From Oscillospiraceae bacterium (GTDB lineage Bacteria > Bacillota > Clostridia > Oscillospirales > Oscillospiraceae), in NCBI GenBank assembly GCA_009785525.1, contig WQWC01000018.1, forward strand, positions 1-39,672: a DNA stretch of 39,672 nt, given 5' to 3'. Positions 1 to 39,672 of this stretch are shown here, piece after piece. How positions within the stretch are numbered: the stretch's first letter is position 1; every line of letters begins with the position of its first letter. The notes below the pieces were generated by a model, which was not told where the DNA came from, ran no database searches, and saw only the letters and a program-made list of their open reading frames with translations. The position numbers and the translations under genes are program-made.

Positions 1-959
1 CGCCCGGCGCGGCCGGCTTCCTGATAATAGCTCTCTAAACTTTTCGGCATATTATAATGTATAACGAAATTCACGTTTGATTTATCTATACCCATTCCAA
101 AAGCGTTGGTGGCCACCATCACCTCCGCGTGGTCGTATATAAACTCCTCTTGATTCCGCCGTCGCTCATCTTCATCCAGCCCCGCGTGATAACGCACGGC
201 GGAAATTCCGTGCCGCCGCAAATCCTCGCACACAGATTCAACTGTTTTTCTGGTTGAGCAATATATTATCCCGCTCTTTCCTTGTCGCTTTTTGACTAAT
301 TTCCTCAGATACGTCGATTTGCTTCCCGGCTTTACTACTTCAAAATAGAGATTCGGCCGGTCGAACCCTGTGGCTATATCTTGCGTGTCCCGCAGCCGCA
401 GCAGGTGGATCATGTCGCTTTTCACTTTATCGGTGGCAGTCCCTGTAAACGCGCCGACAACCGGGCGGGACGGCAGGCTGTCGATAAATCCCGCGATTTT
501 CAGATAACTCGGCCTGAAATTCTGCCCCCATTGTGATACGCAATGCGCCTCATCCACCGCCACAAGGGAGATTTCCGTTTTTTCCGCGAAGAGCAAAAAC
601 GCCTCCGTCTCAAGCCTCTCCGGCGCTATGTAGATGATTTTATACTGCCCCGTCGCGGCTTTGCGCAAAACATCGTTGCATTGTCTGGTGGTGAGCGACG
701 AATTGATAAAAGCCGCTTGTATCCCCCGCTCTATAAGATTGGTCACCTGATCTTTCATAAGTGCTATAAGCGGGGATATCACCAGCGTCACCCCAGGCAG
801 GAGCATCGCCGGGATCTGATAGCACACCGACTTCCCCGCCCCGGTCGGCATGATTCCCAGCGCGTCCCGGCTCGACAAAAGCGCTTCAATCAGCGCCTCT
901 TGTCCGGGCCGGAAAGAGGTGTATCCGAAATATCGTTTTAGTACGTCATGTTTTGTCAT
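1..959 (-). CDS. recQ: ATP-dependent DNA helicase RecQ (partial, N-terminal 319 residues)
   Basis: Translating the minus strand from the ATG at 957-959 gives an open frame that runs off the left edge. It shows the RecQ order of motifs: FGYTSFRPGQEALI near the N-terminus, Walker A MPTGAGKSVCYQ, ISPLIALMKDQ, the DEAH box with its aromatic-rich extension (VDEAHCVSQWG then FRPSY), TGTATDKV, VATNAFGMGIDK, and finally YYQEAGRAGR at the window edge. RecQ enzymes are 3'-5' superfamily 2 helicases that unwind recombination and repair intermediates in the cytoplasm. The zinc-binding, winged-helix and any HRDC domains lie outside the window. No Shine-Dalgarno sequence is visible before the ATG, and a TATAAT at 965-970 (minus strand) lies only 6 bases upstream, so the mRNA may be leaderless or the start may be misplaced. 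The family assignment is firm. Confidence 0.95.
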   Translation of the reverse strand, partial: MTKHDVLKRYFGYTSFRPGQEALIEALLSSRDALGIMPTGAGKSVCYQIPAMLLPGVTLVISPLIALMKDQVTNLIERGIQAAFINSSLTTRQCNDVLRKAATGQYKIIYIAPERLETEAFLLFAEKTEISLVAVDEAHCVSQWGQNFRPSYLKIAGFIDSLPSRPVVGAFTGTATDKVKSDMIHLLRLRDTQDIATGFDRPNLYFEVVKPGSKSTYLRKLVKKRQGKSGIIYCSTRKTVESVCEDLRRHGISAVRYHAGLDEDERRRNQEEFIYDHAEVMVATNAFGMGIDKSNVNFVIHYNMPKSLESYYQEAGRAG

Positions 960-1194
960 TTTGCTATTATAGCATGGTTTTTGATTGTGGGAAAGATCAA
1001 GAATCACACGCTTTCGAGAAAGTGCGGAGAACCAGTACACCCCGGTGTCACATTTATGCGGTTGTGGTGGTGCCTTTGGCCGTGCGCTTTCCGGCGCATT
1101 TACGCATTCCGCTGTAGAGGACGTGCCCCTGCGCGTCCCGTGGTTGACTGTTCCGTCTGGTGGTTGTAAACGTAGACTTGGGATGGGATACGAC

Positions 1195-1215
1195 GGGCGA
1201 CCGTGACGGTCGCCC
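1195..1215. repeat. Perfect 9-bp inverted repeat with 3-base loop in the recQ-amidase gap
   Basis: GGGCGACCG, TGA, CGGTCGCCC form a perfect hairpin. It lies in the 372-base gap 960-1331, which has no convincing gene on either strand: the short frames there lack ribosome binding sites and recognisable products. There is no T-tract after it on either side, so it looks like a REP-type dispersed palindrome rather than a terminator. Whether it recurs in the genome cannot be seen here. Confidence 0.5.
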
Positions 1216-1264
1216 CCACATTGGCCGTGTGCAGCAAACGTTCCCCAATTTCCAAAATTTCCGC

Positions 1265-1293
1265 TTGCAAAAAACCTGTTATTCTGTTATGCT
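1265..1293 (+). promoter_or_regulatory. Candidate housekeeping promoter for the amidase gene
   Basis: TTGCAA at 1265-1270 and TATGCT at 1288-1293 are separated by 17 bases, a sigma-A-like arrangement 38 bases upstream of the amidase ATG. The -10 is only moderately close to consensus. Confidence 0.35.
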
Positions 1294-1331
1294 TTGTAAT
1301 AATTTGATATTTTTACAACAAGGAGGGGGCC

Positions 1332-2561
1332 ATGAGAAACATGCTAAAGTGCTTGTATTCTAGGATCCCGCAGAAAATTAAAAACAGCATTTCTCACAGC
1401 GCAATGTTGTTTGTGTTTTGTACCCTTATAACAATAATCGCGTTTCAACCCATGGCGAGAATGGCCTATGCCAGAGATTCACGTCCTGAAACTTCCGGCG
1501 GTTCTCTAATAGATATCATTGTCATGCTCATATCAGAACTTTCTGTAGAGTTTTCAGAACCCCAGTCACAACCCCAATTTGTTTTTCCGCCGAATTTTCA
1601 ATATAATTCCGAGGAAAAGACTTTTCGCATTCCAAAATCGAACGGTTTCACCATGGATTTAAGCGGAGCCGTCCACATGGATTTGTATCACCAGCGTCAA
1701 TATACAATCACCCTGCCGATGAATGACCCATGGCATCTCGGTTATGGTGAGTTTGCCGTCATCGACGATTATTTTCAAACAGTGTACATTTCCCCGAACA
1801 TAGCAGACGGTTCGGTAAGCCTGACCTTCCGCCTCCAGCAGCTTAAACTGTTTGATTTGTCGGAGGATGAGGGCTACTACATAATCCGGGCCATATATCC
1901 CCGCGAAAGATACCAATTCATTGTGGTGATCGACCCAGGGCACGGCGGCAATCAACCCGGCGCAATCCACGGCGGTATACGGGAGAGCGACCTAAATCTC
2001 GCCGTAACACGGCAGTTGCTCGCACTGATTGAACAGAACGAACACATGAGGGCCTATACTACCAGAAATTCAGACGCTTCTGTAGACCTGTGGGCACGCC
2101 CGCGTCTTGGGAATGAAGTCGGAGATATTTTCATCTCAATCCACCATAACGCAAACACAAACCGTAATGTCTACGGCACAGAATCTTTTTATTTCCTGTA
2201 CATCCCTGATGATGATTACGATTATAATGGTTATGCTGATTATTACGGCCACAACGATATCAATCATGGCACTGTGGATGATATTGCTGACAACGCCTAC
2301 GCCCTCAGCAGCCGGGGGCTTGCCGAAATTATGCAGCGGCAATTGATAAACCGGATAGGTTTTCGGGACAGAGGCATCCACAATCGGCGTTTCGTGGTGC
2401 TGCGGTACTCCCAAATACCGGCAACGCTGGTGGAACTCGGTTTTATGAGCAATCAGCAAGAGCTCGACATAATGCGCACCGAAGCATTCCAGCGCCAAGC
2501 CGCGCAAGCCATATACAACGGCTTGCTGGAAGTCTTTGCGCACTATCCGCCGCCGCGGTGA
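1332..2561 (+). CDS. N-acetylmuramoyl-L-alanine amidase (Amidase_3, AmiC/CwlD type), membrane-anchored or secreted
   Basis: This 409-residue protein should cleave the bond between N-acetylmuramic acid and the L-Ala of the stem peptide in cell-wall peptidoglycan. A hydrophobic segment at about residues 26-45 acts as signal peptide or anchor. Residues of about 75-190 resemble an AMIN-like beta domain. The Amidase_3 catalytic domain fills about residues 195-405, with the zinc ligands of the family visible: His in VVIDPGHGG, Glu in GIRESDLNLAV, His in ISIHHNANT and the catalytic Glu in ATLVELGFMSN. The start is set by a strong AGGAGG at 1321-1326, 5 bases before the ATG. A strong terminator follows at once, so it is probably a single-gene transcript. 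A role in sporulation or germination (CwlD) or in daughter-cell separation (AmiC) cannot be distinguished from sequence alone. Confidence 0.93.
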   Translation: MRNMLKCLYSRIPQKIKNSISHSAMLFVFCTLITIIAFQPMARMAYARDSRPETSGGSLIDIIVMLISELSVEFSEPQSQPQFVFPPNFQYNSEEKTFRIPKSNGFTMDLSGAVHMDLYHQRQYTITLPMNDPWHLGYGEFAVIDDYFQTVYISPNIADGSVSLTFRLQQLKLFDLSEDEGYYIIRAIYPRERYQFIVVIDPGHGGNQPGAIHGGIRESDLNLAVTRQLLALIEQNEHMRAYTTRNSDASVDLWARPRLGNEVGDIFISIHHNANTNRNVYGTESFYFLYIPDDDYDYNGYADYYGHNDINHGTVDDIADNAYALSSRGLAEIMQRQLINRIGFRDRGIHNRRFVVLRYSQIPATLVELGFMSNQQELDIMRTEAFQRQAAQAIYNGLLEVFAHYPPPR

Positions 2562-2571
2562 TTACAACGAT

Positions 2572-2612
2572 AAAAGCACCCGCTCCAAGACAAACGGAGC
2601 GGGTGCTTTTTT
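2572..2612 (+). terminator. Rho-independent terminator of the amidase gene
   Basis: A perfect 15-bp stem (2572-2586 with 2596-2610) with a 9-base loop ends in a T-run. It begins 11 bases after the amidase stop codon. Confidence 0.92.
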
Positions 2613-2647
2613 GCGACAGAACACAATGAATGATTCGTTCTTTTATT

Positions 2648-2887
2648 CTAAGTGACTGGGAATAATGTCGTATAAGTGCCGCTAACCTGCAATGTGCAAG
2701 TTATGTTCACTCCTCCATGTATTTTTATCAAACCGAAAGTTATCCTCGTAGTGTTTGCTGGAAATCTAATATCAGCCGAACCCGCTCTATTCCACTGAAG
2801 CACGGGATTACCCAAATATAAACCCCGAGGTGAATAAAGAGCCACCGCTCTACTAAAGTTACCATCGCGTACGGCAACAATACCCAT
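2648..2887 (-). pseudogene. Possible 3' fragment of an unidentified gene
   Basis: The minus strand holds an open frame of 79 codons whose C-terminal half (about 2648-2830) has the alternating hydrophobic pattern of a small beta-rich domain, for example ITFGLIKIHGGVNITCTL. It has no ribosome binding site. Its first residues overlap the transposase remnant on the opposite strand, so its beginning is not original. It may be the tail of a gene cut by the insertion sequence, or a chance frame. I do not recognise the product. Confidence 0.2.
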
Positions 2888-3090
2888 ACCTTTCCAAAGG
2901 AAATGGCTTGCACATTAACGGCATCGAAAGCTTTTGGGGATTTGCCAAACATCGCCTCACAAAGTTCACAGGAATTCCCAAGGATAAGTTTGAATTGCAT
3001 CTAAAAGAGACGGAGTTCCGATTCAACCATAGAGGGCAAAATCTGTACCACATCTTGCTGAAAGAATGCAGGGATAATCCCCTAAACTAA
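2857..3090 (+). pseudogene. IS1595-family (ISXO2-like) transposase, C-terminal remnant
   Basis: Reading from 2857 gives a tail with the signature of the IS1595/ISXO2-like DDE transposase domain: GLHINGIESFWGFAKHRL, then KFTGIPKD, LHLKETEFRFNHR and LYHILLKE, ending at the stop at 3088-3090. Only about the last 77 residues survive. The two catalytic Asp residues and the N-terminal part are gone, and an in-frame TAA at 2854-2856 closes the frame. Degraded similarity seems to extend a little further left (about 2838) in another frame. It is an inactive remnant of an insertion sequence next to the amidase terminator, and its original ends are not recognisable. Confidence 0.8.
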
Positions 3091-3113
3091 GGGAGTCCCA
3101 TTTTTAATATAAC

Positions 3114-3155
3114 GAAATAAATATCCCCCGACTTATGTCGGGGGATATTTATTTC
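3114..3155. terminator. Very strong bidirectional terminator hairpin
   Basis: A perfect 19-bp stem (3114-3132 with 3137-3155) closes on a 4-base TTAT loop. The outer arms are A/T-rich, so both strands get a GC core followed by a U-rich tail. It lies 9 bases beyond the stop of the URO-D family gene on the minus strand. Confidence 0.92.
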
Positions 3156-3164
3156 GCATGTGCT

Positions 3165-4202
3165 CTAGAACATAATCTGAATCGGCAATCTCTCAATCTC
3201 TTCTTTTTTAATGCCAAATTTCTCCATGTTGTAGTTGTCAATTTCCTCGGTCAGCGCCGTGTATGTACCATCGTACAGCGAGCCGGGGCCGCCTTGGGTT
3301 ATACAGGGGATGAAGTATTTATTGCCGTATTTGTCGCAGGTGTTGCGTGCGACACGGCGGCAATCTTCCTGAGTCCAGCCGGTGAAATCAACGGATTTGT
3401 TATCTATGCCGCCCATGAACGATATCTGCCCGCCGTATTTTTTAATCAGCCCCTCAATATCGTTGGATTCCATGCATCCCTGCCAGATGTCTATACCCAT
3501 TTCGATCATATACGGCACAAGCGTTTCAGCCCAGCTGTCGGCATGATGTATCACAAGCTCAACGCCGTGGTCGTGATAATAGCCGTAGATTTGCTTATAC
3601 GGCTCAACAAAATAGTCGGCAAACATATTCGGGCTCATAAACGTGCTCTTCTCACTGCCCCAATCATCGTGATGGAACATCGCGTCCGGCTTGAGGTGTT
3701 TGCAAATACCCTCGGCAAGCTCAAGCTCCCAATCGGTGAGGTATTTCAGAAGGTCTTTCATCTCGTCAGGGTCTGTAAGATAATACTCCAGCGCGTTTGA
3801 GATTTCACACAGATGGTGCGTCTGCTCAAACAATCCCGGCGCGACAAATGCGCCTTTGTACGCCTGTGTGCCGTCAATTTCGTCATACATAGCCTTGGCG
3901 ACGCCCCACTGCTCATCGGTAAATTTCAGCGGCGGGGATTTCACATAATCGCGCCAATTCTGGATGTCTTTGACAACGATTTTCTCTGGCGTGTGGACAG
4001 GGAAAGCGCCGGGCACGTTCGCCGGAAACGAGTTCGTCACGCCCCATCCGTTAATCACATCCGGATCTCCTTTTGCCTGAAGCGGACTTGAGAACAGTAG
4101 ATAGGGGTGGAATAATAACCTGAGAGCCTCATACTGGTTGACAAACCTGTCCGGGTTACCGCCGCGGATGGTTTCCTGCATGTTTTGTTTTGCTGTAAGC
4201 AT
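3165..4202 (-). CDS. Uroporphyrinogen decarboxylase (URO-D) / corrinoid methyltransferase family protein
   Basis: This 345-residue TIM-barrel protein resembles the URO-D superfamily members of Clostridia, which mostly serve corrinoid-dependent methyl transfer (MtaA/MtbA-like) rather than haem synthesis. Family features are the FVNQYEALRLLF start, FHHDDWGSEKSTFMSP, HHADSWAETLVPYMIEMGID in the position of the metal-binding segment, IWQGCMESNDIEGL, MGGIDNKSVDF and the late GGPGSLYDG. The HxC zinc motif of classical MtaA/MtbA is not evident: the segment reads HHADS, so the ligand set and substrate are uncertain. I place the start at 4202, where AAGGAG stands 9 bases upstream, in preference to an in-frame ATG at 4265 without a ribosome binding site. 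No corrinoid protein or activator gene lies nearby, so the substrate is unknown. It ends in the strong hairpin at 3114-3155. Confidence 0.85.
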   Translation of the reverse strand: MLTAKQNMQETIRGGNPDRFVNQYEALRLLFHPYLLFSSPLQAKGDPDVINGWGVTNSFPANVPGAFPVHTPEKIVVKDIQNWRDYVKSPPLKFTDEQWGVAKAMYDEIDGTQAYKGAFVAPGLFEQTHHLCEISNALEYYLTDPDEMKDLLKYLTDWELELAEGICKHLKPDAMFHHDDWGSEKSTFMSPNMFADYFVEPYKQIYGYYHDHGVELVIHHADSWAETLVPYMIEMGIDIWQGCMESNDIEGLIKKYGGQISFMGGIDNKSVDFTGWTQEDCRRVARNTCDKYGNKYFIPCITQGGPGSLYDGTYTALTEEIDNYNMEKFGIKKEEIERLPIQIMF

Positions 4203-4290
4203 TGCACATTCTCCTTCATTGTATATTGTATGTTGAGAATTATTATACAACATTCCCAATCGCAAAACAAGAGTTTAACGGCAAATTAAA

Positions 4291-4328
4291 GAAAAAACAT
4301 CTGCAAGCAGTTTTTTACTTGCAGACGT
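4291..4328 (-). terminator. Rho-independent terminator of the tRNA-Thr gene
   Basis: On the minus strand, beginning 8 bases after the tRNA 3' end, an 11-bp stem (4318-4328 with 4297-4307, one G-U pair) with a 10-base loop is followed by a run of Ts. Confidence 0.88.
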
Positions 4329-4335
4329 TAATTTA

Positions 4336-4411
4336 TGGAGCTCCCGGTCGGATTTGAACCGACGACCTATGCATTACGAATGCATTGCTCTACCAACTGA
4401 GCTACGGAAGC
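4336..4411 (-). tRNA. tRNA-Thr (anticodon CGT), CCA encoded
   Basis: The minus strand folds as a standard 76-base tRNA. The acceptor stem GCTTCCG pairs with CGGGAGC (one G-U). The D arm holds AGCTCAGTTGGTAGAGC, and the anticodon stem ATGCA/TGCAT encloses the loop TTCGTAA, giving anticodon CGT, which reads ACG threonine codons. The T arm contains GGTTCAAATCC. The discriminator base is U and the 3' CCA is in the DNA. It has its own consensus promoter and terminator, so it is a single-gene unit. Confidence 0.97.
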
Positions 4412-4422
4412 GAGACTGCCTC

Positions 4423-4451
4423 ATTATAGCGAGACAGGGCACGTTTGTCAA
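4423..4451 (-). promoter_or_regulatory. Consensus sigma-A promoter of tRNA-Thr
   Basis: Read on the minus strand, TTGACA (4446-4451) and TATAAT (4423-4428) are perfect consensus hexamers with the optimal 17-base spacer. The -10 lies 11 bases upstream of the tRNA 5' end. Confidence 0.93.
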
Positions 4452-4509
4452 GTCTAATTTCAAGCCGAAAACCGACGGTCATTTTCGGGCATTCAAGCTC
4501 AATCCGTTG

Positions 4510-4539
4510 TTGACAATTGTAACATTTTTGTGCTATGAT
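4510..4539 (+). promoter_or_regulatory. Sigma-A promoter of the leucine-rich-repeat lipoprotein gene
   Basis: TTGACA (4510-4515) and TATGAT (4534-4539) with an 18-base spacer lie 41 bases upstream of the ATG at 4581. It is divergent from the tRNA promoter, the two -35 boxes being about 58 bases apart. Confidence 0.82.
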
Positions 4540-4580
4540 ATAGTGGACTTGGATATTTTGAAAGCGAGGATTCTGCCACG

Positions 4581-5990
4581 ATGATGAAAAACGTACTAAT
4601 TACACTCGCGCTTTCTTTGGTTCTCGTTACACTTGCCGCCTGCACCAACAGGGCGGAACCGGAAGATACTTACACAACAGAGCCTGAGATAACGATGGAA
4701 GACATCCTTGCGCACGCAGTTGACGATTTCGTTCCTATACCCGATATCCCGGATTATATCCCCGAGTACATCAATATACGCGGTGAGTATTTCGGCACGG
4801 AGTTGACCGCGCTTGATTTATTAGCTAATACGTCAAATCCTTGGATTTCCACAGCGAGGCCACATTTTACATATGAAGACCTTTTGCCATTGCGGTATAT
4901 GATTAATTTGGAGATGTTGACTCTGGTCGGCTACCGAATCAGCGATTTGACGCCGCTATCCGGATTAATAAATCTGACGAGCCTGGTTTTGCACAACTGC
5001 GAAGTCTATGACTTAACGCAACTGATCGAGTTGACGAATTTAGAGATGCTGAATTTAACCGGCAACGGAATCAGCGACTTTGGGCCTCTTGCCGAGTTAA
5101 CGAATTTGAGGAGTTTGACCATCAACCCAATCATCACTCCCCCACACAGCCAAATCAGCGACCAAATCAATGACTTAACATTGTTGGCTGATTTGACAAA
5201 TTTAGAACTTTTGGACTTAGCCAACAACCGAATCGACGACATTACGCCCTTGGCCGGCTTGACGAATTTGACGAGGTTGAACCTAGCGCGGAACCGAATT
5301 GACGATCTTAGGCCGCTTGCCGGATTAACAAATTTGAAGCGATTGAATTTGGACAACAATCCAGTCACCCACATAATGCCGATAATCGAATTAACGAATT
5401 TAGAGTGGTTGAGCTCGGACAACAACCGGATATTTGACCCTGTGGTGCTTGCCGAACTGACAAATTTGGAGTGGCTGAACTTGAACAGCACTCACATCAA
5501 CGACCTAAGACCACTTGCCGAATTAACGTATTTGGAGAATTTGTTCTTGGATCAGAATCAAATCAGCGACTTGGCGCCGCTTTCCAGATTGACAAATTTG
5601 AGACGTTTGAGCTTGTTCAACAACCAAATCGACGACATTACACCATTAGCAGACTTGACAAATTTGACGGTCTTGAACCTAGATTGGAACCGAATTGACA
5701 ATCTTAGGCCGCTGTCCGGATTAACAAATTTGACAGCCCTGGTTTTGTCCAACAATCAAATCGACAACATTGCACCATTGGCCGGATTAGTGAATTTGGA
5801 ATGGCTGTTCTTGATGAACAACGAAATCAGCTATGTCGCGCCATTGGCCGACTTGGCGAATTTGACTTTTTGGACTTTGGGGCTACACGGCAATCCAATT
5901 GCCGAAGCCGACAGTTGGTCGCTGTTGGAGAATCTGCCTTTTACTCCCCCGGAGGTTAGAATCGAAGAGTTGCTTCAGCCGGGCAGATGA
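4581..5990 (+). CDS. Leucine-rich-repeat (internalin-like) lipoprotein
   Basis: This 469-residue protein starts with a lipoprotein signal peptide (MMKNVLITLALSLVLVTLAAC; lipobox LAAC, lipidated Cys about residue 21), so it should be tethered to the outer face of the membrane. After an acidic linker, about residues 100-440 are a run of roughly 14 repeats of about 22 residues, of the form LTNLexLnLxxNxIxDixPLaxL, the SDS22-like pattern of listerial internalins and of many clostridial surface proteins. Such solenoids bind proteins or glycans; the ligand here is unknown. An irregular repeat near residues 180-200 carries a short insertion. No wall-anchoring motif follows the repeats. The ribosome binding site is weak (AGCGAGGA, about 10-13 bases upstream) despite a good promoter. 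A second ATG at 4584 could also be used. It is convergent with tatD. Confidence 0.88.
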   Translation: MMKNVLITLALSLVLVTLAACTNRAEPEDTYTTEPEITMEDILAHAVDDFVPIPDIPDYIPEYINIRGEYFGTELTALDLLANTSNPWISTARPHFTYEDLLPLRYMINLEMLTLVGYRISDLTPLSGLINLTSLVLHNCEVYDLTQLIELTNLEMLNLTGNGISDFGPLAELTNLRSLTINPIITPPHSQISDQINDLTLLADLTNLELLDLANNRIDDITPLAGLTNLTRLNLARNRIDDLRPLAGLTNLKRLNLDNNPVTHIMPIIELTNLEWLSSDNNRIFDPVVLAELTNLEWLNLNSTHINDLRPLAELTYLENLFLDQNQISDLAPLSRLTNLRRLSLFNNQIDDITPLADLTNLTVLNLDWNRIDNLRPLSGLTNLTALVLSNNQIDNIAPLAGLVNLEWLFLMNNEISYVAPLADLANLTFWTLGLHGNPIAEADSWSLLENLPFTPPEVRIEELLQPGR

Positions 5991-6054
5991 ACCCGGCGCG
6001 ACATTGCATTGCTGTCCGTGCGCTGGCCCCATTGGCTGGTTGGATTAACTTAGC

Positions 6055-6819
6055 TCATACTTCCAACCCAAAAAAGCGGATGCCATTTTCCATCGTTATC
6101 GCAGCCGCCTCCTCCGGCGATGTGCCTCTCGCCTCAGCCACTTTTTCGGCGATATACGGCAAGTTGAGCGAACTGTTGCGCCTACCCCGGAATGGCTCCG
6201 GCGACAGATATGGGCAGTCGGTCTCTATCATTATCCTGTCCTGCGGCATTTTTTCGATCACTTCCAGCGCTTTCCGTGCGTTTTTGAAAGTTATCACGCC
6301 AGTGAACGACAGATACCAGCCCATGTCCAGTATTATTTTCGCCGTCTCCCAGCTCCCCGAAAAGCAGTGGAACACGCCGCTGAGATCCCGATAATCGCGC
6401 AAAATTTCAAGCGTATCGCCGGTGGATTCACGTTCGTGAATTATCACCGGCTTTTTCACGTGCCGGGCAAGCTCCAACTGTTCCCGGAACCGCTTTCGCT
6501 GAATCTCACGCGGTGAAAAGTCATAGTGATAGTCCAGCCCGATCTCTCCGACCGCCACGGCTTTCGGGTGGTCAAGCAGCCTCTCAAGCTCCGCAACTGT
6601 TTGGTCGGTCATACTTTTTGCATCATGCGGATGCACGCCGACAGAGGCGTATACAAACGGATACTTATCCGCCATCTTCAAGCCTATTTTCGCCGACCTC
6701 AAACTGCTTGCCGAGTTTAAGATCAACGAAACTCCTTTGGAGTTCATCTGCCCCATCAACTCGTCGCGGTCTTCATTAAATCGCCGGTCATCATAATGCG
6801 CGTGGGTGTCAAAATACAT
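6055..6819 (-). CDS. TatD-family metal-dependent hydrolase (deoxyribonuclease)
   Basis: The 254-residue product has the normal length and all signatures of TatD enzymes, cytoplasmic metal-dependent hydrolases with 3'-5' exonuclease/DNase activity. Visible metal-site motifs are FDTHAHYDD at the N-terminus, VGVHPHDA, AVGEIGLDYHYDFSP with the bridging Glu, PVIIHERES, VFHCFSGSWE, and IETDCPYLSPEPFRGRRN near the C-terminus. The start at 6819 is supported by a GGGAG 8 bases upstream. It is the last gene of a co-directional minus-strand group (from 9837 downward), 57 bases after the small membrane-protein gene, and probably at least partly co-transcribed with it. The family is certain; the physiological substrate is not. 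Confidence 0.95.
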   Translation of the reverse strand: MYFDTHAHYDDRRFNEDRDELMGQMNSKGVSLILNSASSLRSAKIGLKMADKYPFVYASVGVHPHDAKSMTDQTVAELERLLDHPKAVAVGEIGLDYHYDFSPREIQRKRFREQLELARHVKKPVIIHERESTGDTLEILRDYRDLSGVFHCFSGSWETAKIILDMGWYLSFTGVITFKNARKALEVIEKMPQDRIMIETDCPYLSPEPFRGRRNSSLNLPYIAEKVAEARGTSPEEAAAITMENGIRFFGLEV

Positions 6820-6876
6820 GTTGAAAATCTCCCTTGTAGTTGGTGTTGTCTGTATAAAATGCTTATTAGGTGCGTG

Positions 6877-7089
6877 TCAACCGTGAGGGGTTTTTATAAT
6901 CAAACCGACGATAAATAGTACAATTCCGCTAATAAATGGTGCAAAAATTAAAACTGCATGGAAGCCGGTAGCGTTGGCGGAAATTCCTGTATCCGCCCAA
7001 AGAACAATCATTAACACCATAATAAATATACTAACCAATACCAATAAACCACCTGAAAACATCAGCTTAATTGATTTCATAGAGCGCAT
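6877..7089 (-). CDS. Small membrane protein, 70 residues, two predicted transmembrane helices
   Basis: The start at 7089 is chosen because GGGAGG lies 5 bases upstream. The longer in-frame ATG at 7191 would overlap the preceding gene and has no such site. The protein has a basic N-terminus (MRSMKSIKLMF), a first helix (GGLLVLVSIFIMVLMIVLW), a short loop, a second helix (FISGIVLFIVGLII) and a short tail. I do not recognise a family. It sits 31 bases after the isomerase/epimerase gene and 57 bases before tatD, in the same direction. Confidence 0.65.
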   Translation of the reverse strand: MRSMKSIKLMFSGGLLVLVSIFIMVLMIVLWADTGISANATGFHAVLIFAPFISGIVLFIVGLIIKTPHG

Positions 7090-7120
7090 CGCAACCTCCC
7101 GAAAATCTAAATTTTCTACA

Positions 7121-7900
7121 CTAACTATCCACTTTTCTTGCCAGTTTATCAAACCCATTCCCCAACAGCCATTCAACAGAGGATCGTGCACAGCCCGCCG
7201 TCTCTATCGTAAACGTCGCGTCTGGCACGGAGTCCGCTACCATGCGGATCAATGGTGCGAGATCAATCGTTCCGTCGTCAAGTGCGCTGTGAGTATCGCG
7301 CTCGGCATGATTATTGTGCAAATGGACATGCCCGATAAACGGCAGAAACCGCTCCACCCATTCGGCGAGAGACAGGCTTTTGCCGACAATCGCCGCGTGG
7401 CCGATGTCGAGGCACATCCTGAACCGCGAATCGTCAACCCCGCGGACAATTTCAAGCAGCATATCAGGCGAAGGCTCCATCACGTTTTCAAGATACAGGC
7501 GAAAATCTTCCGGCTTATCGGCAAGGAACTCCGACCAGAATCTGATGGATTTTTCCGCGAACCAACCTTCGTGATATACCATTGGGATAAACCCGGAGTG
7601 CACAATCATGGTGGCTGTCCTGTACCCGCGCATAAGCTGATACGCCTGCGCGTAACGCCTTTTCGCGACTTCGGCAATCAGCGGGTCAATTGCACCCGGG
7701 CAAAGCTCATTAAACGGGGCGTGGAATACGAGTTTGTCCACGTCCTGTATTTTTTCGTATATCTGTCTGTCCCAAGTTTCAAAATCCCGATCCATATTGA
7801 ACGCGGTGCAGAACTCCGTTACTTCCAGACCCAGCTTATATTCGCGGGCAAGTTCCGCCGCGTCCTCCGCGATGGTGGATATGTGCAGTTTGTTTATCAT
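7121..7900 (-). CDS. Sugar phosphate isomerase/epimerase family protein (xylose-isomerase-like TIM barrel)
   Basis: This 259-residue protein has the AP endonuclease 2-like TIM-barrel pattern of inosose dehydratase, hydroxypyruvate isomerase and related sugar enzymes: LVFHAPFNE, ATMIVHSGF, LYLENVMEPSP with the metal-site Glu, RMCLDIGHA with Asp/His, HVHLHNN and TFTIETAG with the last Glu. The segment DTHSALDDGTIDL is the usual G-x-G-x-I-D-like loop, here with DDG. Such enzymes use a divalent metal to isomerise or epimerise sugars or cyclitols in the cytoplasm. No transporter or kinase is nearby to give a substrate. GGGGAG stands 6 bases before the ATG. It follows the acetyltransferase gene by 31 bases. 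Confidence 0.88.
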   Translation of the reverse strand: MINKLHISTIAEDAAELAREYKLGLEVTEFCTAFNMDRDFETWDRQIYEKIQDVDKLVFHAPFNELCPGAIDPLIAEVAKRRYAQAYQLMRGYRTATMIVHSGFIPMVYHEGWFAEKSIRFWSEFLADKPEDFRLYLENVMEPSPDMLLEIVRGVDDSRFRMCLDIGHAAIVGKSLSLAEWVERFLPFIGHVHLHNNHAERDTHSALDDGTIDLAPLIRMVADSVPDATFTIETAGCARSSVEWLLGNGFDKLARKVDS

Positions 7901-7931
7901 ATCTTACTCCCCGGTTATCTCTAACTCAAAG

Positions 7932-8753
7932 TTACGTCATAAACCTTTGAAAAAATATTTCTGGCGACATCAAGGCATCGGCGTTTTTATTAATTTCCTC
8001 TATGCTCCAATTCCACCACTTTATACTTAGCAAGGTTTCTATCATTTCCGGCGGGAAGCGGTAACGCTTGATTTTTGCCGGAACACCAGCCACAACGGCA
8101 TAAGGCGGCACACCTTCCAGCACCACCGCACCCGAACCGATTATCGCACCGTCCCCGATACTCATCACTTTGGAGGCGTTTATAAAAACGTTCGCGCCGA
8201 TATACACATCGCTGCCGATGATTATGCGTTTCTTGCCATGCGCATAAGGGTGATGCGGATTTGAACGGATCTTATCCTGAAACAAGGCTTTGTTTTCAGC
8301 TGTAAAAAGCTGTTCAATATCATCACTTGTAAAAACCATGTCCAGCTGATGGTTTACGCCCATATCCGCGGAGCCGTTGATAGAGGTAAAATGACCGATG
8401 CTTTCTATATATCCATCTTTGCAGCCGCCGACGATGCCCTCGCCAAAATATGTTTGCCTGCCGATTTTAACACCGTAACATTCCCATTCAAAAGGCAATT
8501 CCCCGCCCTCGTCTTCAAATACAATAGAGTCGTACCCATGCTGAAACGCTTCGCTTTGTTCATTAGCGAGAAAATCATCACAGTCATCTTCAGTCACTGC
8601 AACTACATAATGTTTCAAACGGTCAACTTTATCGGCGATATGGAATTTATAATCTTTCAGAACGCGAAGCATACGGCGTGTCGGGGTACCCCAAACCGCT
8701 ATCTCACGCCCGTCTAAACATTTCTCTAAAGCTTGCTCAAGTCTGGTTTTCAT
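7932..8753 (-). CDS. Hexapeptide-repeat (left-handed beta-helix) acetyltransferase, CatB/Vat-like C-terminus
   Basis: The last 110 of 273 residues match xenobiotic/streptogramin acetyltransferases of the left-handed beta-helix type: HHPYAHGKKRIIIGSDVYIG, ANVFINASKVMSIGDGAIIG, SGAVVLEGVPPYAVVAGVPA, then FPPEMIETLLSIKWWNW, a helix typical of the Vat/CatB C-terminus. These trimers transfer an acetyl group from acetyl-CoA to a hydroxyl on sugars or antibiotics. The N-terminal part (about residues 15-100) reads like a nucleotide-sugar/PglD-type domain (EIAVWGTPTRRMLRVLKDY), so a role in surface-sugar modification is also possible. RBS AAGGAG is 7 bases upstream. It is 46 bases after the beta-lactamase-like gene. 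Confidence 0.85.
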   Translation of the reverse strand: MKTRLEQALEKCLDGREIAVWGTPTRRMLRVLKDYKFHIADKVDRLKHYVVAVTEDDCDDFLANEQSEAFQHGYDSIVFEDEGGELPFEWECYGVKIGRQTYFGEGIVGGCKDGYIESIGHFTSINGSADMGVNHQLDMVFTSDDIEQLFTAENKALFQDKIRSNPHHPYAHGKKRIIIGSDVYIGANVFINASKVMSIGDGAIIGSGAVVLEGVPPYAVVAGVPAKIKRYRFPPEMIETLLSIKWWNWSIEEINKNADALMSPEIFFQRFMT

Positions 8754-8799
8754 ACATGTCTCCTTACGTCAATTGCCAAAACCCATGTCACAGAATGGT

Positions 8800-9837
8800 T
8801 TACGCCAGCACTTCAAATGATTCATCCAGTAAATCGAATGTGTTCATGTCCGTGTTGCCAAGCGCGGAAACAACTATTTTTGATTCCGGGAAATAAGCTG
8901 TAAAGAAGTCCACGCCGGAATCACCGCCTACAGCATAATAAGACACTTTGTCATCTTCAATATTGCGGTATACTCCGAGTCCATAACTCTCACCGCATTC
9001 CTCGTCTATCATCACTTGCGATTTAAGAAAAGATTGCGTCATTTCCTCAGAGAGAATCTTATTCGCAAAAACAGCCCGCCATAGTTTGTCTAAATCCCCT
9101 GCGCAAGTGAAGAGGCCACCGTCAGAACCGCCCAAAACCGGCAAGCTAAAGATGTTTGTACGCCATTCTTTCGTATCTTCGTCTTCCATATAGCCCAATG
9201 CGGTATTAGCCGGCAGTGAATCCATGCGATAGAAACCTGTGTGCGTAAGGTTGCAGGGTTTTATGATTCTATCCTGCACAAATTGTTGATAAGGCAATCC
9301 GCTGACAGCTTCAATCACCAATCCAAGCAGAATGAAGCCGGAGTTAGAATAACCGTATCGCTCGCCCGGTTCAAACTTCGGCGGCAACGGCGTAATCATT
9401 TGCAAATAGTATTCAAGCCATGTCCACAATTGTACGGGATATTTGTCATACAAAGCTTGCAGCTGTTCTTCGCAGTCCTCGGCATCTTCGTCAATATAAT
9501 CCCCAACACCGGATGTATGCGTGAGCAGATGAAAAACAGTTACCCTTTTGTCGATTTGCCCCAAGTCATAGGTCAGCAAATCACAAAGTCTGTCCTCAAG
9601 GGATAACTTCTTTTCGTCAATAAGTTTACACACCGCCAGCCCTGTAAACAGCTTAGTGCCGGACGCGATTCCGAACGCCGTATCTATTGTGTTCGGCAGT
9701 TCTTCGGCTCTGTTTCTGTAGCCGCAGGCTTGCTGGTATATAACGCCGTCAGATCCGGTTGCGGAAAATACGCCTGAAAACCCCTCGCCCTCGTCTTTGA
9801 TCCAAATATTATAAATGTCTTGTATAACCTTTTTCAT
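8800..9837 (-). CDS. Serine beta-lactamase / class C-like hydrolase (PBP4*, esterase family)
   Basis: This 345-residue protein has the class C beta-lactamase fold motifs: the catalytic S-x-x-K in GIASGTKLFTG (about residues 53-63), Y-x-N in ERYGYSNSGFILLG, and a late GGDSG replacing the K-T-G box. LLTHTSGVGDYIDED is also typical. The lack of a signal peptide and the wide substrate range of the family (peptides, esters, D-amino acid amides) make antibiotic resistance only one option. I place the start at 9837, where AAGGAG lies 9 bases upstream. The frame stays open to 9984, but that longer start has no ribosome binding site. It is the first gene of the minus-strand group downstream of the AraC regulator. 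Confidence 0.88.
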   Translation of the reverse strand: MKKVIQDIYNIWIKDEGEGFSGVFSATGSDGVIYQQACGYRNRAEELPNTIDTAFGIASGTKLFTGLAVCKLIDEKKLSLEDRLCDLLTYDLGQIDKRVTVFHLLTHTSGVGDYIDEDAEDCEEQLQALYDKYPVQLWTWLEYYLQMITPLPPKFEPGERYGYSNSGFILLGLVIEAVSGLPYQQFVQDRIIKPCNLTHTGFYRMDSLPANTALGYMEDEDTKEWRTNIFSLPVLGGSDGGLFTCAGDLDKLWRAVFANKILSEEMTQSFLKSQVMIDEECGESYGLGVYRNIEDDKVSYYAVGGDSGVDFFTAYFPESKIVVSALGNTDMNTFDLLDESFEVLA

Positions 9838-9947
9838 TGTCAATTGCTCCTTGCTGATTATCGGTCGCTTTGTAAGCGTCAAAATCCCATAAGGATTATA
9901 CATGGGCCAAGGGAACAAATCAACGAAAATGTTTCCGATAACAAATC

Positions 9948-9977
9948 CCGCCCAATGCCGGGTATGGCATTGGGCGG
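9948..9977. repeat. 12-bp inverted repeat between the AraC and beta-lactamase-like genes
   Basis: CCGCCCAATGCC and GGCATTGGGCGG flank a 6-base loop. It lies about 30 bases after the araC-type stop on the minus strand. The sequence after it (GATTTGTT) is only weakly T-rich, so it is a weak terminator or attenuator at best. Confidence 0.5.
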
Positions 9978-10008
9978 ATTGCACTGCTGCGTGCGGAAGT
10001 CTTGATTT

Positions 10009-10917
10009 TTACTTTTTTACAACCGGAGCATATATTTGGAAGATTGAATGTTCACCTTCGGAGCCCTCCGGGTATACCTCGATGTCCGGATGTTTATTGA
10101 AGGTAGGGAATGCCTCCCGCAGCTGGCTATCATGGAGAGTGTATCCCGAACCCGGTAGCCAAGTGGTATAAAACGTGCGCCAAAATTCACCTGTCCAGAG
10201 GATTTCCAGTGTGATGTCAACGACGGCATAGTCGCTGGCTTCAAATTTACGCACCATTAACCCAACCGGAAAGTTATCCAGCGTATTCACTTCCACGCAC
10301 ACCATATATTTCGCTGTATTATCGTCTGTTTCGCTGTGGGTCATTCCATAAGTGATGCCCGGCATTTTTTGATCAGGAATGGTCTGGCCGAGGCTTTTGG
10401 TATTCCACATATCCCACAACCCAGCTATAGGTGCCGTGCCGTCTTCGCTGTTGTAGTGGATATCAACCTCCATGCCCACCACATAAAATGCGCCCTTGCG
10501 CATGAACCGCACATTTTCAAAGCAATTCATAAGTTCCATACTTGGTTTCCTCCATTTCGTCCATAAATTTTCCGGGGGGAACGGGCTGATGGATGGGCGT
10601 TGCAATCGGAATTGTGCCGGCGCGATTCCATACATCTGCGAGAAACTTCTTGTAAACGCCTGTTGAGATGAGAAACCGTTTACGTATGCAATCTCAACCA
10701 GCGGCTTTCTACTGTCACGCAAATCCAAGGCCACGCAATACAGGCGGTATCGGTTTAGATAATGTTTCACCGTATAGCCTGTAAAAGTGCGGAACATAAA
10801 GGAAAAATATGACGGCGACAGATATACCCGAGCCGCTATGTCTATAACGGTAATTGGCTCGGCGTACATGCTGTGGATGTACAAGGTAGATTCGTAGATG
10901 CATTGCTCTATGTCCAT
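10009..10917 (-). CDS. AraC-family transcriptional regulator with C-terminal effector-binding (GyrI-like) domain
   Basis: The first 105 of 302 residues are the double helix-turn-helix of AraC/XylS proteins: ITVIDIAARVYLSPSYFSFMF for the first and LVEIAYVNGFSSQQAFTRSF for the second, followed by the conserved YGIAPAQFR. After a proline-rich linker, residues of about 135-300 resemble a GyrI-like/integron-associated effector domain, as in Rob and SoxS-related ligand-binding regulators (FYVVGMEVDIHY, DYAVVDITLEIL). It should bind DNA and a small molecule in the cytoplasm. The start at 10917 has GGGAGGAGG about 8 bases upstream. It is divergent from the interrupted SpoIID-like gene and lies upstream of the beta-lactamase/acetyltransferase group, its likeliest target. 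Confidence 0.92.
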   Translation of the reverse strand: MDIEQCIYESTLYIHSMYAEPITVIDIAARVYLSPSYFSFMFRTFTGYTVKHYLNRYRLYCVALDLRDSRKPLVEIAYVNGFSSQQAFTRSFSQMYGIAPAQFRLQRPSISPFPPENLWTKWRKPSMELMNCFENVRFMRKGAFYVVGMEVDIHYNSEDGTAPIAGLWDMWNTKSLGQTIPDQKMPGITYGMTHSETDDNTAKYMVCVEVNTLDNFPVGLMVRKFEASDYAVVDITLEILWTGEFWRTFYTTWLPGSGYTLHDSQLREAFPTFNKHPDIEVYPEGSEGEHSIFQIYAPVVKK

Positions 10918-11126
10918 TCGTTCTTGCCTCCTCCCGCATATATTTATTGTAACACGGTTTGCGGAGATGTATTATCAAAAACAACTTTATATTGCGGATA
11001 TTTTGCTAATATAGAAATCCGTAACAAATCCCGCACGGCAATCATAAAATGTTACTGCACGGTTATTGTTATGCATGTTCCGTGTTACGCGTAATATCGA
11101 CAATTAAAAAGGAAAGGTTAGTGAAT

Positions 11127-11987
11127 ATGGGTATAGGTTATTTAACTATACAAACGAGAACTGATAACGACACTCTGCCTATAGAAGCGCACGTTACGAT
11201 AACACAGCCGGACGGTACCGTGCTTTACAAAACTGATACCAACCCCAAATCCGGAAACACCGAAACATTTGAACTGACCGCGCCCGATAAGGAACTGACT
11301 CTTGACGCGAACTATAACGCCCCGGCATATTCCGTCGTTGACGTCCATGTTAACGCAGAAGGCTACAGAACCGCACATGTCCACAATGTTGAAATTATCG
11401 ACACGCGGACAGCAATACTCCCAGTCACAATGGTGCCTATTGAGGATCCGGGCGGCAATCCGGATATCGACATTAATATCGACCCTGTAACCCTGCTGGA
11501 TCCGACAGCGCACACGCTGATGAATATCACACTTGCCCCCCTGTCGCTGCTTGACCCGACTCCGCGCGACCATGTCGCGCCGCCGGATGATCCTCCCGAT
11601 TCCGCCGGAGCCGGTGTACTAAGGGAAGTTTTCATCCCCGATTTTATAACAGTCCATCTGGGAAGGCCGGATAACCCCGCTGCCAGAAATGTCAGAGTCA
11701 GCTTTATCGATTACATAAAAAATGTCACCTCCAGCGAGATTTATCCAACATGGCCGCATAACGCGCTTGTCGCAAACATACACGCCATAGTGTCGTTTAC
11801 GCTTAACCGGATATACACCGCTATACGTTTTTTGAGAATGTTTTGTTTTTTGCCTTCCCAAACGATGTATAACACCCCTACCCCATCATTTGGGGAGGTA
11901 ACCCACATACTTGAAAAATATCCTTACATCTTGCATTATAACCCCGTTTGTTTTCACTCTTGCACCTATTTCTATTTTATTGATTAG
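11127..11987 (+). CDS. 5' part of an interrupted SpoIID-like / peptidoglycan-binding protein gene
   Basis: The true start is the ATG at 11127, with GGAAAGG about 10 bases upstream. As it stands it encodes 286 residues: 230 belong to the original gene (to 11816) and the rest read into the inserted element. There is no signal peptide. Residues 1-95 look like a carboxypeptidase-regulatory-type beta domain. After a proline/aspartate linker, about residues 165-230 begin a SpoIID-like domain (FIDYIKNVTSSEIYPTWP, NALVANIHAIVSFTLNRIYT; compare the ALKAQAVAARTYA segment of SpoIID). The domain is cut in the middle of this helix. The missing part begins at 32569 in the same codon phase. SpoIID proteins are lytic transglycosylases of engulfment; a spore-related role is inferred. 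After the junction the frame continues antisense to the recombinase gene and is meaningless. Confidence 0.85.
   Translation: MGIGYLTIQTRTDNDTLPIEAHVTITQPDGTVLYKTDTNPKSGNTETFELTAPDKELTLDANYNAPAYSVVDVHVNAEGYRTAHVHNVEIIDTRTAILPVTMVPIEDPGGNPDIDINIDPVTLLDPTAHTLMNITLAPLSLLDPTPRDHVAPPDDPPDSAGAGVLREVFIPDFITVHLGRPDNPAARNVRVSFIDYIKNVTSSEIYPTWPHNALVANIHAIVSFTLNRIYTAIRFLRMFCFLPSQTMYNTPTPSFGEVTHILEKYPYILHYNPVCFHSCTYFYFID
11798..11840. other. attL: left junction of the serine-recombinase element
   Basis: Host coding sequence reads through CACCG at 11816-11820 and then changes to element sequence. Inside the element, CGTTTTTTGAGAA (11826-11838) begins exactly 7 bases after the AC at 11817-11818. The same 13 bases occur inverted at the other end (32549-32561), also 7 bases from the matching AC. 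This marks 11817/11818 as the probable crossover dinucleotide. Confidence 0.87.
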
Positions 11988-13514
11988 AGCTTCGAGCAAT
12001 TCTCTATCCACCTCAATGATGGTGGATTTTTCTCTTATGAGCGCAGTCCAATGTCGAGTGTCGTTTAATTTGTTTTCGATTTCCTCGGCAGATTCGGTCA
12101 GCAGAAAAAGTCTGCGTTCTAATTTAGTTCTGTCGGCTTCCAATTGTTGTATTGTTTCACTGAACTTGTCTGTTGAAATAAATCCACTAATCTTATCTTC
12201 ATACAAAGCATCAATTTGATTGTCAAACGAATACAGCTGTTGTTCGAGAGTGCGTATTCCTTTGGCAATGGCGGCCTTGTCGCCTCGTTGGTTGCCGACA
12301 AGCGATTGCATGAGCTTTTCGACAACGCGATCTTCGTCAAACTCGATTTGCGCTGCGGTTTCCTTTATATGCTCCAACACTATGGATTTCAGGTTTTTTC
12401 CCATAATCCTGTGCGTGGAACAAGCCGTCCCACCGCTGCAGGTGTAGGTTATACAGCCATAGGCACTTATGTCTATTACTTTGCCGTTTTTATTCGCCTC
12501 TTGACGCTTGAAATAACCCATCTTTGCTCCGCAGTCCGAACAGACAAGCAGACCTGAAAACAGGCTCCGCTGCGGCGCTTTTAACATTACGCCTTTCTTT
12601 TTTGCCGTATTGTTGATTGTTTGTACCTTGTCCCACAACTCGTTATCAATGATGGCGGGATGCGTGTTCTCAACCCGTATCCACTCACTCTCGTCGCACC
12701 TGTATTCATACTTGTCGCGATATGAACGAATGCCGCGTTTTAATGAAACCGTGTGACCAAGATACAGTTCGTTGCAAAGTATCAGTTTGACGGTTCGACT
12801 CGTCCAAACTTCGGTAGTTATTGCCGTCGTTTCACGTCCTTGCTGCTTGAAGTAGTACAACCTCGGCGGCAAGACTCCCTCTTTGTTAAGCTCGCCTGCG
12901 ACTTTGGAATAACCCATCCCGATTGCCCTGAGTGCAAACATTTTGCGGACAACTTCGGCAGCATGCCTGTCAACCACCAATCGATGACGTTCGGTGTCAT
13001 GTCTGTCATAACCGTATGGCGTCGTTCCCGAGAGTTTGTGTCCCTCTTTTGCTTTTGCGTGCATTACTGACTTAATGCGTCGGCTGACATCACGCACATA
13101 GAAGTCGTTTATGGCATTGATAAACGGCAAAATATCATTTTCGCCGCTTTCGGTATCAATGCCGTCAGACAAAGCCACAAATCTGCATCCCAGCGCGGGG
13201 AGCTCTTCTTCCAAATATCGCCCGGTTTCAAGATAGTTTCGGCCAAAACGGCTGAGGTCTTTTACGATAACGAGGTTGATAATCCCGGATCGAACGTCAT
13301 CCATCATATTCCGAAAGCCTCTGCGATCGAAGTTTGCTCCGCTTACACCGTCGTCAATATAGGTGCGTGTTTCGGTCCACCCCGGCATTATGTCGATGAA
13401 TTTGGATAACATGGCGTCTTGGTTTTCAATACTGGCAGAATCCTCGCCGTTACGATGATAACCTCTACTATCGCTTGAAAGGCGAATGTACTTGCCGACT
13501 TTGTATACCTTCAT
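11886..13514 (-). CDS. Large serine recombinase (TnpX/TndX-like), element-terminal copy
   Basis: The 542-residue protein begins with the serine resolvase catalytic domain: VGKYIRLSSDS with the nucleophile at Ser13, DDGVSGANFDRRGFRNMM, and the IVKDLSRFGRNYLETGRYLE arginine cluster. A recombinase domain follows (about residues 160-270: HKLSGTTPYGYDRH, GMGYSKVAGELNKEGV), then a zinc beta-ribbon (LLVCSDCGAKMG, YTCSGGTACS) and a C-terminal coiled coil (about 410-490). Such enzymes carry out site-specific integration and excision through 2-bp core exchange. Its 3' end lies 69 bases inside attL. Its ATG overlaps the stop of the upstream recombinase gene by 4 bases, so the two are translationally coupled. 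All catalytic residues I can identify are present, so it looks functional. Confidence 0.95.
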   Translation of the reverse strand: MKVYKVGKYIRLSSDSRGYHRNGEDSASIENQDAMLSKFIDIMPGWTETRTYIDDGVSGANFDRRGFRNMMDDVRSGIINLVIVKDLSRFGRNYLETGRYLEEELPALGCRFVALSDGIDTESGENDILPFINAINDFYVRDVSRRIKSVMHAKAKEGHKLSGTTPYGYDRHDTERHRLVVDRHAAEVVRKMFALRAIGMGYSKVAGELNKEGVLPPRLYYFKQQGRETTAITTEVWTSRTVKLILCNELYLGHTVSLKRGIRSYRDKYEYRCDESEWIRVENTHPAIIDNELWDKVQTINNTAKKKGVMLKAPQRSLFSGLLVCSDCGAKMGYFKRQEANKNGKVIDISAYGCITYTCSGGTACSTHRIMGKNLKSIVLEHIKETAAQIEFDEDRVVEKLMQSLVGNQRGDKAAIAKGIRTLEQQLYSFDNQIDALYEDKISGFISTDKFSETIQQLEADRTKLERRLFLLTESAEEIENKLNDTRHWTALIREKSTIIEVDRELLEALINKIEIGARVKTNGVIMQDVRIFFKYVGYLPK

Positions 13515-15133
13515 GCACTTACCGCCGTTTCACCGAGCAGTCCAAGACGGTCAATATCACCGACGAAGTTGTAGATAATCCGAATGTCACACACTCGCCT
13601 ACCGTCCACAATTTGCGTTTCACCGATAATAATGCGGTCTATGAGCAAATGAAGCATTTCAGCATCAAGTGTTCCGAGCTTTGCGCACTCACGAATTTTA
13701 CTCACCCAAGCATCGGCATTGTGCATCGCCGGTTTTATTCTGCCAATGCGTTTTTCAAGCACGGCAATTGCCTTAGCTTTTTCTAAACGCGCCTGCTCGT
13801 ACTTTTGAATTTGCCGCTTGAAGAAACTGTCCAGCACAAGTCCCGCAATTTTGTCTTCATACAAGCTTTCAATTAGGTTGTCGAATCTGTCAATTTGTTT
13901 TTTGCAAAGTTCCAACTCGCTTTGATATGCGGCAGAATAATTACTGCTTGACTGTCCGGCTACAATTGCATTGATGATACGTCCTTCGTCATACTCTACT
14001 AATTCGGCATAGTTCCGCAACTGCTCCACCACCAATTCCGTCAAGGTGCTTTCGTCGATTGAATGAATTGTGCAAGCATTTTTGCCGCTGCGCCCGTAGG
14101 TGCTGCACATATACGAAACACGCCTATACTCGCTGCCGTCTTTGCGTGTGCGACGTTCTACCTGCGCACGATGCTTGAATCCACAATCCGAGCAACAGAG
14201 CAATCCCACAAACAGGTTTGTGCCGCCGTCTGTTCTGCGGCTGGGGCGGTACTTCTTGTGTATAAACTCTTGCACACGCTCCCATAAATCAAGATCTATG
14301 AGTGGCTCGTGAGTATTATCACAGCGCACCCATTCGTCGCTGTTTTTTCTAACTTGCTTTTGGTTTTTGTACGACATCGAACCGGACTTGCAAGCCACCA
14401 AATTGCCGATATAAACTTCGTTTCGTATCATGCCTTGAATGGTCGTTTGCGTCCATAGCCGACTGGTTTTGGTGGGGTTTTTCTCACCTTTGCGTTGGTA
14501 GTACAACTCCCGCGGTGTAGCAATTCCGTCATCATTAAGCTGAACGGCAATGGCTCGAAAGCCCATTCCTGCCGCCCGCATCGAGAAAATTCTGCGCACG
14601 GTTGGCGCGGTGTTCTCGTCAATGACGAGCTTGTGGCGATTATCCGGGTCTTTTTGGTAGCCGTAAGGTGCATATGTTCCCAAGAATTTACCGCTTTGCG
14701 CTGAAACTCGTTTTGCAGCCCGTACTTTCGTACTTGTGGACTTAGAGTGCTGTTCATTGAACCAGTTGCGAAACACCATCATATCGTCGAGCTTTTCGTT
14801 AAGCGAGATGAGCTCGCAACCATATTCGGGCAGGAACACTTCAGCGAGATTGCCGACCTCTAAGTAGTTTCTTCCAAGTCGAGAAAGGTCTTTAATCAGT
14901 ATGGTATTTATGACAGCGTCACGAACATCAGCCATCATTTTTTGAAACGCAGGCCTATTTTGATTCGTACCACTAAACCCGTCGTCCTGATATATCTCGG
15001 CTACATGCCACCCCATTTTTTTTGCGTATTTTTCGAGCATGAGCTTTTGATTTTCGATTGAAATGCTTTCTCCTGCTCTGCTGTCCTCTTTACTAAGACG
15101 GACGTAAATACCTACTCTTTTTTGTTTTGCCAT
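13511..15133 (-). CDS. Large serine recombinase (TnpX/TndX-like), promoter-proximal copy
   Basis: This 540-residue recombinase has the same domain order as its neighbour but is clearly divergent from it. VGIYVRLSKEDS places the nucleophile at Ser14, followed by DDGFSGTNQNRPAF and LIKDLSRLGRNYLEVGNL. The recombinase domain contains GTYAPYGYQKDP and GMGFRAIAVQLNDDGI, then a zinc ribbon (LLCCSDCGFKHR, YMCSTYG) and a C-terminal coiled coil. I use the start at 15133 (GGAGG, 5-base spacing) rather than an in-frame ATG at 15157. Two tandem recombinases with a 4-base overlap suggest a hetero-oligomeric pair, as in CcrA/CcrB, or a division of labour between integration and excision; the sequence cannot decide. 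Confidence 0.95.
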   Translation of the reverse strand: MAKQKRVGIYVRLSKEDSRAGESISIENQKLMLEKYAKKMGWHVAEIYQDDGFSGTNQNRPAFQKMMADVRDAVINTILIKDLSRLGRNYLEVGNLAEVFLPEYGCELISLNEKLDDMMVFRNWFNEQHSKSTSTKVRAAKRVSAQSGKFLGTYAPYGYQKDPDNRHKLVIDENTAPTVRRIFSMRAAGMGFRAIAVQLNDDGIATPRELYYQRKGEKNPTKTSRLWTQTTIQGMIRNEVYIGNLVACKSGSMSYKNQKQVRKNSDEWVRCDNTHEPLIDLDLWERVQEFIHKKYRPSRRTDGGTNLFVGLLCCSDCGFKHRAQVERRTRKDGSEYRRVSYMCSTYGRSGKNACTIHSIDESTLTELVVEQLRNYAELVEYDEGRIINAIVAGQSSSNYSAAYQSELELCKKQIDRFDNLIESLYEDKIAGLVLDSFFKRQIQKYEQARLEKAKAIAVLEKRIGRIKPAMHNADAWVSKIRECAKLGTLDAEMLHLLIDRIIIGETQIVDGRRVCDIRIIYNFVGDIDRLGLLGETAVSA

Positions 15134-15229
15134 TTTTACCTCCATGATAATTGACAAAACACAGGGCTACGATTTACATTCATATTGTAGCGCGCTTTTT
15201 GTAATAGCGCAGCCCCTTTTGCCAAAATT

Positions 15230-15409
15230 TTATTCGTGTTTCCTTTCGTTCTCGTCACGCAGAATTTTGCGGATTATCAAGTCTTCAGTTACTGTGGTGA
15301 AGCTGGATTTACCGATATATTCGTTTGTTACTCGATATGTTACCTTTCCGACTTGCTTTTCGCGATAGGTAGTAAGCGGTGGTTGTAATTGTTTAGTTAT
15401 TACGGACAT
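15230..15409 (-). CDS. TnpW-like small transposon protein, 59 residues
   Basis: A short frame on the minus strand, preceded by GGAGG with 7-base spacing, encodes a 59-residue protein starting MSVITKQLQPPL and containing VGKVTYRVTNEYIG and TVTEDLIIRKILRDE. Its size, pattern (proline-rich start, then a G-x-x-Y-x-V core, then a D-K/R-I-L helix) and position just upstream of a TnpX-type recombinase match the TnpW family of transposon-encoded small proteins. The function of that family is not established; a regulatory or accessory role in recombination is a guess. It lies 96 bases upstream of the first recombinase gene and is probably in the same transcript. Confidence 0.72.
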   Translation of the reverse strand: MSVITKQLQPPLTTYREKQVGKVTYRVTNEYIGKSSFTTVTEDLIIRKILRDENERKHE

Positions 15410-15555
15410 GAGCTACCTCCTTGTCCCTGCTTAATTCTTTCTCTTATATTTATATGAATCAAACGCAATGTGTAGACGATAAGACCAGCTTCATCAATCT
15501 GAAAAGTTCTTTCGTAATTTTTTAATGCATCACTCAATTGCTGACAATCTGAATG
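15400..15555 (-). pseudogene. Truncated small gene upstream of the TnpW-like gene, unidentified
   Basis: The minus strand holds an open tail containing LSDALKNYERTFQIDEAGL and IVYTLRLIHINIRERIKQ, ending at the stop at 15400-15402, which overlaps the start of the TnpW-like gene. Its beginning is lost where hicB sequence starts on the other strand. The composition is protein-like and the overlap suggests coupling, but I do not recognise the family. Confidence 0.3.
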
Positions 15556-15891
15556 GCAAATAACATGCTTAAACACAATGACTTCTTCGGCAGTGTTGAA
15601 TATTCCGCTGATGATGATTGCTTTTTCGGCAAGATCATCGGGACACCCGACCTCGTGGCATTTGAGGGCGATAGTGTTGAAAACCTTAAAATTGCCTTTA
15701 AGGAAGCAGTAGAGAACTATCTCATTCTTTGTAGCGAAGCAAGGAAAGAGCCGTAAAAAACATACAAGGGTTCTTTCAATATTCGTATCTCTCCTGATCT
15801 GCACAAGGAAGCTGCAATGCTGGCAAGCAGAAAAGGAATTTCACTCAATGCTTTTGTGGAAAAAACCATTTATGATGCGGTTAATTCCTAG
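15553..15891 (+). pseudogene. hicB: HicB-family antitoxin gene with an in-frame stop codon; no HicA partner
   Basis: The frame from 15553 reads as a HicB antitoxin: FFGSVEYSADDDCFFGKIIG, FEGDSVENLKIAFKEAVENY and EARKEP, then TAA at 15754-15756, and in the same frame KTYKGSFNIRISPDLHKEAA and GISLNAFVEKTIYDAV to the stop at 15889-15891. The second part is the ribbon-helix-helix DNA-binding domain of HicB, so one nonsense codon separates the partial RNase-H-like domain from the DNA-binding domain. No hicA toxin gene is present on either side. It ends in a terminator at 15911-15957. Most likely it is a decayed remnant; expression as two polypeptides is possible but unsupported. Confidence 0.82.
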
Positions 15892-15910
15892 GCTCGGATT
15901 TATACAGAAC

Positions 15911-15957
15911 AAAAAGCACCCAGTGATAGTCGTATTGACATCACTGGTTGCTTTTTT
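15911..15957 (+). terminator. Rho-independent terminator after hicB
   Basis: A 17-bp stem with one mismatch (AAAAAGCA-x-CCAGTGAT pairing with ATCACTGG-x-TGCTTTTT) and a 12-base loop ends in a run of Ts. Confidence 0.82.
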
Positions 15958-16017
15958 GTCACCAAATATATCATTTGGCGCGGGGGGTCAGTTTTTAAAT
16001 TTGCCTAGTAACAAACC

Positions 16018-16227
16018 TTAATGAAATCTCTCTACATCACTTCCGTCAAAATTCATCGTATAAACTCGTTCGCCGGATTCCGCGTCATAGAAAAAAATTC
16101 TATCACCTATAACATGTAAGGCAGTGGTAACTGTATCACGAGTATAGTGTATTTCACCTGTATTTAAATCTATCTTATAAAAAGTCCATGGGTGTGAAGA
16201 TAACATATCAAGTGTTACGTCCTTGCC
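16018..16227 (-). pseudogene. C-terminal fragment of a DUF5050-like lipoprotein (decayed copy of the gene at 17871-18872)
   Basis: The last 60 or so residues, including PWTFYKIDLNTGEI, LHVIGDRIFFYDAESGE and MNFDGSDVERFH, match the C-terminus of the intact lipoprotein encoded at 17871-18872. It begins in the same frame directly after the TAG of the small lipoprotein gene (16228-16230), with no start signal of its own. It looks like the scar of a duplicated toxin-immunity cassette. Between it and the hicB terminator (15958-16017) I see nothing. Confidence 0.75.
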
Positions 16228-16575
16228 CTACTCGTCTATGGCAACACCCTCTGGGCTTACTACTTCAATCTCAAATTGAGCTGTGCCTCTATGTCTGGTA
16301 AGCGTGACGACATAGGTGCTAGGGACGCTAAAATCTATATCATGCGTAACGGTTATCGCGTCACAATACATGCTGTCGCTACTACTAGCTCTGCCTTGTC
16401 TCAAAATCAAGTATACTTCGCCACCAGTTAAATCAAGTCCAGTATCAACTCCTGCCACGTATATCAGCTTATCCGGTAGGATATATATCTCCATGCCAAC
16501 AATCTCCAAACCGAAATCACATCCAGATAGAAAAACGCTAATTAGTATGAGTAGTGGCAATATTCTTTTCTTCAA
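16228..16575 (-). CDS. Small lipoprotein, candidate immunity protein for the second displaced Rhs tip
   Basis: This 115-residue protein starts at a TTG (16573-16575) with AAGGAG 11 bases upstream, inside the end of the Rhs module before it; the gap is 5 bases. A type II signal peptide (MKKRILPLLILISVFLSGC) predicts lipidation at Cys19 and a place outside the membrane. The rest resembles a single bacterial Ig-like domain (IYILPDKLIYVAGVDTGLDL, ending VVSPEGVAIDE). I do not recognise a specific family. Its tight coupling to an Rhs C-terminal module suggests an immunity role; this is positional inference. The frame after its TAG is the DUF5050-like remnant, so its 3' end may have been altered by recombination. 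Confidence 0.7.
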   Translation of the reverse strand: MKKRILPLLILISVFLSGCDFGLEIVGMEIYILPDKLIYVAGVDTGLDLTGGEVYLILRQGRASSSDSMYCDAITVTHDIDFSVPSTYVVTLTRHRGTAQFEIEVVSPEGVAIDE

Positions 16576-16580
16576 TGCAA

Positions 16581-17768
16581 TTATCTCCTTCTTCTGGGAA
16601 ATCTATATGTGGGCAAAGGCAGACCTGTTGCAACGGGGTTCGGTCTAAGGCCTCCGTTTCTATCATAGGCGTATAAATTCCCGTTGGTTGCCGCCAAATA
16701 TACCGTTGGTACAAGAAATCTTGTAGGCCATTTGTCCTGTGAAGAAAATTCAGTTCCCCTATGACAATAACAATGTGGATGGGTATGTACGAATGCCACC
16801 ATCAGCATATCAAGCCGACTAAACGTTGCTCCGGCGGAAATAGTTCCAAGTATTACATTGCGAACAACATCAGCGTGTCCTCCCCTTGGCATATCGAAAT
16901 AAGTAAACAGCGGCACACCATTAAAGTTTCTTCTGTAAATGAAACTTCCTCTTTCGCGATTGTCCTCAAATGTTCGAGGGAGATTTTCCTTTGCAAACCC
17001 TGCAGCTGCCGCATCGGCGCTTATAAACCAACTTCCTGCGCTGGAGAGGCCAAACGCTGCAAAGAAGCCTTCGTAAACAACCATCGAACCGGAGCTGTTT
17101 ATATACGTACCGAGAACGCCTTCTGTAAATGAACGAGTTATGTTATTGACTGTTACGGTTGCCGTACTTGTGGCGGCGTTCCAAACAACAGTCCCGTTGT
17201 TTGCTTCAGCGAAGGCCCTAAGATTCAATCCGCTCGGGTCAACAAACATCACCGGGTTATGTACGCAATACATATACAAATTCCCAGCCTGCATTATTGC
17301 AAGCGAACCATCTTGCATATTCCCCACATTCCAAAACGGATCCTCTTGCGTAAACCGCCCCGTTCTGGGATTATACACCCTAGCCCGCAGATAAATCGTC
17401 GCCGTCTCCCAATCGTAATACTCGCCAGCAAATCGAAACGGATTCGTATTCCCCTCATCCTGATCACGCTCGACCCCGAACGCGTCGTAGTGATAAGTAT
17501 GCAGCAGCTCACCCGCGTTGTCAACTCGTTGCACGACGTCGCCTCTTGCGTTGAACAAGTACCAGCCGTGATGCTCACTGCGGAGCAATCGCCCGCCGCC
17601 GCCTCGGTAGAAGCGGTTGATTACGGCGTTGCTGGCGTTGAGCTCCAGCACGATGTGCGCGCCGTTCCAGACGTGGGTTACTCTTGTGTGATTCGATGTC
17701 TTCGAGTGCCGCAGACCATCGGCGCGGTAGACGTACGTGACGCTCACCAGCGCGGCGCCGTTGAGCAC
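16581..17768 (-). CDS. Displaced Rhs C-terminal module 2, JAMM/DUF4329-like tip
   Basis: The 395-residue frame (GTG start; Rhs-like coding sequence extends in frame to about 17852, directly behind the stop of the preceding lipoprotein) has no signal peptide. It begins with the Rhs core (YVYRADGLRHSKTSNHTR, WNGAHIVLELNASNAVI, NPFRFAGEYYDWETATIYL) and ends the core at FVDPSGL, nucleotide about 17229. The variable tip of about 220 residues contains VHTHPHCYCHRGTEFSSQD, that is H-x-H-P followed by S-x-x-D as in JAMM/MPN metalloproteases and DUF4329-type toxin tips. The expected upstream Glu may be in NRERGSF. It would be inactive unless recombined onto the full-length Rhs gene through the shared core. 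The lipoprotein gene 5 bases downstream is its likely immunity partner. Confidence 0.8.
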   Translation of the reverse strand: MLNGAALVSVTYVYRADGLRHSKTSNHTRVTHVWNGAHIVLELNASNAVINRFYRGGGGRLLRSEHHGWYLFNARGDVVQRVDNAGELLHTYHYDAFGVERDQDEGNTNPFRFAGEYYDWETATIYLRARVYNPRTGRFTQEDPFWNVGNMQDGSLAIMQAGNLYMYCVHNPVMFVDPSGLNLRAFAEANNGTVVWNAATSTATVTVNNITRSFTEGVLGTYINSSGSMVVYEGFFAAFGLSSAGSWFISADAAAAGFAKENLPRTFEDNRERGSFIYRRNFNGVPLFTYFDMPRGGHADVVRNVILGTISAGATFSRLDMLMVAFVHTHPHCYCHRGTEFSSQDKWPTRFLVPTVYLAATNGNLYAYDRNGGLRPNPVATGLPLPTYRFPRRRR

Positions 17769-17852
17769 TTGCGTCAGTTGATTGAACGCATTGTAGGTGC
17801 GGGTCTCAGTCTGTCCGGCGGAGACTCGCGTCAGCTGGTTGCCATTGCGGTC
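17229..17852. repeat. Rhs core repeat, copy in displaced module 2
   Basis: This stretch is nearly identical in DNA to 19652-20351 and, up to the codons for ETGTIYL, to 21830-22370. It encodes the conserved Rhs core, from about DRNGNQLTR to DPSGL. Such homology is the substrate for swapping tips between modules. Edges are approximate. Confidence 0.8.
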
Positions 17853-17870
17853 AAGGCCTACGCAACACGG

Positions 17871-18872
17871 CTAATGAAACCTCTCCACATCACTTCCATC
17901 AAAATTCATCATATATATTTGTTCATTTGTTTCTCTGTCATAGAAAAAGATTCTGTCTCCTATAACATGAAGAAGAATGGCATCAGCGCTGTCAGTAGAA
18001 TTTGCTTCACCTGTATTTAAATCTATCCAATGAAAAGTCCATGGCGACGCTAATGGCATAGATGGCATACCGAATGTCATATAAAAAAGAATATTATCCT
18101 TTCTGTTAACAAGTTCGCCGGGCATTGTTCTATCTATAGAATGCACTGTGAAAAATTCTTGAGTAGAATCATCAAATTTTCTAATTGAACCACCGCCTGG
18201 TCCTAGTGCCTCTATATAGTATATGTTCCCTTTGTAAACAAAAAAGTTTCGACCCATGTTCCCTTGAAAAATCAGCTCTCTATTTTCCCCGGTTAATTCC
18301 ATTCTATATAATAAAGTTCGGCCGTTAATAATTGTAGCATAATAAATTTCATTATCATAAAAATATATATCGTGTATACTATTATCAGACAAAATTCTAA
18401 CATTGGTTCCGTCTAAATTCATAGCAAAACTATCGCTTCCTAAAGCATATATAGTGCCGTCAAGAACGAATAAAAAATTAACCCTAGTTTCACTGAGCCT
18501 CTCGTTCTGCTCCCCATCTATAGTCATTCTATAGATTTTGTTACTAGTACCATCAGCATAATAAATGAAACCATCAACAACATTGAGATATAAAAAATCT
18601 CCGGCTCCTATAGCTCGACTCTCTCCACTGCCTATACTTCTTCTGTTCAAAAAAGATTCTGATCCGATAACCGCCATATAATAAATATAATAATTATCAT
18701 TGGTTATAACGCCCAAGTTCCTTAAATTGCCTATGGTATTACCTTGGTTCTCCGGCATTAAATTTGTTAATACAGGTTCTTCACTATTAGATGGAATCAA
18801 AGCACAAGATGAAAGAAAAATTGATTGCAAGATTGCAATGAAAATGATCAAAAATTTTTTGTTTTTTAGCAT
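17871..18872 (-). CDS. DUF5050-like beta-propeller lipoprotein, candidate immunity protein for displaced module 1
   Basis: I place the start at 18872, with GGGAGG 9 bases upstream; the frame is open to 18911 without a ribosome binding site. The 333-residue product has a type II signal peptide (LIIFIAILQSIFLSSC, lipobox LSSC). It is then a series of short beta repeats of the DUF5050/propeller kind: IYYADGTSNKIYRMTIDG, IYALGSDSFAMNLDGTN, IYYATIINGRTLLYRMEL and IFFYDRETNEQIYMMNFDG. The protein should lie on the outer membrane face. It is located between displaced Rhs modules 1 and 2, and module 2 begins in frame directly after its stop. Position after module 1 suggests immunity; such propellers can also be general sensors. 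A broken second copy lies at 16018-16227. Confidence 0.75.
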   Translation of the reverse strand: MLKNKKFLIIFIAILQSIFLSSCALIPSNSEEPVLTNLMPENQGNTIGNLRNLGVITNDNYYIYYMAVIGSESFLNRRSIGSGESRAIGAGDFLYLNVVDGFIYYADGTSNKIYRMTIDGEQNERLSETRVNFLFVLDGTIYALGSDSFAMNLDGTNVRILSDNSIHDIYFYDNEIYYATIINGRTLLYRMELTGENRELIFQGNMGRNFFVYKGNIYYIEALGPGGGSIRKFDDSTQEFFTVHSIDRTMPGELVNRKDNILFYMTFGMPSMPLASPWTFHWIDLNTGEANSTDSADAILLHVIGDRIFFYDRETNEQIYMMNFDGSDVERFH

Positions 18873-18909
18873 ACTATATATCCTCCCGTTTTTTAATAAA
18901 TTGTTGTGC

Positions 18910-18945
18910 AACCTATGGGACGGCTATAAAACCGCCCCATAGGTT
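18910..18945. repeat. Imperfect 14-bp inverted repeat between displaced module 1 and its lipoprotein gene
   Basis: AACCTATGGG-A-CGG pairs with CCG-C-CCCATAGGTT around an 8-base loop. There is no T-run on the minus-strand side. It lies between the stop of module 1 and the ribosome binding site of the lipoprotein gene, so it could be a transcript-processing or attenuation hairpin. Confidence 0.55.
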
Positions 18946-18962
18946 ATTGTTAAAAATTTCAA

Positions 18963-20378
18963 TTAGAAAAATGGTGTAAACGTTCCAACATTGCGGCTAC
19001 TTCTTATAATATAATTAGTACTGATACCGGTTGTGCCAGACAAAGTTACTAATCCCCCAATACCAAATTGAGTAAGTGACCATATTTGTACAAACCTGTA
19101 TGGGGAATCCACGGCTATCTGTCTTTGAAATATACGATTCCGCAATTGTGCTTCTATGATTCCGGCAAAAAGACCTCCTGCTAAATCACCTATTATCTCC
19201 CACCCGCTTGGTGCTGTGGCCGGATTCAGTGTCCCCGGGTTAGGTAGGGCTTCTAGTGCTGAATCCGCAATCGAATTGAGCTGCAGCTGCATTTCCCGCG
19301 CTCTTTCAATAGTAATGATAAGCGATTGTCCAAATTCGAACGCAAAGAAACCTGGGATTTCATAGCTATGATGTCCGCCCTCTGGTCCCAAGTGCCACTT
19401 GTATTGACCATTACCCATTGGTTGCGGCTGATTATTTGCAAGATAACGCTGCGCGGCAGGTCTTGGAACCGCCGCTGCCGGAACCTCCTCACCGTGCCCA
19501 AGTAATGCGTTCATTCGCCAAAATCTATAACCGCACGGAGAATGTACCACAGCACCGTCTGGCGGTCTACCTCTACCTGGTATAGTCGTAACACCATTGA
19601 CCAGATTCCCCATGACCCAGCTTCCGTCAGGCATTGTCACACGCACGGCGGTAAGTCCGCTCGGGTCAACAAACATCACCGGATTATGTATACAATACAT
19701 ATACAAATTCCCAGCCTGCATTATTGCAAGCGAACCATCTTGCATATTCCCCACATTCCAATGCGGATCCTCCTGCGTAAACCTCCCCGTCCTAGGATTA
19801 TACACCCTCGCCCGCAGGTAAATCGTCCCAGTCTCCCAGTCATAGTACTCACCAGCGAACCGGAACGGATTCGTATTCCCCTCATCCTGATCGCGCTCGA
19901 CCCCGAACGCATCGTAGTGATAAGTATGCAGCAGCGCACCCGCGTTGTCAACTCGCTGCACGACATCGCCGCGGGCGTTGTGCAGATACCAACCGTGGTG
20001 CTCACTGCGGAGCAACCGCCCGCCGCCGCCTCGGTAGAAGCGGTTGATCACTGCGTTGCTTGCGTTGAGTTCCAGCACGATGTGCGCACCGTTCCAGACG
20101 TGCGTTACTCTCGTGTGATTCGATGTCTTCGAGTGCCGCAGGCCATCGGCGCGGTAGACGTACGTGACGCTCACCAGCGCGGCTCCGTTGAGCACTTGCG
20201 TCAGTTGATTGGACGCGTTGTAGGTGCGGGTCTCAGTCTGCCCGGCTGAGACGCGTGTCAGCTGATTGCCGTTGCGGTCGTAAGTGTAGGTGGCTGTCTG
20301 CGGGTCGGTGCCTGTGCGCACTGTGCTCAGCAAGCGGTTGTTCAGGTCGTAATTTTGTTGATTTTCTTCAAATAACAC
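18963..20378 (-). CDS. Displaced Rhs C-terminal module 1 with unidentified, partly hydrophobic tip
   Basis: The 471-residue frame begins with a GTG directly behind the stop codon of the preceding lipoprotein, without a ribosome binding site or signal peptide. After about 10 unrelated residues it enters the Rhs core at YDLNNRLLSTVRTGTDPQ and leaves it at FVDPSGL (nucleotide about 19652). The tip of about 230 residues contains MPDGSWVMGNLVNG, WHLGPEGGHHSYEIPGFFAF and two hydrophobic stretches (IIGDLAGGLFAGIIEAQL; FGIGGLVTLSGTTGIS) that might insert in membranes. I do not recognise the toxin family. As a silent cassette it would be expressed only after recombination with the full-length gene. 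The next gene, a lipoprotein 90 bases away, is its candidate immunity partner. Confidence 0.78.
   Translation of the reverse strand: MLFEENQQNYDLNNRLLSTVRTGTDPQTATYTYDRNGNQLTRVSAGQTETRTYNASNQLTQVLNGAALVSVTYVYRADGLRHSKTSNHTRVTHVWNGAHIVLELNASNAVINRFYRGGGGRLLRSEHHGWYLHNARGDVVQRVDNAGALLHTYHYDAFGVERDQDEGNTNPFRFAGEYYDWETGTIYLRARVYNPRTGRFTQEDPHWNVGNMQDGSLAIMQAGNLYMYCIHNPVMFVDPSGLTAVRVTMPDGSWVMGNLVNGVTTIPGRGRPPDGAVVHSPCGYRFWRMNALLGHGEEVPAAAVPRPAAQRYLANNQPQPMGNGQYKWHLGPEGGHHSYEIPGFFAFEFGQSLIITIERAREMQLQLNSIADSALEALPNPGTLNPATAPSGWEIIGDLAGGLFAGIIEAQLRNRIFQRQIAVDSPYRFVQIWSLTQFGIGGLVTLSGTTGISTNYIIRSSRNVGTFTPFF
19652..20351. repeat. Rhs core repeat, copy in displaced module 1
   Basis: The sequence is shared with the full-length Rhs gene from a sharp boundary at about 20351 (matching 22370). 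It stays close to the full-length gene to the codons for ETGTIYL and then matches only displaced module 2 to FVDPSGL. Edges are approximate. Confidence 0.8.
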
Positions 20379-21071
20379 CTAAAACTCAGATAGACGTTTC
20401 CAGTTAAGTTCTGCAGGGGTGTCATTGAAAGATTCACCTGACTCCTGCAAGATTTCATTTGTTTCGTGGTTCATGCAATCTATGGCAACGCTAACTGAGT
20501 ATCCCTCTATCAAGATGCCGTCAGGAGAAAGTGAATACTCTGTTATGATTTCTATAATATTACCTGCACTGTGCCGGATTGAACGCGTGTTTACCTCGTG
20601 AATCTCGTCAGTAATTTCAGAAGCAATAATACGATTTAACGAACTCCCGTCGATTGTATACACATTTAAGACTCTGATTGGCCGCCATTCTCCATGTTCA
20701 TCTCTACCTTTGTATCCGATAATCAATTCCGGAGAGCCGTTACTGTTTATGTCATAAAGAGCAAACACTAGAACTCCTCCATGATGAATGTGAATGAAGT
20801 CAACATCAAAAAACCAATAAAATCTTTCGGTTAGCGGAGAGCCAAGAATTATCTCAGCCGGTTGTTCACCATTTTCAAAGGCGAGGTATGTGGAAATAAT
20901 TGGCGCATAAACGCTGTGCCAAGCTGGAGTGTTCTCCGCCGGGCTATCCGGCACATCTGCCATCTCAGATTGGGATGGCGTGTTCCCTAATGTATTTGGA
21001 TTGGTATTAACGTGCATACACCCTGCCATAAGCAGTATCAATAAAATAACAACTATAAAATTTTTCTTCAT
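20379..21071 (-). CDS. Lipoprotein with FG-GAP/VCBS-like segment, candidate immunity protein for the full-length Rhs tip
   Basis: This 230-residue protein has a type II signal peptide (MKKNFIVVILLILLMAGC) with lipidation predicted at Cys18, then a low-complexity linker rich in N, P and S. It continues with a folded domain containing ALYDINSNGSPELIIGYKGR, the D-x-N-x-x-G calcium-loop type of motif seen in FG-GAP/VCBS-like repeats. The start has AAGGAG 11 bases upstream. It begins 21 bases after the Rhs stop codon. If the Rhs tip is an M23 peptidoglycan peptidase, a lipoprotein outside the membrane is in the right place to protect the cell; this is inference from position. Displaced module 1 begins in frame immediately after its stop. 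Confidence 0.75.
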   Translation of the reverse strand: MKKNFIVVILLILLMAGCMHVNTNPNTLGNTPSQSEMADVPDSPAENTPAWHSVYAPIISTYLAFENGEQPAEIILGSPLTERFYWFFDVDFIHIHHGGVLVFALYDINSNGSPELIIGYKGRDEHGEWRPIRVLNVYTIDGSSLNRIIASEITDEIHEVNTRSIRHSAGNIIEIITEYSLSPDGILIEGYSVSVAIDCMNHETNEILQESGESFNDTPAELNWKRLSEF

Positions 21072-21092
21072 AATAATTAAAACTCCTTATCC

Positions 21093-24000
21093 TTAACCAA
21101 GTAGCTGTCCCACTAAAGTTCTCATCCAATTTCCTACGTGTTGGTCAACAGGGGCATTTGCACCGACAAAAGGTGTAGCGGATATATGCAGATGGGGCGG
21201 AGTATTGTCAGCAGCACCCCAATTCCCAAGTCTTCCAATAGGTTGCCCTGCTTCTACTCGAACAGTACCACCGCTACCTACAGTAGCAAATCCAAAGTCA
21301 CTCGGGCTATTTGGAGCTAAATGCGTGTGGAAGTATATCATTCCGTCGTCACCCAAAAGTTGTAAGGTCGCCCTGTTTCCGGCAGCTCTGCTAACATCGT
21401 TTTGAACTCGAATTAGTGTTCCGGACGTGATTGCAAAAACTAGAGTCCCTTCCGGCGCGAAAATATCCACTGCATCTCTGCCACCGCGGTGATACCAATC
21501 AATCCTTGTATTTGTTTCAATATCAACAGGAAATACATAATCATAACCTCCAATTTGAACAACCCTCAAAGCGTCAGCTGCCGCTCTCATAGCCGCTCTC
21601 GCAGCATCAGCTATCGCTTTCGCAGCATTGGCCGCCCTCTCCCACGCAGCCTCCCACGCAGCTCTTGCAAACAATCCCCACGGGTCAATAAACATCTCCG
21701 GATTATTCATCACATAAACATACAGATTCGCAGCTTGCAATACAGCAGCGACACTGCTTTGCATGTTGTGTATGCCCCAATATGGGTCCTCTTGAGTAAA
21801 GCGGCCTGTTGCTGGATTGTAACAACGAAACCGCAGATAAATCGTACCCGTCTCCCAGTCGTAATACTCCCCAGCAAACCTAAACGGATTCGTATTCCCC
21901 TCATCCTGATCGCGCTCGACCCCGAACGCATCGTAGTGGTAAGTATGCAGCAGCTCACCCGCGTTGTCAACCCGCTGCACGACATCGCCTCTTGCGTTGA
22001 ACAAGTACCAGCCATGATGCTCACTGCGGAGCAATCGCCCGCCGCCGCCTCGGTAGAAGCGGTTGATGACGGCGTTGCTGGCGTTGAGTTCCAGCACGAT
22101 GTGCGCGCCGTTCCAGATGTGCGTCACTCTCGCGTGGTTCGATGTCTTCGAGTGCCGCAGACCATCCGCGCGGTAGACGTACGTGACGCTCACCAGCGCG
22201 GCTCCGTTGAGCACTTGCGTCAGTTGATTGAACGCATTGTAGGTGCGCGTCTCAGTCTGCCCGGCAGTGACTCGCGTCAGCTGATTGCCGTTGCGGTCGT
22301 AAGTGTAGGTGGCTGTCTGCGGATCGGTGCCTGTGCGCACGGTACTCAGCAAGCGGTTGTTCAGGTCGTATGTATACGTGACGGTGTAAGTCTCGTCACC
22401 GGTCACCGTCATCGTCAGGCGGTTGCCACGGTTGTCGAATGTGTAGGCGCGGATTATGGTGATAGTGCCGGTTGCCGACATCGCCGCCGACTGCACCGCA
22501 GCCGTACCGCGCTCGGCGGCAACCGCTGCATTCATCGCATCCCATGATATGTAGTATTCTGCGTTCACGGCAAGCTCGTGGCTGTAGTAGGTATCAAAAG
22601 CGTGACCGCCGGGGGCTGGCGGACAAATATCATCCGGTGTATTACCCGCAACCACAGCGTCCGGGCCAACATGGAAATTCGCGGAACCGCCGCCAAATGT
22701 CGAAATTCCACCGCCGTAGATGCCAAGAAAAGATATACCATCAGCGTGGTTATTCGTAATACTGCCGTCCGTCATGTTTAGTCCCTGACCAGAGGCAATC
22801 GTTGATAACACCAAAACGCCACCGCCAACCATTGCTGAGTTGTTCGTTATCATACCGCCGCTCATGTTCATGCGGCTGTTTCCGCCGATAGACACACCGC
22901 CGCCCGTACTTGCACTATTATTCCGGATTGTGCCGCCGGTCATGTTAAACGTTGCGCGTCCTCCTGATGGGCTGCCAAGCTCTACCGCACCGCCAGATGT
23001 CAAGCCATGACGGTTTTCAATCACACTGCCGGCATTCATCGTGAATGTGCCTCCGGCGTTTACACGCACACCGCCTGAGCCTGTGCCGCCCGCATTCAGG
23101 GCCTCAGCGCCACCTGAACGCATTGCCTCAGCTAATGCCTCAACCAACGCGTCAACATCGGATTCTGTTCTCCTCGACGACGCTAATTCCGATAGCAGCG
23201 CCTCGATCTCTGCCAGCGCTGATTCCGACAGCATCGCCTCAAACTCACGCGAATGTGAAAGCGCCGCTGGCCCCGTGGCGCCGCCGCATAGCGTGATGTT
23301 CTGTCCCAGTGTCAAGCCGCCGTTCACTATAAAGTGCCGCTGACCGTCGTTTGTTTGCGTCAACGTCCGCATGTCGCCGTCTACGCCCACGAGTATGATG
23401 TTACGGCGTTCCGGGATCACGATCGCGTCACCCGCCGTGCCGCTTGGTGCGGCAAAGCTATCCGAAATTTGAATCGTCAGCGGCATGAGCACAGGCGCCC
23501 CATTGATCACGTTTCGGAGGTCTTCCCATGTGCTTGCGGTAACCGGTGGCGGCGGTCTTTGCCCCAAAACAGGCCGCGGAGCCATTCCGACCACATAGTC
23601 CATTAATACGTCTACATCTACTTGGTCTATAACGCCATCGCGCACAACATCTGCCGCCGCATGGACAATAGCGTAATATCCAGGAAAGCTTCCTCTTACA
23701 TATTGAGTCAATATTTGAAAATCAAAGACGTCAACAACACCATCATCATCCACATCACCCCAAAGCGACCAAATGGCGTACAAATCAATATTCCCGCCAA
23801 CCGCAAGCGCTTCGAACTCTGCTTGTGTGAATGACACCGGCACAGCAATCGGATTATCAGCCAGAAGCGGCCTGCGATGTCCGTTTCTGCTGCGGCCTGA
23901 GCCATCAAGCTGCGCATCCGTGAACCAGCCCCAGAACGCAAGCTGCCCTTGCGCGTCTACGTAGTCAACATATGCTGTGACGGCGCTCAAGTCCAGCGGT

Positions 24001-27000
24001 TCGCCGAAGGTTACAGGGATTGTGATAGATTCCGCACCGGCGAAAGTGCCTTCGCCGTACGCGTGGAAGGTGAGGGTGGGTTCCTGCGGGGTCGTCGTCG
24101 CTTCCAATACCGCTTCTTCACGAATCAATCGCCTTGCCAAGTCGTAGGTGTAAATCATTGTGCGGTCAGACCCCACCACTCGGCTTGTGTTTCCGTCCAA
24201 ATAGTAGGTATATACATAACTCGACAGGACGTCATTCCCCTGCCTATTGGTTACACTGGTGACCAGATTGGCCAGATTGTATGTGTACTCGGTTATTACC
24301 CCATTGCCAAGCGTTACCCTGGTGCGGTTGCCGTTGAAGTCGTACGTATAACTTGAAAGCAATCCGCCGTTTGCCGATCTTACGGACTGCAAACGCTGGG
24401 CTGAGTCGTATGCGTATGTGTTATTGATATGCACATGACCGTTGATGGCCGTCGTCGCCCGCGTTACGTTATTTGCCGCGTTGTATTGGAATGTCTTGAC
24501 AACGCCGCCGGTCTCTTCCTGCCGGATCACACGCCCCTGTGCGTCGTAACGGTATGTTATGGTGTGAGAGCCGTTCGTTTCGCTGAACAATGCGCCTGTC
24601 CCGTGGAAAATATACGCACGATGGTTCACAACCGCACCATTTCGCGTCGCGTCTTCTCGCACCAGCCGTCCCAGAGTGTCATAGGTCATCCTAAATTGAG
24701 TGCCATTGCGGTCGGTTCTGGTCAAAAGCAAACCATTCTGATCGTAAGTAAAAGTCTCTATCTGACCCAACGCGTCTCTGATTTGGGTCAGCTGCCCCCT
24801 GTTGTTATATGTATATGTGGTCGTAGCTCCGCCGACCCGCTTGGTCAATATATTACCGGCAAGATCATACGTATATTCCGTCCGTATGCCATTTGCGCCG
24901 CCTGTTTGCGACGACATCAGCCGGTTATGCCGGAAAGTGTTCTCCGTAGTTGCCCAAATCTGCGCAGTTCCCGGAAGATTAACCAACGTGGCAGTCCGGG
25001 TCAAATTGCCGTTCCTGTCGTAAAAGTACCTGGTCGTGGCATATTGTATGACGTTACCGACTTGCTCGAACGGTACACGCTGCTCAATAAGCCGCCCAAG
25101 GGCATCATAGGTGAACCGCTGTATATTACCCATGAAATCGGTGGAAGTTACCAGCCGCCCCATGCTGTCATACGTATTGTGGGCCGTTCTTCCCGCTATG
25201 TTCCGGACAGACGTCACACCGAAGACGTTGTAGGTAAAGCGATTATCAACGCCCAGAGACCACTCTCTGGTAACGCGCCCGGCGAGGTCGTGAGTGTAGT
25301 TAACGATTCTGCCGCCGACAGTGCCCTCCTGTGTCCTGTGGCCAAATCGGTCGTATTGAACAAACGTCTGGATACTGGGTTGGATACTGGGTGCACCACC
25401 GCCATCAAGAACCGTTGTCACAATCTGTGAATTACCCTGCCAATCGTATACGTCGTGATAGACTGTCGTTTCTCGGTGCAACACTACGCCGCCAGCGTTT
25501 AATCTATCTGTAGTCACTACACGGTCAAATATATCATACGCAAAAGTTGTCCGCTGAGATGAGGCGATCCCTTGCGCGTTACGCGTTTCGATAAGCCGCA
25601 TACGATTGTCGTAAGTATTAGTCAGAATCTCAATGCCGTTGGGATTCGTTATGGTCAGCAGATTCCCGAAGCCGTCGTACCGATAAGCATATATTGCCCC
25701 CAAGACCGTCCTATGTGTTACTGTATTCTGTTGATCGTTGTATGCATACGTCACATGGCCTCCGGTTGGGAAGTCAATTCTTGTCACACGGCCAACCCTG
25801 TCGTATTGCCAGCGCGTTATATATCCGTTCGGATCGGTTTCAGAAAGCGTCCGCCACATTGTGTCATAGGTAAAGCGGCGTTCTACGATGCCGGTGCCGC
25901 CGACCAACGTGCCGTCCGGATTCCGTACATTGGTTGTTCGGATTGTTTGGGGCATGGTGCCACTGTTATATGTTATCTGTGTTGCAATAAAATCAGCACC
26001 CCTGCTGTCTGGGAACTCCCGTATTTCGGTCACGTTACCAAAGGCGTCATGCAAGAAGTCGGTTCGGGATTGGCGCACATTGTTTTCGTAAACGTACGTC
26101 CTTATGATATTTCGGCCATCCCAGGATAACACGTTCTGTTTCCTTATCGTCGTATGCGCGTCCGGTCTTGAGATTCTGGTCAGGGGCAGACCAAATCGGG
26201 CATCAAAGGTATAGTCTATTCTGTATCGCACGTCGGTGCTGCCATTGGCCAATGGACTGACGGACTGTATAACCTGTCCACGTTGGTTATATGTAAAATC
26301 CCGTCGGGTATTACGTGAAAAATTCCCACGATGCTCTGTCAGTTCAATGCGGGTGGGTAGTTTGTCGTTGTTGTAGGTTATACTTTGTTCCGACAGTAGT
26401 ATATTGCCGGCGTTGTACGTTCTCTGGGAGATGTTCAAGTGCAGGTTGTTGAAGGTGTAAACTGTGCGCAATCCATTGTTTTGCGTGACCGTCGTACTGT
26501 AGAGACTATTCATCCACCAATGAATAGTCAGATCAAAGGCACTGCCATGATAACTGAAGGTTGTTCTTAAATATTCACGCTGGTTATATATCAGAGACCT
26601 GGCTGAAACTTTATACACTTGCCGTGTAATAGTAAAATAATACCCCGAACAAGAACAATACCACAAACAATGCCCTGAAGAACAATGACAATTCCTCGAA
26701 CACCTCCACGCTCCAAAACACAACCCATAACAAGAACAATGACGCCGCGACAAAAAACCAAAGGTGTGCAGACTGTATTCAAAGCGCATCTGCGCCCCGG
26801 ATGGATACGTTACCCTGTTGAGTAATACTATAGATAATAGACGCACATACTGATTATGTGGTGGAGGACTGGAAGGGTTGGTGTATTCCTTGGAAGTATA
26901 GCCAAAGGAAGTCACAGCGCCAACTTGATCTTGAACGCTGGTCAACACAAATGTACTTATTTGCGAAAGAAAAAACTCTTCATTAAAGCTACACCAACTT

Positions 27001-28793
27001 TCCCCTAATACAAGGTGCCGCGACAAAGTCATGGCAAAATTGCTCCCATCCGAGCCTGTTATTGTAATTGTACTGGTTTGAGTAAGGGGTTGCCATTGAT
27101 TCTGGATATTGATTTCACTGCCGTTTGTGTCCACAATTCTTGTAAGAACCCACGAGGGCACCCACCCAGCAGCATACTCAAATCGGATCGTATTCCCAAA
27201 CCGGTCACGCATTCCTATTATACGTCCTTGATTAAAGTAATATGTTGTGCCGTTGTAAAAGCTCAGACGCTGATTTGATTGAAGAGGGCCGCTAACAAAG
27301 CCACTATAATGAGAAAGTTGCATGTCATTAAGGGTGTGGTGGCTTAATAATCCGTTCCAGCCTAGTTCAAATGTGCCTCTTCCGGGGACATACAGTGTAT
27401 TGTCCAAAATATATGGTAAATCAAATCTCCACCCAACACCGATGTCGCCCACACCGTTTAAAAAGTGATTTGTTAGATCCCAAACTGCTTTTGAAGAATT
27501 GTAGACTATGTCCAGATTCAGATCAAACCCATTGCGGCCTGGCAGATTTAGAACATTCATGCGGAACATCGCCGCACCGGTATTAAGGGATACCGATTCG
27601 TTAGCGTTAAAGCGCAGATTAAACGGATTTACAACTATACTGTCGTGCGACGGCGCTGACATAGGCGCAAAGCCGTAATTCAAGATTTCCATGCCGTACT
27701 CAAGTATCTGATACAATTCGGCAGCATCTATGCCTGCAACCGACATTACCGCTTCCATGTCGAAGGGATACTGCATTGCCGTTGACCTGTTCTGCGCCAA
27801 AGGCGGGTATGGAGGACCTATTTGTTCGTTGATCAACACGTCTTCTTGCTCAGCAACCAGCCTTGCCGATCCGGCGCAATACGTGCAAGGTTCCAGCATA
27901 AACGTTTGCGGCTCGGCCTGTAATGCCGCGCCAAGCGCAAACGCCGCTTCGATTTCTGCTGTACTGTGATTGTTCAAGAACATACGCCGAGCCTCGTTAA
28001 ACGCACTGGCATTGGTGAACGCCGCGTGAGCTGTATCTAGTTGGGCAGCTTCGATAAAACTATAATGTCTGCTACTGCGATTGGCAGACAGCAGATCTTG
28101 GACATCCAACAACCTTGTCTCAGTGCGGCTCTCGCCCGGCTCGTTTGTTAACATGAATGGTCTGTTGACCAGTCTTCGACTATTTACCTCATCGGATATA
28201 TCAAACCTTTGCGCAAACCATTCAAAGCGCCTGACTTCCATCATCCGCTCATGGATGGACGGCATTGCTTCAATTATCATCTGCGCTTCCGCATAATCAA
28301 ACAGTCCGCCGGACATGATCATTATGAGCTCTATGCTTTCCGCTAATGTAAAGCCATCGCGTTCCATTATGTCGAACAATTGGCTGGTAACATTACGGGC
28401 CCCGTAGGCTATATCCAGTTGTATAAAAATCAAAGAGCGTTCGTTTTCCGTCAAGTCGGAAAAGCCCCGCCCTTCGCTTAATAGCATAGAAAATTCATCC
28501 ATTTCACGCGCACGTGAATCCCGCTCTCTCATAAGCTCCTCAAGAGCTTCTGGAAACAGCTCGCTCAATTCATTGAGCTCCATATCTAACTGCGATATGT
28601 CTATGTACTGATTTCCGGAGAACGCATCAAATTCACCCATTTGCGACAGCATGTCGGGGTCAAAGCCATATGGTGCAATTTCAGGTAAATTCGTCCATGC
28701 CGGTCCGCTTTCAGCTGCAAGCGCTGTATATGGCAGAATCATTGCCATAATTAGAACTATGACCATCAGTTTCGTAAAAAGCTTTCTCATCAT
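21093..28793 (-). CDS. Full-length secreted Rhs/YD-repeat protein with dockerin-like and beta-helix insertions and M23 peptidase-like tip
   Basis: The 2566-residue protein starts with a signal peptide (MMRKLFTKLMVIVLIMAMIL, cleavage after TALAAES). About residues 30-400 are helical and unrecognised. YD/Rhs repeats run from about 410 to 1560, interrupted at 686-715 by nine cysteines in 30 residues. Then come a B-repeat-like region (about 1572-1675), a dockerin-like pair of calcium loops (DVDDDGVVDVFDF and DVVRDGVIDQVD, about 1678-1740) and a glycine-rich beta-helix (about 1760-2115; GGTIRNNSASTGGGVSIGG). The Rhs core closes at FIDPWGL (about 2371). An alanine-rich helix leads to the tip, which has M23/LytM features (DWYHRGGRDAVDIFAPEGT; THLAP; PPHLHIS). 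Rhs proteins wrap a toxic tip in a shell and deliver it to neighbouring cells. RBS GAGGAG and a good promoter precede the ATG. A lipoprotein gene follows after 21 bases. Confidence 0.92.
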   Translation of the reverse strand: MMRKLFTKLMVIVLIMAMILPYTALAAESGPAWTNLPEIAPYGFDPDMLSQMGEFDAFSGNQYIDISQLDMELNELSELFPEALEELMRERDSRAREMDEFSMLLSEGRGFSDLTENERSLIFIQLDIAYGARNVTSQLFDIMERDGFTLAESIELIMIMSGGLFDYAEAQMIIEAMPSIHERMMEVRRFEWFAQRFDISDEVNSRRLVNRPFMLTNEPGESRTETRLLDVQDLLSANRSSRHYSFIEAAQLDTAHAAFTNASAFNEARRMFLNNHSTAEIEAAFALGAALQAEPQTFMLEPCTYCAGSARLVAEQEDVLINEQIGPPYPPLAQNRSTAMQYPFDMEAVMSVAGIDAAELYQILEYGMEILNYGFAPMSAPSHDSIVVNPFNLRFNANESVSLNTGAAMFRMNVLNLPGRNGFDLNLDIVYNSSKAVWDLTNHFLNGVGDIGVGWRFDLPYILDNTLYVPGRGTFELGWNGLLSHHTLNDMQLSHYSGFVSGPLQSNQRLSFYNGTTYYFNQGRIIGMRDRFGNTIRFEYAAGWVPSWVLTRIVDTNGSEINIQNQWQPLTQTSTITITGSDGSNFAMTLSRHLVLGESWCSFNEEFFLSQISTFVLTSVQDQVGAVTSFGYTSKEYTNPSSPPPHNQYVRLLSIVLLNRVTYPSGAQMRFEYSLHTFGFLSRRHCSCYGLCFGAWRCSRNCHCSSGHCLWYCSCSGYYFTITRQVYKVSARSLIYNQREYLRTTFSYHGSAFDLTIHWWMNSLYSTTVTQNNGLRTVYTFNNLHLNISQRTYNAGNILLSEQSITYNNDKLPTRIELTEHRGNFSRNTRRDFTYNQRGQVIQSVSPLANGSTDVRYRIDYTFDARFGLPLTRISRPDAHTTIRKQNVLSWDGRNIIRTYVYENNVRQSRTDFLHDAFGNVTEIREFPDSRGADFIATQITYNSGTMPQTIRTTNVRNPDGTLVGGTGIVERRFTYDTMWRTLSETDPNGYITRWQYDRVGRVTRIDFPTGGHVTYAYNDQQNTVTHRTVLGAIYAYRYDGFGNLLTITNPNGIEILTNTYDNRMRLIETRNAQGIASSQRTTFAYDIFDRVVTTDRLNAGGVVLHRETTVYHDVYDWQGNSQIVTTVLDGGGAPSIQPSIQTFVQYDRFGHRTQEGTVGGRIVNYTHDLAGRVTREWSLGVDNRFTYNVFGVTSVRNIAGRTAHNTYDSMGRLVTSTDFMGNIQRFTYDALGRLIEQRVPFEQVGNVIQYATTRYFYDRNGNLTRTATLVNLPGTAQIWATTENTFRHNRLMSSQTGGANGIRTEYTYDLAGNILTKRVGGATTTYTYNNRGQLTQIRDALGQIETFTYDQNGLLLTRTDRNGTQFRMTYDTLGRLVREDATRNGAVVNHRAYIFHGTGALFSETNGSHTITYRYDAQGRVIRQEETGGVVKTFQYNAANNVTRATTAINGHVHINNTYAYDSAQRLQSVRSANGGLLSSYTYDFNGNRTRVTLGNGVITEYTYNLANLVTSVTNRQGNDVLSSYVYTYYLDGNTSRVVGSDRTMIYTYDLARRLIREEAVLEATTTPQEPTLTFHAYGEGTFAGAESITIPVTFGEPLDLSAVTAYVDYVDAQGQLAFWGWFTDAQLDGSGRSRNGHRRPLLADNPIAVPVSFTQAEFEALAVGGNIDLYAIWSLWGDVDDDGVVDVFDFQILTQYVRGSFPGYYAIVHAAADVVRDGVIDQVDVDVLMDYVVGMAPRPVLGQRPPPPVTASTWEDLRNVINGAPVLMPLTIQISDSFAAPSGTAGDAIVIPERRNIILVGVDGDMRTLTQTNDGQRHFIVNGGLTLGQNITLCGGATGPAALSHSREFEAMLSESALAEIEALLSELASSRRTESDVDALVEALAEAMRSGGAEALNAGGTGSGGVRVNAGGTFTMNAGSVIENRHGLTSGGAVELGSPSGGRATFNMTGGTIRNNSASTGGGVSIGGNSRMNMSGGMITNNSAMVGGGVLVLSTIASGQGLNMTDGSITNNHADGISFLGIYGGGISTFGGGSANFHVGPDAVVAGNTPDDICPPAPGGHAFDTYYSHELAVNAEYYISWDAMNAAVAAERGTAAVQSAAMSATGTITIIRAYTFDNRGNRLTMTVTGDETYTVTYTYDLNNRLLSTVRTGTDPQTATYTYDRNGNQLTRVTAGQTETRTYNAFNQLTQVLNGAALVSVTYVYRADGLRHSKTSNHARVTHIWNGAHIVLELNASNAVINRFYRGGGGRLLRSEHHGWYLFNARGDVVQRVDNAGELLHTYHYDAFGVERDQDEGNTNPFRFAGEYYDWETGTIYLRFRCYNPATGRFTQEDPYWGIHNMQSSVAAVLQAANLYVYVMNNPEMFIDPWGLFARAAWEAAWERAANAAKAIADAARAAMRAAADALRVVQIGGYDYVFPVDIETNTRIDWYHRGGRDAVDIFAPEGTLVFAITSGTLIRVQNDVSRAAGNRATLQLLGDDGMIYFHTHLAPNSPSDFGFATVGSGGTVRVEAGQPIGRLGNWGAADNTPPHLHISATPFVGANAPVDQHVGNWMRTLVGQLLG
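21675..22370. repeat. Rhs core region in the full-length gene
   Basis: From 22370 down to about 21830 this DNA is nearly identical to the displaced modules. Below that it encodes a related but different core end (FRCYNPATGRFTQEDPYW to FIDPWGL). The switch inside the core suggests a past recombination event. Confidence 0.75.
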
Positions 28794-28835
28794 CTTGCAT
28801 TCTCCTCGTTTGTTTTGTTCTGCTGATCGTATAAA

Positions 28836-28854
28836 TATGCAATATTATGCAATA
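28836..28854. repeat. Direct repeat TATGCAATA x2 at the rhs transcription start
   Basis: TATGCAATA occurs at 28836-28844 and again at 28846-28854, a 10-base period (one helical turn), placed just downstream of the rhs -10 box. This is a plausible operator for a dimeric or cooperative repressor. Confidence 0.5.
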
Positions 28855-28855
28855 A

Positions 28856-28883
28856 TTTATACTAAATTGTCACACTTTGTCAA
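28856..28883 (-). promoter_or_regulatory. Promoter of the full-length rhs gene
   Basis: Read on the minus strand, TTGACA (28878-28883) and TATAAA (28856-28861) are separated by 16 bases. The predicted transcription start is about 55 bases upstream of the rhs ATG. Confidence 0.72.
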
Positions 28884-29012
28884 TGCTTTCTCATGTATTT
28901 GTGAATTATACATTGCAAGATTTAAGTGTTGGGTCTTTTTTTTGCAATGTTAAATGATAGTATTTTTTATGTTACTTCTAATGATGTTTTATATTTAAAC
29001 GGCAACTCAAAG

Positions 29013-29127
29013 CGAATGGTTGTTAACAGTACTTATGATAAGTCATGCGTTAACAATTTGCCGGAAGTTATTAGGGCCGCTGCAGTCTGTAAGATCATCT
29101 GATAGATCCCCGGCTAAGAACCATTCG
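29013..29127. repeat. Nested inverted repeats in the rhs-SLH intergenic region
   Basis: CGAATGGTT (29013-29021) and AACCATTCG (29119-29127) are perfect inverted arms about 97 bases apart. Just inside the left arm, GTTAAC (29022-29027) and GTTAAC (29049-29054) enclose the hairpin ACTTA-TGA-TAAGT (29031-29043). No open frame fits the stretch 28884-29249, so this could be a structured RNA or a protein-binding site. I see nothing else in it. Confidence 0.4.
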
Positions 29128-29249
29128 ACAGCAAAACTAAAAAACCCGGGCAACAGTTCATGCCTATACTTTTAAATATTGCAAGTTTGCATTGTTTATA
29201 TTTCACCATAATCGCAGCTATTTTTTGTATTGTTTGTCAAAAATACAGC

Positions 29250-29279
29250 TTGACACCTCACCCGCCTATGTAGTAATTT
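29250..29279 (+). promoter_or_regulatory. Candidate promoter for the 29-residue peptide gene
   Basis: TTGACA at 29250-29255 is a consensus -35. The best -10 at acceptable spacing is TAATTT (29274-29279, 18-base spacer), which is weak. Confidence 0.3.
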
Positions 29280-29310
29280 ATTAATAAGCTAGGAAAAAGA
29301 GGTATTTATC

Positions 29311-29400
29311 GTGATGGTTTTTGGTTTTGCAATTATTATTGGCATTATTTTTCTTCTTTTACAGAATGATAATGTCAATAAAAATTCATTGCGGAATTAA
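29311..29400 (+). CDS. Tiny hydrophobic peptide gene, 29 residues
   Basis: GTG at 29311 (8 bases after AGAGG), followed immediately by an in-frame ATG, opens a 29-codon frame. It encodes a hydrophobic helix (MVFGFAIIIGIIFLLLQ) and a polar, basic tail (NDNVNKNSLRN). A strong terminator begins 36 bases after the stop, so ribosome binding site, frame and terminator together form a complete small transcription unit. The shape is that of type I toxin peptides, single-pass membrane regulators or small leader peptides; I cannot assign it. No obvious antisense RNA promoter was found. Confidence 0.5.
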   Translation: MMVFGFAIIIGIIFLLLQNDNVNKNSLRN

Positions 29401-29436
29401 TTGTGGAGTAGCATCAAAATAAACGTCTCCGATTAG

Positions 29437-29470
29437 ACCTGTAGTGAAAACCACTACAGGTTTTTGTTTT
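29437..29470 (+). terminator. Rho-independent terminator after the tiny peptide gene
   Basis: A 10-bp stem (ACCTGTAGTG with CACTACAGGT) with a 5-base loop is followed by TTTTTGTTTT. Confidence 0.87.
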
Positions 29471-29585
29471 CCCGGCGGCAATACATACGCTGTTTTCATC
29501 AACGCACTGTACTCAGGAAGCAGAAATTAACCGGTATGATTCCCAGAACAGAAACTATTTTATTAAAACAGGAGGTATTATTTGC

Positions 29586-32360
29586 ATGCGAACGAAAAAC
29601 TTTAAGAGGGTATTGGCAATAACTCTAATCCTCGCTATGATTCTATCAGGCACAATACAGGCGCTGGGCGCGCAACAATCGAACGATGTTTTTTCGGATA
29701 TTTCAGGACATTGGGCGAGAGAAGCTATACTAAACGCATACGAGACAAATCTTGTAACCGGATATCCGGATGGGACATTCAGGCCGGATTCGTTTATCAC
29801 GCGCGCGGAAACAGTAACAATTCTGAATAATCACTTCAACATGACTTCCAGAGAGCCTGTCCTTTTTACAGATGTTTCTCCTGGCTATTGGTTCTACAGC
29901 GCAGTTTCAGCGGCTGTCAGCGCCGGTTATGTCAGCGGATTCCCGGACGAAACTTTCCGGCCGAATGCAAATCTGACAAGATTTCATGCGGCTCTAATGA
30001 AACATAGAATATTGGGAAGTCTACAACCGAGTGATTTAAGTGTAATCGACAACTTTACAGATGTCGAAAGAATTCTGACAGGTAATTCGGAAAATTTATA
30101 CGCTATTGCTTTTTTTGTTGAAAATCAGATAATGCTTGGTTATGCGGATCAAACATTGCGTCTAGACAATCCGATCACCCGCGCAGAGTTTCTGACATTG
30201 CTGACAAGGGTTATTGCGCTTGACAATGTCGAAGAAGCCGATGATTCAGAAGACGGCTATGCGCAACCAACAGCACCAACAGCGCCAACAACAACACCGT
30301 CGACTCCCGGCGGCGGAGGCGGAGCAGGAGGATGGGTCGGTGGTACTTCGCACTTCCTTATAACGGTAACAGCGAAAGAAAGCGGCTCGGTAAGCGAAGG
30401 CGGCGTCTTTGCTTTCGGCTCATCGGTGACTCTCACTGCGACCCCTGATGAAGGATTCTACTTCTACGGCTGGTTTGAAAATGGCGAACGCGTTTATGCT
30501 GATGCAGAGTACACGTTTACAGTCACACGCGCAAGGACACTTCAAGCAAGATTTGTTACGGCTATAACAGTAACAGCGGGAGAAGGCGGCTCGGTAAGTG
30601 AAGGCGGCGTCTTTGCTTTCGGCTCATCGGTGACTCTCACCGCGACCCCTGATGAAGGATTCTACTTCTACGGCTGGTTTGAAAATGGCGAACGCGTTTA
30701 TGCCGATGAAGAGTACACGTTTACAGTCACACGCGCAAGGACACTTCAAGCAAGGTTTGTTGATGCTGACAGGTGGGCCGTTTCCCTGGTTTGCGTTTAC
30801 AGGACTTGGGACAGCGTCTACCACATGAGCGTTACAATCGGCACCCGCATGAGAGGAATGCCCGGAGAAGAAGCAGCTATAGATTGGCTAATAGCTGAAT
30901 TTGAAGCGCTTGGCCTTGAAACGGAGAAGCATACCTTTGACTCAGCGGCAAACAGCATGATGCAGAACATCGGATACATCACAATACATAATGCAGAGAA
31001 CTTCTGTGGTGTGGGGCGCTTTCTCGGCGGAATTGTAGATGGCAGAGAAAGATGGGGCGGCCCATTTGTGCTGCCATATCATGGACGTGTTTGGGAAGTG
31101 GGCGCGGCTGCTAATGGTCTCATTACAAGCATGACCGGTCCTGCCGAAGGTGTTACCGGAGAAGTAGTGTTCATAGGCGATATCCCCGCCGCGCTCAATA
31201 ATGCCGCAGGTATCAGGGCGCTGTTTGAAGCAGCCGAAATAGAGCATGGAACACTGGAAGGCAAAATTGCGATGGTTGGACTAAGACAGCCGACAGCAGC
31301 TATAGTTAACATTGCTATGGAGTTCGATGTTGCCGGCGTGATGGGACATTCAGTCACCGGAGGTCGCGGAAACTTTGGAGCGGCATCCAGCCCGAGCGTA
31401 ACCGCCGGTACACCAATCCCAGTCGTTGGTCTCGCTCTTGCCCAAGCGGAATGGCTCAAGGCATTTCTGGAACAAGAGCCGGTAACGGTGACTATACATA
31501 CGCAACGCTACGACACCCCTGTTTCCTGGAACGCCATCGGCAGAAAACCCGCGATAAACAATCCGGACACTGCGCCTATCTTCTATATCTTCGGTCATAT
31601 TGACACTGTTATAGGCGCTCCGGGCGCTAACGATAACGCCAGCGGTGTGGCCGTTACGCTGGAAGCAGCGAGAGCATTGTCGCAGCTTCACACCCCAGAT
31701 GTTGAACTTCGCTTTGTCGGCTTCGGACATGAGGAGTCCGGTCTGCGCGGAGCGAACCAGTATATACTCAGAATGCCCACCGAAGAACGAGATCGCATAG
31801 CCGGTGTATTTAATATGGATATGACGGCATCATCCGATTTTGTCGAGGCGCCGTACTGGACAATGTCAACAGTCAATGGCTTGCCAAACCTGGTTACCAA
31901 CACCTTCATTGCCACTGCCGACCGTCTTGGATTTTATGGAATCCTTCAGTTGGCCCAATTCAGCTCAAGTGACCACGTTCCATTCCACAACGCAATGAGG
32001 ACAGGAATGACTGGCGGAGCAGCGAATGCCGCCAACAATCCTTATCGAATACCTGCCGCCATGGGAATATGGCTCGGCAGAGTAAATCCGGGTATGATAA
32101 CACCAAGTAACTACACTGTTGAGCGCTACTATCATACACCGCAGGATACAATCTGGGAGAACATATGCAAAGAGCGCTTGAATATGTGCATACAAATTGT
32201 CACGGCATCCGTCTATTATATGGCGCGGAACTACCTGCTGCACTATGCAACGGTTGCGCCGATAACTGCGTCAAGTCTGGATATGCCTACTCGCATTTAT
32301 CCCGACATCAATGAGATCAATGGCTCATGGTATGAATTCGAACTTGAGATGGTCTCATGA
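29586..32360 (+). CDS. SLH-domain surface protein with two B-repeats and an M28-family metallopeptidase domain
   Basis: The 924-residue protein has a signal peptide (MRTKNFKRVLAITLILAMIL, then SGTIQALGA) and three SLH domains (about residues 37-85, 96-150 and 157-215) for non-covalent attachment to secondary wall polymers. A threonine/proline/glycine linker leads to two nearly identical 68-residue InlB-type B-repeats (about 259-394). The rest is an M28 (aminopeptidase Y/PSMA-like) peptidase with a PA-like insertion. Zinc and catalytic residues are visible in FGHIDTV, PGANDNASGVAV, GFGHEESGLRGANQY, VFNMDMTAS and SSDHVPFHN. It should be an exported, cell-surface aminopeptidase. AGGAGG lies about 10 bases before the ATG and a strong terminator follows. 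It is the last gene before attR, so it travels with the element. Confidence 0.93.
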   Translation: MRTKNFKRVLAITLILAMILSGTIQALGAQQSNDVFSDISGHWAREAILNAYETNLVTGYPDGTFRPDSFITRAETVTILNNHFNMTSREPVLFTDVSPGYWFYSAVSAAVSAGYVSGFPDETFRPNANLTRFHAALMKHRILGSLQPSDLSVIDNFTDVERILTGNSENLYAIAFFVENQIMLGYADQTLRLDNPITRAEFLTLLTRVIALDNVEEADDSEDGYAQPTAPTAPTTTPSTPGGGGGAGGWVGGTSHFLITVTAKESGSVSEGGVFAFGSSVTLTATPDEGFYFYGWFENGERVYADAEYTFTVTRARTLQARFVTAITVTAGEGGSVSEGGVFAFGSSVTLTATPDEGFYFYGWFENGERVYADEEYTFTVTRARTLQARFVDADRWAVSLVCVYRTWDSVYHMSVTIGTRMRGMPGEEAAIDWLIAEFEALGLETEKHTFDSAANSMMQNIGYITIHNAENFCGVGRFLGGIVDGRERWGGPFVLPYHGRVWEVGAAANGLITSMTGPAEGVTGEVVFIGDIPAALNNAAGIRALFEAAEIEHGTLEGKIAMVGLRQPTAAIVNIAMEFDVAGVMGHSVTGGRGNFGAASSPSVTAGTPIPVVGLALAQAEWLKAFLEQEPVTVTIHTQRYDTPVSWNAIGRKPAINNPDTAPIFYIFGHIDTVIGAPGANDNASGVAVTLEAARALSQLHTPDVELRFVGFGHEESGLRGANQYILRMPTEERDRIAGVFNMDMTASSDFVEAPYWTMSTVNGLPNLVTNTFIATADRLGFYGILQLAQFSSSDHVPFHNAMRTGMTGGAANAANNPYRIPAAMGIWLGRVNPGMITPSNYTVERYYHTPQDTIWENICKERLNMCIQIVTASVYYMARNYLLHYATVAPITASSLDMPTRIYPDINEINGSWYEFELEMVS
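30360..30767 (+). repeat. Tandem 204-bp repeat (two copies) in the SLH-M28 gene
   Basis: Copy 1 (about 30360-30563) and copy 2 (about 30564-30767) have a 204-bp period and differ at only a few bases. Each encodes one 68-residue B-repeat (for example SEGGVFAFGSSVTLTATPDE). Near-identity at the DNA level implies recent duplication or gene conversion. Confidence 0.88.
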
Positions 32361-32456
32361 CGAAACATACCTTGAGCGTGCATCCACTATTTCAACGCAC
32401 CCTTAACAACTACGCAATTCTTTGATACTATAAAGCATCAAGCGGGAATTTACTAT

Positions 32457-32499
32457 CTCGCCCCTGAGCAAGTCCTTTGCTTGCTCAGGGGCGAGTTTT
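32457..32499 (+). terminator. Rho-independent terminator of the SLH-M28 gene, near attR
   Basis: A perfect 16-bp stem (32457-32472 with 32480-32495) and 7-base loop is followed by TTTT. It insulates the element cargo from the host gene fragment downstream. Confidence 0.9.
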
Positions 32500-32548
32500 G
32501 TACATTTAAGCATCGTAAAACCCTGCGTTCATGCCATTTCCTTGCACC

Positions 32549-32592
32549 TTCTCAAAAAACGAATAACCACCGAATGGTACCGTAGCCGCGGC
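32549..32592. other. attR: right junction of the serine-recombinase element
   Basis: TTCTCAAAAAACG (32549-32561) is the exact inverse of the 13 bases at 11826-11838. Seven bases later comes AC (32569-32570) within CACCG (32568-32572), after which host coding sequence resumes (codons T-E-W-Y-R-S-R). Joined ends give an attP with 13-bp arms, 7-bp spacers and a central AC. Confidence 0.87.
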
Positions 32593-34311
32593 TTTAACTT
32601 CGATATAACCAACTCCACAGCATTTGACCAGGCTTTCAGATACGGTGGCCCCATATTCGACAACATCAGCCAGATTGTTGACGGTATTTTCAATACATAC
32701 GCACGTAGAATCGGTTTCCAGAATCCGTTCTTCACCTCATACTGCAACGGAACCACGGCGACTTGCGCTGGTCTTTCACAATGGGGAACCGTGCCGTTAG
32801 CGAATCAAGGCCTGACTCCGTTGCAGATACTTCACCGCTTCTACCCCCGTGACCTAGAGCTTGTCTCAAGCGACAATATCCGAGGCATAATAGAGTCCTT
32901 CCCCGGCACCCCGCTGCGGCTTGGCAGCTCCGACCCATCAGTACAGAGAATGCAAAATTTCCTTAACAGAATCCGTATAAATTTCCCGCTTATACCCCGT
33001 ATATCAAATCCCAGCGGCGTGTTCGATGCTGAGACGCAGGAGGCTGTCCGGGTTTTTCAGCGGACATTTAACCTCACTGCCGACGGCGTTATCGGTCGCG
33101 AGACATGGAACAGGATATCATTCACAAACGTCGCCGTCACAAGACTCGCGGAGCTTGACAGTGAGGGGACTCGCGTTACCATCGGGGAAAATCCGCCGAA
33201 CGTGGTGCTGTCTCAAGGCTCACGCGGGGAGAACGTGCTGCAGCTGCAATTCCTGCTGAATTTTATCTCCGAGTTTTACGACCCCGTGCCAACGGTAATC
33301 AAAGACAGCGTCTTCGGCCCTGATACGAGGAACGCCGTTATCGAGTTCCAGCGACTGTTCAACCTGACGCCGGACGGCGTAGTCGGCCCTAATACGTGGA
33401 ACAGGCTGTACGCTGTCTATCGCGGAATCCGTGAGACGACACCGATTCCGCCGAATCCCGTTCCGCCGCCCGGGGCAACACCGCCTTTTCCGGGGACGCT
33501 TATCAGAGCCGGGTCAACAGGTGAAAACGTAAGATTAATCCAAAGCCGCCTCAACTCGATTGGTGAAGCGTATCCAACCATACAGCCGCGCCTTGCGGTT
33601 GATGGAATTTTCGGCCCGTTGACCCAGGCCGCCGTGATCGCTTTTCAGCGCGAGTTCGTGCTGACTCCGGACGGAATTGTCGGACCCATCACTTGGGGCA
33701 AGATTATGGAGATGTACGCACTTCTTGAAGGCGGCACCCCGACACCCCCGGTGCCTCCGGCACCGCCGCCTCCTCCGCCTCAGGCGGAGCTTCCGCCATA
33801 TCCGGGAACGCTTATCAGGGTCGGTTCAACTGGTGAAAACGTAAGATTAATCCAAAGCGCGCTGAACACCATCCGCGCGGAGCATCCCAGTATCCCGCAG
33901 CTCACAGTTGATGGTATCTTCGGCCCAATTACGCAGAGCGCCGTCGTCGCGTTCCAGCGCATCTTCAACCTCGCGCCGGACGGGATAGTTGGACCCATCA
34001 CCTGGGGCAGGCTTAGAGCGGTTTTGCCGACTATCGGCACCGGTGCCGCCACACCATCGAACCCGCCGTTTCCGGGGACACTTATCAGCGTTGGCTCCAC
34101 CGGGGAGAACGTCCGGCTAATCCAAAGCGCATTGAATACCGTCCGTGCAGAACATCCCGGTATCCCGCAGCTCACGGTTGACGGTATCTTCGGCCCGATT
34201 ACACAGGGCGCCGTCGTCACTTTCCAGCGTATTTTCAACCTAGCGCCGGACGGGATAGTTGGACCGCTGACTTGGGGCGCACTTATTGCGCAACGTAATG
34301 CGTTGTTGTAG
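32569..34311 (+). pseudogene. 3' part of the interrupted SpoIID-like / peptidoglycan-binding protein gene
   Basis: From the ACC at 32569 the frame encodes 580 residues that complete the protein begun at 11127. First comes the rest of the SpoIID-like domain (TEWYRSRGFNFDITNSTAF; later YCNGTTATCAGLSQWGT and LANQGLTPLQILHRFYP, like the SQWGA and ILKHYY parts of SpoIID). Five PG_binding_1 repeats follow, ending at about 33120, 33420, 33720, 34020 and 34305, joined by proline-rich linkers; repeats 4 and 5 are nearly identical. Each has the G-(S/T)-x-G-E-N-V-x-x-I-Q start and FQRxFxLxPDGIVGPxTW end. The fragment has no start of its own: the frame continues leftwards into the element, where only a TTG at 32542 could start it. 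It is silent unless the element is excised. Confidence 0.87.
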
Positions 34312-34425
34312 ACCATTCCGACAGACAAGCGGACGCATAGTACCCACCTACCATAAGACAACTGGGAAAAACCCAGTACAATCAATAAATTATGAGTAGG
34401 CGGTTAAAACGGAATAGTTAGAAAT

Positions 34426-34457
34426 AGGACGCAGATATAAAATGCGTCCTGTTTTTC
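34426..34457 (+). terminator. Rho-independent terminator of the interrupted gene
   Basis: AGGACGCA and TGCGTCCT form an 8-bp stem with a 9-base loop, followed by GTTTTTCT. It lies about 115 bases after the stop codon. Confidence 0.82.
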
Positions 34458-34496
34458 TGTCTAAAGCCATATAAGCACCCGCCAAGACCGGGCAAG

Positions 34497-34532
34497 GCCG
34501 GAAGTTTTTGAACATAAAAACTGCCGGCTTTT
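34497..34532. terminator. Terminator hairpin between the convergent transcription units
   Basis: GCCGG-A-AGTTTTT pairs with AAAAACT-G-CCGGC (one mismatch) and is followed by TTTT on the plus strand. It lies 8 bases beyond the ntpB stop on the other strand, so it may stop transcripts from both sides. Confidence 0.7.
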
Positions 34533-34540
34533 GTCAATTC

Positions 34541-35779
34541 TTATGTCAAAATCGAAAGCAGCTCCCGCCCTATCTCCAGCGTATCTTCTATTGTCCGATA
34601 TTCATCGCGGCGCTGAGTCAAGTACCGCCGCTCAAACTCCTTGGCAAATTCTGCGGAGCCTTCCGCATAGGCACGGAGCAATTGATTTGTCACGTCCGCG
34701 TGGTCTTGCCCTATTGCGCTGTCTCTAAAGCGCGATTGCGATCTCAGCACGTCCACAGGTATCGCAACGCCTTTTTTATACAGCTCGCGCGAGAGTACTG
34801 TCTGCCCGTCTGTGATGTATCCCGTAACGTCCGGTACGGGGTGCGTCTTGTCGTCCCCCGGCATTGTGAGAATCGGTATCATTGTGATTGACCCGGACTT
34901 GTCAACGCGCCTGCCCGCCCGTTCGTATATTGATGAAAAATCCGAATGCATATATCCCGGATATCCCTGCCGACCCGGAGTTTCTTTTGCCGCGCCCGAA
35001 ATCTCGCGCAACGCGTCGGCATAATTTGTCATATCGGTTAGAACCACTAAGACATGCATATCTTTCTCAAACGCCAGATATTCAGCGGTGGTGAGCGCCA
35101 TACGCGGCGTCGCGATGCGCTGTGAAGCCGGGTCACCGGCTAAATTCGCGAAGACAACAGCTCTGTCTATTACCCCAGTTCTGTTGAACTCCCGCATAAA
35201 ATAGTCATACTCATCAAACGTGATGCCAATGGCCGCAAATACTACGGCGAAATTCTCCGCGTTGTCACTCAAGCTCGCTTGACAGGCTATCCGCGCCGCA
35301 AGAGCTTCATGCGGCAGTCCTGGGCATGAGAATATGGGCAGCCGCTGGCCTTTGACCAGGGGGATAAGTCCGTCGATTACTGAAATCCCGGTTTCGATAA
35401 ATCCATCCGGACTCTCGCGGGACACTGGATTTACCGGGAATCCGTTTATGTCGTTATTTGCCTCGGCAAGTACCGGAAGACCGTTGTCAATCGGCTCCCC
35501 AATTCCGTTGAATACCCGGCCCAGCATATCGCCGGAGACGGCGAGTTCAAGCGCCCTGCCTAAAAACCGCGCTGTTGATGACATGAGGTTTATATCATCC
35601 GTGTTTTCAAAAAGCTGCACAACAACGGCACTCTCATCTATCTCAACAATACGGCAGCGCCGCCGCTCTCCTGTCGGGAGTTCAATTTCCGCCAATTCGC
35701 CGACCGCGGCGCTCCGGACATTGTTTATAACCACAAGCGGGCCTGATATCTCTTGTATCGTGCGGTATTCTTTTATCAA
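34541..35779 (-). CDS. ntpB: V-type ATPase/ATP synthase subunit B (regulatory), shortened C-terminal domain
   Basis: The 412-residue protein matches the non-catalytic B subunit of V/A-type ATPases: [14 protein letters not shown] at the start, [82 protein letters not shown] and [19 protein letters not shown]-like text. It alternates with subunit A in the cytoplasmic head. Usual length is about 455-460 residues. Here two stretches of the C-terminal domain look deleted: after SAIG (expected KGKTRE before DHADV) and after LRAYAEG, where about 28 residues that normally precede the KEFERRY segment are absent. The frame is intact. Its ATG overlaps the ntpA stop by 4 bases. No subunit D gene follows. 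Confidence 0.94.
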
Positions 35780-37482
35780 GTTTCCTGCCCACCTTCCGCT
35801 ATAAGCGCGTCAATCTCACGCTCCATGTCGTTGGCGATTGCCCGGTATTCCTCAATTCGGGCAGTTTTGCCTATTCTCTCGCGGGACGGGATTTCAAACA
35901 GCTCACGTAAATCGGTCACGCCTTTTTGCAGTGCGTCAGTGCAGATATCGTTGTAGTAGAGTATCAGCGACAACAGCGTGGCCTGCTCTTCGTAAGTGCT
36001 GTGGCTGTCAGCGTCCTGTCGCAAAAAATCTTCGCGGATCATCTTCGCCGTTTCAAGTGTCAGCTGATCTTCAGGCGAAAGCTCCCCGGCGATTTGCGAA
36101 ACCTCATCATCCCGGCGCAGAATCTTCATCGCTTTGTCCCGATTTGCTAAAAATTCCGCGCCGAAGTTACTGTCATACCACGGCTTTAGCGGCTCTGTGT
36201 AATGTGAATAGCTCGTAAGCCAATCAACTGCCGGGAAGTGACGCCGGTTTGCCAAAAATTCATCCAGCTTCCAGAAAGTGTTGACAACCCGCATCGCCGC
36301 TTGAGTCACAGGCTCTGACAAATCCCCGCCCGGCGGCGATACAGCGCCCACGATTGTTAGCGAACCGCTCCGCCCGCCGACGCATTCAACACTGCCTGCC
36401 CGTTCATAGAACTCGGCTATTCTTGCCGGCAGATACGCCGGGTATCCCTCGTCTCCCGGCGACTCTCCAAGGCGGTTGGATATCTCGCGCAGTCCCTCTG
36501 CCCAGCGGGTTGTGGAGTCTGCCAGGATAAGCACGTTATACCCCATGTCACGGTAATATTCGGCGATGGTGACGCCGGAATAGACGGCAGCTTCCCGCGC
36601 CGCTATCGGCATGTCGGATGTGTTGCAGATCATAACCATCCGCCCCGCTGACGCTTCTTGAAACTGCGCCAAAAAATCAGCCATTTCATTACTGCGTTCA
36701 CCGCAGCATATGCAGATAGTTACATCCGCCTCGGCCCGTTTCGCAAGTTCTTGCAGAGCAACGGTTTTCCCGCTGCCGAACGCGCCCGGTACTGCGGCCG
36801 AACCGCCGTAAGCTATCGGGAACAGTGTGTCAATCACCCGCAATCCTGTCCTCAGCGGCATCTCCGGGGAAAATTTCCGCAAAACCCGGCGAGCGGTTCT
36901 GATTGGCCACTTTTGAAGCATTGTTACATCCACCAGCTCCCCCTCCGGCGTTTCGATTTGGCAGACAGACTCTTCAATAGTGAACGTCCCAAAGTCAGCA
37001 CGCCGAATCACGCCGGAGACATCGGGCGGAACCATAATCTGGTGGAAAAAACCCTCCGCTTCCTCAACAGCGCCAAGTATATCCCCGACCATCACATTAT
37101 CTCCTGGGGACACGTTTGGGACAAACTCCCACCTGCGTTTCCTGTCGATGGCAGGGGAAGTGATACCTTGCCGGATCGTGTCCCCGGCAAGCTTGCGCAG
37201 TTCTTTTAACGGACGCTGGATTCCGTCGAATATATTGCCCAAAAGACCCGGCCCAAGCTCCACAGAAAGTTTTTCACCACTCTCCGCGATGACTTCGTCA
37301 CCCGCGCTTAGGCCTCTCGTATCCTCAAAAACCTGTATCGCGGCCGAGTCACGAGTTAATCTCAAAACCTCTCCCAAAAGCCGTTGAGAACCAACTCTCA
37401 CAATCCCCGCGATGGCCGCATCGGAAATCAATCCCTCCGCAACAACAAGCGGGCCGGAAATTTTTATTATTTTACCGCTCAT
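35776..37482 (-). CDS. ntpA: V-type ATPase/ATP synthase subunit A (catalytic)
   Basis: This 568-residue protein is the nucleotide-hydrolysing subunit: [11 protein letters not shown] at the start, the beta-barrel, the A-specific non-homologous insertion ([20 protein letters not shown]), the P-loop [29 protein letters not shown] with the catalytic [22 protein letters not shown] and the C-terminal helical domain. Length is slightly below the usual 580-590. It couples ATP hydrolysis (or synthesis) to H+ or Na+ movement through the membrane part, which is not encoded here. AAAGGA lies 9 bases before the ATG. It starts 24 bases after ntpE, where C and F subunit genes usually stand. Confidence 0.96.
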
Positions 37483-37506
37483 TTATAAAAATCCTTTCAC
37501 CGAAAA

Positions 37507-38100
37507 TCAATCAAACAACATAGCTGAAACTTCAGGCGTTAACTCATCTCTGTACCGTTCTATCAACGCTTCTATGCTGCAATTTACCGCAAAATCGCCG
37601 CCGTGCAGTATGAATCCGCCGCTTATATCGGCTGTTTTTTCCGATAGTTTCAGCCGCGCCGTTTTACCGTTGGCTTCCAGCCCCGCGTTGGCGGCAATTC
37701 GTACTTCTTCCCCAACACGTTTGAGATCAGACTCGGAGAAGACCATCGCCTCCTCACCGGTGATCGCCGCCGCCGAGGCCAGCCGCGCGAGAAACGCAGC
37801 ATATTCAGGCGGGTTGCGCAACTTCTTTGCCGCAAGCTCAAACGCCGCGTCCATCATCTCATGGCACGTTGACAGCACTTGCTTTTTCGCCTCCAGCGCG
37901 GCCAAGTTCCCAAGCCGCTCCAGCCTGTGCTCCGCCTCTTTTGTCCCGTCGTCGATCAATCTTTCGTATTCATCTTGTTCCGCCTGGGCGTGTCTTTCAC
38001 GGATACGCCCGCACTCTTCCAAAGCGGCTTGATCTATCCGCGCACACTCCGCCGCGGATTCCGCCTTTATATGCGCGATGATCTTCTCAATTCCAATCAT
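37507..38100 (-). CDS. ntpE: V-type ATPase/ATP synthase subunit E (peripheral stalk)
   Basis: The 197-residue protein has the NtpE layout: a long charged N-terminal helix (about residues 1-75, with IIAHIKAESAAECARIDQAA and ERLIDDGTKEAEHRLERLG), then a globular C-terminal domain including GGFILHGGDFAVNCSIEALI, close to the conserved GG-x-x-L/I segment of the family. With subunit G/H it forms the peripheral stalk that holds the A3B3 head. Its ATG overlaps the stop of the I-subunit gene by 4 bases (ATGA), so translation is coupled. Confidence 0.9.
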   Translation of the reverse strand: MIGIEKIIAHIKAESAAECARIDQAALEECGRIRERHAQAEQDEYERLIDDGTKEAEHRLERLGNLAALEAKKQVLSTCHEMMDAAFELAAKKLRNPPEYAAFLARLASAAAITGEEAMVFSESDLKRVGEEVRIAANAGLEANGKTARLKLSEKTADISGGFILHGGDFAVNCSIEALIERYRDELTPEVSAMLFD

Positions 38101-39149
38101 GTTTTCCCCTTGATTATATCAACGTATTTTGTCTTTATCTCCAGCGGCATAAACTGCGGCCTATCCCCTCTGAAGAATCTCCTGTTGGAAGGGACATTGC
38201 CGTCTTCGGGTAACGGCTCGACAATCTCCCACGCACATTTGTATTTTGAGAGGGTCACAATCAACGTCTCTTGCGATGACGCTGTCATCCAGCCGGTCAG
38301 CATCAGGCTTGATTCGGTGCCGGTGCCAAACACGGCGGCACCCGCAATCGCCATCTTTGCATCTATATGATCACAGCAGCGTTCAAGCGCCTCTTTTTGC
38401 TCAACCATCGCGGCAATCTGCGATATGGCCTCTTCCCGCTCATTGCCGATTGATTTTAACTCATCCTCGGCTCTTTTTATATTCTCCGCCGCAGTACCGG
38501 GAGCCATGGAAATCGGAAAAAAGTTGAACCCGCGCAGAATTTCCGCCAATTCCGTCAGTTTTTCACGTATGTACACAATGGCCAGGTAGTGTTGAGTTTT
38601 ATCGGACGACACAACAATAATCTGCGATTCCGGCACGGCCAAATAAACTGCTTCTTCGATCCGCGCCGAATCGGCCTTGCGGTCAACGGGAATCGTGCCG
38701 AGCCACAGCTCCGCGGATTGCGTCCCCTTGTGGTCCAGCGGGATATCCAATCCCGCCCATGGTGTCAGCGATTCTATCAGGCTTCGGGCATTTTTTTCAT
38801 CGGCACCGAGTTTATTTACCCGTGTATCCAGCACTATGAGTTTTCTTGCAGTTTCGAGGCTATTTTCCGTCTCGCTTTCATCCAGAAGCGTTTCTCTAGC
38901 AAGCTTTTGCTTCTTTCGCGCGGATTTTTTGGTTGTTGAGTATTTCTTCAAAACATCAAGCCCGCGTGTCAAATCCGCATAAGCGGCTCGTAACCGCTCC
39001 AGCTCATCGGAATTTCCCTCCTGTATGAACTGTGAGTCTCCCGTATCTAAGATTTCCATGCACCCTAAAAGCAGGAATTCTCTCAGCAGGACGTCTTTAT
39101 CGGCGCGGGAGACGAGAATTCTGATTTTCTTTATTTTTACGTTTGCCAT
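38097..39149 (-). CDS. ntpI: V-type ATPase subunit I, cytoplasmic N-terminal half only
   Basis: The 350-residue protein matches the N-terminal cytoplasmic domain of subunit I/a: KIKKIRILVSRADKDVLLREF, coiled-coil hairpins (about 50-130 and 235-270), EAVYLAVPESQIIVVSS, LRGFNFFPISMAPGT and LMLTGWMTASSQETLIVTLS. It then stops after MPLEIKTKYVDIIKGKT, where normal I subunits (about 620-660 residues) go on to PFE-x-x-T-x-x-Y and seven or more membrane helices. No membrane helix is left. The stop overlaps the ntpE ATG, so this is a settled gene junction rather than an obvious frameshift; the next bases encode NtpE, not the missing half. A membrane-less I subunit could not form the ion channel. Confidence 0.85.
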   Translation of the reverse strand: MANVKIKKIRILVSRADKDVLLREFLLLGCMEILDTGDSQFIQEGNSDELERLRAAYADLTRGLDVLKKYSTTKKSARKKQKLARETLLDESETENSLETARKLIVLDTRVNKLGADEKNARSLIESLTPWAGLDIPLDHKGTQSAELWLGTIPVDRKADSARIEEAVYLAVPESQIIVVSSDKTQHYLAIVYIREKLTELAEILRGFNFFPISMAPGTAAENIKRAEDELKSIGNEREEAISQIAAMVEQKEALERCCDHIDAKMAIAGAAVFGTGTESSLMLTGWMTASSQETLIVTLSKYKCAWEIVEPLPEDGNVPSNRRFFRGDRPQFMPLEIKTKYVDIIKGKT

Positions 39150-39463
39150 CAGAAATCCATTATCCTTTCAACAATAAGAGAAGCGGCTTTCTCAATTCGC
39201 ACTTCACCCCTGGCACGCAACATCGCTTGGCGATTTGCCGTCGTCGCGACCAGTTCGTGCGCTATCTCGGCGGCTTGCTGGTCACACTCGCGCATAAGTT
39301 CCGCGATTTCCGTTTCCGCACGGGAATGTGCTAAGGCAAGCGCTTGCGCCCCCTCTTCCTCCGCGTTATCAACAGTTTTTCTCGCTTTTTCGCGCGCCGC
39401 GATTACCGCCTCGCGCCCCTCTTCCTCCGCGGCCTTGATTTTTTTTATCATGTCTAAAGACAT
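39149..39463 (-). CDS. V-type ATPase subunit G/H-like peripheral stalk protein
   Basis: The 104-residue, highly charged, almost wholly helical protein (MSLDMIKKIKAAEEEGREAV, ARKTVDNAEEEGAQALALA, ending AASLIVERIMDF) fits the small coiled-coil partner of subunit E (NtpF/AhaH). It pairs with NtpE to form the peripheral stalk. RBS GGGGAGGAG stands about 9 bases before the ATG. Its stop overlaps the ntpI start by one base, so it is the first gene of this operon. Confidence 0.82.
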   Translation of the reverse strand: MSLDMIKKIKAAEEEGREAVIAAREKARKTVDNAEEEGAQALALAHSRAETEIAELMRECDQQAAEIAHELVATTANRQAMLRARGEVRIEKAASLIVERIMDF

Positions 39464-39512
39464 ATGGAGATACTCCTCCCCGTATTATATTTTAGACTTT
39501 GTTCTATCTGTT

Positions 39513-39542
39513 AATATACACTATTTTGTGTTGTTTTGACAA
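39513..39542 (-). promoter_or_regulatory. Candidate promoter of the V-ATPase operon
   Basis: On the minus strand TTGTCA (39537-39542) and TATATT (39513-39518) are separated by 18 bases, about 50 bases upstream of the first start codon. The remaining bases to the window edge (39543-39672) show no gene. Confidence 0.45.
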
Positions 39543-39672
39543 GTAATTCACAAAATAAACTTCATGCAAGCTGCGTTACACCCCGATGAATGAAAACGAG
39601 GTGTAAGTCCGGGATTGTTATGGTATACTTTATTGCGCACGGCATCAGGTCGGCTTTTTTTGCCGCTACGAG

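Follow-up and report, generated by a model that had tools for sequence, protein, structure and literature searches.

The locus raises a simple question: what is a 20.75-kb recombinase-encoding element doing in the middle of a gene that we identify as sleC, for a spore cortex-lytic enzyme, and how might its host still make working spores? The window, i.e., the whole stretch of DNA analysed here, is the complete contig C18 (39,672 bp) of a draft genome of 2.16 Mb in 70 contigs (G000). The element occupies positions 11817–32568 (20,752 bp) and lies inside a single gene, whose two pieces (11127–11816 and 32569–34311) join in frame at an AC dinucleotide belonging to an ACC codon. The 5' part (11127–11816, + strand; 230 codons) encodes a prepro region and the start of a SpoIID-like catalytic domain; an earlier start of this ORF is possible at 11049, and close sleC homologues begin with MG.G or VG.G. 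The 3' part (32569–34311, + strand; 580 codons) encodes the remaining catalytic domain and five peptidoglycan-binding stretches. The cut falls between the Tyr and Thr codons of RIY/TEWY, and the open frame of the N piece runs on to 11987, thereby acquiring a tail supplied by the element. Because the cut lies within the catalytic domain, neither piece should be active.

A previous sequence-only reading of this DNA had proposed that a serine-recombinase element splits one gene of 810 codons at a shared CACCG (11816–11820 and 32568–32572), with both pieces in the same codon phase and with inverted 13-bp arms at 11826–11838 and 32549–32561. These coordinates are correct to the base, the pieces are indeed in phase at the ACC codon, and the gene length is valid for the start at 11127 (230 + 580). 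On the basis of the in-phase joint and a comparison of junctions, we place the core dinucleotide AC at 11817–11818 on the N side (attL) and at 32569–32570 on the C side (attR), both on the + strand. The attP arms, CGTTTTTTGAGAA on the N side (11826–11838, + strand) and its exact inverse TTCTCAAAAAACG on the C side (32549–32561, + strand), each occur once in the window and lie 7 bp from the AC. As a control, CACCG pairs separated by 2 kb or more were examined throughout the window: of 1670 such pairs, only this one showed a symmetric inverted run exceeding 7 bp, its run being 13. The AC core suggested by the earlier reading gained independent support from other elements described below, since AC is present at 12/12 junctions from seven genomes or records (6/6 on the N side and 6/6 on the C side). 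Reading the junction table by eye places an arm near CCTTCYC, 15 bp from the AC core, at all 12 junctions, and a regular expression for the CCTTCYC form matched four of the six recombinase-side arms. At the G314 junctions, AC is the only sequence common to both in register. Elements inside other recombinase genes have the core TT (AA on the opposite strand), with an arm distance of, again, 15 bp.

The identity of the gene was approached by profile, alignment and fold. A profile built from 24 homologues matched PDB 9h68, the SleC structure of C. difficile, with an E value of 2e-101, and the intact protein of a relative in the same genus (G012; L002) alone aligned over residues 50–446 with residues 91–477 of 9h68 (E 6.6e-73), the homology spanning the prepro region, the SpoIID-like domain and the peptidoglycan-binding domain. 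When the catalytic part was modelled (mean pLDDT 75, pTM 0.57) and the model used as a Foldseek query, the best matches were the four chains of 9h68, with a TM-score of 0.57 on the query length; SpoIID structures scored far lower than 9h68 in both the profile and the Foldseek searches, and the Pfam SpoIID match was under the cut-off. Judged from these sequence and model comparisons, the interrupted gene is sleC. The gene had previously been described as SpoIID-like, a label that holds for the domain but is more exactly replaced by sleC for the gene.

The search for an intact gene in related genomes, which the earlier reading had called for, led to G012, where sleC is a single uninterrupted frame of 828 amino acids. 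Its DNA aligns without gaps to the two pieces of the window over the joint (82% identity in sleC DNA), providing an empty site that, together with the symmetric attP and its 2-bp core, bears out the claim of an element splitting one gene. Among 19 genomes of the genus, our own included, the gene is present in only these two; in a more distant genus (g10; genomes G027, G128, G192 and G241), the sleC frames are uninterrupted too. Considering the in-phase joint and the uninterrupted relative, precise excision is predicted to restore the reading frame. The sequence-only reading had also named an intact second copy of the gene as an argument against itself: in the genome of the window, a search at E ≤ 0.001 did not recover the SpoIID-like part a second time, the other matches covering only N-terminal or peptidoglycan-binding parts, although one of the genomes with a split sleC (G313) does contain an intact paralogue. 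Comparison of the window with G012 gave dN/dS values of about 0.12–0.17 for the N piece and 0.05–0.06 for the C piece, and in 691 columns there were 8 amino-acid changes specific to the window versus 11 specific to G012. These values speak against a long decay of the split sleC, and remain compatible with a recent insertion.

Next to the N-side junction, the element encodes two large serine recombinases, labelled here recA (11886–13514, − strand; 542 aa) and recB (13511–15157, − strand; 548 aa), where recA is unrelated to the RecA repair protein. Both genes are open and carry full domain sets (Resolvase, Recombinase, Zn ribbon and DUF4368), so that the serine-recombinase element of the earlier reading is refined to one with two recombinases in tandem. 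Immediately upstream of recB lies a gene for a conserved 59-aa protein (15230–15409, − strand), relatives of which precede recB at eight further loci (L016–L021, L053 and L056; 43–55% identity over 42–54 residues), while weaker relatives precede three distant recombinase pairs. No match to it was found in L054, L055, L057 and L058, nor in L022, which begins within recB, and no family over threshold was found in Pfam, NCBIfam or PHROGs. Its position makes the 59-aa protein a candidate directionality factor. The remaining cargo comprises a small ORF matching no Pfam or PHROGs family (16228–16575, − strand), an RHS-associated core fragment with a weak DUF4329 match (16581–17768, − strand), a DUF5050 protein (17871–18911, − strand), a further RHS-associated core fragment (18963–20378, − strand), an ORF with no family matched in Pfam or PHROGs (20379–21071, − strand), a 2566-aa protein of RHS repeats that also has dockerin and peptidase M23 domains (21093–28793, − strand) and a 924-aa SLH-domain peptidase M28 protein (29586–32360, + strand). 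No phage-structural or conjugation families (relaxase, T4SS) were found with Pfam in 11 chosen ORFs of the element, and no phage structure, packaging or lysis set was found in the nine ORFs searched against PHROGs, a set without the 2566-aa ORF. Besides matches of integrase, invertase and transposase types, the PHROGs matches were confined to the RHS cores (unknown function) and to the M28 protein, where they fell in its SLH region (major tail protein and a weak endolysin). By its gene content, the element is a non-prophage integrative element, with no ICE gene set among the 11 ORFs scanned.

Scans with recB recovered seven IMG/VR loci and six loci in named MAGs, the latter labelled Oscillospiraceae and Defluviitaleaceae and bearing isolate names that, presumably, point to termite guts. 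Five of the 13 loci adjoin a sleC gene broken at the codon of the window (L022, L053, L054, L055 and L056), three adjoin another serine recombinase gene (L017, L019 and L020), and of the remaining five, L016 and L021 end within recA, L018 shows an arm with no gene identified, and neither L057 nor L058 shows a site. In terms of genomes, sleC is split at this codon in G313, G314, G315, G316 and G317, and in one IMG/VR record. These cases differ in completeness and content. In G316, both halves of sleC lie on one 110-kb contig, separated by a 25.8-kb insert whose cargo is entirely different; the G315 junction has conjugation genes (a VirD4-type coupling protein and a TrbL-like protein) on its element side, beside the recombinases, and a recB that lacks approximately the first 89 residues; G314 has recB alone; and in G317 only the N side is clean, the C part being a fragment (residues 55–151) beside another recombinase. 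The window and G313 have recA at the N side, and in G315, G316 and L022 it lies at the C side, so the element occurs in both orientations relative to its recombinases.

Phylogenetic reconstruction of the recombinases (30 rows) placed recB of the six sleC-inserted elements in one clade (support 97/90), sister to recB found in recombinase genes or in unresolved places (96/94). Agreement with the recA rows is partial: the window, L022, L055 and L056 group together (100/99), and L053 is unresolved. The single recB clade implies that specificity for sleC probably arose once and then spread. The wider recombinase family is not confined to spore genes, since relatives sit in other serine-recombinase genes. 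A recA scan of IMG/VR returned no relative, and among 400 family and 391 class genomes (our own included), at E ≤ 1e-120, recA had, beyond itself, distant relatives only (41%, 39%; 42%); hence, the element is rare in those family and class samples.

How closely is the interrupted gene tied to sporulation? Upstream of sleC, a sigma-K-type promoter pattern, AC-N17-CATAAAAT, lies at 11024–11050 (+ strand). The sleC gene of C. difficile is reported to have a sigma-K promoter with AC at −35 and CATATAAT at −10, its product being matured by CspB (PMC3789822), and its expression is described as falling strongly in two skin excision mutants (PMC5025042). The pattern AC-N16/17-CATANNNT, fixed after viewing the upstream regions of the window and G012, occurs in 8/9 further sleC upstream regions (10/11 in total); upstream of the G313 sleC, it was not found with either start tried. 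Control upstream regions contained the pattern in 6 of 166 cases, including the sleC of G316 itself and one spoIVA frame, and, as one control match is itself sleC, the rate outside sleC is 5/165. Within the genus, SpoIVA is encoded in 2 of 19 genomes, exactly the two with sleC. Across 300 genomes of the family, SpoIVA was found in 86 of the 97 with strong sleC (E below 1e-40) versus 162 of the 203 without it, a weak association (p 0.07). Among the matches listed by a plasmid search, all names were generic peptidoglycan-binding ones.

Other spore genes are split as well. CotJA and CotJB form a single protein in G027 and G128. In the genome of the window, a tandem recombinase pair of the same wider family adjoins cotJA, and in G012 a recB-type recombinase gene lies beside cotJA on a 3.1-kb contig; an open recombinase gene stands next to the split cotJAB in both genomes. 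In each, the CotJB part is found on a separate contig, where an arm of the same type and an AA core common to both parts precede it, and joining the parts gives one continuous frame. That two species with 82% identity in sleC DNA have this split in common suggests that it has been retained for long, with parallel insertion as the alternative. In addition, the SpoIVA match is split near residue 401–411 in G314, G315 and G317. The SpoIVA C part and a serine recombinase share one open frame in G315 and G317, while in G314 a recombinase lies approximately 2.5 kb from the split gene. At the spoIVA gene of G317, ACCGAGGTAT is common to both ends and the parts read in frame; those of G314 appear to do so by eye, and the G315 parts are approximately 89 kb apart.

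Drawing from the analogy with known systems, we consider it probable that the element is a skin-like intervening element in sleC, excised in the mother cell with restoration of the gene. Because related elements occupy exactly the same codon in other spore-formers, the hosts probably remove it from the chromosome in order to form functional spores. Under this model, the tandem large serine recombinases would insert the element by an attP × attB crossover at the AC in sleC, as part of a lineage specialised on this site; the element would remain integrated during growth and in the forespore chromosome; and excision would take place in the mother cell, as with skin, gin and yin, where sigma-K would transcribe sleC, such that SleC could be made only once the DNA has been rejoined. 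The 59-aa protein or another factor would give excision its direction. Excision, its timing to sporulation and its directionality factor are what we infer here; the model as a whole finds support in the in-frame split of cotJAB, a second spore gene, in G000 and G012, and in the open frames and full domain sets of both recombinases of the window. Known intervening elements are, in addition, described as lying nearly always in mother-cell genes (PMC6957869).

The main competing account holds that an ordinary ICE- or IME-derived element simply inactivates sleC, with excision being rare, unregulated and serving transfer. The conjugation genes that adjoin the G315 junction within the element fit this account, as do the non-spore genes targeted by the wider recombinase family, the truncated recB of G315 and the intact paralogue of G313. 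So does a promoter search, in which no sigma-E/K pattern was found upstream of the small-ORF/recB/recA operon in seven of eight elements, the window included (1/8 had one); a looser scan of the whole window gave one sigma-K-like site at 18920 (+ strand), not preceding a recombinase. This result is not decisive, because the skin recombinase of C. difficile is reported to be constitutive, with excision depending on the directionality factor CD1234 (PMC5025042). However, the pieces of sleC are still open and conserved, the sleC-inserted recB genes, from MAGs that represent at least two named families, form a single clade, G000 and G012 share the position at which cotJAB is split and each has an open recombinase gene beside it, and spoIVA is split in three further genomes. 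We therefore rejected simple disruption as the leading account and regard it as unlikely.

Two further explanations were set aside. Both sleC pieces are long open frames, as would be expected if the gene had undergone fission, the pieces acting as separate proteins and the element being fixed; the cut, however, lies within the SleC-aligned catalytic domain—at the end of a long helix in a moderate-confidence model—and the N piece bears the element-derived tail, which makes this reading highly improbable. That unrelated stretches were falsely joined during assembly or binning would be conceivable for draft assemblies, the named genomes being MAGs, but the exact symmetric att arms, the in-frame joint, the ungapped empty site of G012 and the recurrence of this structure in other assemblies, with the G316 halves on one contig, leave an artefact with a negligible chance, the smallest of all. 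Against the excision account itself stand several observations. Some relatives look defective or dispensable (the truncated G315 recB, the recB of G314 without recA, the intact paralogue of G313), related recombinases are found in non-spore genes as well, and sleC presence tracks spoIVA weakly at family level. Of the 25 IMG/VR records that matched an attP-like pattern, none contained a homologue of the element genes, and the insertion could be young enough to hide decay.

The reported targets of intervening elements include sigK (several species), spsM, gerE, spoVFB, spoVR and yabG (PMC10747680, PMC5025042, PMC5553647). The element described here resembles gin in the sporulation gene gerE of Bacillus cereus ATCC10987, a non-prophage element with several serine recombinase genes and in-frame rejoining via short att sites (PMC5595907). 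It differs in target and cargo, and gin excision has been demonstrated—with GirC and GirX responsible and the girAB operon dispensable (PMC5595907). With skin of C. difficile, it shares a large serine recombinase and a position in a mother-cell gene, and skin excision restores sigK; unlike it, skin is described as prophage-like, with a single recombinase, CD1231, and the RDF CD1234 (PMC5025042). Similarly, yin of C. botulinum interrupts a late sporulation gene, yabG, but is prophage-like and reported as unique to one strain (PMC10747680). SP-beta in spsM (PMC4191935) and vfbin in spoVFB (PMC10747680) follow the same principle of developmental gene rejoining, although both are prophage or prophage-like Bacillus elements in other genes. 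An interrupted sleC or spoIVA was not found in the titles and abstracts of the open-access papers searched. The kind of element is known; what these papers were not found to describe is sleC as a target, tandem recombinases accompanied by a conserved small protein, a lineage specialised in this way, or a second split gene within one genome.

These findings point to a single recombinase lineage that is specialised for sleC and spans several bacterial groups, and they provide a collection of large serine recombinases whose att cores have been mapped. They also open two questions to direct test: whether selection favours such splits, and whether several coordinated excisions can be a requirement for sporulation. 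We give an even chance to the proposal that, in these Clostridia, serine-recombinase elements interrupt the set of late sporulation genes at more than one point, so that each spore requires several programmed excisions in the mother cell, i.e., from sleC and cotJAB in the genome of the window and from sleC and spoIVA in G314, G315 and G317. If true, this would represent a bacterial counterpart of programmed genome rearrangement, conserved across species and host families.

The spore coat gene cotJAB is interrupted by a related serine-recombinase element in two species, represented by the genome to which the window belongs (G000) and by a same-genus genome with an uninterrupted sleC (G012). In both, an AA core, the dinucleotide at the crossover, is common to the two sides and the joint is in frame; the parts lie on contigs C22 (locus L124, 3922-4410) and C35 (L177, 1459-1737) of G000, and at L173 and L179 in G012. 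spoIVA is broken near residue 401-411 in three of the further genomes with sleC split at the same codon, namely G314 (L160/L161/L162), G315 (L156/L157) and G317 (L158/L159). Its C part is joined in frame to a serine recombinase in G315 and G317; in G314, a serine recombinase is found ~2.5 kb off. At four other loci, related recombinase pairs abut a further gene for a large serine recombinase, at the end where that gene is cut (L017, 7797-8156; L019, 3746-4105; L020, 7444-7833; L129, 9045-9536), with a TT core in the three whose att arm motif was read.

Turning to sleC itself, recB, one of the tandem large serine recombinases, is without approximately its first 89 residues in the G315 element (L117 13691 / L055 10001, on contig C12), so that element probably has one dead recombinase out of two. 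On contig C18 of G317 (L123, 1115-1405), a distant serine recombinase adjoins an sleC fragment (residues 55-151), as if sleC had been cut a second time.

Within the window's element, the stretch 16581-28793 holds a 2566-aa RHS/dockerin/M23 gene and, after it, two RHS-core fragments, an arrangement resembling arrays of displaced RHS tips. A candidate HicB-like frame containing a stop was read by eye at 15560-15880 (+), on the strand opposite to the recombinases. The sleC gene of G316, another genome in which it is split at the same codon, holds a 25.8-kb element (contig C1, 57232-83059; L114/L115) with cargo quite different from the window's: many small accessory genes, mostly co-directional, of which the two scanned include a HEPN and an Mrr-type gene.
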